Source of the DNA: Siphonodentalium dalli | Taxonomy: Eukaryota; Mollusca; Scaphopoda; Gadilida; Siphonodentaliidae | DNA: 64,000 nucleotides | Reading direction: 5' to 3' | Assembly (NCBI GenBank): GCA_032622095.1 | Contig: CP136066.1 | Span: 48,828,911 to 48,892,910, forward strand | Shown here: positions 1-64,000 of the stretch, piece after piece | Layout of the letters: every line of letters starts with the position of its first letter | How positions within the stretch are numbered: position 1 is the first letter of the stretch | Made by a program: the position numbers and the translations under genes | The notes under the pieces: model-generated | What the model was told of the DNA's origin: nothing | The model's input: the letters and a program-made list of their open reading frames with translations, nothing else | Database searches by the model: none

Positions 1-346
1 CCTCTGGGAACCTCATTCTGCTTAGGCCTCAACTGCTACGAGAGACCCAGGATCAGATTGAAGTTCCCTAGTTGAAGTTGGTGATGTTCACCCATTATTT
101 GTCGCCTCAATTATGCATTTTGTCTTCTGCAAATTAGGGGATATAGAAATTGAACAGAAGGGAAAAAAGTAATTAAAAACAATGTTTATTTCAGACTATA
201 AATACTTTCTAGAAGATGAGGCCTAAGAATAATGAGGTCCCCAGAGGGTGAATTTGGTGATGCTAGCCTGCTGTGTGGGATAGCGTCACACATTCTCCCT
301 TTGGGGACCTCATTCTGCAAATGACAGAAGCACTATTTGCAGGCTT
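1..346. mobile_element. Palindromic hAT-like MITE (GAATGAGGTCC family), partial
   Basis: The window begins inside a copy. It ends with the hairpin GAATGAGGTCC to TGCTAGCC and back, then GCAAATGACAGAAGCACTAT and GCAGGCTTG. Internal sequence (GATCAGATTGAAGTTCC, TTAGGGGATATAGAAA) matches the long copies at 37.3 and 62.3 kb. Confidence 0.7.
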
Positions 347-713
347 GAAGATGGTGAAATAAGCTTTTCAATGATGAAGAAAACAATTTCAGATATTCAA
401 ATGTCCAGCCCCTTAAATTTTTTAATTTATATATCATTTACACATGTTTATCATCACTCGGCACCACAATTGTACAGAATGTACATGAGTCATTGTACAT
501 TTCAACCCTCATGGTGGCCCACACTGATAGAAGTACAGTACATTCTTCCGAGTGGTGTCTGCTCCCATCTGTGGGGCTCCCAGTGGGTGGTGATTTAGTC
601 TGTACATGAACCATTGTACATTTCTACCCTCACCATTTATATTTATATTCTTGTAAAATTTTATGTACAGAAATAAATTTTAATAAGTCATTTCTCTCAT
701 ATTTTTCTGTTCA
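347..713. other. Unassigned sequence, 0.37 kb
   Basis: No gene or repeat was recognised. It contains two similar lines around GTACATGAGTCATTGTACATTT (490 and 602), a short local duplication of about 110 bp. Confidence 0.4.
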
Positions 714-717
714 TTAA

Positions 718-801
718 CCCATCTATGACTGGAGCTTCCTGAATTTTTGCGAAAACCCTGTGCCAATGCATTCTCTTATTAGAGAGCCTCGCATGAAAGG
801 G
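718..801. mobile_element. Short TTAA-flanked MITE (CATGACTGGAGC subfamily), deleted
   Basis: TTAACCCATCTATGACTGG at the left and GCATGAAAGGGTTAA at the right, with most of the centre lost. It keeps GTGCCAATGCATTCTC, shared with the longer TTAA-flanked elements. Confidence 0.6.
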
Positions 802-1086
802 TTAACCCAGATTGTCCGTGGTGAGTTAGTTAGTGAAATGGGGGACCGACCAGAAAAAAAAGTGTTAATACTGAGAGATAGGACTGGGTCCAGATACTAC
901 GTTTTGAGATTTTTGCAATTGTGGACCAGGAGTCAGTCTATTCAAGAGGAGATATTGTGTAAGCGCCAATAAACTGACGGATCATCACAATAATGACAGA
1001 CAACAGCTCAGATAGCAATGAGTATTCACTAAGCACAAATTGAGATAGTTGTGGCCAATTTCAAATCGACTGGGGCTTGCCCAATT

Positions 1087-1450
1087 AAACCAGCCGCCCG
1101 ATTCATACTAGTAGTAACCATAGTAACAGCCGCCCGATCCATAGTAACCTGCAGCCTGATTCATAGTAACCAGCCGCCCGATTCATAGTAACCTGCAGTC
1201 CGATTCATAGTAACCAGCTGCCCGATTCATAGTAATCAGCAGTCCGATTCATAGTAACCAGCTGCCCGATTCATAGTAATCAGCAGCCCGATTCATAGTA
1301 ACCTGCAGTCCGATTCATAGTAACCAGCTGCCCGATTCATAGTAATCAGCAGCCGATTCATATTAACCAGCCGCCCGATTCATATTAACCAGCCGCCCGA
1401 TTCATAGTAACTGCGCCCGATTCATAGTAACCTGCTGCCAGATTCATAGC
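1087..1450. repeat. ~22-bp minisatellite downstream of MRPL9
   Basis: About 16 imperfect copies of CAGCCGCCCGATTCATAGTAAC with variants CCTGCAGTCCG and AGCTGCCCG. It begins about 80 bp past the MRPL9 stop codon. Confidence 0.9.
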
Positions 1451-1530
1451 AAATTAACCCTTTTTAGCAATACTATGGAGGTTACAAATCACCAGTTTTC
1501 CTGTTATGAAGAAAAAATAACTAGAATGCT

Positions 1531-1650
1531 TTATTTTGTTTTATTTTCATATGTCCATATTGGTTCAAACTCGATATCTTCATTCTTTGTTGGGTCTCGA
1601 TAAATTGGATAAATTCTGGCGTTAATGTTCACATTCTCAGCTTTGTTGAT
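1531..1650 (-). CDS. MRPL9: MRPL9 exon 6 (terminal exon, stop codon)
   Basis: After acceptor TTTTTTTTACAG the exon reads INKAENVNINARIYPIYRD and ends with WTYENKTK and a TAA stop at 1533-1531. Its 120 nt are phase 0, joining exon 5 as FTVM-INKAEN, the position of the VTVNGLDTVRVP strand in human MRPL9. An AATAAA hexamer (minus strand 1535-1530) overlaps the stop codon, which would allow a very short 3' UTR. Confidence 0.72.
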   Translation of the reverse strand: MNKAENVNINARIYPIYRDPTKNEDIEFEPIWTYENKTK

Positions 1651-4600
1651 CTGTAAAAAAAATTAAATTTTTTTTAAACTCATTGAATGTAAAAAGATTT
1701 ATCTCCGTCTCAACTTTTATATGAGGTGGCCTATAAAATTCAAGCCTATTACAGTTATGCTCTTAAGTAATCGACTTCTTAACCACAGCAGAATTATGGG
1801 TAACTTTTCAGGATTTAGTCGGAAATATGGCTTGTTGCCATTCATCAGAAAGCTCTCGGCGAGAGCTTTCCGATGAATGGCAACAAGCCATAATTCTGAC
1901 TAAATCCTGAAAAGTTACCCATAATTCTGCTGTGGTTAAGGGGTCGATTACTTAGGGCATTACTGTATATCATAACATACATATCATTATTGGAGAATAA
2001 TAATGATAACACTTATCATTGCCATGAAGCAGCGTCAGAGTTTATTGTAGAGCTGAAACGGTTGACCCATTCTTCTAACCGGTTAACAATCGGGGTTAAC
2101 CGGATTTCAACCGGTTAACCGCTAAATATCTAGCGGACTTCTCTCACACTAATTATGTTGACATTATGCCATGCTCCAGGGACAAACCTAGGTGAGAAGT
2201 AGTAGCTGAAATAAAGACCTTATTCACGGCATTTAACGATATTCAAAAACACGCATTCCTTGTTCTTTTGCTGGCTCTCGTGATGGGGAATGAGCAAGTG
2301 AAATTTGTGAATGGCAGGAGAGATCGCTTATTTGCCGTGATCAACATATGTTTGGGCATTTGTAAAACGAGTAAAATAGTATGGGTATTGGTAAAACGAG
2401 TAACAAAACTATATATTAAAGATCTGTAATATATCATTATCATCATTGGTATATCCTCCAATGCATTATATATAAAGACAAGAAAGTAATAACTAGAGAA
2501 CAAAAAGGAAGGTCAGTTAGGTCAGACTCGCAGTCCTATTCAGTATTCGAGCTATTCGTCGGTATCATGATAGCGGACACAAGTGTTGGGAGGTTATATA
2601 ATTTACGTTTCGGTTTCGGTTTCGGTTTTAATATGCAATCACTTAACATATAGCAATTACTGCCAAATTGAGTGTTAATTAGTCCCACAGGCACAACCAG
2701 TTACAGAGTAGCATGGAGCATCAATTTCCTTGATAAAAGGGAAGATTATTGAAGAAGTTTTGTGTTGCTTCAACTACGATGTCTGTTTGAGTCACTCAAT
2801 TGAATTGATCATATTAAATCACAACACGGAGGAAGAACGGGAAGAGTGAAGACATTGTGCAGCTGATCTCAATCTTCAAACTTTGTCGACTTACATAGTT
2901 TTTATAAACCCCACTGTAAAACAGTTTTATATATAGTATGTCGTGGTGTGGTTCCAATTTGAATCCATGTTGCTTCGTGCAGTATTAACTATTAAGTTAC
3001 GAAAGCACGCATTGCCACACAACGTCACTTTTACGTTGTCACTTCCTTGTGTGATTCAGAATTGATACACTGTGACTGCACACGTGCTTTTGTCGGAAGA
3101 AAACTTCAAAAGGTCGGAATTGATTGAAGGTCGCCGACACTTCCAGGCAGTTCGAGAATTGCTACTAAGTATCTGATACTACCGCGTGTACCAATTAATG
3201 CTTGCATTGCACTCTACTATCGGTGACACGGGATTTAGTATTAGTTTTGCATCATTTAACCTAATATTTTGAGGATTATTCACGTTCACATTCAACTGAC
3301 AACGGGATGCGGTTACGTCCGGTTCATTTTTTTCTAACCGGTTATGTCGCTAACCGGATGCTAACCGGTTAACCGTCTAACCGTTTCAGCTCTAGTTTAT
3401 TGGTATACATCATGCTTACAAGTTATGGGACGGGAACGTGTTCACATACAGGTTTATTACATCATACTTTATCTGTGTCGTGGTCACGAAAAACCTCTTG
3501 TGGGGGGGGGGGGGATGATGGAAAATTGCTTTCCGAAACCAACATCTCTAACGCAACTCAAATGTTCGGAAATTCATTCTAATTGATCAATTGTGCAACA
3601 CAAACCTATGCATGCACTATATAATATACAAATATAAATTAACAGATATAAAATATTCAGATGCACTACGATCGTGATCGAATGACACTTTATATGCGTT
3701 TACTATAAATGACAATAAAGCTATTTCTTCACAAATAAGGTGCGAAACGCACATTTCAAAGTTGCAATTAACTTATATTAATGATTATTCAACAAAAATA
3801 AGATTCATGCCAATTTTCTATAATCTGCATGATGTACTTGCATTATATAAATATCTGTTTCTCAGTTATATTTTCAACAAAAGCATATCATTCCATTATT
3901 TAAACGTCAATCCATAAGATTACTCAAATGTTTGAAACAAACATTTGGAGCTGACTTGGTCAACAAGACGCTTCAGCTCAAGCCTTGAAATAGTGTGTCT
4001 GTCATTTGCAGAATGATGTCCCCAGAGGGTGAATTTAGTGATGCTACCCCGCATAGTGGGCTAGCATCACCAAATTCACCCTCTGGGGGACCTCATTCTG
4101 CTTACACCTCAGCAGAATGAGGTTCCCAGAGGGTGAATTTGGTGATGCTAGCCCGCTATGCGGGGTAGCATCACTAAATTCACCCTCTGGGAACCTCATC
4201 CTGCAAATGACAGACACACTATTTCAAGGCTTGCATCAGCTAGTTCTATATATATCAGAAAGAGTGACATCTTACTTAGTGACAACCTGATTTTAAAATT
4301 ACATGAATAATTTTCATGTTGCACCTTATTGGAAAACATTCAACAACAATTTTCTTTCGAGCTCCATTCTCCAGAGATTCAATAGAATCTTTTCTTTGGT
4401 TTCCATATCATAACTGAATTTGATGTGCCATGACTAGTTCCCTTACCATAACTGTGAATTTGATGTCTTGGTGTGTCGTGACTGGTTCCTCGGGTAGCTG
4501 TATGCAGTCCTCGGACATCTCCACACCGAGCAGCCTGAATGCCACTCGTATGTGTGACTTATTCAACTCCCAGAGATTATCACCGCTCATCGGGATTCGC

Positions 4601-7600
4601 AGCCACATCTCTGTCATCTGTCGGACAGTCTACAGTGAAAAGTTTAAAAATGAGTTTTAACCCTTTACCCAACAAACCGGCCAAAACCGCCCAAATAAAG
4701 CTTCAACAGCCTAAAATATCTTCGGTCTGTCTCAATAGAACCATACAAATATGGATATCATTGGAACCGGCTCCTTGACCACATTGTGATAGTTACAGTT
4801 ATGCCCTGTGCCAATGCATTCTCTTATATATGTGAGTCGACCATAGGTCGCCTCGCATATATAAGAGAATGCATTGGCCTAAAAAAAATCTTTTTTTAAC
4901 ACTTTTTACCATTTTTTCTTACATTCTTTAACAATTTTCTAATTTTTAATGTGTTAAGCCAATGCATTCTCTTATATATGCGAGGCGACCTATGGTCGAC
5001 TCGCATATATAAGAGAATGCATTGGCACAGGGCCGTTCTGTTGGGTAAAGGGTTAATTGATTGGCAATCTCTACCGGAGCGTCTAGTCATACTTCCTCTT
5101 CCCACTCTGTCACCGGCTGGGTACTGGTCTGCAGTTTTCTATGTTTTGTGGGAGTTTCTTAGCCAAAATGGCGAAACTGCTCGCCCCAAAGTGAAATTTC
5201 CTATGTGCTTTGGGAACAATTCTCTCAGTATGGACAGAACAAAGATTTAAGGTGGTAGTTATTTTGACGATTTTCGTATGCAACTCAGTGAAATGGCAGT
5301 GAATTAGAACGCTTGTGTTTGACTTGACAGATGTTGTCCATGTGCTGTTAGATATTTGTATTGATAAAATAATCAGAAAACCAAACTACACACCTTTGCA
5401 AGAAATAGTTCTTCGGTTCTAATGGGAATTTCCAAACATAATGTCAATCTCTACCAGAGCGCACCAGTCATGCTTCCTTTCTGACTCTGTAACCGGCTGG
5501 GTACTAGTCTGTGTTTCTATATCTAGCATGGGATTTTCCAGCAAAAATGGCGAAACCTGATCGCTCCAAAGTCAAATTTTCTATGTGCTTTGAGAACAAT
5601 TCCCACACTAAAACGTAATGACAGAATGGAAAATCAGAGTGGTAGTTTTGTTGACGATTTCCACAAGCTGCTCATCAAATTTGCACCAAATTAGAACTCT
5701 TGTGTTTGACTTGCTGTTCGAGTTGTGACAATGTCGTACACATACGTTTATACTTTTGTGTTGATAAAATAATCGGAGAACTGAATCACACGGTTTCGAA
5801 ATATAGTTCTTCGGTTTTAGTGGGACTTTTCAAACATAAGGTCCAAAATTTATACAAATTTTATTCGATATTTTGTGTGCTTAACAAGGGCAGCATGTTG
5901 CTCTGTTCGCTTAGTATATATTTTAATATCGCGGAAGTCCACCAAATATGGGTGAAATGTCGCCGGTAGCAGTGGTCTTCCGTGTCATCAAGGGAGGTAA
6001 ACCCTGCATGGAGTTTGACATAATGTATGAAACTGTGTTGGATATTTTACTATTTGTGTGCATGATAAAGGGCAACGTGGCTCTGTTTGCTTAGTATATA
6101 TAGAGGATCTACAACAAGTCCCCCAGTTTATAGCGGAATTTACAAAATGAGTACACTAAATTAGGTCTGGACCGAGCCTTTGGTCATATTAAATAATTGA
6201 TATCTGTGTATAATGACTACTTTAATACTGACACCCAAGCTTACGACCACTTTATATATCAAAAGAAAGGAAATTTCATGACCAATAAGACACATTGAAC
6301 TATTTTGGGACTGAAATGATCAATTTTGAGAATCTATGAGGAATATGACAAACTAGGGGATTGCCCGTCAAAACTGATGGGTCTATATAGAGTTTCGTGG
6401 ATGCAAGCAGCATAACTCTATCTTATATCGATCATGAACTTTATTTTCCCCAGGGGCCTGGGCATTACGGGCCATGATAATGGGCTTTAACAGATAGTTA
6501 CTCACCATTCAGGGACCTGGGCATCACGGGCCATGAGAATGGGCTTTAACAGATAGTTACTCACCATTCTAGCGTATTTTGAGAGAGGTGATTTGTCTTC
6601 TCCCTGTTTAAAAATGGAGAAACAAGTAATAGAACAAGGATAAATATCCAGAAATGTTATGTACATGTATAATGATAGAACAATGGAACATGGATGCACA
6701 TTCAGGGATGATGTACATGTAATTACAGTAGGTACACTCGTCATGATTTAGAAAATTAACCCTTCCATGACTGGAGCTTCCTGAAATTTTGTGAAGACCC
6801 TATGCCAATGCATTCTCTTTTATATGGATGTCTCCAATAGGGAGCCTCGCATATATAATAGAATACATTGGCCCAACAATATTAACCTTGACCTTGTAAG
6901 CCAATGCATTCTATTATATATATGAGGCTCCCTATGGGAGACTAGCATATGTAAGAAAATGCACTGGCATAGGATCTTTAAAACTGCACCAGCGCAGCTC
7001 CCATCATGAAAGGGTTAATGTAGGTATAACTCAGAAAATAAAATGACTTATAATATCATAGAAAATTTGTCACATGAAATCAATATTTTTATTCCTTCTA
7101 TCCATGAGCACTGGCAGAATTTAAATCATTATGGCAATCACAATATTATGCTGGTCATCGTATAAACTGTGCTTCAGGCAAATATGGGTTGTGACTACAG
7201 TTGCGTTTTGCTTTGCGGGACATTTTTTTTATTAATTGTTTTTCTTCGGGCACAACTCCGGATCCACAAGGTGATTGATGAACCCAGAATTAACAAAATG
7301 TCAACAATTGGATGAAAAAGACTCCATAGAGTGATGAATTGTTCAAAGCATTGTGAGAATGACCTTCCATATTATAATTGTGTGTGTTTCTGCTCAACAT
7401 ATACCAGAATGTCTTCCAGTGGTTGATATAACTTATAAATTGACAATTTTTAACTAACTTATAGACAGCCCTGGAATGGAAAACTTCAATTGTTATAGCC
7501 CCAGGTATGGTTTACTGACACCACAGTGATGATTTACGTGCCCGCAGAAGTTTATATGATGACCAGCTAGTCAACTTACTATCCCATCTTACTTTATCTT

Positions 7601-10600
7601 TTATGTCACAGTATGAAATAGCTGCTCTATGTTTTCGGAATGAATACACTATATTTGAGAATGTTGAATTTGAGAAGTACACCTTTTAATTCACAGATCT
7701 TAACAAAATAAGTGTTTTTTCTAGGCTATAAATCAATGTAATAAAATAGTTCAAACACAATGCAAGATTTTAATGATGTTTTATGTTAAAAGCCATCAAG
7801 GTGTCAGCAATGTGAATAGAATGTTATTGAAACTTCACCTATAAAATAACTGAATGATGCTGTACCAGTATAAATATATCACCTATAAAATAACTGAATG
7901 ATGCTGTACCAGTATAAATATATCACATAAAACATATCTCATTCTTGAGGTGTACAAATTTTACTCCATATAGTGAACGTCACAACATTTATGAAAAGTG
8001 CTATAACTAATATTTTCTGTTGTTTTTACTAATGATAAAATAATAAATGGCAACTTGTGTGCAGCCATTGCTGTTTCATAATTTAATGAGAAATACGCAG
8101 CCGCACGGTAATTGATCGTAATCAGCGTTATCTGTGTTTTTAGAGTTGTTCGTTACTGAACACGTAAACATGCCTTTATACTGTTACACGTATTTACAAA
8201 CAATGTTTTCAACACTTGCAATTTTGCAAACACTTGCGGAAATATTCTTATGAAGATAAACTCTCTATCCTTAGACTAATGTCCCTTAAGTACAGGCGAT
8301 TACGTGGCGACCTAATAGCGGTACTGCGGTATACAAAATAAAGAGGGAGCATTACAACATCAAACAAGAAACGCTATTCGCTGATGCAACATATGCACTG
8401 ACTAGAGGCCATTCGTGTGAAATGATGATCAAACACTGCAATAAAGATGTCAGAAAATACTTTTTTAACCCTTTACCCAACAGAAGGGCCCTGTGCCAAT
8501 GCATTCTCTTATATATGCGAGTCGACCATAGGTCGCCTCGCATATATAAGAGAATGCATTGGCTTAAAGGGGTACTGTACACGGGGATAGACAATTTTTG
8601 TTATTTACTCCCATTGAAATAACTTTCAAGTTAGATTGTGTTCGTGTTATATGAGTTTCGTGTAAACCTAATTTAGCGAAGAAAATATTGATCTTGGAAA
8701 CAAAAATATTACGATTTCAAACTACGCGCCATGTTTTTGACCTTCACCGGAGAAGACTCATGTCGCAGGAAGAACCGGAAGTTCATTGTTCAATTGATGC
8801 ATCCAATCTCTTCCATCGAACAATCTCACTCCGTATAAAATTATTGACGCTTCAGGACTCTTGTTTCTTTCTCCTTTTTTCCGATTCGGTTATAGCAGGC
8901 CTTTATTTTGCAGGTAACATGTTATGTGTGCAACTCAATAATGTTCGCGAACGGCCGTCGATAAAAGACACGCAACAGATACTATTTCAAGAACGGTAAC
9001 TCGTACTGGCATAATTCTCCATTTTATGACTCCAGCCATAAATGAATTTATATTAAATAATTCAATTTTACTTTTGTGATAGCCTGTTAACCGGAACGTT
9101 TTCAGTAGACATCGTCGACTCAAATTAGTTATTTAAAAATATAATATTGATATTAGATCGTTATTGTCACCGGGAATTTATTGAAATTGGGGTACAGTAC
9201 CCCTTTAACACATTAAAAATTATAAAATTGTTAAAGAATGTAAGAAAAAATGGTAAAAAGTGTTAAAAAAAGATTATTTTTAGGCCAATGCATTCTCTTA
9301 TATATGCGAGGCGACCTATGGTCGACTCGCATATATAAGAGAATGCATTGGCACAGGGCATAACTGTAACTATCACAATGTGGTCAAGGAGCCGGTTCCA
9401 ATGATATCCATATTTGTATGGTTCTATTGAGACAGACCGAAGATATTTTAGGCTGTTGAAGCTTTATTTGGCCGGTTTTGGCCGGTTTATTGGGTAAAGG
9501 GTTAAACAGATAATTCGACCAATCTGGGATAGGATACCAAATGCAGTCGTTAGTGCTGAAACTTTAACCCAGTTCAAGAAATTGTTTGACTACCACTATA
9601 TTGATATACAGTATCAAACAGACTTCCCATAATATGTTATTTTTATGTAATTTTTAAATGCGTAAGCACCGGAACTAAGAGTCGGTCAGACTCGTTTCCG
9701 TGAAATATGTGACCCGCCATATCAAATCCAGTCGTAAGTCGGGATTTTATTACCCTGTGCCAATGCATTTTCTTATATATGCGAGTCGACCATAGGTCGC
9801 CTTGCATATATAAGAGAATGCATTGGCCTAACAATTTTTTACAATTTTAATAATTTGTTCTTGTATTCTTTAACAATTTTATAATTTCACCCATACAGAG
9901 CCCCAGACAAACATGAGCAGACGAAACTCTTCTATATGCTTCTATATATGTGTGGGGCTCCCTGCAGGGTAATGGATGTTTTTTATTTTATGTCCTAAAA
10001 ATTGTAAGAAATATTTAATTAAAAAACATGATAAAAAATTGTTAGGCCAATGCATTCTCTTATATATGTCGACTCGCATATATAAGAGAATGCATTGGCA
10101 CAGGGTAAAAAAATCCTGACTTACAACTGGATTTGATATGGCGGGGCACATATATGATATGATATCGTCACTGGAGGATTATTCATAATGAAAATAAGAA
10201 CAAATTCTTTCTATTTTTCGACGTTCTTGGTAACAATGGTTTAACCCTTTCAGTGCCAGGGGGCCGATCTCATTGGCCCTAATTTACGGTCTGTAAAATC
10301 GGCCCTAAAAAATATAAAAAAAATAAAAAAAAATGTCTGTTAAAGAATATAATAAAAAATGATTAAAATTGTAAAAAATAATGAAAAAATGTTAGGCCAA
10401 TGCATTCTCTTATATATGCGAGGCGACCTATATCTGCGAGTCGACCTATATAAGAGAATGCATTGGCAGAGGGTATATGGGTTGATACAAAAATCGGACT
10501 TGGCACTCAAAGGTTTAACAAACTTGGTAAGAATTTTCAGCTGGTACCCATCGCCTTCTGTAGCTTTAAAATTATTTTTAAAAAGATGCATTTGATTTTA

Positions 10601-13600
10601 TGATTGCAAAATAGAGTATGATAATGATAATACAATGTACTGATAACCTTCAAAATTAGGCGATTTTATCTGACAATTTTCTAAAAACCTACATCTTTTT
10701 TGGTGTATTCTTTGAGATTCTCTGGTGAAGCATAAATAGCTTTCCCGCCAGGAAACAAGTCCCATCGAAACTGTCTCCGTGGCACTGTCACAACTTCACC
10801 TTTATCACCAATACCTAGAATCGAAAAAACAGTGTAAAAACGATGTGACATGATCTTCCATCTGATTTTGTAAGGACATGACTGATATTTTACATATAGT
10901 GGTACCATCTACATATTCTGTATCTAAGATATTACTGATATTTAACCATTCCATGACTGGAGCTTCCTGAAATTTTTGCGAAAACGCTGTGCAAATACAT
11001 TGTCTTATATATATATATATATGCATATATATGATTATAAAAGAGAATACATTGGCCTAAAAATATTTACCCGGACTTGTAAGTGATAGCATTCTCATAT
11101 ATATGTGAGTCTCCCATAGTGAATCTCCAATATAAGAGAATGCACTGGCACAGGATCTTCAATGCTGCACAAGCCGAGCTCCCATCATGAAAGGGTGAAC
11201 ACATACCATCTAGATACAGAAATGCCCTAAATGATCGACTCCTTAATCACAGCAGAATTATGGGTAATTTTTCAGGATTTATTCGGAAAAATGGCTTGTT
11301 GCCATTCATCGGAAAGCTCTCACTGAGAACTTTCCAATAAATGGAAACAAGCCATATTTCTGACTAAATCCTGAAAAATTACCCACAGTTAAGGAGTTGA
11401 TTATGTAGGGCATTACTGTACACTGTGAGCACATGACTAATATTTTACACATACCATCTACATATTCTGTGAGCATATGACTAATATTTGACACATACCA
11501 TCTACATATTCTGTAAGCACATGACTAATATTTGACACATACCATCTACATATTCTGTGAGGATACAGGTGATATCTGGCAGTGGTTTACTGTGTTCATC
11601 CTCTAACTTCTCATAAACCTCGTATTTCTCAGGAAACTCAACTGGAAGTCTCTGATCAACTCTAACTGGTGGATATTCATACAATCTCTTCACGCGATGG
11701 ATGCACTAGAAATGGAAGAGAAATTCAAATCACATCCATTTACTCAGGCCTGAAAATACGGTGCCGGACATTTGCAGAATGAGGTCCCCAGTGGGTGAAT
11801 TTAGTGATGCTATCCTCTGGGAACCTCATTCTGCAATGCCTCATCTGCTATGGGAGACCTAAACACATTTAAGATCCCAGATGGTGAACACCTCGATTAT
11901 GCATTGTGTAGTCTGCCAATTTGAGGATACAGAAAAACTAAACTGAAAAAGAAACTTGTTTTCTAAAGAAACTAAACAAATTTGTTAATGTGACAATAAA
12001 GAAAATTTCCAAAGATGAGGCCTGAGCAGAATCAGATCACAATAGGGTGAATTTAGAGATGCTAGCCCGCTGTGAGGGGTACTGTTACTAAATTCACCCT
12101 ATGGGGACCTCATTCTGCAAATTTCCAGCACCATATTTTGAGGCCTGATCAATGATCTCAGAATTGATTTTCAATTCCGTTGTAAAAGTATACAATTTAT
12201 TATACACTCAACGGTGATTTATCAAAAAATCATGGTTAAATAAATTTTGATATCCCCAAGAAAGGGATATAAAAGTGTTCACTTTCACACGGGCTCGCAC
12301 ATGCGACCGATTCACTTGCGTGTACCCATGCATTACCAGAATATTTCAAAATCATCGTGAATCAGTAGAGTTATCGTTTAAGTACTGTTATTATTATAGT
12401 TAATGAAAGTGTCAATGACACTGTAGCTAAACTTGGGGAGGCATTAGTTTTATGCTGAGCTCCCAACTAGAGGCGATCCTAAACATGCCTGTAAATTCTC
12501 AAAACATTACTCCAATAAATGCGTGCTGCAGGGTGTGCCAATGGATTCATATTTGAAATCCAAAATGGCTGCTGGTGGCCAAGTTTTTAACAAATTTCGA
12601 AAAAAATGGCTCCCGTCTAGGTGTCACCCCAAATGTCCATATGAAGTTTGGTGATGATCGGATGAGGGATGCGGCCTGTAGGGTGATCCAAAGGAAACTG
12701 GTGATGGACGCACACATGGACGACAGACGCCAACCCAATATATAAAATCTATTTTATGTAGAAATTTGACACAATTATGGGGGAAATAAATTCAAGAATA
12801 TGGGAACTGTATTAATCTATTCAGCGGATGGTGTAGAGGCAGTGATCAGCTGTTGGCTTTGATACATCGATTGTGAGAACATTTATTGTTGTAAAATGGG
12901 AAATTCATTTGGAAATGCATCATTTTGGGAATAAACCTGCATTCCATAGGCATTACAGTTGAAGAAATGCAGACATTCAACAACAACTAAATGTTGGTAT
13001 CTGGAGAAAATTTATTAATTTAACAAAGGAAAGTCATAAAATGTCTAAATACTGACAGCCCAGATAAAGATAAAAACTGTTAACAAAATTCAGCATAAAA
13101 TTTTATTTTAAACCATAAACTATAATTTGCCATTTGGCAAATGGGTCTCTCCTAAATTATGTCATCAGGACTTTAGATTTGTGTAATTTGGGCACAACAA
13201 AACAAACCATAATTTCAAAATTTAGAAGAAAAAAACTTGAAATTGTTGCATTCATTTCCTGAGAATGACCATTTCCAGGATAATTTTTCATTGATATCAA
13301 TATTAAATATCACATTCAGGGCTTCTATTTCGGCAAGAATTCAAATCTAGATTCTCGTAAATATTCTTGCAAATTACCCTGGATTCTCATGAAAAAGTAT
13401 GTATGGATTCTCGCAAAATCAGATGAAATATAAGCCCTGACATTTCAGTCTTTCTCAGTACTACAGGTATATAAACATAGTGATGCAATGGCAAAATTTC
13501 CATTCTTATTTTTATTTTGGGCAAATTTTTATATTTTTACTTGACTTGAATATGAGGGAATATAAAAGGCTGGTGCCATGTAAGCTCTGGATTAAACCCT

Positions 13601-13723
13601 GATATATGGATTATGGATACTACATCGCCAACTCACTCTGGTGTTGTGTAGTTTAGGTTCAATGTTTTTTCGCAGGACACAGCGGCATATTCCAGCGGTT
13701 CTCTTGATTGCTTGTCTGTACAT
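1531..13723 (-). CDS. MRPL9: MRPL9, mitochondrial large-subunit ribosomal protein bL9m (whole gene, six joined exons)
   Basis: This nuclear gene encodes the mitochondrial homologue of bacterial ribosomal protein L9, a component of the mitoribosome large subunit. Joined in order, the exons 13637-13723, 11543-11705, 10693-10814, 6565-6603, 4447-4629 and 1531-1650 give 714 nt in one open frame: 237 residues plus a TAA stop. Human MRPL9 has about 267. Residues 1-29 are rich in Arg and Lys with only one acidic residue, as expected of a mitochondrial presequence. The L9 N-terminal signature is visible as GIGDKGEVVTVPRRQ, then LFPGGKAIYASPEN; later come WELNKSHIRVAF and QLPEEPV, all collinear with vertebrate MRPL9 as I recall it. 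All introns are GT-AG. Frame continuity across five junctions is the main support. The gene is head to head with COMMD4. The exact N-terminus could differ if a further upstream coding exon exists. Confidence 0.88.
1752..1965. mobile_element. Palindromic TA-flanked MITE (CAGTAATGCCC family)
   Basis: A near-perfect ~214-bp palindrome, from CAGTTATGCTCTTAAGTAA through GGAAAGCTCTCGGCGAGAG back to TTAGGGCATTACTG, flanked by TA on both sides. It lies in MRPL9 intron 5. Confidence 0.85.
2048..3394. mobile_element. Non-autonomous hAT-like element, 1.35 kb
   Basis: The ends are TAGAGCTGAAACGGTT and its reverse complement AACCGTTTCAGCTCTA. They are flanked by a perfect 8-bp target duplication GTTTATTG (2040-2047 and 3395-3402). 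The subterminal regions repeat AACCGGTTAACC motifs. No transposase frame is present inside. It sits in MRPL9 intron 5. The 8-bp duplication and AGAGCTG-type ends point to hAT. Confidence 0.85.
3979..4233. mobile_element. Palindromic hAT-like MITE, double hairpin
   Basis: Ends CAAGCCTTGAAATAGTGTGT and its inverse, with an 8-bp target duplication CTTCAGCT / CATCAGCT (7 of 8). Two inward hairpins (GAATGAGGTCCCCAGAGGG type) sit inside. Confidence 0.85.
4409..4441 (-). repeat. Partial copy of MRPL9 exon 5 end, just past its donor
   Basis: This stretch is a diverged copy of 4447-4489, the last ~43 nt of exon 5, with internal deletions of about 10 nt. It lies immediately after the donor GTAAGG. The donor position in the copy reads ATATGG and is no longer usable. 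Confidence 0.75.
4447..4629 (-). CDS. MRPL9: MRPL9 exon 5 (C-terminal domain)
   Basis: The exon is 183 nt, phase 0 at both ends, between acceptor TTTTCACTGTAG and donor GTAAGG. It encodes TVRQMTEMWLRIPMSG, then WELNKSHIRVAFRLLGVEM and IQLPEEPVTTHQDIKFTVM. This is collinear with TVKFLKSCRLEV, WELNPEIVARHFFKNLGV and LPEEPI of vertebrate MRPL9. A partial, diverged copy of its last ~43 nt follows directly in the intron (4409-4441). Confidence 0.88.
4661..5052. mobile_element. piggyBac-like MITE (CCCTTTACCCAAC subfamily)
   Basis: Flanked by TTAA (4657-4660, 5053-5056) with ends CCCTTTACCCAAC and GTTGGGTAAAGGG. Two hairpins with GCCAATGCATTCTCTTATAT arms sit inside. TTAA targeting and CCCTTT ends are the basis for piggyBac-like. 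It lies in MRPL9 intron 4. Confidence 0.85.
5068..5970. repeat. ~380-bp tandem duplication in MRPL9 intron 4
   Basis: Two diverged copies start at CTCTACCGGAGCG (5068) and CTCTACCAGAGCG (5449) and share AAAATGGCGAAAC, CTATGTGCTTTG and TTAGAACGCTTGTGTTTGA. A third fragment is near 6000-6100 (TTTGCTTAGTATATAT). No function was recognised. Confidence 0.7.
6452..6569 (-). repeat. 59-bp tandem duplication carrying the MRPL9 exon 4 donor
   Basis: Two 59-bp copies (6452-6510 and 6511-6569) differ at only a few positions. Both include GAATG|GTGAGTAACTATCTG, that is the last five exon bases and the donor. The copy at 6511-6569 overlaps the real exon end; the other lies deeper in the intron and offers an equally good donor. 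Confidence 0.85.
6565..6603 (-). CDS. MRPL9: MRPL9 exon 4 (39-nt micro-exon)
   Basis: This short exon encodes GEDKSPLSKYARM. It lies between acceptor TTTAAACAG and donor GTGAGT on the minus strand. It is 39 nt, phase 0 at both ends, and supplies the linker missing between exon 3 (ending KKD) and exon 5 (starting TVRQMTEMW). It aligns loosely with the KLEKIQTKAGEA linker of human MRPL9. Because it is short, the call rests on its splice sites, its phase and its filling the gap. Its donor region is duplicated 59 bp further into the intron. Confidence 0.68.
6760..7014. mobile_element. piggyBac-like MITE (CATGACTGGAGC subfamily)
   Basis: TTAA at both ends, termini CCCTTCCATGACTGGAGCTT and GCGCAGCTCCCATCATGAAAG, and two internal hairpins with ATGCATTCTCTT arms. 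Confidence 0.82.
7019..8464. other. Intronic sequence without recognised feature (MRPL9 intron 3)
   Basis: No exon or transposon end was identified. A perfect 44-bp tandem duplication is at about 7840-7925 (repeating TAAAATAACTGAATGATGCT and TATAAATATATCAC). Confidence 0.5.
8469..9501. mobile_element. piggyBac-like MITE (CCCTTTACCCAAC) interrupted by another element
   Basis: TTAA at 8465-8468 and 9502-9505, ends CCCTTTACCCAACAGAAGG and TTGGGTAAAGGG. Without the insert at 8578-9204 it is a normal ~400-bp member of the family. Confidence 0.85.
8578..9204. mobile_element. Nested TTAA-flanked element (AGGGGTACTGTAC family)
   Basis: Ends AGGGGTACTGTACACGG and GGGTACAGTACCCCT, TTAA on both sides (8574-8577, 9205-9208). 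The uninterrupted host sequence (GGCTTAACACATT) is seen in sister copies, so the insertion and its TTAA target are direct observations. No convincing transposase frame. Confidence 0.82.
9706..10155. mobile_element. Long-TIR element with GCCAATGCATTCTC hairpins
   Basis: Inverted arms of about 130 bp: GCCATATCAAATCCAGTCGT on the left against CTGGATTTGATATGGCGG on the right, both leading to the CCCTGTGCCAATGCATT hairpin core. Target duplication not resolved. Confidence 0.65.
10245..10514. mobile_element. piggyBac-like MITE (CAGTGCCAGGGGCCG subfamily)
   Basis: TTAA at 10241-10244 and 10515-10518; begins CCCTTTCAGTGCCAGG and ends GGACTTGGCACTCAAAGG. Contains one hairpin with ATGCATTCTCTTATATATGC. 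Confidence 0.8.
10693..10814 (-). CDS. MRPL9: MRPL9 exon 3 (core L9 RNA-binding signature)
   Basis: The exon starts after acceptor TTCGATTCTAG and encodes GIGDKGEVVTVPRRQFRWD, then LFPGGKAIYASPENLKEYTKKD. This is the bL9 N-terminal domain signature (G-x-G-x-K-G-x-V-V-x-V, later G-x-A-x-x-A-x-P-E-N). The donor is read as GAT|GTAGGT because this leaves phase 0, which joins exon 4 in frame. A donor 4 nt further on (GTAG|GTTTTT) is possible but gives the wrong phase. The exon is 122 nt. Confidence 0.87.
10946..11195. mobile_element. piggyBac-like MITE inside the MRPL9 44-bp array
   Basis: TTAA at 10942-10945, degenerate TGAA at 11196-11199; ends CCATTCCATGACTGGAGC and GAGCTCCCATCATGAAAGGG. The flanks rejoin into a 44-bp array unit, with ATTTGA in sister units where the target TTAA stood. 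Confidence 0.8.
11217..11418. mobile_element. TA-flanked palindromic MITE inside the MRPL9 44-bp array
   Basis: CAGAAATGCCCTAAATGATC to GTAGGGCATTACTG, flanked by TA. Removing it and one TA restores a 44-bp array unit (CCATCTAGATA joined to CACTGTGAG). Confidence 0.85.
11543..11705 (-). CDS. MRPL9: MRPL9 exon 2
   Basis: The minus-strand exon lies between acceptor TTTCTAG (just above 11705) and donor GTATGT (just below 11543). Its 163 nt start in phase 0 and end in phase 1. The product includes RVKRLYEYPPVRVDQRLP, then EKYEVYEKLEDEHSKPLPD and ILTEYVDG. These match the segment of vertebrate MRPL9 containing HRVYKLVED and LILTQSVENVG. The last 16 nt and the donor are repeated several times in the intron that follows (see the 44-bp array). 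Confidence 0.88.
11745..12148. mobile_element. hAT-like palindromic MITE, long form
   Basis: Ends CAGGCCTGAAAATACGGTGC and GCACCATATTTTGAGGCCTG, with two GAATGAGGTCC hairpins. It lies in MRPL9 intron 1. The target duplication is not clear. Confidence 0.7.
12149..13636. other. Rest of MRPL9 intron 1, no recognised feature
   Basis: AT-rich intronic sequence. The stretch 12,540-12,740 (minus-strand frame with FKVKNLATSSHFGF-like residues) resembles the conserved tail common to dispersed invertebrate repeats, not a gene. Confidence 0.45.
13637..13723 (-). CDS. MRPL9: MRPL9 exon 1 (first coding exon, presequence)
   Basis: The exon runs on the minus strand from ATG (13723-13721) to AGA followed by GTGAGT. 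It encodes 29 residues beginning MYRQAIKRTAGICRCVLRKN, a basic stretch suited to a mitochondrial targeting peptide, and ends HNTR, which lines up with the QNRG region of human MRPL9. The ATG is immediately preceded by TATTTTACAG, a good 3' splice site. An upstream untranslated exon is therefore likely, or, less likely, the coding sequence continues upstream. The exon ends in phase 0, matching exon 2. Confidence 0.75.
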
Positions 13724-13795
13724 CTGTAAAATACACATAAACATCTTATGAGGAGTAAAATGCTCATACTTGATTCATTGTTTAACCCTTTGGCG

Positions 13796-14119
13796 AGTAG
13801 AACGACATATATGTCGTCTATCAGTTTGAGATGTAGAACGACATATATGTCGTTTCAGGAAGTGTTATTTTACGTAGACATAACTTCAATAAATCATCTG
13901 ATTTATAAATGATTTGTATAGGAGTTATTTTGATTAATATTATGTCCCAAATGTACAAGTGCAATCGATTATGATAACACACGTTAAAAAAATGCACATA
14001 AATTAAAACAAATTATTGGACCCTTTTGACCCGAACTTGTTAATAATTATTGCTATGACGTCGACGTAAAATTTACTCATGACGTCGTGTATATGACGTT
14101 ACAGATACTCTCCAAAGGG
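13796..14119. mobile_element. TTAA-flanked MITE (CCCTTTGGCGAGTAG subfamily)
   Basis: TTAA at 13792-13795 and 14120-14123; ends CCCTTTGGCGAGTAG and ACTCTCCAAAGGG; the internal motif ACGACATATATGTCGT occurs near the left end. Confidence 0.75.
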
Positions 14120-14123
14120 TTAA

Positions 14124-14937
14124 CCCATTCCAGTGGTCGATTTAATGTTTTAAAGTTGTATAGCATTTTGCACCACTGGGTAGATTTTGTATACATGTAG
14201 CATTCCTTATCAATACATGTTTTTTCCCTGTAAATTGCAGGAGGACTACAATCACTACATGTAAATGTCTGTACTCGTTTTCTGACTACTGATGAGGTTT
14301 ATAGATATAGTTTGTGCTTGTCATACTTTGTAATTGATATCAGATAAATGGAGCATAAAGTGAGCATTGAGCGCCACTGGCAAGATTACAATGTGAGTGT
14401 AAGTTTGTCAGGCTGAAAAGTCTCATTTGAGATCATTGAATAAAGAACTGAATGCAAAATGCCGACTTCTCCCATTACAACATTTGTCCAGAGCATGGGG
14501 CATGGACATTAATGGCTGACCCGTCTACAAGCTTCAGTATGTGCATGTTAAAGACCGCTACTGGAGTCACCACAGGGTTATAACGTTACTTGACCGTCGT
14601 AGGTACCTTGCTGAGTTACACAAAACTGATTGTAATCCCTATACATCCTAACATCGGTTGTCGGACAAATGCACAATACACATCACCATTCGGATTGTTG
14701 CCCAAAACTGTTGTGCAGATCTGCACATTTTGTGAATAGACCCGTCTGCTCTTGATGGCCTATGTTGTCCTTGAGCGTAATGCTCTAATATAATTGCCCA
14801 GATACATGAATCGGATTGTCAATCATGTGTGTGATCCACTAATTATAGCATTTGTCGGGATTAATACGCTGGGCGGCTTATTTTGGTCAATGTCAAATGT
14901 GCAACATTCTACCAAACTGTTATTTCACAGATACATG
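14124..14937. other. Intergenic sequence without recognised feature
   Basis: It lies between MRPL9 and COMMD4. No gene, promoter motif or repeat family was recognised. Confidence 0.4.
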
Positions 14938-14939
14938 TA

Positions 14940-15153
14940 CAGTAATGCCCAAATTAATTGACAACATAACCACAGCAAAATTATTGGTAACTTTTCAGGA
15001 TTTAGTCGGAAATATGGCTTGTTGCCATTCATCGGAAAGCTCTCAGTGAGAGCTTTCAGATGAATGGCAACAAGCCATATTTCCGAATAAATCCTGAAAA
15101 GTTACCCATAATTCTGCTGTGGTTAAGAAGTCGATTACTTAAGAGCATTGCTG
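14940..15153. mobile_element. TA-flanked palindromic MITE (CAGTAATGCCC family)
   Basis: Full palindrome, CAGTAATGCCCAAATTAATT to AAGAGCATTGCTG, with TACATG on both sides extending the symmetry. Confidence 0.83.
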
Positions 15154-15291
15154 TACATGTACACGAATAAGATAAACTATTGTGCTATGCACCATACCAA
15201 CTGAGCCAACACCCACATACGGTTGTTCCCATACAATATACTTTATATATTTATGTCAGATCCAAATTGTATATGGTAGATTTTTAAAGTA

Positions 15292-15419
15292 CAGTAATGC
15301 TCTAATTAATCAACTGCTGAACCACAGTATAATTATGGGTAACTTTTCAGGATTTAGTCGGAAATATGGCTTGTTGCCATTCATCGGAAAGCTCTCCCCG
15401 ATTAATTAGAGCATTACTG
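15292..15419. mobile_element. TA-flanked palindromic MITE, half deleted
   Basis: The left arm is complete (CAGTAATGCTCTAATTAATC to GGAAAGCTCTCC); the right arm is reduced to GATTAATTAGAGCATTACTG. Confidence 0.8.
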
Positions 15420-15469
15420 TATATATACAAGTTCGCGACCGTGTTTGGCTAATTAATAAAATATACTAT

Positions 15470-15740
15470 CTCAGATTGCAAATTATATGACGTGTGGCAG
15501 TCTCAGTGTGTCCTAGAGTCAGAGCATGAATAAACAACAAACATATGGACCATTAGACGCGTAGGACATCTGGAACACACCGTCTATAGGGGCATGTGGC
15601 AGTGTCGGTGTGTCTTGGTCAGAGCATGAATGAACAACATACATAATATGGACCATTAAGCACGTAGGACATCTGGAACACACCGTCTACATTGTATATG
15701 GGCATGTGGCGGTGTGCCCGGGAACATACCGGTTGTGAAC
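15470..15740. repeat. Local ~110-bp tandem duplication
   Basis: GTGTGGCAGTCTCAGTGTGTC and GACCATTAGACGCGTAGGAC repeat as GTGGCAGTGTCGGTGTGTC and GACCATTAAGCACGTAGGAC, both ending CATCTGGAACACACCGTC. Confidence 0.7.
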
Positions 15741-15864
15741 GAGTATATACATAGAATAATTAGATAGCACACTGTATCCATGCATACTTGCACATGGCGG
15801 TGTCTACCACGGCTGAGCAGGGCTTATATTTCCACGAGAGTCGACATTTTGCATTCGCTTCTTT

Positions 15865-16189
15865 AGTGCCACCGCAGACGCTACGATTAAAATTGTAAGT
15901 GGGGAAAATCGTAGGTGAAGAAATCGTAGCTTGCCCGCAGACGCTACGGTGCTGCGATCTTTGCAGCTACGATTTTCGTGGTATTTACAACATGACCAGT
16001 GCGACAGTGGTCATGTGACAGCTACGATCGCGCGCGTTGCCAAAGTCACGCCACGATTTTCCTGGTAAAATCAAACAGTGCTTGATTGCTACGATTTGGC
16101 TACGATATTGTCGTGGGCATGCGCATTGGATGCTTCCTCCTGCGATTTTCCCCACTTACGATTTTAATCGCAGCGTCTGCGGTGGCACT
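15865..16189. mobile_element. Palindromic element (AGTGCCACCGCAGACGC family)
   Basis: Ends AGTGCCACCGCAGACGCTAC and GCGTCTGCGGTGGCACT, with internal TACGATTT repeats. GC content is higher than the surroundings. Confidence 0.75.
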
Positions 16190-16384
16190 TATTAAGTGAT
16201 CTAGAAGAAGACTTTTCAGAATACCCTAGCTGACAATGTTGCGACCCCCGTCCAAAACTGGCAAAAGTAAAAACATGTCATAACACGAAAATAGGATAGC
16301 TAACACAACCATGGTATTTAATTGTTGGCTATATGTTTATACAAAACAGTAATTGGGTCATATTTAGTAATATGCATCTTCCAC

Positions 16385-16782
16385 CCACCTCATGGGACAA
16401 CTTACCCTAAAATTTCACAAATAAATATTGAATTTCGGCGATCCAATTTCTCGACAGTACATATCACAAGCAGTGAAGAAATGTCGTCATTGATTTAATA
16501 CACTGGAGTAAACTCAAATTATCTAATATTTAAAAAATTCGAATAATATTTACAAATTAATTTTAAAAGCTAGTTTCTAAGTCTCACTACTGACAATGTG
16601 TAAATTTGAACTCTTGATGTGGAGAAAAATTATGCCCAATATTGTAATAATTGGCTGTCTTAACATATTTGAGATGTGTACCGTGAAAAGGGGGGCGTAA
16701 CGAAAACGCACATTTCCTGTTTGGGTTGCAGCAATGAATTTGATCTAAACCCCGATAAAATAGTGTTTCACTCATACCTAAG
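16385..16782. promoter_or_regulatory. Possible shared promoter region between MRPL9 and COMMD4
   Basis: This unique sequence lies between two copies of a palindromic element and directly upstream of the proposed COMMD4 start. It holds CATTTCCTGT (16711-16720, ETS-like) and no clear TATA box facing the start. On the minus strand a strong donor (GTAAGT, exon edge at 16406) could end an untranslated first exon of MRPL9, whose ATG lies directly behind an acceptor. Both transcripts would then start within this ~0.4 kb. This is inference. Confidence 0.3.
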
Positions 16783-16785
16783 ATG
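16783..16785 (+). CDS. COMMD4: COMMD4 exon 1, proposed start codon only
   Basis: Exon 2 begins with the second codon of the conserved MRFRF start, so the initiator ATG must end the preceding exon directly at a donor. The only well-formed ATG|GTAAG in the upstream unique sequence is here (AAGATG|GTAAGA). It lies between two repeat blocks in non-repetitive DNA. About 70 bp upstream (16711-16720) is an ETS-like TTCC core, typical of TATA-less housekeeping promoters. This is a proposal from position and splice-site form; an ATG elsewhere between about 16.2 and 19.3 kb is possible. Confidence 0.45.
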
Positions 16786-19700
16786 GTAAGATTTTTCAGA
16801 AGGTATCAAAAGATAAATATCTTCCCACGAGTCTTTGTTTATGCACAATTCATACCATATTTTCCTCCACATTGTCCCATGATATAGCTCCCTCCCTCCA
16901 GCACCACCCCCCCCCCCCGCAGCATCAGCCATGGCATAATTGGCATGTTATGGCCATGATGGGGCCAGCTCCACTCTGTAAGTGCCATCGCAGACGCTAC
17001 TATTAAAATCGTAAGTGGGGAAAATTGCAGGTGGAGAAAAGTGACTTGCCCGCAGGAATACAGGAGAAGTCGGCCCCGCGCGAAGTCGGCCCCCACGCGA
17101 AGTCGGCCCCATATATAACAGAACCATTGTTTAAAATCATTCTTTATTTATTTTATTATATGAAATATGAAACTGATAATAATGATAATGCAACTATCAT
17201 ATTTTTACAACTGAGCCGCTGTCAGTGACTGCCCATGAGTGATCGAAGATCATTTTGTTACGTACAGAACGTCGAAATACCAAGCTGAACCAAGCTGAGG
17301 AAAAATAAGACGGAACATGACATTCAAAGCATATTTTGTGCTGTATACTGAAAAAATAAAACAAAATAATGCAACATGGCGTAATTTTATTTGAGTTTTG
17401 ATGACATAGCGAGCGTAAATCTATAGAAAACTGCGGTGATCGCGAAAACTTCAGCTTGGTATTGGTTCAGCTTGGTATTTCGACGCACCCTTTTGGTATT
17501 ACAACTAAGAAAACATTGCGGACTTCACAATTAGCCTACACAAACACCACACTAACTCAACTAAATTTAAGTTGGGGACCTCACAATTAGACAAAATAAA
17601 CACTATCTCAATAAAATTAAGCCGATTTAATCCCTTCTAATTAATGGGGCCGACTTCGCGTGGGGCCGTCTTCATATGGGGCTGACTTCGGGCTGGGCCG
17701 ACTTCTCCAGATACCGCCCGCAGACGCTGCAATGTTTGCAGCTACGATTTTATCCACATGATCGATCACATGATAGCAAAATGTTATACCACATTATCCG
17801 CATTATGCAACTAAATACATGTACATGGCATGTATCTCAATTTTCTAAACTAACAAGTTGACTCGAAAGTTCAAGTGAAATTGAATATTTTTTTATTTTG
17901 ACATTGTTGTGCCTGTCAACTCAACAGGCTCAGCTGCCCCAATTGAATTTCAACAATTGCGACAGCCCTCTACTCCTTGCCTGATATGTGGTATAGGCCT
18001 GCACTCCCTGTTGTGCCACATCTCCACCAATGTGGCCTCGTTTTAAACTTCTTGCAAGTCTGCAAGAAGTTTGTAAACTCTGCGCCATTTTTGAATGTTT
18101 TCTTTTCGTGGTATTTACAGCATGACCAGTGTGACAGTGGTCATGTGACAGCTACAATCGCGCGCGTTGCCAAGGTCACGCCGCGATTTTCCTGGTAAAA
18201 TCAAACAGTGCTTGATCGCTACGATTTGGCTACGATATTGTCGTGGGCATGCGCATTGGATGCTTCCTCCTACGATTTTCCCCACTTACGATTTTAATCG
18301 CAGCGTGTGTGGTGGCACTAAGTGAACGTTCAGACGACCATTATTCAAGTGTAGGAATCGGGCCCAACAAAATAGTGGATAGTTTGTTCACATGTTTGCG
18401 ATGTCGTCGTAGATGATGATATCGTGGGTTTGTTCCTAAGCATGTGCTTGACTAACCTACGATCTTTCCAGCTACAAATTTGATGTACACGACTACGATT
18501 ATATCGGATAGTGGATGTAACCAATGATACGCCACGATTTCGCATCTAACATCAAACAGTGCTTGATATTATTTTTGACTTGCGATCTTGATGTGAGCAT
18601 GCGCAGTCCAATTACTGGTTACCGTACTTCCTACGACGAAAATCTTTCCACTTACGATTGAATCGTGGTCATATGAACGTTCACTAACATTATCTATCTC
18701 TATACTCTCACACACCTGGCTAACAAGCTTTAATGCAGAGGGATCAAGTACATATACTAGTAGATCCAGATAATTTGTCCAAGAATTTTGCCGAACCTCA
18801 GACTCGGTGTGACTTCTTCATCACAGTAGGGATCTTTAAGATGCACAATCCGAATTAATGCTCCTAAATTACTATATCTTTGGCTTGGGGGGGGGTACAA
18901 ATTATTTGATCCGAGTTGAGGAGCCCACCCATCAAAGCTCAAGAGTTATCAGATATTGATTTTTGAAAGCTGATATTTTAATATTCCTCCTGGATTATTT
19001 GGCAGCCTGGCAAATATTCGAAGAATGCCGACCATCATACTCTCGATACCAAATTGCATTGAACAGAATGTTTATATCCGTATCCACATTGTATAACAAT
19101 TTGTTGTTGGAATCTGATGACATGCAGTCATTGGATTGTGTACATTTAAATGGCAAAATTGCTGAGTTCAGTTGGAAATATAGCATGTAGATATCTTTAT
19201 TAATTCCTCCTTCAAATAAATAAAGTAGCCATGTAATGAGCATCTTCAGGCTAGACTCGGAGATGCCATAACAGGGGCAGTTGCCCCCTTGCCCTCAGCC
19301 AGGAAAGGCAACTTTCTTGCTTCCGGCAGCCCTGGCTATATTCCATTTATAAACTACTATTATTATATCTTCATTTTCAGAGGTTTCGATTTTGTGGCGA
19401 TCTTGATTGCCCGGACTGGGTGTTAGCAGAAATAAGCACCCTATCCAAAATCGTGAGTATTTAAAGCTTATGATGTTTTATAGTTATAACTCATGGGAGC
19501 TATTTTTATCACATTTTTTTTATGCTCCTTTTGAAGAAAAATGACATACATTTGTATTATATTATAAGTCTCTCTGTCCGTCTGTTTGTTTGTTTTCATT
19601 TTCCGGATGATAGCTTTAGTAAGTCTGAACTGAATGGACTGAAATTTGGTATGTGGGTTTACTAGCACAAAATACAGGTCAAGTTCAAATTTGGTTCCGC

Positions 19701-22700
19701 CTGCAAATTTTCACCAGAGTTACGACCCTTTATGTTGGAATTTGCAATTAATTTTTGTTTCTGAATGATAACTCAAGTCAGTCTGAATTGAATGGAATGA
19801 AATTTGTTATGTGAGTTTACTATCCCAAAATACAGGTCAAGTTCAAATTTGTTTTCTGCCTGCCAATTTTTACCTCATTTAAGGCCCATTGTTGAAATTA
19901 CCCCAGGCGTATTTTGCCACGCCCTAGCGATGCTCTTGTTACTACTGGTATATAAGTTTCACTGCACATTAGTGTGTCCATCAACATTTTATTTAGATAA
20001 TGTTTTCTCAAAATCCATCCGGCCATTGCCGTCAATTTTTCAGAGAAGGTTCCTTGAAGGCCTTTGCAGATGGCTTCATCGTCATTGCAAGTGGCACATG
20101 ATCCGCGATTTTTTCTGCATTTGACACTGAATTAGAGCAAATGCTATGCAATCACATCGCACATTGCAGGCATCATGATGAAAGTGTCAAAAGTAAGAAT
20201 AGGACTAAGACCTAATTGAAGGTGGCATGCGGCACATATATGTGACAGTTTCCGTCATTTACATATACCGAGAGTGACAGATGTCAGAAATGGATCAACC
20301 CTGTCAAAGCTGGTTTTTTCGACCGTCAGTCTGGGTTTACAAATGATGTAGCTACGATCTTGTGAAATGGATATCTATGTGGATATCCGTTATGTGGCTA
20401 GCCACATAACAGCGTTCGTTTGAACCCTCAAAAATGATCGACTTGACTTAATCAGCCTATTTAATTTTGAAGACTCTTAAAAGTTGGAAACTAAGATGTA
20501 ACAGGACGAGAGAGAGAAGTGCGGGAGTCGCACTGAAAGTTGGCAGCACCACCGAAATCCCAAGCCGGTCACCCATCCAAGTACTAACCGAGCTCGACAT
20601 TGCTTAACTTCGGTGATCACACAAAGTGTCTAACGGTTGTGACCAAGAGATCTAGACCTCTCGAGCAGAGAGTCATCGGCCTTCTATATTTACAACGTGA
20701 CCACTACAAAGGAAAAGTCCATAGATTTAGACATCCACGGTCTGTCCACAGGAGGTGTTCAGACACCTATTCCACTGTCCAAGTTGCTGTATGAAAGTTT
20801 CTGAGTTTCAATCAGCTACTTTTGCTATAATTCTTACATGTTCTGATTATATAATCTGAAATTTTGATAGCCACCTAAAAATTTACCAACTACTTGAGAA
20901 TCCACATAAAAATTTAAGACACATAATTATTTTAGCCACATAGCTCATAGCAACATATCTGCCCGTTTGTTAGTCCGTCAGTCAGTTCATCCATCCCAGA
21001 TGGTTTCCGGATGATAACTTTAGTTTTAGTTATCTGATTGTTTTAAAATTTTGTATTTGGATTTATACCCACATGGAAAACACGTGTCAACTTCGGATTG
21101 GGGTTCAGTCTGCCCATACTCGAGGTGATAATGGGTGAACATCACCAACTTCAACTGTGGAACCTCAATCTGATCCTTGGTTCCCCATAGCAGCTGAGGT
21201 TTAAGCCGATTGATGTTCCCAGAAGGTGAATTTGGTTGTGCTATCCCGCGGTATAGCATCACTAATATTACCCTCTGGGAACCTCATTCTGCAAATGACA
21301 GACATACTATTTCAAGCTTGGACTCATTCCAAGAAATAAATAATTAATATACAAACCTGTTTTGGTTATTTCATTTATTGACCCCTGGTGATTTAGTGCT
21401 ATCAATATTTCTTTGCAGACATCTGTGAAAATGAAGCTGCTATGTTTGCAAGTTATAAAGGACTTACTAGGTGATAAACTGGATGTGAGTATAAGTTATA
21501 TGTAGATGTCTGAAAAGAGGTCATATATCCTTCATATAACCAACTCTAATAACACAAACTGAGTGCGAGCATTTAGATATACCTTGTAGTATATCACTAT
21601 TACACTTATTAATTTAAAGTGATTTGAAACACTGTTGTGACTCTCAGTGAATAAGCTTGCTCAACGTAGGTACATGTATTACAATAAATTTTGTATCAAG
21701 ACTGCCAGCATACAACTCCATTATTTTGTTAAATTAACCCTTTACCCAACAGAACGGCCCTGTGCCAATGCATTCTCTTGTATATGCGAGTCGACCATAG
21801 GTCGCCTCGCATATATAAGAGAATGCATTGGCTTAACACATTAAAAATTATAAAATTGTTAAAGAATGTAAGAAAAACTGATAAAAAAGTATTAAAAAAA
21901 GAGTCTTTTTAGGCCAATGCATTCTCTTATATATGCGAGGCGACCTATGGTCGACTCGCATATATAAGAGAATGCATTGGCACATGGCATAACTGTAACC
22001 ATCACAATGTGGTCAATGAACCGGTTCCAATGATATCCATATTTGTATGGTGTTATTGAGACAGACCGAAGATATTTTAGGCTGTTGAAGCTTTATTTGG
22101 GCGTTTTTGGCCGTTTTGTTGGGTAAAGTGATTTGAAACACTGTTGTGACTCTCAGTGAATAAGCTTGCTCAACGTAGGTATTTCAATAAATTTTGTATC
22201 AAAACTGCCAGCATACATCTCCATTATTTTGTTTTATAATACCCAGACATACGGGGACATAAGAACCGAAACCTAATATAAAACGTCCTGTATGTGAAGG
22301 TCGTTCATTGCCAGAGATATGTCCTCCTGACGAATCCATTAGCTGTTATTTATTTCTGATTCCCAACATTCTAAATACCTATTTTCCGCTTGGTCTTAGT
22401 AAACAATTCCCAAATTATATAATTAACGCGTCCTAATGTTTTCAAGCTATGCTGACAATCAAACATAAATTATTATATTGTATACTGCACTCTAGCAGTT
22501 TACTGTTTGCAAACTATATAGATACTAATAAAGAACATTGGTGATATTCAGTATGAATCAAATATTAAGATGGGTATTCCGCCGCTATGCCACTGATTCT
22601 CTTCTTTATATTTGTTTGACATACCTGTAGAGTCCTTGTGACATACTCCACAATATGTATCCAGGAAATGTCATTATCTGAATGCATACCAGTGGTTTTA

Positions 22701-25700
22701 GGACTTACCCTCATTCTAGCGGCTTTCCTAGCAACCCTTGAATAATTATACAACATTATTATGTAAAATTAAATAGAATGACTCTCATTGGAGAAAACAT
22801 TTTCGTTTGTTTGTCTTGATTTTTTTGGGTGGAACCAATGATTGTTTGTTTACAATTTTTGAGTAGTTCAGATGTTGTCTTTTAAAGGTACTCAACCCGT
22901 AAAGAGGGTCCCCATCTCAACAGATTCCAACAACAACAATCCGATCGGAGGGTCCTATATTACTATTTCTTTGGCTTTGGGGGTAAAAAATATTTGATTC
23001 GAGTCGAGGAACCCATCAAACAAAGCTCAGAGTTATTAGATATTGATTTTTGAAATTTGTTATAAACTCGAGATCAGTACTACTAACTGCCGTAATCTGC
23101 TCTGGATGTGTTCTCCAAATCTATTCAAACAGACAAGGATGGATAACTCTAAAATCAAGTGGTAATTTTAACGCAATTTTGACTGAGTTCTGGGCCAGAT
23201 AGTATTCCCGATAATGAAAAATAATAGATTTCTAAAATCGATATCTAACAAATCTGAGCTTTGATGGGTGACTTCCTCGACTCGAATCAAATATTTTTGA
23301 CCCCCGAAGCCATTGAAATAGTAATTGAGATGAGTTTTATCGGGTTGAGTACCTTTAAGAAATGGCACCGCAAATATTGTTGAATATTTTGAATGAGTAA
23401 TAATATATTAGTTTGATGAATAATAGTTTGCACGTAATATGGCTTAACAATTATTGATGTAAAAAATTAGTCTGAACTGACAGAATACAACGTAAATTTA
23501 AGTTGTGTGGGGAGGTGTCTTAGACCTCCCATAGCAGCCAAACAGTTGGATATTTGAGGATTTAATCCATCTTCGCTAAATGGATTCTCCCAATCAGTTA
23601 TAAAAGTGGACATTGGGATGTTCTATTATTCAATTGGAGGGATGTTCAGATAATAAAAGAAGATGAAAAGCTAATACAAGAAAGGTTCATATTAAGATAA
23701 TAAGTTCAACAAACTATCTATGAACTTATTATCTGAACATTTCCATAGAGAACTACTCGTCAATGAGTGTTTAAAATAAAAGGGTTAAAGTTTGTTGCAT
23801 CCTTGTCTGGTTCTGCGAATATTGATAAATTTGCTAAATATTTAAAGATACATAATCCAAATTATCTGACGTTTCTGATGATACAGGGACCATCAAATCA
23901 GATTGTGTACCTTTAACCCTTTACCCAACAGAAGGGCCCTGTGCCAATGCATTCTCTTATATATGCGAGTCGACCATAGGTCGCCTCGCATATATAAGAG
24001 AATGCATTGGCTTAACACATTAAAAATTATAAAATTGTTAAAGAATGTAAGAAAAAATGGTAAAAAGTGTTAGGCCAATGCATTCTCTTATATATGCGAG
24101 GCGACCTATGGTCGACTCGCATATATAAGAGAATGCATTGGTACAGGCTTAACTGTAACTATCACAATGTGGTCAAGGAGCCGGTTCCAATGATATCCAT
24201 ATTTGTATGGTTCTATTGAGACAGACCGAAGATATTTTAGGCTGTTGAAGCTTTATTTGGCCGGTTTTGGCCGGTTTGTTGGGTAAAGGGTTAAGCTGCT
24301 TGGGTTCTGTTGAACATAAATTACTAACCTGGAAGATACTTTTGAAGTTCATAATCAAACTAGTAAACTATATCTCTCTTAAATTTCAGTACCAAAAAGT
24401 AAACAAATTGACTGCTGATGCCAAATTTGGTAAGTTTTAAGTTAGCCGATGTGTGTGAAATTTTTGTATGACCCCATAGCCTCCAGGAGGTATTCGATTC
24501 TCTGATCTCCCTTGGAATGTATGATATCTATAGCAATCCATTTTTTAAAGTGGTGTGCTCGTTTTAAATTTAAATATTTTTTAATTTATATTTTTACACG
24601 TTTTAAGAACACGCTGACTAAATTGAACTGGCACAAATGAAACAATCTCAAATTTACCTGAGAAATATAAGAAACGAAACATGTTTTTTCAGTGCTATAC
24701 AACAATGTTTTTGTAGATAATGCCATGAATCTCTACTCTGGTTAATGCCTGTAGAGATCATATTCCACCAGTACAAAACTTGGATCTTTTTGAAGTCTTG
24801 ACAGGGAACCTAATAAATGCAAAAAAATAATGTGGGGAAATTGTTTCTTAGTTATTATCTGTTCCTTTATAATAATGTACTTCGCTGTAGGTGAAGATCC
24901 CAAGTCGAAATTGCATGGTTTTCCATGATGTTTGTGAGCTGATATCGCAATAAACATTGAATTAATTACCCATGAGAAATTCCATAATTGTAAATAACGC
25001 GAAGCAAAATCGCTCACAAGGTCGAAGATTAATTAAGGAACAGATAATAACTTAGAAATATATTCCCCGTGTTATTTTTCGACTTTATAAGGTTCCCTGT
25101 CAAAACTTCAAAGAGTTTGCAGGTTTTGTACTGGTGGAATATGATCTCTACAGGCGTTAGCCAGAGTAGAGATTCATGGCATGATCTAATGTTTTTTTAA
25201 ATCTTCTGCATAGGTATGTTTTGCGATACCTCTTACCAAACTATATACAGTAATGCCCTAAATAATATACCCCTTAACCACAGCAGAATTATGGGTAACT
25301 TTTCAGGATTTAGTCGGAAATATGGCTTGTTACCATTCATCGGAAAGCTCTCTCTTTCCGACTAAATCCTGAAAAGTTACCCATAATTCTGCTGTGATTA
25401 AGGGGTCGCTTTCTTAGGGCATTACTGTATTTGAATGAGTCATGTCCGTTTAATTTCTATTTTGTTTTCACAGAGAGCGGTGATATTAAAGCTAGCATCG
25501 CGGCACTGTCCCTCGTCATATCTAGTGCCACCAAGTACAGCGTCGATGGGGAAACGTTATCTAATGAATTACAGCAGCTGGGTCTGCCTAAAGGTACTGT
25601 CATGGTACTAACAGGAATGTTCAAGGTTCAATGTGATGAAATCTAATTAATTACAATGAATTACAGAAGCTTGGTCTGCCTTAATGGTACAGTTATTCAG

Positions 25701-28700
25701 ATCCTATTAGTGTTCAAGATTTAATTTGATTTAAAATTACCATCATCATCAATCAAGGCTACAAACTCGAAGAATGCAACAACTACCGACACGGTCAAAG
25801 TTAAAATTTCTGTCATATGCCCCCAAGCTGAAATGAGAAAGAAAGTTAAATAAAACAGATGTTTATGGTATAGATAGTTGTAACAATGCTCAAAGTTTGC
25901 CAGACGGAATCTGTTATGGGTTTACAACCAGATTTACATAATTTTGAGCTATTCTGTAAATCTGTAAGGCTAATTATAAGGTGCTGAAACCATATTATGC
26001 ACATTAATGGCACATTCTTAGAATACACTTTCTGGGAAATATTCAGTATATAATATATCATAAAATGTTAAAATACAACTCTGACACCTGCGAATGTCCT
26101 GAAAACCTGATTGTGTGATGTATTTTTTTGCACACAAAATTACAATGTTTGCTCAATATTCTCTCTTTTTCATTTAATGTTTTCAATAGTATAAACTGGG
26201 AAGATTTGACAAATGGATATAATATTATTCAGTTTATTTCTGATTTACTGGTCAACCAGTTTGTGTTTACGACCAGGTAGTTTTCCATTTCTTTTTCGCA
26301 GTTCTTCCTTCAGTTGTTTGAGTGAATAATTGTCATATTTTGGAGCAGATTCTGCCATCATGAATTGATATACTAGTACATCATTCATGGTTTCCATTTA
26401 ATAGTTGTCTATGCGAGAAATTGTGTTCTGTATCAGTATCTGTAGATATTTCAGTGCAGGAACCAATTCTGGTTGTAGACACACTGTGTTAGAATATTCT
26501 GTCCTCGGGCTTACATGTAGTAAAAATAGAAACGTGGTCACAGTGGTGTTAAAATATATTTTTATGTTGTTGTTGTAACTAGATGTCTAGAACCCTGAAT
26601 ACATCTTTATTAAAATTATTACTTTCATTAACCCTTTCTATACTAAATGGATTCTCCCATATAGCTATAAAAGTATACATTGGAATGGTCTATTATTCAT
26701 TTTGGAGTGATATTCAGGTAATGAAAGCAGACGAAAAGATATTACAAGTACAGAAGGGTTCTTATTCATCGGTTGGAAATGTTCAGATAATAAGTTAAAT
26801 GTTGAACTTATTATATGAACATTTCCTAAGGGAACTATTCGTCAATGAGTATTTATTTAGTACCGAAAGGGTTAATTACTGATTGTACAACTCGTTTATC
26901 AGCCAACTGTTGTGCCTATTGAACGGTTGAACCAAAAGTTATGAAAATGAGCATCAATTTTTATTTGTTTTATTTCTAGAACATTCCACAGCCCTGTGCA
27001 AGTCGTACAGCGACAACACAGAGAAACTACAAAATAAATTCCGAAGCCAGAGCCTAAGATGTGAGTAAAATTTCAGTAGTCTCATGGTGGGGAATCACGT
27101 CATTTCAAGGTCATGGTGGGGAATCACGTGGTTTCGAGGTCGGTGATTTCAGTAGACTCATGGTGTGGAATCACGTCATTTCGAGATCATGGTTGGGAAT
27201 CATGTGGTTTTGAGGTCATGGTGGGAAATTACGTGGTTTCGAGGTCGGTGATTTCAGCAGACTCATGGTGGGGAATCACATGGTATTGAGGTTGGTGAGT
27301 ACCACGCATGCAAAATGGCTGAAGCAAATGCAAATGCACAAAAACATAATATATGAGGAACTGACACAAAACATATCATTTTGACTGTCACAAGCCTTTT
27401 ATTTTTTAAAACAAGTTGATACCATATCTGTTCCAAAATTCTGACAAAAGTGGCCAGTCGTAGGTTCGTGAGTATTAATAAACCTGTCCATACATCTAGG
27501 AGAATTCTTCGACTGACAACTTTGGTCAGAATGTTAGAGCAAACAACTGTGAGTTTGGACACAAATGAGATATCAACATGTTTGAAAAATAGTATAGCAT
27601 ATACTCATACCGGTAGCTGCCAAAACACTATGTAATATGTCATATCCTAGTTTATTACCTTTTTTCTTGTTTCTGGTTATGTTTGAGATCGCCTCGACCA
27701 TTTTGAATGCATGATACTCCTCAACTCGAAACCACGTGATTCCCCACCGTAAGTCCGTAAACACTGCAATCATGACAGTATGCTGTACATTTGTGATAGA
27801 ATCAGATGGAGCAAATCTCTGAATATCTGACACCAGGCACATACAGTAATGCCCTAAATAAATGACTCCTTAACCACAGCAGAATTATGGGTAATTTTGC
27901 AGGATTTAGTCGGAATGTGGCATAGGAGAGCTTTCCGATGAATGGCAACAAACCATATTTCTGAGTAAATCCTGTAAAAATTCCCAATAATCTGCTGTGG
28001 TTAAGGAGTCAACTAGGGAATTACCTAGGCTTGGTAGGGTAGAGACCCAACATGCTTTAGCATAGACTCTGTCTACATGTGAAATTAAAGAGGGTCAAAT
28101 TCTCAAAATTTATTATATCAAAATTTGTCTGGATACTCGATGTTTGTAGTACATGTACCATTTTTATAGTATTTGTAGCAATACATAAGTCACGATATAT
28201 TACCCTTAAGCCATCAGACAAAAATAAAAGCAATTTTGTGACTTTAGTAAGTAAGCATGTGACTTCACATATATGTTGCTTGGTTATAGTGGAAACTATT
28301 TTTTGGAAGTCCGTCTAAAGATTGTTCCGTTTGGTGAGGTTTTACTGTACCAATATCATAGAAAACCATGAAATCCTGTCCCCACGAAATAGCCTTTTGA
28401 AGATCAGAAACTTTTTACTGGTGAAATCCAGGATATTCATATAACATACATGTATCACCTCTTCATATTTCACATCTCACTGTTGACATTCCTTGTAGGA
28501 GAGTATGGGCCTCACCTCCTTTTTATTTTTTTCTCTTCTCAGTACCTTACCTAGAAAATGTCCAGTGGCGGGTCGACTACATTCTCAGCTCCAGTGAACT
28601 CAAGGTAGATTTATAAATCCCACATTATATGAAATCTCCTGTTTCTATTTCATTCAGGTAATGAATTGATTGCCAGGTATGTTTTAACCCTTTCAGTGCC

Positions 28701-31700
28701 AGGGGCCGATCTCATCGGCCCTAATTTACGGTCTGTAAAATCGGCCCTAAAAAATTAAAAAACAAAAAATTCAATTTTTTTTTTTTTTAAAGATTTTTTT
28801 AGGTTGATTTTTTTTGGGTATGCTTAAGCATGCTATAGCAAATTTAAAAACAAACTGGATAAACCCTTAAGAGCATGTTATAACTCAAAACTATCACCAA
28901 GTATTCATTGTAATAATTTTGATGCCCATGAAAAACGTAAGATTCCCTGGCACTTAACCTACAAAATAAGTCTGTTAAAGAATATAAGAAAAAATTATTA
29001 AAATTGTAAAAAATTGTAAAAAATAATAACAAATGATGATAAATTGTTAGGCCAATGCATTCTCTTATATATGCGAGGCGACCTATGGTCGACTCACATA
29101 TATAAGAGAATGCATTGGCACAGGGTATATGGGTTGATACAAAAATCAGTTTCCACACCTAGCCTGTCTCAGGATGTGGAAAGTCTAGATTGATCTACAC
29201 AGAAAACTACTTAATTGTTAAGCTAGTACACCAGATTTTTTTTTCTCCTGATGATAACCTTAGATAATGTTGACTTAATGGAATTAAATTGGCATACATG
29301 TTTACAAACATAAAATACAGGTCAAGATCGATTTTGGGTTCTGTCCCCCAATTTTACTGGAGTTACGCATCTTTTTTTACTTTGAAATTCGGGTTTTCTT
29401 GTTTCCCTGTTGATAACTGTAGATACACAGTAGGGTAATGGGTGTATTATGTCCAATGGGTGTATTATGTCCAATGGGTGTATTATGTCACACCCAGTGG
29501 TGCCCTTGTTTGCAAATTTTTTAACAATATGTCAGGAAGTATGAGATGGAATTTCAAAGACATTTGTCATTGGGCTAGGAAGTAATACAAATATGAACAA
29601 TTGTTTGCTTTAACCCTTTTCAGTGACAGGGGCCGATCTCATCGGCCCTAATTTACGGTATGTATTATAATCGGCCCTAAAAAAAATTATATATATATTT
29701 ATTTTTTTTGGTTGAATTTTTTTGGGGTATGCTTAAGCATGCTATAGCGAATTTAAAAATGAAACAAACTGGATAAAACCTTAGGGGCATGTTATAACTC
29801 AAAACTATCACCAAGTATTCATAGTAATAATTTTGATGCCCATGAAAAATGTAAGATTCCCTGGCACTAAACTTACAAAATAAGTCTGTTAAAGAATATA
29901 AGAAAAAATTATTAAAATTGTAAAAAATTGTAAAAAAAATAACAACAAATGATGAAAAATTGTTAGGCCAATGCATTCTCTTATATATGCGAGGCGACCT
30001 ATGGTCGACTCGCATATATAAGAGAATGCATTGGCACAGGGTATATGGGTTGATACAAAAATCGGACCTGGCACTGAAAGGGTTAAAGCATCATTGATGA
30101 GTAGTTATCCATTAGGAAATGTTCAAATAATAAGTTCAACAAACGGTGTTTGTTGAATTCATTTTCAGAACATTCCCATCATTGAATACGATTCCTTCTG
30201 CACATTCTATTTCTTAACACCCCCTCCAAATAAATAATAGACCATTATAATGTATACTTTTATGACTGAGTGGGAGAATCCATTTAGTATATAAAGGGTT
30301 AAACGCTGCATATCAGGCTTTTTGTCAAATCTTTAGTACCGATTAAATTGGGCAATATAAATTCCGACATCATTTAACAAGGGGTACAACTCCTGCTTAA
30401 ATATTAAAATTCACCAGAATTCTATGTTTGCGGAAAGTGGAAATGCCAGCCTCACACCTTTGAACAGTAATACATACATCATTTTATTTTCATTTAGGAT
30501 ATAAATGAACCAAGTATCCAGCTAAAGATGAATGTCAAAGACCCTGATATGGAAGAATCAGAAGTGGTATCATTCACAGTATCATCTGATAAATTCACTG
30601 TCCTCTTACATGGTAAGTCTAACGGTATGAGCTGATAAATTCACTGTCCTCTTACATGGTAAGTCTGACAGTGTCAGCTGATAAATTCACTGTCCTCTTA
30701 CATGGTAAGTCTGACAGTGTCAGCTGATAAATTCACTGTCCTCTTACACGGTAAGTCTGACAGTGTCAGCTGATAAATTCACTGTCCTCTTACACGGTAA
30801 GTCTGACAGTGTCAGCTGATAAATTCACTGCTATCTTACATGGTAAGTCTGACAGTGTCAGCTGTTAAATTCACTGTTCTTTTACATGGTAAGTCTGACA
30901 CTGTCAGCTGATAAATTCACTGTCCTCTTACACGGTAAGTCTGACACTGTCAGCTGATAAATTCACTGTTCTCTTACATGGTAAGTCTGACAGTGTCAGC
31001 TGATAAATTCACTGTCCTCTTACATGGTAAGTCTGACAGTCAGCTGTTAAATTCACTGTTCTCTTACACAGTAAGTCTGACACTGTCAGCTGATAAATTC
31101 ACTGTTCTCTTACATGGTAAGTCTGACAGTGTCAGCTGATAAATTCACTGTCCTCTTACACAGTAAGTCTGACACTGTCAGCTGTTAAATTCACTGTTCT
31201 CTTACACGGTAAGTCTGATAGTGTCAGCTGATAAATTCACTGTCCTCTTACACAGTAAGTCTGACACTGTCAGCTGTTAAATTCACTGTCCTCTTACACG
31301 GTAAGTCTGACACTGTCAGCTGATAAATTCACTGTTCTCTTACATGGTAAGTCTGACACTGTCAGCTGTTAAATTCACTGTTCTCTTACACAGTAAGTCT
31401 GACACTGTCAGCTGATAAATTCACTGTCCTCTTACACAGTAAGTCTGACACTGTCAGCTGTTAAATTCACTGTTCTCTTACACGGTAAGTCTGATAGTGT
31501 CAGCTGATAAATTCACTGTCCTCTTACACAGTAAGTCTGACACTGTCAGCTGTTAAATTCACTGTCCTCTTACACGGTAAGTCTGACACTGTCAGCTGAT
31601 AAATTCACTGTTCTCTTACATGGTAAGTCTGACACTGTCAGCTGTTAAATTCACTGTTCTCTTACACGGTAAGTCTGATAGTGTCAGCTGATAAATTCAC

Positions 31701-34700
31701 TGTCCTCTTACACAGTAAGTCTGACACTGTCAGCTGTTAAATTCACTGTTCTCTTACACGGTAAGTCTGATAGTGTCAGCTGATAAATTCACTGTCCTCT
31801 TACACAGTAAGTCTGACACTGTCAGCTGTTAAATTCACTGTTCTCTTACACGGTAAGTCTGATAGTGTCAGCTGATAAATTCACTGTCCTCTTACACAGT
31901 AAGTCTGACACTGTCAGCTGTTAAATTCACTGTCCTCTTACACGGTAAGTCTGACACTGTCAGCTGATAAATTCACTGTTCTCTTACACGGTAAGTCTGA
32001 TAGTGTCAGCTGATAAATTCACTGTCCTCTTACACAGTAAGTCTGACACTGTCAGCTGTTAAATTCACTGTTCTCTTACACGGTAAGTCTGATAGTGTCA
32101 GCTGATAAATTCACTGTCCTCTTACACAGTAAGTCTGACACTGTCAGCTGTTAAATTCACTGTTCTCTTACACGGTAAGTCTGATAGTGTCAGCTGATAA
32201 ATTCACTGTCCTCTTACACAGTAAGTCTGACACTGTCAGCTGTTAAATTCACTGTTCTCTTACACGGTAAGTCTGACACTGTCAGCTGATAAATTCACTG
32301 TTCTCTTACACGGTAAGTCTGATAGTGTCAGCTGATAAATTCACTGTCCTCTTACACAGTAAGTCTGACACTGTCAGCTGTTAAATTCACTGTCCTCTTA
32401 AACAGTAAGTCTGACACTGTCAGCTGATAAATTCACTGTTCTCTTACACGGTAAGTCTGATAGTGTCAGCTGATAAATTCACTGTCCTCTTACACAGTAA
32501 GTCTGACACTGTCAGCTGTTAAATTCACTGTTCTCTTACACGGTAAGTCTGATAGTGTCAGCTGATAAATTCACTGTCCTCTTACACAGTAAGTCTGACA
32601 CTGTCAGCTGTTAAATTCACTGTTCTCTTACACGGTAAGTCTGATAGTGTCAGCTGATAAATTCACTGTCCTTTTACACAGTAAGTCTGACACTGTCAGC
32701 TGTTAAATTCACTGTCCTCTTACACGGTAAGTCTGACACTGTCAGCTGATAAATTCACTGTTCTCTTACATGGTAAGTCTGACACTGTCAGCTGTTAAAT
32801 TCACTGTTCTCTTACACAGTAAGTCTGACACTGTCAGCTGATAAATTCACTGTCCTCTTACACAGTAAGTCTGACACTGTCAGCTGTTAAATTCACTGTT
32901 CTCTTACACGGTAAGTCTGATAGTGTCAGCTGATAAATTCACTGTCCTCTTACACAGTAAGTCTGACACTGTCAGCTGTTAAATTCACTGTTCTCTTACA
33001 CGGTAAGTCTGACACTGTCAGCTGATAAATTCACTGTTCTCTTACATGGTAAGTCTGACACTGTCAGCTGATAAATTCACTGTCCTCTTACACAGTAAGT
33101 CTGACACTGTCAGCTGTTAAATTCACTGTTCTCTTACACGGTAAGTCTGATAGTGTCAGCTGATAAATTCACTGTCCTCTTACACAGTAAGTCTCACAGT
33201 GTCAGCTGATAAATTCACTGTTCTCTTAAATTCACTGTCCTCTTACACAGTAAGTCTGACACTGTCAGCTGTTAAATTCACTGTTCTCTTACACGGTAAG
33301 TCTGACACTGTCAGCTGATAAATTCACTGTTCTCTTACACGGTAAGTCTGATAGTGTCAGCTGATAAATTCACTGTTCTCTTACATGGTAAGTCTGACAC
33401 TGTCAGCTGTTAAATTCACTGTTCTCTTACACAGTAAGTCTGACACTGTCAGCTGATAAATTCACTGTTCTCTTACATGGTAAGTCTGACAGTGTCAGCT
33501 GATAAATTCACTGTCCTCTTACACGGTAAGTCTGACACTGTCAGCTGATAAATTCACTGTCCTCTTACATGGTAAGTCTGACACTGTCAGCTGATAAATT
33601 CACTGTTCTCTTACATGGTAAGTCTGATACTGTCAGCTGATAAATTCACTGTCCTCTTACATGGTAAGTCTGACACTGTCATCTGATAAATTCACTGTCC
33701 TCTTACATGGTAAGTCTGACACTGTCAGGTGTTAAATTCACTGTTCTCTTACATGGTAAGTCTGACACTGTCAGCTGTTAAATTCACTGTTCTCTTACAT
33801 GGTAAGTCTGACACTGTCATCTGTTAAATTCACTGTTCTCTTACATGGTAAGTCTGACACTGTCAGCTGATAAATTCACTGTTCTATTACATGGTAAGTC
33901 TGACACTGTCAGGTGTTAAATTCACTGTTCTCTTACATGGTAAGTCTGACACTGTCATCTGATAAAATCACTTTCCTCTTACATGGTAAGTCTGACACTG
34001 TCATCTGATAAATTCACTGTTCTATTACATGGTAAGTCTGACACTGTCAGGTGTTAAATTCACTGTTCTCTTACATGGTAAGTCTGACACTGTCAGCTGA
34101 TAAATTCACTGTCCTCTTACATGGTAAGTCTGACACTGTCATCTGATAAATTCACTGTCCTCTTACATGGTAAGTCTGACACTGTCAGGTGTTAAATTCA
34201 CTGTTCTCTTACATGGTAAGTCTGACACTGTCATCTATTAAATTCACTGTTCTCTTACATGGTAAGTCTGACACTGTCAGCTGATAAATTCACTGTTCTA
34301 TTACATGGTAAGTCTGACACTGTCAGGTGTTAAATTCACTGTTCTCTTACATGGTAAGTCTGACACTGTCAGGTGTTAAATTCACTGTCCTCTTACACGG
34401 TAAGTCTGACACTGTCAGCTGATAAATTCACTGTCCTCTTACACGGTAAGTCTGACACTGTCAGCTGATAAATTCACTGTCCTCTTACATGGTAAGTCTG
34501 ACACTGTCAAGTGTTAAATTCACTGTTCTCTTACATGGTAAGTCTGACACTGTCAGGTGTTAAATTCACTGTCCTCTTACACGGTAAGTCTGACACTGTC
34601 AGCTGTTAAATTCACTGTTCTCTTACATGGTAAGTCTGACACTGTCATCTGATAAATTCACTGTCCTCTTACATGGTAAGTCTGACACTGTCATCTGATA

Positions 34701-36443
34701 AATTCACTGTCCTCTTACATGGTAAGTCTGACAGTGTCAGCTGATAAATTCACTGTCCTCTTACATGGTAAGTCTGACACTGTCAGCTGATAAATTCACT
34801 GTCCACTTACATGGTAAGTCTGACACTGTCAGCTGATAAATTCACTGTCCTCTTACACGGTAAGTCTGACACTGTCATCTGATAAATTCACTGTCCTCTT
34901 ACATGGTAAGTCTGACACTGTCATCTGATAAATTCACTGTCCTCTTACATGGTAAGTCTGACACTGTCAGCTGATAAATTCACTGTCCTCTTACATGGTA
35001 AGTCTGACACTGTCAGCTGATAAATTCACTGTCCTCTTACACGGTAAGTCTGACACTGTCAGCTGATAAATTCACTGTCCTCTTACATGGTAAGTCTGAC
35101 ACTGTCAGCTGATAAATTCACTGTCCTCTTACACGGTAAGTCTGACACTGTCAGCTGATAAATTCACTGTCCTCTTGCATGGTAAGTCTGACACTGTCAG
35201 CTGTTAAATTCACTGTTCTTTTACATGGTAAGTCTGACACTGTCAGCTGATAAATTCACTGTCCTCTTACACGGTAAGTCTGACACTGTCAGCTGTTAAA
35301 TTCACTGTTCTCTTACATGGTAAGTCTGACACTGTCATCTGTTAAATTCACTGTTCTCTTACACGGTTAATCTGACACTGTCAGCTGTTAAATTCACTGT
35401 TCTCTTACACGGTAAGTCTGACACTGTCAGGTGTTAAATTCACTGTTCTCTTACACGGTAAGTCTGACACTGTCATCTGATAAATTCACTGTTCTCTTAC
35501 ACGGTAAGTCTGACACTGTCAGGTGTTAAATTCACTGTTCTCTTACACGGTAAGTCTGACACTGTCATCTGATAAATTCACTGTTCTCTTACACGGTAAG
35601 TCTGACACTGTCATCTGATAAATTCACTTTTCCTCTTACACGGTAAGTCTGATAGTATGAGCTGATAAATTCACTGTTCTCTTATACGGTAAGTCTGATA
35701 TAGACTCCGACGAAGGTTCGAGATTCAATTCGATTCAAAGTCTAATGGGAGATTCTTTTATATATCGATTATTGGTTACCCCATTTATTTCCTCATTTCA
35801 TTTTTTGAAATTTTAACAGAATTAAGCAACTATTAATTATTGCCGTGTAAGACTCTAGTCAATACACAAACACATTGCAAACTTCACGAGTTAAGCAATA
35901 GAGTTACAGAGTTATCGCGCTTGTGAAAAATACTTTTGTTCCATCAGGGTACTTAACCCTTTCAGTGGCAAGTCCGATTTTTGTATCAACTTATATAACC
36001 TTGATCATTTTTCAAATTTATTGATTATAATAATGTGATACATTGATGGAAAGAGCTCTTAGAGCTCTTTCCATCAATGTATCACATTATTATAATCAAT
36101 AAATTTGAAAAATGATCAAGGAAATATGGGTTGATACAAAAATCGGACTTGGCACTGAAAGGGTTAAACCTTTCATGACTGGAGCTTCCTGAAATTTTGT
36201 GAAAGCCCTGTGCCAATCTCCTATGGGAGATTCGAATATATCAGATACGGTACTGGTACAGGATCTTTTGTGCTGCATCAGCGCAGCTCCTTTAATGAAA
36301 GGGTTAGCTACTCAAATAATTAAGTAAAACTAATACAATATCTCCTATGAAACCGTCAGACCTATTTGGCTTTTTTCTACATTTTGTGTCTCATTTCAGA
36401 ATTAAAGCAAGCCCAAGCAATGATGGAGACGCTTGGAACGTAG
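16783..36443 (+). CDS. COMMD4: COMMD4, COMM domain-containing protein 4 (whole gene, nine joined exons)
   Basis: COMMD proteins form the heteromeric Commander complex with CCDC22 and CCDC93, which acts in endosomal recycling of membrane proteins; COMMD4 is one of the ten subunits. Joined exons 16783-16785 (proposed), 19381-19452, 21419-21484, 24390-24429, 25474-25593, 26980-27060, 28543-28604, 30498-30612 and 36400-36443 give 603 nt: 200 residues plus TAG. Human COMMD4 has 199. The start [20 protein letters not shown] is almost invariant in the family. The helical N-terminal domain includes LTADAKFESGDIKA and [11 protein letters not shown]. The COMM domain follows, with [12 protein letters not shown] and the tail [13 protein letters not shown]. 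All junctions are GT-AG and phase-consistent. Intron 8 is mostly a tandem array of its own 5' splice site. Confidence 0.95.
16981..18319. mobile_element. Second AGTGCCACCGCAGACGC element with nested insertions
   Basis: Ends AGTGCCATCGCAGACGCTAC and GCGTGTGTGGTGGCACT. The stretch 17057-17715 is a separate insert whose ends repeat GAAGTCGGCCCC. Inside it 17258-17495 is a further inverted repeat (CGAAATACCAAGCTGAACC). The right part (18080-18319) parallels 15,990-16,189. It lies in the proposed COMMD4 intron 1. Confidence 0.72.
18320..18680. mobile_element. Inverted-repeat element starting TGAACGTTCA
   Basis: AAGTGAACGTTCAGACGACC at the left and GGTCATATGAACGTTCACTA at the right flank a region of ACGATT motifs, related to the neighbouring family. 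Boundaries approximate. Confidence 0.5.
19381..19452 (+). CDS. COMMD4: COMMD4 exon 2
   Basis: The exon follows acceptor TTCATTTTCAG and precedes donor GTGAGT. Its 72 nt encode [19 protein letters not shown] then TLSKI, nearly identical to the start of vertebrate COMMD4. It is phase 0 at both ends. Confidence 0.95.
20537..20657 (-). pseudogene. 5S rRNA-derived relic
   Basis: The reverse strand matches the central part of animal 5S rRNA: GATCACCGAAGTTAAGCAA, then GAGCTCGGTTAGTACTTGGA and TGGGTGACCGGCTTGGGATT. This covers the region of the internal promoter boxes A and C. The 5' third (around 20625-20657) is recognisable but diverged, and the 3' end has changes (GGTGGTGCTGCCA instead of the usual CGGGTGCTGT). 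It lies in COMMD4 intron 2. It could be a lone pseudogene or the head of a 5S-derived SINE; a second copy was not seen here. Confidence 0.72.
21117..21316. mobile_element. hAT-like palindromic MITE fragment
   Basis: Contains GGTGAACATCACCAACTTC, the GAACCTCATTCTGCAAATG hairpin arm and ACAGACATACTATTTCAAGC at the right end. In COMMD4 intron 2. Confidence 0.65.
21419..21484 (+). CDS. COMMD4: COMMD4 exon 3
   Basis: The exon lies between TTTCTTTGCAG and GTGAGT. Its 66 nt encode [20 protein letters not shown] then LD, matching the LLC-QV-L-LLG stretch of vertebrate COMMD4. It is phase 0 at both ends. Confidence 0.95.
21618..22236. repeat. Direct duplication of ~115 bp flanking a MITE
   Basis: AGTGATTTGAAACACTGTTG through CTCCATTATTTTGTT occurs at 21618-21732 and again at 22126-22233. 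The second copy joins the MITE at the shared tetranucleotide AAAG. Confidence 0.85.
21738..22124. mobile_element. piggyBac-like MITE, right end lost at a duplication junction
   Basis: Left TTAA 21734-21737 and CCCTTTACCCAACAGAACG; the right end stops at TTGGGTAAAG and runs straight into a copy of the left flank instead of GGTTAA. In COMMD4 intron 3. Confidence 0.8.
22886..23354. mobile_element. TTAA-flanked element (AGGTACTCAA family)
   Basis: TTAA at 22882-22885 and 23355-23358; ends AGGTACTCAACCCG and CGGGTTGAGTACCT. Shares internal TTTTGATTCGAGTCGAGGA-type sequence with the copy at 51,992. In COMMD4 intron 3. Confidence 0.8.
23564..23790. mobile_element. TTAA-type MITE (TACTAAATGGATTCTCC subfamily), left end decayed
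   Basis: CTAAATGGATTCTCCCAATC on the left and AAAATAAAAGGGTTAA on the right, with a central inverted repeat AATAAGTTCAACAAAC. Related to copies at 26,632, 30,090 and 63,175. Confidence 0.6.
23917..24290. mobile_element. piggyBac-like MITE (CCCTTTACCCAAC subfamily)
   Basis: TTAA at 23913-23916 and 24291-24294; complete paired-hairpin structure. In COMMD4 intron 3, about 100 bp before exon 4. Confidence 0.87.
24390..24429 (+). CDS. COMMD4: COMMD4 exon 4
   Basis: The 40-nt exon encodes [13 protein letters not shown] plus the first base of a Glu codon. The acceptor is TTAAATTTCAG and the donor GTAAGT. It ends in phase 1, matching exon 5. LTADAKFESGD across this junction is a family hallmark. 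Confidence 0.94.
24720..25182. mobile_element. Inverted-repeat element (ATGCCATGAATCTC family)
   Basis: Long arms ATGCCATGAATCTCTACTCT and AGAGTAGAGATTCATGGCAT plus GAGATCATATTCCACCAGTA on both arms. In COMMD4 intron 4. Shorter relatives at 61,717 and around 45,958-47,052. Confidence 0.8.
25248..25427. mobile_element. TA-flanked palindromic MITE in COMMD4 intron 4
   Basis: CAGTAATGCCCTAAATAATA to TTAGGGCATTACTG with TA flanks, ending only about 45 bp before exon 5. Confidence 0.83.
25474..25593 (+). CDS. COMMD4: COMMD4 exon 5
   Basis: The 120-nt exon (phase 1 to phase 1) encodes [20 protein letters not shown], then [19 protein letters not shown] and the first base of Glu. The acceptor is TTTTCACAG and the donor GTACTG. 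It matches the human stretch through [14 protein letters not shown] diverged copy of its last ~30 nt plus donor sits 92 bp downstream in the intron. Confidence 0.95.
25655..25692 (+). repeat. Copy of COMMD4 exon 5 end plus donor in intron 5
   Basis: AATGAATTACAG, then AAGCTTGGTCTGCC and GGTACAGT repeat the exon 5 end and donor (25563-25600, AATGAATTACAGCAGCTGGG onward) with about five substitutions and one insertion. The offset is 92 bp. The copied reading frame now meets TAA (CCTTAATGG), consistent with release from coding constraint. Confidence 0.82.
26632..26871. mobile_element. TTAA-flanked MITE (CTATACTAAATGG subfamily)
   Basis: TTAA at 26628-26631 and 26872-26875; ends CCCTTTCTATACTAAATGG and TTTAGTACCGAAAGGG. 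In COMMD4 intron 5. Confidence 0.78.
26980..27060 (+). CDS. COMMD4: COMMD4 exon 6
   Basis: The 81-nt exon (phase 1 to phase 1) lies between TTTATTTCTAG and GTGAGT. It encodes [20 protein letters not shown] then RSQSLR, matching the human CRCYEEKQSPLQ-H-R--SLR stretch. A minisatellite begins about 8 nt past its donor. Confidence 0.93.
27068..27302 (+). repeat. Minisatellite in COMMD4 intron 6, abutting the donor
   Basis: Imperfect tandem copies of TCATGGTGGGGAATCACGTC with ATTTCGAGG and GGTGATTTCAGTAG spacers begin a few bases past the exon 6 donor. Sub-repeats of about 30 bp are grouped into a longer period. The unit does not obviously contain the exon end. Confidence 0.7.
27844..28022. mobile_element. 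TA-type palindromic MITE, decayed, COMMD4 intron 6
   Basis: CAGTAATGCCCTAAATAAAT on the left; the right end reads ACTAGGGAATTACCTA. Shortened arms. Confidence 0.7.
28543..28604 (+). CDS. COMMD4: COMMD4 exon 7 (COMM domain signature)
   Basis: The 62-nt exon encodes [20 protein letters not shown] then K, ending in phase 0 at donor GTAGAT. The acceptor is [22 protein letters not shown] is the opening strand of the COMM domain, with the conserved Trp. Confidence 0.94.
28688..29148. mobile_element. piggyBac-like MITE (CAGTGCCAGGGGCCG), right end truncated
   Basis: TTAA at 28684-28687 and CCCTTTCAGTGCCAGGGG at the left; the sequence leaves the family consensus at AAAAATCAG near 29148. In COMMD4 intron 7. 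Confidence 0.78.
29614..30082. mobile_element. piggyBac-like MITE (CAGTGCCAGGGGCCG), complete
   Basis: TTAA at 29610-29613 and 30083-30086; ends CCCTTTTCAGTGACAGG and CCTGGCACTGAAAGG. In COMMD4 intron 7. Confidence 0.82.
30090..30301. mobile_element. TTAA-type MITE remnant (CTAAATGGATTCTCC subfamily, inverted)
   Basis: GGGAGAATCCATTTAGTATA then AAAGGGTTAA at the right, with AATAAGTTCAACAAAC in the centre. It abuts the preceding element. Confidence 0.6.
30498..30612 (+). CDS. COMMD4: COMMD4 exon 8
   Basis: The 115-nt exon follows TTTTCATTTAG and ends CAT G|GTAAGT in phase 1. It encodes [20 protein letters not shown], then [18 protein letters not shown], matching EPMVHLRLEV and MSLSADKFQVLLAE of human COMMD4. 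Its last 27 nt (30586-30612) plus the donor are the founder-like first unit of the 46-bp array that fills the next intron. Confidence 0.94.
30586..35700 (+). repeat. 46-bp tandem array made of COMMD4 exon 8 end plus its 5' splice site (~110 copies)
   Basis: The array starts inside exon 8 and fills most of intron 8. Each 46-bp unit has CTGATAAATTCACTG, then a C/T-rich stretch ending TTACATG or TTACACG, the donor GTAAGTCTGA, and CACTGTCAG. The exon itself supplies the first copy. About 5.1 kb at 46 bp gives roughly 110 units. There are three zones: a 5' zone with TGACAGTG, a middle (about 31.06-33.47 kb) dominated by 92-bp dimers alternating ACACAGTAAG and ACACGGTAAG units, and a 3' zone with CATCTGAT and AGGTGTTA variants. 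The last unit resembles the first intronic one (GTATGAGCTG), as expected of array edges that escape homogenisation. Confidence 0.97.
35957..36163. mobile_element. Palindromic piggyBac-like MITE in COMMD4 intron 8
   Basis: TTAA 35953-35956 and 36164-36167, ends CCCTTTCAGTGGCAAGTCCG and CGGACTTGGCACTGAAAGGG. Nearly the whole ~207 bp is one palindrome centred on AAGAGCTCTTAGAGCTCTT. Confidence 0.85.
36168..36303. mobile_element. Short piggyBac-like MITE directly adjoining the previous one
   Basis: Starts ACCTTTCATGACTGGAGC immediately after the shared TTAA 36164-36167 and ends GCTCCTTTAATGAAAGGG before TTAG. It ends about 95 bp before COMMD4 exon 9. Confidence 0.75.
36400..36443 (+). CDS. COMMD4: COMMD4 exon 9 (terminal exon)
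   Basis: After acceptor GTGTCTCATTTCAG the exon completes a Glu codon and encodes [13 protein letters not shown] then TAG at 36441-36443. This matches the ELKQAQTLM-LG tail of vertebrate COMMD4. No AATAAA lies close by; the first I noticed is at 37528-37533, so the poly(A) site is unresolved. Confidence 0.93.
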
Positions 36444-37281
36444 CTACAGAGATATATGCATCAACTAATTCCCCCCGGCATCAGCATCGTTACAAGCAGA
36501 GATATACTCATCAACTGTTATAGTTCCCCAGCATCAGCATCCTTACAAACAGATTCATTACCAAGATATAGACTCAAGAGTTGGTTTAAGATTCATCTTG
36601 ACATCCGGTGAATTTGTCTCTCAGTTGTTGAAAAAGGCGGAAACACTTGAGTAAACGCTTCGATCGCGGTGCTCATTTAGAGCTAATCCTTTCTTGCTAT
36701 TATGTGAACTCATCAATGATAATATCAATATGAATCATACGTGAAACGTAGTGGAGCAACCACACATGCTGTACCTCAAATTAGCCTTTTATCGACGATA
36801 TAGCGCTAAGAATAATTTATGTAACATCATGCAGTGATCACGATGGAGATGACATGCCAACTTGACAAGACATGTCGTGGATTGTGCAATCTTGTCTGGA
36901 TTCTGGCCCACAAATCCAAAATGACATCAGAAACCGTGTCATGACTTCTTCATTTTTTGTTTTCATTAAGCTAACCAAAGAAATTGGTCTAATTGAAATT
37001 AATAGACCTAAATCACATGTGAATTCTTCGTAAGTTGTGAATTAGTTACTTTCATCGCGATGCTTCATTCCCAATTCCGCGTTTTTTGCAATCTCCAAAC
37101 TGTTGCTAACCTGAAGTCAAGTGATAATTTCTCCAAAATCCATACCCGTAATCTAAAATATCACTGATGGATATAGAAAAAAAATATATGACGTCATTCA
37201 CCTGCCTAAGGTATAAGCAGCCTTAGTGGTTGCTAGTATGATATATTACATTTGGTCTAAGTGAGCATGTATACAGAAGTC
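36444..37281. other. COMMD4 3' flank, no further gene seen
   Basis: This probably contains the COMMD4 3' UTR. No AATAAA was seen until 37528; no repeats were recognised. Confidence 0.4.
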
Positions 37282-38450
37282 CAAGCCTGAATATAGAGTG
37301 TTTGTCATTTACAGCATGAGGTCCCCAGAGGTTGAATTTAGTGAGGCTAGCATCACCAAATTCACCCTATGGGAACCTCATACTGCTTAGGCCTCAACTA
37401 CTATGGCAGATCTAGGATCAGATTGAAGTTCCCCAGTTGAAGTTGGTGATGTTCACCCATTAGTCACCTCGATTATCCATTTTATTATACTTTCAACAAT
37501 AGAAGATAGACAAAAACGCTAACAGATAATAAATGTTATCCACTGCTAGCGGTGAAGATTATACTTTCATTGTAGGTTTGACATTAGGGATGTCTATGAC
37601 GTAACTGAATTTCTTGAATAACTATATTTTATATTATAGTAGCATTAGTATAATTCTATTATGTATTAGATTTTAATCTGACCCGATTATAATGGGTATA
37701 TGCATAAAACAAACATAAAATCTAGTGTTTTTGAGTGAATACCGAAAACTATCTCATAAGTGACGGAGATAAATGTCTATTATTTGCATGTCTCCTGTAT
37801 GTCTCCTGTATCCTGCATAGTGGGCTAGCATCACTAAATTCACCCTCTGTGGACCTCGTTCTGCTAAGGCCATCAACTGCTATGGCAGACCTAGGATCAG
37901 ATTGAAGTTTCCCAGTTAAGTTGGTGATGTTCACCCATTGGTCACCTCAATTATGAATTTTATCTTCTGCAAATTAGGGGATATAGAAACTTCCTAGAAG
38001 GGAAATGTAACTAAAAACAATGTTAATTTTATACTATAGATACTTCCCAGAAGATGAGGTCTAAGCAGAATGAGGTCTCCAGAGGGTGAATTTGGTGATG
38101 CTAGCCCGCTGTGCGGGATAGCATCACTAAATTCACTCTCTGGGGACCTCATTCTGCAAATGACAGACACGCTATTTGCAGGCTTGTGCGAGTGGCTTGC
38201 CATGAGTAAAAAATAAACATTTGTCTCTGCAAAATAGGGGATATAGAAACTGAACAGAAGGAAAAAGTAACTATAAACAATGTTAATTTGAGACTATAAG
38301 TACTTTCCAGAAGATGAGGCATAAGCAGAATGAGGTACCCAGAGGGTGAATGTGGTGATGTTAGCCCATTGTGCTGGGTACCATCACTAAATTCACCCTC
38401 TGGGGACATCAATAATTTACAACACAACAAGGCCACTCTACCCAAATTTA
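37282..38450. mobile_element. Cluster of truncated hAT-like palindromic MITE copies
   Basis: Starts CCAAGCCTGAATATAGAGTG and contains at least three GAATGAGGTCC-type hairpins (37,317; 38,075; 38,328) plus copies of the internal GGGGATATAGAAACT segment. Likely several insertions or tandem rearrangement of one family. Confidence 0.7.
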
Positions 38451-38997
38451 TGATCAAACACGTAATCACCTCAACCTTCTTGCACTAATATATCAGTAAA
38501 CAAGTCATTATATATTCCATGTCCCATTAATTTATTCTTTTTATCACGATGACAGGTGCACATTGATACACAACATCAAATAATAGGTATTAGAATACTA
38601 TCTTCTGATCAACATATCTCAGCTAGCATAAGTCATGAAGGCATATCAATCGTGCCAGGCTCGCAAATGATCAATTGTAGTTTTTGTTTTCTTTTTTAAG
38701 ATGCAGGATCACATGTCTATACATAATCCATAGGTACATGTACCAGGCTACCGCCGTCATATCAGCTTCCCCTTAAACTTTATGCACTAATTTGTCACTG
38801 CAGGCCATCAATCATAATTTGTATCACTAGTCAGGGTTTCCTCTAGGGGTTGGGGATTGGGACCCATCTAGCCAGGGAGATATCCAGGGCTATTTTGATA
38901 CCTGTTACAGGTATGGGCACCCAAAGTCGAGAAGCCCACTTGTCCCCAAATTCCTAGTGGACAGTATTGAGTCATCCTGAATTTTCCACCTTTTTAA

Positions 38998-39191
38998 CCC
39001 TTTCAGTGCCAAGTCCGATTTTTGTATCAACCCACATTTCCTTGATCATTTTTCAAATTTATTGATTATAATAATGTGATACATTGTAAGAGCTCTTTCC
39101 ATCAATGTATCTCATTATTATAATCAATAAATTTGAAAAATGATCAAGGAAATATGGGTTGATACAAAAATCCGACTTGGCACTGAAAGGG
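38998..39191. mobile_element. Palindromic piggyBac-like MITE
   Basis: TTAA 38994-38997 and 39192-39195; near-perfect ~194-bp palindrome, same subfamily as 35957-36163. Confidence 0.87.
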
Positions 39192-39494
39192 TTAAGGCAA
39201 TTCAACAATATACTATGTAAATAAAAAAAATATGCAGTTGCAATTGAGCCTTTGTTTACATGTTCAATTTTGAAATAAGAAATATAATGTCATATTTATA
39301 ATATATGTATCTGTGTAGGTTCGGTGTAGAAGCCTTATTAAGTTATATGGGGATATGTATCCTCTTCTGGAAAACAGGTGTCCCCAAATTATCTCTGGAT
39401 TCTTCACTGACTGGGGGACAATCTAATTCCATGCATCTAATACAATATCAAGTGATTATTATTTTTTTAAATTAAGCAAAATGATGGCTTCATC

Positions 39495-39907
39495 CATGCC
39501 TCGATATAGTGTTACTGACATTGCAGAATGAGGTCCCCAGTGGGTGAATTTAGTGATGCTACCCTGCACAGCGGACTAGCATCACCAAATTCACACTCTG
39601 GGGACCTCATTCCACTTAGGCCTCATCTTCTGGGAAGTATCTATAGTCTCAAATTAACATTGTTTCTATATCCCCTAATTTGCAGAAGATAAAATACATA
39701 ATCGAGGTGACTAACGGGTGAACATTACCAAATTCAACTGGGGAACTTCAATCTGATCCTAGGTCTCCCACAGAAGTTGAGGCCTAAGCATAATGAGGTC
39801 CCCAGAGGGTGAATTTTTTTATGCTAACCCACCACGCAGGATGGCATCACCATATTCACCCTCTAGGGACCTCATTCTGCAAATGCCAGACACTATATCC
39901 AGACATT
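39495..39907. mobile_element. hAT-like palindromic MITE, long form
   Basis: Ends GCCTCGATATAGTGTTACTG and AGACACTATATCCAGACATT with two GAATGAGGTCC hairpins and GGGGATATAGAAAC (inverted) between. Confidence 0.75.
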
Positions 39908-39976
39908 ACTTGTAAATCGTGATGTGAAAAGTAATCACAATGTAACCAGACATACAGTAATCGTAAGATTTTGGTA

Positions 39977-40110
39977 CAGTAATGCCCTAATTAATCGACT
40001 CTTAGTTAGAGCTTTCCGATGAATGGCAACAAGCCATATTTCCAACTAAATCTGAAAAGTTACCCATAATTCTGCTGTGGTTAAGGAGTCGATTATTTAA
40101 GGCATTACTG
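39977..40110. mobile_element. TA-flanked palindromic MITE, left arm shortened
   Basis: CAGTAATGCCCTAATTAATC to TTAAGGCATTACTG with TA flanks. Confidence 0.78.
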
Positions 40111-40606
40111 TACATTTAATCAAAAGTGTGCATGGCTTTTAACAATTTCAACTTCAATAAGATCCAGAATAAGATTGTTTTGTAGAATTTAGTTGATGTG
40201 TGTATCCTTGAAAAGAATTGTTACACGCCAGTTTGAAAACAACAGGACATGTTATAGGTCCGTCGACGACTGCCAGTGCATCTGTCCAGTCATGCATACA
40301 CGTCCTTTCACTTTTTTCATTTCCGGATGATAACTTTAGTAAGTCTGAACTGAATGGAATGAAATGTGGGTTTACTAGCACAAAGTACATGTCAAATTCA
40401 AATTTGGGTTCTGCCCGCCAATTTTCATGACCCTTTGTTGAAATTACCACGGGCGTATTTTGCCGTACCCCAGCGATGCTGTTGTTTTTCAAGGAATCAA
40501 TTAAAATTGTTTACTAGTGGCCAGCATTAGAAGATTAAATTATCTTCATTTACCACCCCATTGGTTTTATTTAGTGGAAGTCACCGGGTAAACAGTTGGT
40601 GTAGTA

Positions 40607-41020
40607 CAGTAATGCCCTAAGTAATCGACTCCTTAAACACAGCAGAATTATGGGTAACGTTTCAGGATTTAGTTGGAAATATGGCTGGTTGCCATTCATC
40701 GGAAAGCTCTCACTGAGTCACCCTCTGGGGACCTCATTCTGCTTAGGCCTCAACTTCTGTGGGAGACCTAGGATCAGATTGAAGTTCCCCAGTTGAATTT
40801 GGTACAGTAATGCCCTAAGTAATCGACCCCTTAACCACAGCAGAATTATGGGTAACTTTTCAGGATTTAGTGGAAATATGGCTTGTTACCATTCATCGGA
40901 AAGCTCTCCCCGAGGGAGAGCTTTCCGATTAATGGCAACAAGCCATATTTCCGACTAAATCCTGAAAAGTTACCCATAATTCTGCTGTGCTTAAGGGGTC
41001 GATTACTTAGGGCATTACTT
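40607..41020. mobile_element. Composite of two TA-flanked MITEs with an hAT-like fragment between
   Basis: 40607-40717 is a left half of the CAGTAATGCCC palindrome. 40718-40800 is a fragment of the GACCTCATTCTGCTTAGGCC family. 40805-41020 is a complete palindrome of the first family. Confidence 0.75.
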
Positions 41021-41153
41021 TATACGTTACTCGTGGATTGTGCAAGGGAATGTGTCTCAGGGGAAATATGGGCTTATGCCCGGAAATGGTACCCTCTGCC
41101 CCACTAACGGAAACCCTGCGCTTGTATCAGTGATCCCCCTTGAATTTATTTAA

Positions 41154-41633
41154 AGGCCCACTTAATTTTCAAACCCCCAAATCACATTATATGAAATATA
41201 TGCCATATTATGTAACATTTGACATAGGAAGCCCCAAAACTTTGTATTTCAACTTATTCGATGTAATAAACTGTGAACATGTTGTTTTTGTTGAGATATC
41301 GATGTCTGTTCTGTGCTCTATTTTCTGCAACAAGTCTATTATTTTCAATGGAAGGGGAATAACTCTACATACTTAGATATAGAGTTATTCCCCTTTCATT
41401 GAAAATAAACTATAGTTTGAATTATGTTGCATTCTGGGAGTCATAAAGGGGGAAATGATTTTATGATTTCAGCTATTTTCTATTACTTTATGGGCACCAC
41501 TGAGACACAGACATTCCAAATGTTGAGGAATTATGGTATTTTAATCATATTTTATGACATAGATTGTTATTAAAACCATATATCAAGGTACTATAAAAAT
41601 AAAAAAAATGGTGATTCGAAAATTAATGGGCCT
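41154..41633. mobile_element. TTAA-flanked element (AGGCCCACTTAATTTT family)
   Basis: TTAA at 41150-41153 and 41634-41637; ends AGGCCCACTTAATTTTC and GAAAATTAATGGGCCT. An internal inverted repeat is centred near 41,380 (GGGGAATAACTCTA). Confidence 0.8.
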
Positions 41634-41681
41634 TTAATTAATGGTAATATGCCAGATTATATTGATGATTCTTGGTATATC

Positions 41682-42101
41682 CAAGCATGATTATAGTGTG
41701 TTTGATATTTGCAGAATAAGGACCCCAGAGGATGAATTTAGTGACACTCTCATGCACAGCGGTCTAGCATCACCAAATTCACCCTCTGGGAACCTAATTC
41801 TGCTTAGGCCTCAACTGCTATGGGAGACCTAGGATTGAAGTTACCAATTTGGTGCTGTTCACCCATATTATTCACCTCGATTATGCATTTATCTTCTGTA
41901 ATTTAGGGAATATAGAAACTGAACAGAAGGGAAAAAGTAACTAAACCAATATCAATTTGAGACTATAGATACTTCCCAGAAGATGAGGCGTAAGCAGAAT
42001 GATGGTGAATGTAGTGATGCTAGCTGTGTGGGGTAGCATCACTAAATTCACCCTCTGCGGACCTCATTCTACAAATATCAGACACACTATATCCAGACTT
42101 G
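41682..42101. mobile_element. hAT-like palindromic MITE, long form
   Basis: Ends CAAGCATGATTATAGTGTG and CACTATATCCAGACTTG, with internal GATACTTCCCAGAAGATGAG and two hairpins. Confidence 0.75.
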
Positions 42102-42189
42102 GAAACATGTATATCATAAGTCATCCTTCGTCTTGATGTTAAATATATTGTTAATTATTATGTTTATCGTAAATAAACTTAAACCTCAG

Positions 42190-42465
42190 ATATTCTTTAC
42201 TTATTTTCTGAATCCCTCGAGTCCCAGGTTAACAGAACATTGTATACATCCACAGGTCCTCAAGAAGGATAATAACAATCCGAAACTAGTCGACCATATC
42301 AAGCAAAGAATTATTTGTTATTTGTTCCACTAATATACATGTGTACCTCCTGGGAAAATCCCTACCCCAGACATAACCAAAGAACACATCAAGGTCCTGT
42401 CTGAATGCAGTAAGGAGATTGTCCCTGTCACCATAGACTCCATTATATCTCCCCCACACACTTGA
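42190..42465 (+). pseudogene. Possible coding relic, unidentified
   Basis: One reading frame gives PSSPRLTEHCIHPQVLKK and LVDHIKQR, then a TAA at 42331, and continues as VPPGKIPTPDITKEHIKVL then SECSKEIVPVTIDSIISP to TGA at 42463. The composition looks coding rather than random, and both parts share the frame across the stop. I do not recognise the family. It may be a decayed gene, an exon of an unseen gene, or chance. Confidence 0.22.
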
Positions 42466-42469
42466 CAGG

Positions 42470-43200
42470 GAAATACTTGACACTTTTCAATGCAACCTAG
42501 TTTATCACATTCTCAAAGAAGAATGGGGTATACTGCATTGACTATGTCCTCCGGCTGTCTGTCCATCCATACATTCTTCCTGGCATATACCTCAGCCATG
42601 GGTTGTCGGATCAATGAAATTTGGTGCGGATGGTCGCCATCATAACTGTTTTCAAAAGAGGGGCCAATGACATTGTTTAATTTCCCATTCTAGAATTATT
42701 GTTTTTTGTTTATCTGGAAAACGGCTGTTTTGGAATTTGGAAATTTGCTTCTGGGTTTATGAAACTGATATTTTCAATAAATACGAGATGTACAGGCTGT
42801 CATGTGCCATGATTGGTTTGGTTGGATCAATAAACATTTCTGCTTCGATTGATGTATAATACATGTATATATAATTATGCTACTTACCAACGAGAGTGTC
42901 TTTCAGACCCGAGTCTAAAAACTTGACCGAGTCTTGACCGAGGTTGAGTGACATCATGTCGAACGAGTAAAAAACACAGTCAGACCTGTGCTCATAACCG
43001 GAGTTCCTCTGAACCAAAATAGAGTTATTCCCCTTCTCTATGGGCATCTTCTGAGACACAGACGTTTCAAATGGTGATGAATTATAGTATTTTAATCATA
43101 TTTTATGGCATATTATGTTATTAAAACCGCATATCAAGGCACTATAAACAAAAATAAAAGGTCAGCCGACCACAGTGTCCCCCGTGGCAAGTCGATGCCG
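42470..43200. other. Unassigned sequence with dispersed-repeat character
   Basis: 42,546-42,720 (CTGTCCATCCATAC, ATCAATGAAATTTGGTGCG) has the look of a degenerate dispersed repeat tail. 43,020-43,160 matches the AGGCCCACTTAATTTT family interior. Confidence 0.4.
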
Positions 43201-43204
43201 CTTT

Positions 43205-43676
43205 GTTAAAGAAATTAAAAAAAATGTTGAAATTTTCTAAGTCGAAAAGGGTTAATAACTCCGTAAACAAATATTTTTTCCGTCATCTATATACATGTTG
43301 CACATCTCCAATATGTGGTAACAATACTCTGAAGTTTCAAATATCTACGATAAAAACTGTAGGAGGAGTTGATTACACCACGAAGGTACCCTCATACAGA
43401 AAATTATAAAAAATGTTGAAATTTTCTAAGTCGAAAAGGGTTAATAACTCTGTCATAAAATAGTTTTTCCGTCATCTATATACACGTTGCATATATTCAA
43501 TATGTGGTAACAATACTCTGAAGTTTCAAATCTCTGGGATGAAATATGTAGGAGGAGATTATTACACCATGAAGGTACTCAAAAGTGTGACGAACGGACG
43601 GACGGAGCCCGTTTCTATAGTCCCCCAAAAATAAATTTTTCGGGGGACAATAATCATTGACTCAAAAATTAAGTGG
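43205..43676. repeat. ~190-bp tandem duplication plus TTAA-family right end
   Basis: AAAATGTTGAAATTTTCTAA occurs at about 43,220 and 43,410, each followed by GGGTTAATAACTC and CCGTCATCTATATACA. The block closes with GACGAACGGACGGACGGAG and AAAATTAAGTGGGCCT next to TTAA. Confidence 0.7.
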
Positions 43677-44559
43677 GCCTTTAAAAACTCTACAATAATG
43701 AAATTTCGTATATTGAAATCATTGTTATATAGCCCCAGACATTACTTACCGAAGTCCAATTAAATACTAAAGTTTAATCAAAACTGTACAGTAAAAATTG
43801 GAAAAGGTTAAAGCATTGAAAAAATATTCTGAAAACCATATTCAGACTAAACTATTTGAACTTACTACACGATTAGCGATGTTTGTTGATAAATCACTGT
43901 AACAGTTTTGTTAACAATGGTTTTATGACGCGACATTTCGTTATTGGATAGCTATCAATAATTAATATAATAAAGAACACATATCTATTTCTCAATGTTC
44001 TTCTCAGTTGTGATGTTTTACAGACTTTTATAATTTTTGCACATTTACCCACTGCAGTGTCGTGTGTCCCTTTAAAACGTCGCATTGCTGTGGTCAAAGT
44101 TGCCCATATGGACCTAGCTTAAATTAAAACTTCTAAGTTGTTTCGAGTCACCAAAATCCAAGGTATGTATTAGAAGTTACGCCTATAGCAGTAATTTTTG
44201 TTACATGATATATTTATGATTGCAACGCAGTTTTTCCAGAATATACCTTGTATATACACAGACATATAACAAAATAGATTCAAATTAACATATAATATGT
44301 ATAATTCTGGCAGAAATGTGAAAAACACTGTGATTTGCCACAATTTGCGCGTGAAATAGCATTCAATTTGCCCGAAAATATATTCCAATTTGCCCGAAAT
44401 TTGAGCCTTCAAAACGTTTTGGGGTCTGCTGCCCTCCCAGCCCCTGGCCCGTGCGGCTACGATTGAACAAGGCCATTACTAGGCTTCAACCTCCGTCTCA
44501 CTATAACTTCTAAGATCGGTATTATTATGCTGTTCATTGGCCGGATGTGTCGACGGGGG

Positions 44560-45780
44560 TTTGGTGTGTCTCACACCCAGGGATGTGGCTAGAGGGGGGG
44601 GGGGGTGTCTCACCCCCCAGCAGAGAGCTATATTTTCAATAGTTGGAAATTTCATACCTGCCACAACGAAATTTCATACCAACAATAGGTTGAAAATGTT
44701 CTTGTAGTTTGATTATAAAACAATTTATTGGGGGAATTTATTGTTTTTCGACCAATATTTGCATATGTTCCTATTTTTTGTCCAAATTTTTGACAGAAAT
44801 GGACATCAGTTGGAAATTTTCCAACCTTAGGGGGGTGACAGGTTGGAAATTTCCAACACTTGGAAAGCTTGTGTCCTGGTCCCTCCCCCGTGGCCAGTCA
44901 AAAACTTCTAGTTAATTTAAGAAAACAATATTGTCATACAATTGGTCAACATTGTCATTGGAATTGTCATCAGTTGGAAATTTTCCAAACTAAGTGGGGG
45001 TGTAGGGTTTGAAATTTCCAACAGTAGGAAGGCTTGAGGCTAGTCTAGATGTTAGGATTTTGCGATTTTCTTGTTCAGATTTCAAAATTTTCGCACACCG
45101 GGCCGAACCATGGTCGGCCCGGTGTGTCATTGCCCCATCCACATGGCCAATACAAAACTGCTAATTAGTTTAGCAAAACAATATTTTACTACATTTGGTC
45201 AAATTTGTAGACATAAATGGTCATCAGTTGAAGAATTTTCCAACCTGAGGGGGAGCATGAGGTTTGAAATTTCCAACACTAGGAAAGCTTCAGTTGAGGC
45301 CAGTCTAGATGCTAGGATTTGCGATTTTATTGTATATAGTTTTCAAAATTTTCTCACACCGGGCCAAACAACCATGGTCGGCCCGGTGTTTCCTGGTCTG
45401 TTGTCGATAGCTGTGTGCATTTGTCTGGAATTAGATCACTAGTTGTTTTTTTTAGGCAATTTTCAGGTTAAAATATCTTAATGTTTTCATACTGGGAAAA
45501 TAGAAGCATCGCTTATGAATATATAGGAAATTAGGCCTGAGCATGAGGTACAAGGGGGGGGGGGGTGCAAATGGAATTATGCAAACAAACAGTTGTTGGT
45601 GCGATTTCGACTCAAGGGGGGGGGGGGTGTGCAAGTGGAATTATGCAAAAAGTTGTGTTGGTGTGATTCCGACTCAAGGGGAGGGGGTGCAGTTGGAAAT
45701 TCCCAAGGTGGACACCCCCCCAGCGGAGACCCTCTAGCCACATCCCTGCTCACCCCCCTCCCGACATTGGCCAACGTATT
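44560..45780. repeat. Degenerate repeats with poly-G tracts
   Basis: Recurrent TTGGAAATTTTCCAACCT and TTTCCAACACTAGGAAAGC segments (44,800; 44,970; 45,220), two GGGCCGAACAACCATGG-like palindromes (45,100; 45,360) and G runs at about 44,596, 45,555 and 45,617. No gene. Confidence 0.6.
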
Positions 45781-45957
45781 CAACAGTTTATATAGTAAAT
45801 ATGCAGGGGTGGCGCCAGTATTTCACCGACACAGGAGCTACGATCCCCGACGGGGCTACAGCTATCGGGCTGGCCATAGCTGATCTATCTCCCCGATTGT
45901 GGGAGGGGGCTAACACTCTATAGCCACATGACCCCTCCTCTGGTGTCAACCCTGTAT

Positions 45958-47052
45958 ATATGGCTAACGCCCGTAGATATCATAATCCACCATGCAGTAC
46001 AAAACCTGGAACTTTTTGATGGTCTGACCCGTTCTGACAGGAAACGATATATATAACACTAGCCGATGAGCCCGACGTTGTCCGGGCTATTCAAAAACCA
46101 AATTTCAAGTCGATAGCTCCACCCGTTTCCGAGATGTGGTCTGCGCATGCGCGAAGCTGGCGTCGCACGGGCTCGGCGACCCGATAAAATTCGTATCCAG
46201 GGCAAGATACATTCACATAGCAAATTACAAGTCGATAGCTCCACCCGTTTCCGAGATGTTGTCTGCGCATGCGCGAAGCTGGCGTCGCACGGGCTCGGCG
46301 ACCCGATAAAATTCGTATCCGGGGCAAGATACATAGCAAATTTCAAGTCGATAGCTCCACCCGTTTCCGATATCTCGTCTGCGCATGCACTGCACGGGCT
46401 CGCCAATACGACAACGACGACCGCCTGGTCAAACTACACACACGTACCAAGTTTCGTCCCGATCGGTCGAGAATCGTAGATTTGTATCAATGACAGACAA
46501 ACATACAGACAGACAGACAGAGGTCTTCAAAATATATATGAGATTTAACAAACAAGGCAGGGCATATATATCTTTATAATACTTCTTCCTCAATAACCAA
46601 CTTCACATTAGGGGTGGTCCCAGCTCGAGATTGCAGGTTTTTCTTTTAATTGTGTGGGCCGATATCGCAATAGACATTGAATTAATTACCCATGCAGGAG
46701 AAATTCAATAATTGTAAGCGACGCAAAGCAAAATCGCTCAGTCACTTAAAATGGTATATCCTTCATGTAAGAATACACTTCCATTCTCCATATATGTGTT
46801 ATGGTTAGGGTTAGGGTTCGGGTTAAGGCTAGGGTTGGGCTAGGTTAGGTTAGAGTTAAGGTTAGTGTATTCTCCCATGAAGGACATACCACTTAAATAG
46901 TGCAGTTTGAGTTGGGACCTTCACATACAGTTTCCCGCATTATTCATTCGCATTTATAAGGTTCCCCTGTCAAAACTTCAAAAAGTTCCCAGGTTTTTAT
47001 ACTAGTGGAATATGATCTCTACGGGCGTTAGCCAGAGTAGAGATTCATGACA
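45958..47052. mobile_element. Inverted-repeat element (GATCATATTCCACC family) carrying tandem repeats
   Basis: Left GCTAACGCCCGTAGATATCA and right GATCTCTACGGGCGTTAGCC match the arms of 24720-25182. The body contains ~120-bp tandem copies (46,080-46,400: AAGTCGATAGCTCCACCCG, CTGCGCATGCGCGAAGCTGG) and a telomere-like tract. Confidence 0.65.
46803..46862. repeat. Interstitial telomere-like repeat
   Basis: Degenerate (TTAGGG)n: GGTTAGGGTTAGGGTTCGGG followed by AAGGCTAGGGTTGGGC and TAGGTTAGGTTAG. Confidence 0.8.
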
Positions 47053-47385
47053 TGGACTAGTGACAGGCGATAGGGTTTGGGGTGTCTCACACCCCCATAC
47101 ATTGGCTAAAATGATCACCAGTTCAGCGGAAATTTAATTCCTGACACAACATTAGTTTGGAATTTCCGACAAAAAGTGGGTTGAATTTGTTCTGATAGTG
47201 TAATACTCCAACCAGAATTTAGTGTGAAATTAAAGTGATGTGAAACACTCTGGTAGGGTGATCAAATAGAAATGAATGATGATATTGCTCAAAGTGGTTA
47301 TTTTTACAAATATTAAATCCCAACTGACAACACACATCGTCATTATTATCTTAATTAAATTCAGTGACTCTCGATGGCGATATCG

Positions 47386-47907
47386 CACCCTTAGAACAAA
47401 TGTGTATAAATACTACACAATATGTGTTACATTTGATCTTAAACAAAATTGTGTAGAATGCAACATGACATAAATGTGTCGGTGGAATTTTCTCAACATT
47501 GAATATGAGTGAATATGTGAGTATATTATATTTAATAGATGAGATATGTTCTATTTGAGACATAATCCTCGTAAAAGCTGCCATAATAAAAAATTGGCAG
47601 CTGATTTAAAACTTTTATCTACACAATTATGTGTTGTTTAGTTTTTACACAAACATAGTGTATAACAAAGTTTAAAGCTGCTGCCAATTGTTTGTTCTGT
47701 TGTAGCCTTTACGAGTTTTGTGTCTCCAATAGAACACCTTTCATCTAATAACTATAATACACTCACATATTCAATCATATTCAACGTTGATGATATTCCA
47801 CCGACACATTTAATAATTATATGTCACGTCGCATTTCTACACAATTTTGTTTAAGATCAAATGTAACACATTTTGTGTAGTATTTATACACATTTGTTCT
47901 AAGAGTG
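47386..47907. mobile_element. Stem-loop element with ~140-bp inverted arms
   Basis: CGCACCCTTAGAACAAATGT through TGAATATGTGAG is inverted at 47757-47907 (CTCACATATTCAATC through ACATTTGTTCTAAGAGTGCG). Target duplication not identified. Confidence 0.7.
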
Positions 47908-49140
47908 CGTTTTCGATACTTTATGGCCGATAGTTGCACCCCGAATGGATAGGTAAATATTTACAATCGAGCGTAGTTCAGATGATGTTTTCTATGGAGT
48001 GGTACGGTAGATTTGTTTGAGATGCCTGAATACTAACTTAACAGATTAACGCACCCGAACAAGTCCATAATATGTCTTTCCATTGAATAAACAAATCAGT
48101 TAGTTTCCAAACACTATCCCTATTGGACGAATGTAGCAATGAACTAAGATTGTCGAAATTTCGAACCACACCGACGGTACCATTTCAGAGAACACAACGG
48201 TTGAACTACCCACAAATGTAAATATTTACCACATTATTCGGGACGCGTTATTGGGCATAAACATACGACACTGATTGCGCCAATAACAGTCAATGTGTGT
48301 AATTCGTTTATAACAATGAATCTGTTTCTGACTATTTTGGATACAACATTTATGAGAATGACTTATTTTTGGATGATTATTTGTTATTCCGTTCGGAAAA
48401 ACTCAGAGTGTTTTACATCACTTCATTTTTTTTTTAGACTAAAATTCGATTATTTTCCTACTTTCGACAAAAATAAATGGCCATCAGTTGGAAAAACAAC
48501 TAATTTGTTGAGGTGTACCATTTGGAAAATTCCGACTCAAATGGGGAGGTAAAGATGGGATTTTTCTGACTTGGCATGTTCTGTCTTGTTCAATGGAGCT
48601 ATATAGGGGTGCATGTGTAAATTCAAAGGTGGACACCCCCCAATTAAATATGGCGACACCCTAGCCAAGTCCCTGACTGCATGTACAAAGAGTCACTGCC
48701 TATCTGTCGCCCAATCTCATGTGGGACGATATAACATATGGGCGCATTCCAAAGATAACTTTTAGAATCAAAGAATATTTTCTCTAAATGAAATATCTAC
48801 CGATAATTCCATCTCGGCGGGACATTCGGAGCGCGCGATTCGGCCCAGACACAAATCACACGAGTCAATCGGTTTTGATATCTGCGTACGCCTGTGGGAA
48901 ATCAACAATAGAACTTCGGTGCCATATATCATGGTTCCCAGTCGTCGACTCCACAAGGCATGGAGCCAGTCTATCTAGAATCCCACTGAGGAGTCAATCG
49001 TCTAATTGAATAGCAGACGTGATTCCCCGATTTATAGCAGAACAGACGATTGGTAAATTGTAGTGGATTATATCAGCAATTATCAACTCGTCTGTTGTGT
49101 GGCCTCATGTCTGATTGCAAATAATAACAAATTTATTCGT
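47908..49140. other. Unassigned sequence
   Basis: No gene recognised. An open frame at 48,788-49,009 (plus) has no features I can tie to a family. Confidence 0.4.
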
Positions 49141-49335
49141 GTATCTGTGGCGTACATCGGTCTCCATATGAGTCTGAGCGCTGGCGTCCGCGAACAGAGT
49201 TCAAACATCATCGGGTCCATTCGAATCCGCTCGTGTGTTTGAGGAGTACATCGGTCTCCATGTGAGTCAGAGAGCTGGCGTCAGGGAACAGAGTTCAAAC
49301 AACATTGGGTCCATTCGAATCTGCACAGTCACTAA
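49140..49335. repeat. ~100-bp tandem duplication
   Basis: GTACATCGGTCTCCATATGA and AACAGAGTTCAAACATCATC recur as GTACATCGGTCTCCATGTGA and AACAGAGTTCAAACAACATT. Confidence 0.8.
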
Positions 49336-49457
49336 AGCTGACTAGACTCAGCCCCTCCTCAGGCCAGTATAACTCCACCAAAATATTACGAGGGTTGGGG
49401 GGGGGGGGGGGGTGTAATGTGTCTTTGTCCGACGTATACCTAATTGCCGACATTTAA

Positions 49458-50314
49458 AGGCCCACTTAATTTTTGAACCCCCAAATCACATTAAATAAAA
49501 TATATGCCATATTATATAGACCATTTGAAAGAGGAAGCCCCAAAACATTGTATTCAACATTCAAGTTATTCGATGTAATAAACTGTGAACATATTATTTT
49601 TGTTGAGATATCGATGTCTGTTCTGTGCTCAAGTTTCTGCGCAAAGCCTATAATTTTCAATGGAAGGGGAAATAACTCTATATATTTAGATATAGAGTTA
49701 TTCCCCTTCCATTGAAAATAAACTATAGTTTGAATTATGTTGCATTCTGGGAGCCATAACGGGGAAAATGATTTTATGATTTCAGCTATTTTCTATCACT
49801 CTATTGGCACCTTAGACACAGACGTTCCAAATGGTGATGAATTATAGTATTTTAAACATAAAACCGCCACAAACAGAAAGAACATCAAAATATAGAGACT
49901 TTGTCCGAAAACAAATAAGAAATATCGCATAAACAGTATGTTATTGTCAAATGTTTGACCATTGTTATGTAAACAAAAGCATAAAAAGTTACTTTTCTGG
50001 TGTTTGTTTATATTATGATAGTAAACATAAAGAACGTTCTTTGTTGGTGAATTCCTGATATGGAACTAATAAAGAGCGTTTATGCCATTTGTGCGTGATT
50101 AGCCAGTAGCATTGTGCTGTCTTCTGTAACACAACCAGGCTCTTGCTTAGATAACATATACTATAGGTCTTTATGATAACATGCTGTTTACGTGATGATC
50201 ATGGTATATATGAACGAAACTGTATGCGTTTTAATATTTTTCTGTTTACGGTGATATATATATGAATATGAATATTTTCGACAACTAAGGCCTCACGTGC
50301 CTTTAAGTGGGCCT
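49458..50314. mobile_element. TTAA-flanked element (AGGCCCACTTAATTTT family), longer copy
   Basis: TTAA 49454-49457 and 50315-50318; ends AGGCCCACTTAATTTTTG and TTTAAGTGGGCCT. Interior shared with 41154-41633 for about 400 bp. Confidence 0.78.
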
Positions 50315-50318
50315 TTAA

Positions 50319-51990
50319 TAAGTCGGACATACTGAAGACATACTGATATCTGTCCACTCACTTTAGACCTCACCCTCAATCTCGACCCCCCGTTTTAAGT
50401 ACTACATTCCAACTGAGCTAACTTTGAGTCCTACATAATTAAATATATATAACTATTGTTATGCGTGTTTCAATATTGTTAAGGGAGAGAAGCAATATTC
50501 TAAGTTGAATAACTTGTGCTCCCATCCCTTTTGATTAACTCATTGCATATTTTCAGATTATATTTGTCAATGTATAAAATGTATTATGTAAAGTGGGTTA
50601 AAATAAAATATGTTCAAACAAAAGACCGGAGGCCTGAGCTGGTGATATTCCGAGAAAAGTTCACTGCATGAAAAATTGAACTTACGAATTTACAACGGCA
50701 TAAATTTATCATAAATTCGGAATTTAGGGACATACATACATTTGACATTTTTGTTCTCTCAAAGAGAAAAAATGCGAATAAATTCTGCCGAAACTTGACA
50801 TATATAAAAAAATTAAAACAAAACATACGTGATTCTGCATAAATTTGATGTAAATGTTGAAACATTTAAGTTTAAAATGTTCAGCAATTACGTAGTGACA
50901 TAACTTTGGGACCCTCTTACTTACGAACGCCCCCCCCCCCCCCAGGATCGGGGGACCACTACGTTATGACGATTTAAAAGCCGACTTAATGTTCGAATCA
51001 TCAGGTCATACTACATGCAGCAGCAATAACAATTTAAAAATATATGCTAGATTACATATCATTTAAAACTGGAAGCTCGAATACATTGTATTATCAACAT
51101 ATTCGGTCGAATAACATTACTGTAAACACGTTGTTTTTGAAGTACTTGTGTACTGAGTGATTCTGTGACTGTATATACTGCATGTCAGTTTGTTATTCTC
51201 GATGGAAGGGATTATAACAATATCTCCTAGTTTTTAATTTTGCTGCTTTTTGGTCGGTTATAAGGCCAACAGAAGGAAGTCATGCGTTAACATTGATGTC
51301 TATCGAATATATTTTGTAGTTTGTAACCCGTGAGCGTCATCTGAAAGTTCTCCAGACTCGTCCTTGCCGTTTCATTATGCTGATATGATATAGAGTTATC
51401 CATCTTAATTTGCTTTGGGCTTGCATGGCCGAAATGGGTGATGGTTTCCAAACTGCAAGGCAGCTAGAGTTGAGTCCCCAACAACCCTGACCTGGCCACT
51501 GTCGTTACGGTTACAATTTATTTTGCCTTATTCTGAGAAACTGAATTGTCCATATTAATTTGGAAATTGGATAAATCAAATCAAAATGAATTGAAGCCGA
51601 CAAAACTCAAAAATAAAAAATGTTCGATTTAATTACGGATATATTTATACACGCAATGTTACGCAGTGGTCAGATCAGCGTAGCGAGGGTACTTAACGCT
51701 ACCTAGAAGGTTGGGTGGTTTAATGATAATCTATTACATGGATGAAACTACGTCACCAATAAACTCTCTAACCAAAGGGATTTTTATTTTAAAATTGTTT
51801 AAAATATATATAAACGTTAGGCATGTCTCACGGACTGGTGACGGGATAAACTAGCATATATATGCGCCGTGGAGATTACCAAATTTGGAGGGGGCACAAC
51901 CAATAACCCCTGTCATCACGCACCTGATTACATGTTATTCGTGCATGTGTGTGTCTGAACCATGCTATTATGACAAAATCACCACATTTA
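50319..51990. other. Unassigned intergenic sequence
   Basis: No gene recognised. Contains a poly-C tract at about 50,930-50,943. The stretch 50,970-51,240 resembles the AGGCCCACTTAATTTT interior at low similarity. Confidence 0.4.
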
Positions 51991-51991
51991 A

Positions 51992-52370
51992 AGGTACTCA
52001 ATCCGATCAGACCATAACATCAATATACAACAACAACATTTCTTGAAAAAACTATGGTATCAAATTTCCCAAAACTTTTTGTTAAAAAAAATATGGCCGT
52101 ATTATCACTGAAGTATCACGAAATTTGACCGTATTACCACTTGATTTTAGAGTATCCATCTTCATCCGCAATTTTGTCCGAGACCCTCCGTTTGACCACG
52201 TGTTTCCAGGCCACATATTATTACACATCTCGAGAAATAACAAACTTCATAAATCTATATCTGATCACTCTGAGCTTTGATGGGTGGGTTTCTCGACTCG
52301 AATCAAATATTTTTTACCCCCGAAGCCAAAGAAATAGTTATTTAGGAGCGTCTGATCGGATTGAGTACCT
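51992..52370. mobile_element. TTAA-flanked element (AGGTACTCAA family)
   Basis: TTAA 51988-51991 and 52371-52374; ends AGGTACTCAATCCGATCAGA and TCTGATCGGATTGAGTACCT. Confidence 0.84.
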
Positions 52371-52374
52371 TTAA

Positions 52375-55300
52375 GTCCACAATGTTACCACAATCTATGC
52401 TATGCTATATGGCGATCAGTCAGGGTTTGTTCTATATTGTTCCATAATGATATCATATTTATCCATCGATAAATCACATTATATAATTTATTTTTCATAA
52501 TATTTTCGCTCTAAAGTGCTCAACCTGTGATGTCGAAATGCTGAGAATGTTTTGAAATTGCCCTTAATTTGTAATGTCGAGTGTCGTTTGGTGGTGGTGA
52601 TTTGAGTCCACATCCGAATTTGTTTTTGTAATTTTGGAACAGGAAATAAATAAATGAATAAGTAATATACAAAATACATTCAAATACAAGAGCAATGCCA
52701 AGCGTGGCATATGCTCCAGACCCTTAGTTTAGAGAGTGGGCAATATTAAATATTTGTAATGGACAGGTATATGGATCGGAAATTTTTTTTATTGTCTAAA
52801 TCTAAGAAGTGGGTATCCTTTCCCCTTAAACTGGGCTATCAATACACCAAAGCACAGCCAAATCCGCGATCCATACACAAGTTACATTGCCGCAATGCCC
52901 GTACAGAGTCAAAATTAACAAATTTGCAAGTCGAACAAGGGCCGTAACTCTAGCAACAAGACAGGCAATGACTGTGGAATCGCCAACCTGAGTGTAAAGA
53001 TTGAGAAGACTGGGACTCTGAAGAATACAACAGTCAGTACTTGTCAAATTTACTTCAGAATAAATAGTTAGAACTATACACTCAGCTTAGAAATTATTCA
53101 TAGTGACATGCATACACATTCTAATTCGATTCATTTGAAGGCAGAGTGTTAAATCTGCAAAGACTGCCCCTTCTTGAATAACTAACCAATTTGAGCAAAC
53201 CTGAAATGAGATTCAGATGTTGACATTATGTGCACCACATGTGTTGGAGGACAAACAATTGTATTATACTAACATTCATCAGAAGATTTATTTAAATTTG
53301 AAAAGTGTACGTTATCAGGAACTAAATTATACAGGTAGTAGTACTCAAATTTAAATGTTAAATTAGTGGGATAAAACAGACAAAGGGTATGAAAGGTTTT
53401 AAATAACTATACCAATCATGTAAACTCTGTCAACAGGTATATGTAAGATAGCTGTCAACAGTGGATTAAACTTCATTTATGCCACCAGTCCTGTAAGCTG
53501 GGCATTGTTTCTGCTGGGAGAACTGTTGACATTTAGATAACTACTAATTACTTTATAATGACCAGACAAATGTGCAGTGTTATACCAGTATGTTGTGCAT
53601 GTCAAATATAATACTGATATAGCCATTTATATCAGCTGTAGTCAAAAGGCATTTAATGGCTGAATTGGCTATAGTGTGGGGTGGGGTGGTGGTTCATGGC
53701 TGTGTTGTGCTATGTCTAAAACAGATTTAAATCTAAAAAAACTAAAAAGTTAAAATGAAACAAAGATACATATTTCATATTTTTTAAATTTTTGTTTGTT
53801 TGTTAAATTGAGCAAGGATATTAATCTAATTATTTAAAGACTAATATCTCTGGTTCCACCCCTGTTGAAGCCCGTGACCCAATTTGCACAAATCTGAATC
53901 CCAGTCATCCAAAGAACCTCTGTACCATATATAAGCTAAATAGGCCCGATGGTTCTTGAGAAGATGTCGTTTTCATAACTACTATGGATGGAAAGAGTTA
54001 TGGCCCTGGCTTCGCAACTATCTGACTTGATGACCTCGTTTTAACAAATTTGAATATCAGTCGCATAGAGAACATCCACACCAAATATGAACCCATTCGG
54101 TCTTATGGTTCTGGAGAAAAAGATGTTCAAAGAATTGACGAGCGGATGGACAGACGGATGTACGGACGGACGTCTCGACGGCTAAATTGGCTGACGACGG
54201 ACGAGGAGTGATTACTACAGCTCAACCGGAGGCTTCGTCTCATGTGAGCTAATACTGAATGGACGAAAATTGTTGTAAGTCAGTATCTTTTCCCCGAGCT
54301 GTGCTATCACCATGCCAAAGCCCAACTAAATGATGAAGAGATCCTTGTACTTTTACAAATTTCACAAATTTCCAACGGAACTCTGGTAATTGGTAAAAAT
54401 CTCAAGGTATCCTTTCCCCCAACACGTGCTATCACCACACCAAAGGACAACGAAATCCGATAAATAACATCCGAGCTATAAGGTGATATGTTCGGATATA
54501 TGTGAAGTAAACCTATACTTGTGAGCTGCAGACAATTCTGTGTATGTTGATGTGTCCACTGTCCAGGTAGTAGTGGGATGCAGGCCAAATTTAGTGGGGT
54601 GCGAGATATTAAAAGTCAATAAATAAATAAATAAATATTGAGATCGTTATTGAAATACGGTATCAGTCTAATGGGCACCAATTTTATTGTCAGTTTGGGC
54701 CTAGTGTTGTTGATCCATACGCATCTGAGTCATCACTGATTATACACATTTCTGAAGTGGTGTTACCAAATATAGTGCACCGACATGTCGACGTTCAGTG
54801 ATTGGTCCAAACAGTGACACACGGCATAGATAGGCAAAAACCACACCTGCATATATGTGTGGTGCAGAAAATGCAATGATTTGATCAGATGGTACCGTCC
54901 ATTTGAAATGGAAAAAATGTTAAATCCATTTTTCCTTGTGAGGCGACTGACAGCTTACAAATGCAATTTATACTCATTTCAACATCATCGCCTGTGAGGT
55001 ATAAACTATATATCTTTATTTATTTTTTATTTATGGTCACCATATTTTACGCACACATGTACACCCTCCCATGTAATTTTACTCTAGTAAAATTGTTTTG
55101 TAGGATCGGTAGTGTAAATCTGAACTGCTAAAAGGACAGCATACTAGACTTTAGTCTAGAAAATAGGACTATGATGTATGGCGTTACCTCACCTCATTCG
55201 AAATCAAAGGATACGTGCTATTATCTGCCACATAACATTAATATTAGAGAATGTAGAACTCTGTTATTCACAAAATCCACCTCTGACTTGAAACAACACA

Positions 55301-55500
55301 TATACAAAGAACTATGGTTCTGTGGCGCCACGATTTGAAGTAACTGAAGACTTTTGAAATAAAGCGTTTTTTTAAAGAGCGCTTTTCCCCTCGAAGAACT
55401 CTATACTGACTAAATAACAGATGTATTCGGACATGTAACAATAATAAAACACATTTAAAGTGATTTATTGCAGTATGGGATTTACCCATGTATGTCCTGT
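52375..55500. other. Unassigned intergenic sequence with dispersed-repeat remnants
   Basis: 53,860-54,240 (GTGACCCAATTTGCACAAAT, GACGGATGTACGGACGGACG, ACTACAGCTCAACCGGAGG) and 52,690-52,950 read like degenerate dispersed repeats. No gene or exon was recognised. Confidence 0.4.
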
Positions 55501-56070
55501 TTCATCAGAATTTTACGAGAGTAAAGTGTGGTACACCATGCCTTTACTTGCATGAAATTTACAAGGGTATGTCTTTTTTTACATGGGTGTACATGACTTT
55601 TACTGGTCAACGTTTATTATTGTTAACCAGACTTTAACATGATTTACTTGGAATTTACAAGGCTATGTCCCTTTTACATGGCTTTTACCAGAGTATATCA
55701 TTGTTAACCTGACTTTACCAGAGTATAAAGCGTTTACCGGGCTTTTACAAGAGTGTTTTTATTGTAAATCTGACTTTAACTTATTTTACCAGAGTAAAGC
55801 CTGGTAAACCATGGTTTACCTGGCTTTCACCAGAGTATTTTTTATTATAAGCATAACTTTACCTCATTTTACCAGAGTAGAGCATGGTAAACCTGACTTC
55901 ACCATGCCTTTACTTGGAACTTACAGCAAGGGTATATCATTTTTACATGGGTTTTACCAGAGTATATATCATTGTAAACCTGACTTTACCAGAGTATAGA
56001 GCGTTTGTCGGGTTTTTACAAGAGTATTTTTATTGTAAATCTGACTTTAACTCATTTTACCAGAGTGTTT
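55500..56070. repeat. Diverged minisatellite with TTTTACCAGAGTA motifs
   Basis: Irregular tandem copies of TTTACCAGAGTATA with ATCATTGTAAACCTGAC and TTTACATGGGTTTTACC in a longer period of roughly 60-120 bp. Confidence 0.75.
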
Positions 56071-56271
56071 TAAATAAGGGAATGTCAAATTGCTACCCCC
56101 GATTTACCTTAATTCGCTTCACAAGTACACCATCTGGAGAGAAGTACGGACCGACAGCGCGAGCCCTCAGCTATTTATACCCCAAACCGCATACGGGGGG
56201 TCTGGGATCATAATACCACGAACGGACACTCCAAAGAACTTGGTATACTGTGCAGGGACCACATAACTTAA

Positions 56272-56610
56272 AGGGATACAGTACACTAAGTACGACCATG
56301 TATGGGACCATCTCCCATTACATTCAACAGAATATATGCAACAAATGAATAAATTTGAGCCATGGATTAGTGCAAAATACACTCATGTGCTCTATGAACG
56401 ATGCAAACAACATGGTAGTTATAATGAAAATAAGTTCAGTCATACATTCATTTTCATTATAATTACCATGTTGTTTGCATCGTTCATAGAGCACATGAGT
56501 GTATTTTGCACTAATCAATGGCTCAAATTCATTCATTTGTTGCATATATTCTGTTAAGTATAAAATGAGATGGTCCCACAAATGACCGGATTTATGTGTA
56601 CAGTGCCCCT
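56272..56610. mobile_element. Palindromic TTAA-flanked element (AGGGATACAGTAC family)
   Basis: TTAA 56268-56271 and 56611-56614; ends AGGGATACAGTACACTAAG and GTGTACAGTGCCCCT. The interior 56,300-56,580 is a long palindrome around GTTCAGTCATACATTC. Related to 8578-9204 by its ends. Confidence 0.83.
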
Positions 56611-56614
56611 TTAA

Positions 56615-57330
56615 GTTAAATTGAAACTGAATCTCAAAACAGTATTCAGCCCCATCTAATTAACCGTGGGATTTAACAGAAAATCATAGTTTGATCATCA
56701 TTTTATATAGACTTTAGTATCCATATTTGTATGATTACAAATAATACAACCATTACTACGTATATACAAAACAAAAATCTTCAAACTCAACGGGAAATTT
56801 ACATAATTTATTCCACGTACCATGCATGCCACATGATCATTCCCATACGCAAACAATACATTCATCGACACAACACACAAACAAACAAACAATACAGACA
56901 CACATGTGTAAATTAGTGAGAGGAAGAATTCGATAATCTGAGTTTGATTTACATTATTTTGTATGAAAGTATAAGAAAATAGTGAAAAGGGCATTTGGTG
57001 AAATGCAGGAAGTGTTCGTGTGTGATTGAAATTTCCAACTGACGATACATGTATTATGTGTCCCCTTTTATGGAGAGATTACATCAGTGTAATAGAAAAA
57101 TCGGAGGCGAGAATACTACGTATCAACATATTTTGAAGAATCGAAATCTTACGAAGCAAAATCAACAACAAATGTTCCTATAAATTCTCATCGACTCGCC
57201 CGGTCAATTCCTATACGTTAGGATACATACACACGCTGGCATATTTTCATGGCAATATTTCATGCAACTCTATCTTAGTCTGCAAATGAAATTTGTCTGA
57301 TGTACATCCTTCAATCAACACTGTAGAGTA
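56615..57330. other. Unassigned intergenic sequence
   Basis: No gene or repeat recognised. Confidence 0.35.
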
Positions 57331-57338
57331 TCAATCGT

Positions 57339-57765
57339 TAGGCCTCAAAATATGATGCCGGACATTTGCAGAATGAGGTCCCCAGAGGATGAATATAGTG
57401 ACGCTACTCCGCACAGCGGGCTAGCATAAATAAATTCACCCTCTTGGGGACCTCATTATGTTTAGGCCTCATCTTTTTATTTGTTTAGTTTCTTCAGAAA
57501 GTTTATTTTCTTTTTTTATTTTAGTTTCCCAAATTGGCAGACGACAAAATGCACGATCGAGGTACCCAAATGGGTGCATATCACCAAATTCACTATCTGG
57601 GAACTTAAATCGGTGTCTAGGTCTCCCATATCAGACCAGGCCATGTATAATGAGGTCGCGAGAGGGTGAATTTAGTTATGCCAGCCCGCTGTGCGTGGTA
57701 GCGTCACTAAATTCACCCTCTGGGGACCTCATTCTGCATTGTCCGGTACCATATTTTGAGGCTTA
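57339..57765. mobile_element. hAT-like palindromic MITE, long form
   Basis: Ends TAGGCCTCAAAATATGATGC and CCATATTTTGAGGCTTA with an 8-bp target duplication TCAATCGT / TCAATCAT (7 of 8). Two GAATGAGGTCC-type hairpins. Confidence 0.83.
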
Positions 57766-57864
57766 TCAATCATGGGATTTCATAACTCGGATAGGTTTAC
57801 ACCAATTAAGACATATACTCTGTGATTCTGATCTGCATCACTCAAAATTGTGGGATTGATTTAA

Positions 57865-58247
57865 CCCTTTACCCAACAAAACGGCCAAAACCGGCCAAAT
57901 AAAGCTTCAACAGCCTAAAATATCTTCGGTCTGTCTCAATAGAACCATACAAATATGGATATCATTGGAACCGGCTCCTTGACCACATTGTGATAGTTAC
58001 AGTTATGCCCTGTGCCAATGCATTCTCTTATATATGCGAGTCGACCATAGGTCGCCTCGCATATATAAGAGAATGCATTGGCCTAAAAAAAATCTTTTTT
58101 TTACCATTTTTTCTTACATTCTTTAACAATTTTATAATTTTTAATGTGTTAAGCCAATGCACTCTCTTATATATGCGAGGCGACCTATGGTCGACTCGCA
58201 TATATAAGAGAATGCATTGGCACAGGGCCCTTCTGTTGGGTAAAGGG
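57865..58247. mobile_element. piggyBac-like MITE (CCCTTTACCCAAC subfamily)
   Basis: TTAA 57861-57864 and 58248-58251; complete paired hairpins. Confidence 0.87.
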
Positions 58248-58251
58248 TTAA

Positions 58252-59177
58252 CCATCATTCTGTTAAAGATGGATTATCTCTTCATATAACAATTTTGAAA
58301 TAGTTTCGTTGGTATAAAATAATAAATATGAATTGAAGACCCATGTCCGGAAACGCTTCTATCAATTGATATCGATTTTATTTCGATTATTATATTATAA
58401 AATGAGATGATTAAATGGGACACTTTATTATTCTATTTTTAAAATAGACCATGCATTCAGGAGATACCGTATAGCTATAGAGATCATTATGTGGTGTTCC
58501 CATATCTTTGTCCTAGATTGATATATACTTGTTTTGTTTTATTACATAGTTATAAGCGATAATGGGAATAATTAACGTTTATTTGTGACAACATTACACA
58601 ATAAACTGTCTGGTCTCCGTCAACAGTGACCACTATATATTGTTCGTTATCTAAACAACCACAAGTTATTAGACCAGAACATATTCGAAATATTATCAAT
58701 ATTAACCTAACCTGTAGAAGCATTTCCGGACAGGGGTCTTCGATTCATATCTAATATTTTATACACCAGTAACTATATAATACATGTTTACAAAGAGATA
58801 ATCCACCTTTATACCCCGGTAACTATATAATACATGTTTACAAAGAGATCATCTTTAAAGAATTGTATAAAAAATTGCCAGACAATTTTGCCATGCAGCT
58901 GTGTGTTCGTAGCCTCAGGTTAATTTCAACATCGTGTGGAATGGAATTAAAGGGTTAATTTCGAACTCCATACATGGTTTATCTCTCTCGATGACTCGAT
59001 CAGAAAGGAAGTTTCGCTGTGGCGCTATGGTAGAGATTGGGTTAATTTATGCCGACTCACCTGAAAATAAACTAGTTCAGTCCCTGCATAACATAATGTC
59101 ATAAAGCATTCATTTAGTGAAGTGATCAAATATAACTTCATTTTGTAAGTAAACACACTCAACAAGTCAAACTACCC
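58252..59177. other. Unassigned intergenic sequence
   Basis: A pair of inverted segments is visible (AAGACCCATGTCCGGAAACG near 58,337 and its inverse near 58,720-58,745), suggesting another stem-loop element of about 0.5 kb. Confidence 0.45.
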
Positions 59178-59800
59178 GAATGAATGGGCCTGAAAATTCG
59201 AGATTTAACCACAACCGTCTCATCCTCCAATGAGTGGGCGAGAAAATTCGGGATTTAACCACAACCGTCTCAATTCTCCAATGAATGGGCGAGAAAATTC
59301 GGGATTTAACCAAAACCGTCCCAATTCTCCAATGAATGGGCGAGAAAATTCGGGATTTAACCACAACCGTCTCAATTCTCCAATGAATGGGCGAGAAAAT
59401 TCGAGATTTAACCACAACCGTCTCAATTCTCCAATGAATGGGCGAGAAAATTCGGGATTTAGCCACACACGTCTCAATTCTCCAATGAATGGACGAGAAC
59501 ATTTGGGATTTAACAACTAGCTTGTATGTTCTTCAACGAATGAGCGAGAAAAATCAGGATTTAACTACCCCTATACGATGTCTCATTTCGCAAATGAATG
59601 GACGAGAACATTTGTCTCTAATGAATAGGTGAGAAAATTAAGGATTTAACCACGATAATCTCAGTTTTCAAACGAATAAGAGCTCGGGATTTAACCACGA
59701 CCGTTTCAGTTTTAACCACGTCCGTTTCAGTTTTACAATGAAAGAAAGAGAACATTTGGGATTTAACCACGAATGAGACAGTTCTCTCCAACGAATGTGT
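59178..59800. repeat. 51-bp minisatellite
   Basis: About six regular and several decayed copies of TGAATGGGCGAGAAAATTCG then GGATTTAACCACAACCGTCT and CAATTCTCCAA. The 51-bp period is a multiple of three, so several frames stay open on both strands. That is a by-product of the period, not evidence of a gene. Confidence 0.9.
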
Positions 59801-60167
59801 CGTCACATGCATGTGATATAGAGGGATCGTTGGGTATTATCAATGTCATGCGAGTTCAGAGGCTCGTTATTTTCCGAGAAGATAGAGATGCAATGGTAAA
59901 GAAGATCCTATATACCTGAATAATGGAGATCACAACATGAGATCAGAAAGGACAATGAGCGTCAACATAGTAGAGCGGTTTCGCAAAACTCACGACCAAC
60001 ATTTACGAACCGATTGTATACTGTAAATTCAACTAGATGGATAATAATGTAGAAAAAACTTAGGGTTTCGAGGATGCGAAAATGCGATTATTTTTGCGAT
60101 GATATTGACCCTACTCGCTGATGAGTTTATTGTATTCCCATTGATGCATTTGTGGGGAGGTTCAGCT

Positions 60168-60289
60168 CAAACCTTGAAATAGTGTGTCTGTCATTTGCAG
60201 AATAGCCCGCAGAATAGCGGGCTAGCATCACCAAATTCACCCTCTGGGGACCTCATTCTGCCAATGTCAGACACACTACTTCAGGCTTG
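60168..60289. mobile_element. hAT-like palindromic MITE, short
   Basis: CAAACCTTGAAATAGTGTGT to ACACTACTTCAGGCTTG, single hairpin remaining. Confidence 0.72.
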
Positions 60290-60402
60290 CATCTAATATA
60301 AGTTCAACTATAATCCTGAGACAGTTTGAACCTATTTAACTTATTGCTGAACATTCCTATAAATACTCAATGGGCCCGCCATTCCATAAAAGTATATTTT
60401 AA

Positions 60403-60656
60403 CCCTTTCATGACTGGAGCTTCCTGAAATTTGGCGAAGACCCTGTGCCAATGCATTCTCTTATATATGCGAGTCGCTCATTGGGGCCTCGCATATATAA
60501 GAGAATGCATTGGCCTAACATTATTTACATTGACCTTGTAAACCAGTGCATTCTCTTATATATGCGAGGCTCCCTATGGGAGACTCGTATATATAAGAGA
60601 ATGCACTGGCACAGGGTTTTCAATACTGCATCAGCGCAGCTCCCGTAATGAAAGGT
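60403..60656. mobile_element. piggyBac-like MITE (CATGACTGGAGC subfamily)
   Basis: TTAA 60399-60402 and 60657-60660; two hairpins with ATGCATTCTCTTATATATGC arms. Confidence 0.84.
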
Positions 60657-60660
60657 TTAA

Positions 60661-61716
60661 GAACGGAATGGAAGAATCCAGTCTACAATAAAAGTGTAAT
60701 CATTCATACTAAACACATTACAAACGCCACTTTGAAACTCACTGATATGGGTTGTCAACCGCGATGACTGCATATACTTATACAAACCCCGCGATCCGCC
60801 ACAGGTGCCAGGTGGGAAGTTCACCTACCCACGCATAGCTATACAAAACATGGCCCCTATTTGGTACCGTATCTATGGGTGGAGGGGTGAAATTACCAGA
60901 TGCCTGGATGATATTCGCGTCGCAAACTCCATGCAACGCCCTCTCTGTTATCACGGCGATAGATCACTGCCGGAAGGACGATACTTTGCGGACAGATACA
61001 TCTATTTTTACGTATCGTCCGAACTATATTTAGTCACCTTTTATCTTATTTTGACAACCAACAGTTTACAACAATGGTAATTATTTCGGTATTAAAAAGA
61101 AGAATATGAACTGAGCCAGGCATGGACAATTTTAATCCTAAAACACAAGAACTAAGATCATGTCAGAAATCCTTACCAAATGTCCTTGTTGCAGTGGTAT
61201 CTCAGTGGAGCGATGGGAGATAATTCTGCCTGGAGTTTGTTCGCGTCGCGCTACAGAAGAACTGTTCGGTATATTTATGACGTATAGATGCGTCGAGCAG
61301 ATATGGATAGCCATTGTATAGAGAGCTGGTAGTTTCTTCGACAACCTTGTTAGATCGTTGAATTGAAAATACAAAACAAACAACATAGTCCGAAATACAC
61401 ATGTTATAATTCATTAAACATCACACTAAACCAGTCTGACTGAAGGAAATATACTTTAATCGACATACTTTAATTGACATATACTTTAATCTTGATAACA
61501 GGGTCCTCAAACCAAATTAACTGGCGTTGGTCAGAAACCAAGTTATAATTAAACTGTCTGTGGGGCAAAGGAGGGGAAACGTGACGTCGTGGAATTACCA
61601 TATTTTGACTGTAATAATGAATAAAATGATAAGATATTTATCAATTAACTAAATCATCTCCTTTTAACATTCCTCCCGTTTTGCTGAAACTGACCTTCTG
61701 TGGGTTCCGGTAGATC
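60661..61716. other. Unassigned intergenic sequence
   Basis: An open frame at 60,805-61,080 (plus) was examined; no recognisable domain or splice context. Confidence 0.35.
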
Positions 61717-61889
61717 ATGCCATGAATCTCTACTATGGCTAATGCTCGTAGAGATCATATTCCACCCATACAAACCTTGGAACTTTTAAAAGTTTTTACA
61801 GGGAACCTTATAAAGTCGAAACATAACGCGGAGAATACATTTCTTATTGTATTTCTACGGGTGTTAGCCAGGGTGGAGATTCATGGCAT
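61717..61889. mobile_element. Short inverted-repeat element (ATGCCATGAATCTC family)
   Basis: ATGCCATGAATCTCTACTAT to GTGGAGATTCATGGCAT. A deletion derivative of the element at 24720-25182. Confidence 0.78.
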
Positions 61890-62298
61890 GATCTATGGGT
61901 TCTGGCAACTTTGTTATTATTCACTATCTGGCCACTTGTGAACCAAGAACCACGGTACGAATAGTTGGTTAGTTCAATTTACGATATCTTTATACATGGT
62001 TCGGTGCTTACAGAGAAATTCATTCCAATTATACCGTAAGTGTCCTTTAGTCAGACTGACGAAGTATACACATGCATACTGAGTGAAAAGGTACAGAAAA
62101 GGCTCGACTATTTCACATGTTCCTGTATCAATGGAAAACATACCATAAGCAAATGTTTAATATGAACAACAATCACACATATACTTAATATGCATCAACT
62201 TCCACTTATGATACATGTGCCCAAGCGAAAAGTAACACAATCCTGTCTTTTATACCTTGTGTTCTACATGTATACTAGACCATTACTACTCAGAGACA

Positions 62299-62717
62299 CG
62301 TCTGGATATAGTGTGTCTGACATCCCACAGATGGTCAATTTAGTACCGCTATCCGGCATGGTGTGCTAAAGTCAACAAATTCACCCTCTGGGAACCTCAA
62401 TCTGTTTTGGCCTCAAATGCTATGGGAAACCTGGGATCAGATTGAAGTCCCCCAGTTGAAGTTGGTGATATTAAGTTAACCCATTAGTCACCTCGATTAT
62501 GCATTTTATCTTCTGCAAATTAGGGTAAATAGAACTAACTGAAAACAATGTTAATTTGAGACTATGGATACTTCCCAGCAGATGAGGCCTAATCAGAATG
62601 AGGTCTCCACGCAGAGAGTGAATTTTGTGATGCTAGCCCGCGGTGCGGTGTAGCATCACTAAATTCACTTCTGGGGACCTCATTCTACAAACATCAGACA
62701 AACTATATCCAGGCTTG
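62299..62717. mobile_element. hAT-like palindromic MITE, long form
   Basis: CGTCTGGATATAGTGTGTCT to ACTATATCCAGGCTTG, with the interior shared with 1-346 and 41682-42101. Confidence 0.78.
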
Positions 62718-62796
62718 CTCAGACAGTATATATATTATGGAGTTGATTTTTATTTCGATGTATCTTATCCATTGATACAAGGACCTGTTGTGTCTT

Positions 62797-63050
62797 CAAG
62801 CCTTGAAATAGTATGTCTGTCATTTGCAGAATGAGGTCCCCAGAGGGTGAATTTAGTGATGCTACCCCGCATAGCAGGCTAGCATCACCAAATTCACCCT
62901 CTGGGAACCTTATTCTGCTGAGGTGTAAGCAGAATGAGGTCCCCAGAGGGTGAATTTGGTGATGCTAGCCCGCTATGCGTGGTAGCATCACTAAATTCAC
63001 CCTCTGGGGACCTCATTCTGCAAATGACAGACACACTATTTCAAGGCTTG
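62797..63050. mobile_element. hAT-like palindromic MITE, double hairpin
   Basis: CAAGCCTTGAAATAGTATGT to CTATTTCAAGGCTTG with a perfect 8-bp target duplication TGTGTCTT (62789-62796, 63051-63058). Sister of 3979-4233. Confidence 0.9.
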
Positions 63051-63174
63051 TGTGTCTTCGCCTCTTTCCTCAACTAGGTCACAAGTTGATAGAGCTAATG
63101 TTGGACAGGGTAACACATTGCCTTTCCGCCTTTATACTCATATGCATGGTAATCTTCGAAACAACGCAGCTTAA

Positions 63175-63395
63175 CCCTTTGTATACTAAGTCTAAATGGA
63201 TTCTCCAGTCAGTTAAAAGGTGTACATCTGATCATTAAGCAGATAACAGATAAATAAACGTGCACAAGGAGCCCTATTAAGGGAAAATGTTTGGATAATA
63301 AGTTCAACAAACGACTTATGTTTGTTGAACATATTATCTGAACATTTCGTATTGGAACTACTCGTCAAGCCAATGATGCTTTAGTTTAGAAAGGG
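63175..63395. mobile_element. TTAA-flanked MITE (TATACTAAG subfamily)
   Basis: TTAA 63171-63174 and 63396-63399; CCCTTTGTATACTAAGTC to TTTAGTTTAGAAAGGG, central AATAAGTTCAACAAACGACT inverted repeat. Confidence 0.8.
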
Positions 63396-63399
63396 TTAA

Positions 63400-64000
63400 A
63401 ATGTATTCAGGGTTCCTGGCTATTATCTAATAATTACGAAACCTATTTTGCTTTGTATTTAGGTTTAAAATAACATGTGTGAACTTGTCTGGATCAAGAA
63501 ATGCTTTAAAAAGATGCTATTTTGTTTGAGATTACATTTTGTATGTATTTATTTATACAGCTTCGGTGTGTTAGAGGGACACCAAAAATAATTATTTTTA
63601 ACTTTTCAATAACAAAACAATATTCTTCGGTATTTTTAGGTTTAGTTTATAAGTCATATTTCGTTTTCAACATTTTCTCGAAAGAACGAAGCAGAACACG
63701 ATGTTAAATAAGATTTTTTTTATATTGTTGTTGTTGTAACTGGAGGTCTGGATTCCTGAATGCATCTTTAGAATAAAACAAATTTACAGATGTTTCCATG
63801 GTTTCAGATCACCGGTTATAACGACAACCAAGATCTAATTTATCACCACAGTTGGCCGTGTTTCACTGATAAAACGCTTGTAACCAAATGCGACATATAA
63901 ACTAACCACTAAACACAATACTATTTTTATGAGCAAATAACTCGCCAATTATTGTTGTTCATCTAAATAATTGAAATAAATTATTTAAACTTTATATATT
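63400..64000. other. Unassigned sequence to window end
   Basis: No gene or repeat recognised. Confidence 0.35.

Follow-up and report, generated by a model that had tools for sequence, protein, structure and literature searches.

The 64,000-nucleotide stretch of the Siphonodentalium dalli genome analysed here (the window) carries MRPL9 on the minus strand and COMMD4 on the plus strand as a head-to-head pair (Table 1). The MRPL9 model encodes 237 amino acids and matches the MRPL9/bL9m chain 4ce4_I (E 5e-19), while the COMMD4 model encodes 200 amino acids, the first two residues being supplied rather than read from the DNA, and matches residues 1-199 of the COMMD4 chain 8f2r_D (E 3.6e-75). COMMD4 exon 1 was not located in the gene modelling of the window, leaving 12 testable donors in the two genes. 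Among the best 120 of 951 matches the COMMD4 protein was 74% identical to that of Haliotis rubra as against 67% for Branchiostoma belcheri, the top match by E-value also being 74% identical, and in the COMMD4 tree the window sequence was placed inside no well-supported group. The named MRPL9 matches, three among five, were from Patella, Argonauta and Octopus. Downstream of several exons in both genes lie copies of the exon end with its 5′ splice site, the longest series forming an array after COMMD4 exon 8; a tandem repeat whose units lie across an exon-intron border in this way is here called a mirage, after its counterparts in lancelets (see below).

Table 1. Exons, border repeats and the enclosing inverted repeat at the MRPL9/COMMD4 locus. 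Positions are those of the window unless a contig (C6) is named; TRF marks repeats found by that program.
Feature	Position	Strand	Basis or remark
MRPL9 exons	13723-13637, 11705-11543, 10814-10693, 6603-6565, 4629-4447, 1650-1531	-	gene model
MRPL9 exon 2	11543..11705	-	gene model, spliced protein match
MRPL9 exon 4	6565..6603	-	gene model
MRPL9 exon 5	4447..4629	-	gene model, spliced protein match
COMMD4 exons 2-9	19383 to 36443	+	gene model
COMMD4 exon 5	25474..25593	+	gene model, spliced protein match
COMMD4 exon 8	30498..30612	+	donor after 30612, first in the series, in-frame splice to exon 9
COMMD4 exon 9 (last)	36400..36443	+	acceptor 5.8 kb past the first exon 8 donor
44-nt mirage after MRPL9 exon 2	11423..11561	-	TRF, 3.2 copies
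59-nt duplication at MRPL9 exon 4 donor	6451..6569	-	TRF, 2 copies; mostly intron-side, ~5 exon bases
Stretch with degenerate copy of MRPL9 exon 5 end	4409..4446	-	~38 nt downstream; donor lost in copy
Degenerate copy of COMMD4 exon 5 end	25656..25686	+	~93 nt downstream; donor-like GTACAG follows
46-nt array after COMMD4 exon 8	30582..35698	+	TRF, 110.9 copies (~111 units)
Large inverted repeat including the window	C6 ~48798911 to 49033641		100-N gap at C6:48914877

Copies of exon ends within the window

Borders were assessed by aligning the last 30 nt of each exon plus 10 nt of intron to the following 500 nt. Downstream copies were found at 5 of the 12 donors with a score of 30 or more, namely MRPL9 exons 2 (57), 4 (30) and 5 (33) and COMMD4 exons 5 (49) and 8 (71), the remaining seven donors scoring 14-18; the cut of 30 was set post hoc with the scores already known, and MRPL9 exon 4 lies exactly at it. 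No convincing copy was present at any of 12 acceptors in the window, where one 15-nt match scored 25 and the others 13-17. A score of at least 30 was reached by 9% of 4000 random window positions and by 0.03% of Markov sequence (290-nt target). The difference between donors and acceptors (5/12 vs. 0/12) gave a Fisher P of 0.037, and the donor count set against assumed rates of 8% and 12% gave binomial P values of 0.0016 and 0.0095, but since the window was chosen for these repeats this donor excess is inseparable from selection.

The first-pass annotation had described copies of exon termini at 5 of 13 donors, always reaching into the downstream intron and each with its own unit length. The five copies are real, set against 12 testable donors rather than 13. 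Units of 44, 59 and 46 nt were recovered by TRF, while the copies at MRPL9 exon 5 and COMMD4 exon 5 are degenerate and lie ~38 and ~93 nt downstream. The description as copied exon termini fits all five donors, loosely so at MRPL9 exon 4, whose unit includes just ~5 exon bases, and the downstream direction is true of the window but not of the genome at large, acceptor-side copies being present elsewhere (L031, L055 and L043 in the CCT sample below).

The clearest cases are the 44-nt array at MRPL9 exon 2 and the 46-nt array at COMMD4 exon 8. Split by eye, the 46-nt unit comprises ~29 nt of exon end and donor followed by ~17 nt of intron start, and the hexamer GTAAGT occurs 110 times in ~111 units. 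Over 108 aligned units 22 of the 46 positions are invariant, and 18 of these lie beyond the donor hexamer; GTAAGT is no better conserved than many other positions of the unit, and selection on the array donors was rejected on this ground. The units differ from one another by many single bases and fall into alternating and block-wise types, with next-but-one units 93.5% alike as against 91.6% for adjacent units, a pattern that recurrent amplification of short blocks would produce.

Use of the second donor would break the reading frame in four of the five window cases, by adding 46, 44, 59 and 38 nt, and in the fifth, with 93 nt added, would run into a stop codon. A rule based on frame was nevertheless rejected, in that the window units are mostly frame-breaking yet two units in CCT genes are not. 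Away from any border, a perfect 44-nt tandem repeat of 2.1 copies is present in an MRPL9 intron (window 7835-7926) and is of equal length in both copies of the locus. The window also carries a palindromic MITE-like element (4657-5000), with resembling stretches seen by eye near 8493, 21765 and 57880 and, among 40 candidates scored, at least 38 further places, 98-99% identical over ~344 nt, spread over all nine contigs.

Comparison with an inverted copy of the locus

The genome assembly (2.23 Gb in nine contigs) contains a second, inverted copy of the MRPL9/COMMD4 locus. Inverted-repeat homology is already present 30 kb left of the window, where the compared DNA begins, and runs to window coordinate 80,817, followed by ~5 kb of the first arm that is unpaired ahead of a 100-N gap, with the second arm starting at 86,067, the first base past that gap. 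The second arm is ~95-100% identical to exon-plus-flank queries. Since it begins directly at a scaffold gap, the two locus copies are probably haplotypes, the simplest reading being that the second is a retained haplotype joined by scaffolding; a true inverted duplication is the alternative reading.

Repeat number differs between the locus copies at four of the five border sites. The MRPL9 exon 2 array has 7.2 units in the second copy versus 3.2 in the window, MRPL9 exon 4 is unduplicated versus two copies, and COMMD4 exon 5 is followed by an 82-nt unit repeated 9.4 times versus one degenerate copy. At COMMD4 exon 8 a two-unit state stands against the ~111 units of the window, the second unit being split within intron 8 by a ~2.1-kb insertion with tandem repeats of 164-nt period (L019/L018), and the difference may reflect either array growth in one arm or loss from the other. 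The degenerate copy at MRPL9 exon 5 is unchanged (259/261 bases identical). All four border arrays detected by TRF differ in length between the arms, while among cleanly mapped non-border repeats, a comparison that omits those unmapped or confounded by insertions, five differ and seven do not. As such the instability is not limited to borders.

Exon borders in CCT-family genes

Exons of the CCT family provided a sample not chosen for repeats. A search with CCT/TCP-1 (PF00118) gave 53 matches, of which 42 were counted as independent, nine near-identical partners being uncounted and two long, intronless-looking matches left out; the nine close exon pairs, on contigs C1, C7 and C8, are 91-99.6% identical and on the same strand. 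In a version of the test built on borders, 40 regions were given automatic donor and acceptor calls and searched with 40-nt border queries at a cut of 28, with L047, L050, L053, L064 and L066 omitted from the donors for want of an acceptable call and some of the automatic donor picks wrong (L048 and L057, judged by eye only). Local copies were found at 4 of 35 donors (11%; L042, L045, L052 and the degenerate L057) and 3 of 40 acceptors (L031, L055 and the degenerate L043), a difference with a Fisher P of 0.70, and of positions taken at random 4.7% had a local copy in introns of the window genes, as did 8.5% of those in the arm.

A border-free version covered all 42 exons and skipped the 15 nt directly flanking each match, which excludes L057, with L043 falling below the cut. 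Exon sequence was copied downstream of 4/42 exons (L042, L045, L048 and L052; 95% interval 2.7-22.6%), the mirage at L048 having been added on reading the sequence after its automatic donor proved misplaced, and upstream of 2/42 (L031 and L055). At score 28 a local copy accompanied 17 of 168 intronic segments from the same regions (10%; query and target were both shorter in this control) and, among 3000 length-matched random arm segments outside exons, 14%. When the cut is raised to 50 the CCT counts stay at 4 and 2 while the controls fall to 4.2% in same-region introns and 8.9% in the arm, such that the donor side (9.5%) lies above the former and not clearly above the latter. Pooling the window with the CCT borders gives 9/47 donors against 3/52 acceptors (P 0.063).

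The mirage at L045 (C2:20444828-20445649) has a unit of ~39-40 nt; no fewer than eight more units follow on visual count, the first of which stays in frame without a stop. By hand count two CCT extensions, of 63 and 39 nt, keep the frame and stay open, and to judge from their sequence such copies could be exonised.

In these data the earlier proposal of a recurrent process acting independently at different sites is borne out by repeats of like kind in CCT genes and by the unlike copy numbers of the two locus copies. The accompanying proposal, of a process peculiar to exon ends and donors, is not: when the comparison of rates that the first-pass annotation had called for was run on the 42 CCT exons, the border rate (4/42 downstream, 2/42 upstream) was indistinguishable from that of introns (10-14% of intronic or random segments). 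Targeting of donors is unsupported by the CCT sample, whose small size leaves room for a roughly twofold donor excess. Local tandem duplications are common throughout the regions sampled, and borders are affected on both sides. In keeping with this, donor-only targeting was rejected as the leading account, given the acceptor copies and the absence of a clear excess over introns in the CCT sample.

Known counterparts and origin of the border repeats

The repeats of the window are real and recurrent, are probably polymorphic and are of a kind already known from lancelets. In amphioxus, mirage minisatellites are reported from Adh3, the globins BflGb6 and BflGb9, TnC and PGBD5, with tandem units of 10-160 bp across the exon-intron border, many carrying splice signals, located at both 5′ and 3′ borders while regular mRNA splicing is undisturbed (PMC3087553, PMC3902484). 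Likewise in S. dalli tandem units span the border at five donors (by ~5 exon bases at MRPL9 exon 4), the splice signal is repeated along the 46-nt array although the MRPL9 exon 5 copy no longer has it, and both sides of the border are affected, on the acceptor side at L031 and L055 with L043 degenerate; in the present case splicing is considered through the reading frame. Copy number at BflGb6 varies by haplotype, six versus three, and BflGb9 has one duplicate (PMC3087553, PMC3902484), to which the difference at four of five sites between the two locus copies here would correspond if these are, as is probable, haplotypes. The host is not a lancelet, and the ~111 units after COMMD4 exon 8 far exceed the numbers given for BflGb6 and BflGb9 in the available text of those reports. 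No case of border minisatellites outside lancelets was recognised from titles and abstract openings.

Two further systems invite comparison. In intron gain by tandem genomic duplication a short duplication creates extra splice sites within a gene (PMC3443670); as far as that account extends, the class of mutation is the same as that seen here, where it is an existing intron that has been lengthened. No new intron inside a former exon was found: the window copies lie in introns, and the COMMD4 protein obtained by splicing at the original border matches 8f2r_D along its whole length. Within human segmental duplications, internal minisatellites have expanded, with units of ~30 bp repeated ~4 times, so that near-identical copies differ by longer exons or introns (PMC2812944). 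This is repeat expansion as in the present locus, but it is one between paralogues and, in the available extract of that report, is not described in terms of border copies.

The mirage minisatellites probably stem from a high general rate of local tandem duplication and survive through the intact original exon and first donor. At such a rate a tandem duplication of ~40-90 nt would on occasion happen to span an exon-intron border, by replication slippage, end joining or unequal exchange. With the original exon and first donor left in place, the extra exon ends and donors would become intron, and two copies would then suffice for a minisatellite to grow or shrink by slippage or unequal exchange, to ~111 units in one COMMD4 copy. 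The copies are presumably neutral and the first donor is presumably the one used in the mRNA, in which case transcripts would be normal despite the duplication; tolerance through an intact first donor is plausible. A process aimed at donors, in which breakage, R-loops or polymerase stalling at transcribed borders would duplicate exon ends preferentially, accords with the window contrast between donors and acceptors, with the pooled counts and with the donor side of the CCT sample at the strict cut (4/42 against 4% of same-region intronic segments). We regard it as improbable, as CCT donors hardly exceed acceptors (4/35 against 3/40) nor downstream copies upstream ones (4/42 against 2/42, not above the arm control), and as the exon share per unit, ~5 to ~50 nt by eye, argues against a fixed breakpoint. 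Moreover, in an exon-anchored pair one copy is constrained and the pair would remain recognisable longer than intronic pairs, such that a mild donor excess could follow from constraint alone. A broader proposition, that borders are duplication-prone above background and that their minisatellites form a standing polymorphic source of intron growth together with a natural allele of ~111 donors whose first donor yields the conserved protein, is in our estimation unlikely.

That the arrays are functional, their many strong 5′ splice sites serving as U1-binding decoys or anti-polyadenylation sites kept by selection, might be supposed from the near-constant presence of GTAAGT. The 18 invariant positions outside the hexamer are nevertheless what homogenisation predicts, and the second locus copy does without the long exon 8 array, making this account highly improbable. 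Assembly error, whether in the copy numbers (array lengths are given as assembled) or in the inverted second locus, gains some credence from the start of that arm directly after the 100-N gap, where it is likely a retained and misplaced haplotig. Such misplacement creates no repeats, like repeats occur in unlinked genes, and many single-base differences separate the array units in a block-wise pattern. Assembly error is in our estimation very unlikely.

With the S. dalli repeats, mirage minisatellites are known beyond lancelets in an unrelated animal, and in an extreme and apparently polymorphic form. The COMMD4 array offers a natural test of how the spliceosome chooses among many equivalent 5′ splice sites, and equally of intron growth through minisatellite expansion.

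Follow-up and report, generated by a model that had tools for sequence, protein, structure and literature searches.

In the 64,000-nt stretch of Siphonodentalium dalli DNA analyzed here (the window), the intron that follows the seventh coding exon found in a COMMD4-like gene is filled for the most part by tandem copies of that exon's own 3′ end and 5′ splice site. With 110 further donor positions lying downstream of the real one, the array is very probably an expanded, variable minisatellite that arose across the donor and is tolerated because the exon-proximal donor suffices.

The COMMD4 gene and its donor-bearing array

The gene lies on the plus strand of the window and was traced as eight coding exons from splice phase and a tblastn search with a human COMMD4 protein query. 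Once spliced, the exons form an open frame of 600 nt that begins in the first one found and ends at the stop, and the protein from the last three exons contains a COMM domain (PF07258; E = 2.2e-17). When the donor at 30613 is joined to position 36400, the end of the spliced protein (17 residues) resembles the corresponding end of human COMMD4. No start-codon (ATG) exon was located upstream of the first exon found, which opens in phase as if after M. The first-pass annotation numbered the exon at the array as coding exon 8; it is the seventh of the eight found, and the higher number fits only if a separate start-codon exon lies upstream. Coordinates of these and other features are collected in Table 1. 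An interspersed element that contains a long palindrome (TTCTCTTATATATGCGAGGCGACC...) occurs twice in the intron preceding the array exon, at window positions 28690 to 29130 and 29620 to 30080, and a long near-perfect inverted repeat around GAGCTCTTAGAGCTC lies directly downstream of the array (window positions 36030 to 36120).

Table 1. Features of the two COMMD4 copies and of the arrays within them (window positions unless another sequence is named)
Feature	Position	Strand	Basis
Six upstream COMMD4 coding exons	19381-19452, 21419-21484, 24390-24429, 25474-25593, 26980-27060, 28543-28604 (span 19381..28604)	+	tblastn, splice phase, open frame
COMMD4 coding exon, seventh of eight found, COMM domain; last 34 nt are array unit 1	30498..30612	+	PF07258, tblastn, open spliced frame
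Authentic 5′ splice site GTAAGT (unit 1)	30613..30618	+	Exon phase, junction with exon at 36400, same site in second COMMD4 copy
Intron holding the array, 5,787 bp	30613..36399	+	Splice junctions
Last COMMD4 coding exon (14 residues)	36400..36443	+	tblastn, spliced frame
46-bp tandem array, 111 donor positions, 110 exact GTAAGT; unit of 34 exon nt and 12 intron nt	30579..35700	+	TRF, donor anchors
5′ half of unit 2 (GTATGAGCTG edge variant); collinearity with second COMMD4 copy stops	30625..30647	+	Copy comparison
Array core zone (donors of units 13 to 54), much two-unit (92-bp) alternation of CACA/GTAAGT and CACG/GTAAGT	31163..33049	+	Unit list, lag analysis
Terminal unit (GTATGAGCTG edge variant again); collinearity with second copy restarts at 35682	35655..35700	+	Unit list, copy comparison
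Second, short donor-spanning duplication; two units in window copy, the second one diverged	25565..25690	+	Copy comparison
LQQLGLPK-exon donor array, about 10 units	L003 9137-9901 and adjoining L012 start, C6 near 48979600-48980500	minus	Sequence comparison

TRF reported a single array at 30582 to 35698 with a period of 46, 110.9 copies, and 91% matches, in agreement with the earlier count of ~110 copies. Anchoring on the donors gave 111 units, all with an exact GTAAGT except unit 104, which reads GTTAAT. Consecutive exact GTAAGT motifs are 46 bp apart in 105 of 109 intervals, the remaining four being 44, 47, 63, and 92 bp long. The donor-anchored units read GGTAAGTCT (86 units), AGTAAGTCT (24 units), or GGTTAATCT (1 unit). 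Unit 1 consists of exon positions 30579 to 30612 followed by GTAAGTCTAACG and matches the majority unit at all but 7 of 46 positions (5 of the differences fall among the 34 exonic positions), which bears out the proposal that the unit is the exon's own 3′ end with its donor and that the exon is the first repeat. By hand calculation, the chance of so good a match to unit 1 anywhere in the window is ~1e-8. The division of the unit first proposed, 27 exonic nt and ~25 nt beyond, had to be corrected to 34 exonic and 12 intronic nt, since GTATSA recurs at the edges (31 + 15 in the TRF frame); edge units 2 and 111 both carry the variant GTATGAGCTG.

Head-to-tail units of 46 bp in 111 copies fall within the range of minisatellites (units of ~10 to 100 bp), and the array also has the local homogenization and higher-order structure of one. 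Interior units are homogenized and edge units are divergent, and for units 13 to 56, the mismatch between units reaches its minimum at lag 2 (2.02, versus 3.98 at lag 1). Among 107 regular units, a set that excludes unit 1 and three irregularly spaced units, there are 37 distinct types with a mean pairwise difference of 7.1%, and the differences come mostly from a handful of common variant positions. Since this mean divergence exceeds the 2.3% mismatch between the two assembled copies of the gene (see below), the units cannot all have been copied recently from a single sequence; there must have been either several diverged founders or an old array that the other copy has since lost. A small number of founder units probably carried the diversity from the start, with a good part of the copying apparently recent. 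Considering that assemblers can mis-size arrays, the copy number might be suspected of being an assembly artifact. However, the window has no gap, and its units vary in zones, with private variants and the many distinct types just described, as in real arrays; we regard an artifact as extremely unlikely.

Fifteen variants are rare (seen once or twice), and two of them fall in donor positions +1 to +6, both in unit 104, where ~2.0 would be expected (6 of 46 positions). On these 15 variants, no excess conservation of the donor motif over the rest of the unit was detected. Outside the array, its DNA matched only the second COMMD4 copy in a search of the 2.2-Gb assembly that skips very common words (of 50 matches, 49 fell within the array). 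An origin as a dispersed satellite or transposon was rejected, as this whole-genome search found no other loci at that word setting. A genome-wide pattern search for generic donor spacing, with a spacing of 25 and not 46, was swamped by unrelated arrays (460 forward and 1,941 reverse; reversed-pattern controls, 1,024 and 901).

A second, inverted copy of COMMD4

A protein search of the same assembly recovered a second COMMD4 copy that is inverted and ~116 kb away, with exons at C6:48975334 to 48987327; a scripted search placed its last exon at C6:48963126. Much of the neighborhood is present twice in this inverted arrangement (window positions 1 to 64000 and C6:48914977 to 49108476). The second copy starts at the first base past a 100-N gap (48914877 to 48914976), and a further 100-N gap lies 193.5 kb on, at 49108477; the stretches read were 48914977 to 49016000 and 49095000 to 49124970. 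The inverted arms match at 48770000 with 49065913 and at 48735145 with 49094955, and the last matches before the gap at 49108477 are at 49094955 (1.6 kb) and 49104789 (170 bp). For a probe at 48700000, itself partly a common repeat, no mirror partner was found among the 40 candidates scored of 10,386, and a probe from locus L018 for the extent of the inverted copy was a high-copy repeat and uninformative.

The copies mismatch at 1,239 of 54,021 aligned columns (2.3%) in 24 non-overlapping collinear blocks of at least 500 bp. Near the gene, the mismatch is 430 of 25,166 (1.7%) in 14 blocks that were chosen by eye and exclude those beyond window position 36375. Since the 24 blocks hold only 53,408 of 101,024 nt (53%) of the right side read, up to 49016000, insertions and deletions between the copies are extensive. 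The coding sequences differ at 10 of 600 nt, 9 of these differences being synonymous and the exception being M166K, and no break in the coding frame of the second copy was seen across its eight exons. A count of nine synonymous differences over 600 coding nt seems high compared with the 1.7% flank mismatch, and four of the nine sit in the exon adjoining the second array described below. In the last intron of the second copy (~12 kb), a further large insertion with GC-rich, coding-like sequence precedes the last exon (L003 1 to 2030, minus strand).

We consider that the second copy is probably the individual's other allele, an unpurged haplotig contig left in the scaffold. The earlier description of the gene as single-copy fails for the assembly, which has two copies, but may be true of the living animal should these prove to be alleles. 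The rival reading is a true inverted segmental duplication in which the array expanded (or shrank) in one paralogue. In its favor, the two copies share one assembled chromosome, and their matches extend as far as ~180 kb from the axis. A duplication would be consistent with two open frames whose differences are mostly synonymous, and with copies that differ so greatly by insertions and deletions that barely half of the right side is collinear. This duplication is weighted higher because the mismatch is 2.3% over the 24 blocks versus 1.7% near the gene. However, the second copy begins right after one gap, the other gap lies beyond the last matches, and in our judgment a mismatch of 2.3% would suit alleles of a heterozygous animal. 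Near-identical kinesin matches also occur in sets, on C7 (207.98, 209.49, and 209.79 Mb) and on C6 (54.1 and 54.5 Mb), which suggests that the assembly holds other leftover copies. A true duplication therefore seems unlikely, though it deserves some weight. Gene counts from this assembly may be inflated by leftover haplotigs.

At the array junction, the second copy has unit 1 and half of unit 2, a 2.2-kb stretch, the terminal donor, and the same downstream flank. Its two array donors are 2,208 bp apart, with one more GTAAGT within the inserted stretch, which includes an element with AGCTCAACTT/AAGTTGAGCT ends and 164-bp repeats. The same junction has 111 array donors in the window copy versus 2 in the second copy, the copies being judged allelic from the contig gaps. 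Considering that the second copy retains an open frame with only 2 array donors, the long array looks dispensable.

COMMD4 contains two arrays that span a donor, and each copy of the gene has one of them in a long form and the other in a short form. In the second copy, the exon ending in ...LQQLGLPK carries nine donor-bearing units that are nearly identical and spaced by 82 or 92 bp, and a diverged terminal unit. The window copy, in comparison, has just two: the first unit and that same terminal unit, the latter differing at 1 of 70 nt between the copies.

Minisatellites at other exon boundaries

The frequency of arrays at exon ends was estimated from 30 loci (96,171 nt) around the best-scoring of 123 kinesin-domain exon matches, a small sample of score-ranked exons in which match ends stand in for exon ends and three locus pairs overlap. 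TRF arrays with a period of at least 20 cover 5.74% of these loci and 5.87% of the window minus the main array. One of 60 kinesin match ends lay in or within 10 nt of an array, versus 3.4 expected (60 × 0.0574). That end has a donor-side array of 3.1 units of 60 bp, at an exon reading ...SSLANLGNVIMALANK/GTATAA (L051 1594 to 1779; L051/L033). An acceptor-side array, which takes in the intron end, the acceptor, and the exon start, was found at a kinesin-like exon outside the 30 (L028 337 to 488, minus strand); its 82-bp units number 1.9 by TRF, and inspection adds a third, diverged copy further upstream. Comparison of the kinesin loci with themselves also picked up, in the upstream part of L042, a weakly matching internal copy that looks like an exon, together with weak matches in L033, L043, and L044; by inspection, none of these clearly spans a splice site. 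A 65-bp array of 13.7 copies at L034 2325 to 3213, where no kinesin match is listed, has a unit that contains the donor-like TTGGTGAGTAG.

Minisatellites can thus lie across either end of an exon, and among the counted ends their frequency was no higher than expected from their density. This small pilot suggests that splice-site arrays are an expected by-product in minisatellite-rich genomes and not a one-gene curiosity. The first-pass annotation had set the COMMD4 array apart from a random minisatellite. The array instead behaves like one: its donors show no excess conservation, their number varies from 111 to 2 between the assembled copies, a second donor-spanning array in the same gene is long in the other copy, and further arrays lie at kinesin exon boundaries.

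Predicted splicing at the array

Donor 1 has a predicted U1 pairing of −9.1 kcal/mol, equal to the best among the seven real COMMD4 donors. The claim of ~110 donors downstream of it agrees with the 110 further positions found, of which 85 are predicted to pair with U1 as well as donor 1 or slightly better (−9.1 or −9.3 kcal/mol), 24 at −5.6 kcal/mol, and 1 at −2.8 kcal/mol. In silico, splicing from any of the downstream donors would lengthen the message by ~46 nt per unit and bring in a common stop 17 nt past the real donor. All 110 would give the same truncated protein end, with identical last 10 residues and a predicted length of 193 residues versus 200 (counting one residue for the unlocated start). 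Nonsense-mediated decay follows a 50-nt rule. The distance from the stop to the last junction is 23 nt in silico for donor 2 and 69 nt for donor 3, with ~46 nt more for each further unit, and decay would be expected from the third donor on. An AG stands directly before TAAGTC in 24 units (23 CACAG and 1 AACAG). The 23 AG units in the three commonest contexts have 10 to 11 pyrimidines in the 15 upstream positions, versus 11 to 15 for the eight real acceptors; judged by this composition, cryptic acceptor use at array units is possible.

A selected regulatory device, in which many U1-binding donors tune COMMD4 output through competition, U1 retention, or a shunt to decay, would be consistent with the exact GTAAGT in 110 of 111 donors, with the strong predicted pairing of most downstream donors (85 of 110), and with the early stop to which they all lead. 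However, the second copy has an open frame with only 2 array donors, the donor shows no conservation beyond that of the unit around it, and arrays at the sampled exon ends are no commoner than chance; selection of this kind is highly unlikely. The same low probability applies to an expression rheostat set by copy number, in which natural COMMD4 alleles with 111 and 2 donors at one junction, and in trans 2 and ~10 at another, would divert transcripts to downstream donors and decay.

Another proposal is that hairpins in the array RNA mask donors 2 to 111 while the real donor stays open, which would be why the gene works. Many units are indeed quasi-palindromes across the donor (CTTAC-ATG-GTAAG and CACTGTC/GACAGTG), and stretches of 92 and 141 nt fold better than shuffles (z of −2.2 to −4.2 in five of six stretches; −1.0 for a single 46-nt unit). 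The predicted cost of opening is 5.0 to 5.1 kcal/mol for donors 2 to 5, versus 3.38 kcal/mol for donor 1. Over the whole array, however, the cost averages 4.15 kcal/mol, and donor 1 is harder to open than 23 of the 110 array donors. For 15 unrelated GTAAGT sites in the window, the cost ranges from 1.2 to 6.4 kcal/mol. Since the opening cost of donor 1 is not exceptional, masking by RNA structure was rejected, and we give it almost no credence.

A minisatellite tolerated in place, which is the reading that we prefer, would have been seeded by a 46-bp tandem duplication across the COMMD4 exon/intron junction and would have expanded, with copy-to-copy homogenization, to 111 units on one chromosome. 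The array would be tolerated because of its position, downstream of an exon-proximal donor that is still intact and ahead of the remaining intron; splicing would join that donor to the last exon and remove the array with the intron. First-donor splicing would then be expected, with some leakage to decay. We infer the choice of donor, the direction of change, and the allelic status of the two copies.

The COMMD4 junction offers a natural test of spliceosome choice among near-identical donors in 46-nt steps, with 111 donor positions on one chromosome versus 2 on what is probably the other. The predicted readout is common to all of them, as every wrong choice would lead to an identical truncated end. 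Exclusive use of the first donor would mean that exon proximity beats donor numbers by a wide margin; if downstream donors are used, COMMD4 output should depend on array length.

Comparison with known systems

The human IFI6 gene (6-16, G1P3) contains a minisatellite with a 12-bp unit in a few tens of copies, and arrays of the IFI6 type are repeats that start in an exon and whose units hold donors. Turri, Cuin and Porter reportedly described the IFI6 repeat in 1995 as a provider of multiple splice donors. The COMMD4 minisatellite is alike in these respects: it supplies extra donors, its repeat starts in the exon, and the donor lies within the units. Unlike the IFI6 repeat, it has 46-bp units in 111 copies and lies in an unrelated gene, and its downstream donors are potential ones. 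The 1995 study is cited in PMC4526556, PMC2572611, and PMC3618361, and according to PMC4526556, two downstream repeat units of IFI6 are used as donors, resulting in three mRNA species.

PMC2812944 describes variable internal tandem repeats located at human exon-intron boundaries within segmental duplications; its gene-modifying repeats average 30-bp units in 4 copies, and 27 intron modifications are given after manual inspection. The COMMD4 array resembles these repeats in being a minisatellite, probably a variable one, at an exon-intron boundary. In contrast to it, the repeats in PMC2812944 are much shorter, lie in recent paralogues, and have RNA support. A likeness also exists to reported intron gain by tandem duplication, since sequence with splice motifs is duplicated and tolerated through splicing. 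In those accounts, a duplicated exon piece leads to a new intron, whereas in COMMD4 an existing intron grows from its 5′ end.

No described case with ~110 units was found in the open-licence literature on splice-donor minisatellites, exon-boundary repeats, and intron gain by duplication, nor was a paper linking COMMD4 with a minisatellite found in the open-licence literature. The first-pass annotation had known of no described case on this scale; this stands, in the literature covered, for the copy number, to which we found no equal, and not for the kind, which is already represented by human IFI6 (6-16) and by the repeats in PMC2812944. The COMMD4 array is valuable mainly as a natural experiment on donor choice: it belongs to a kind of array that is already known, and its unusual part is the copy number.
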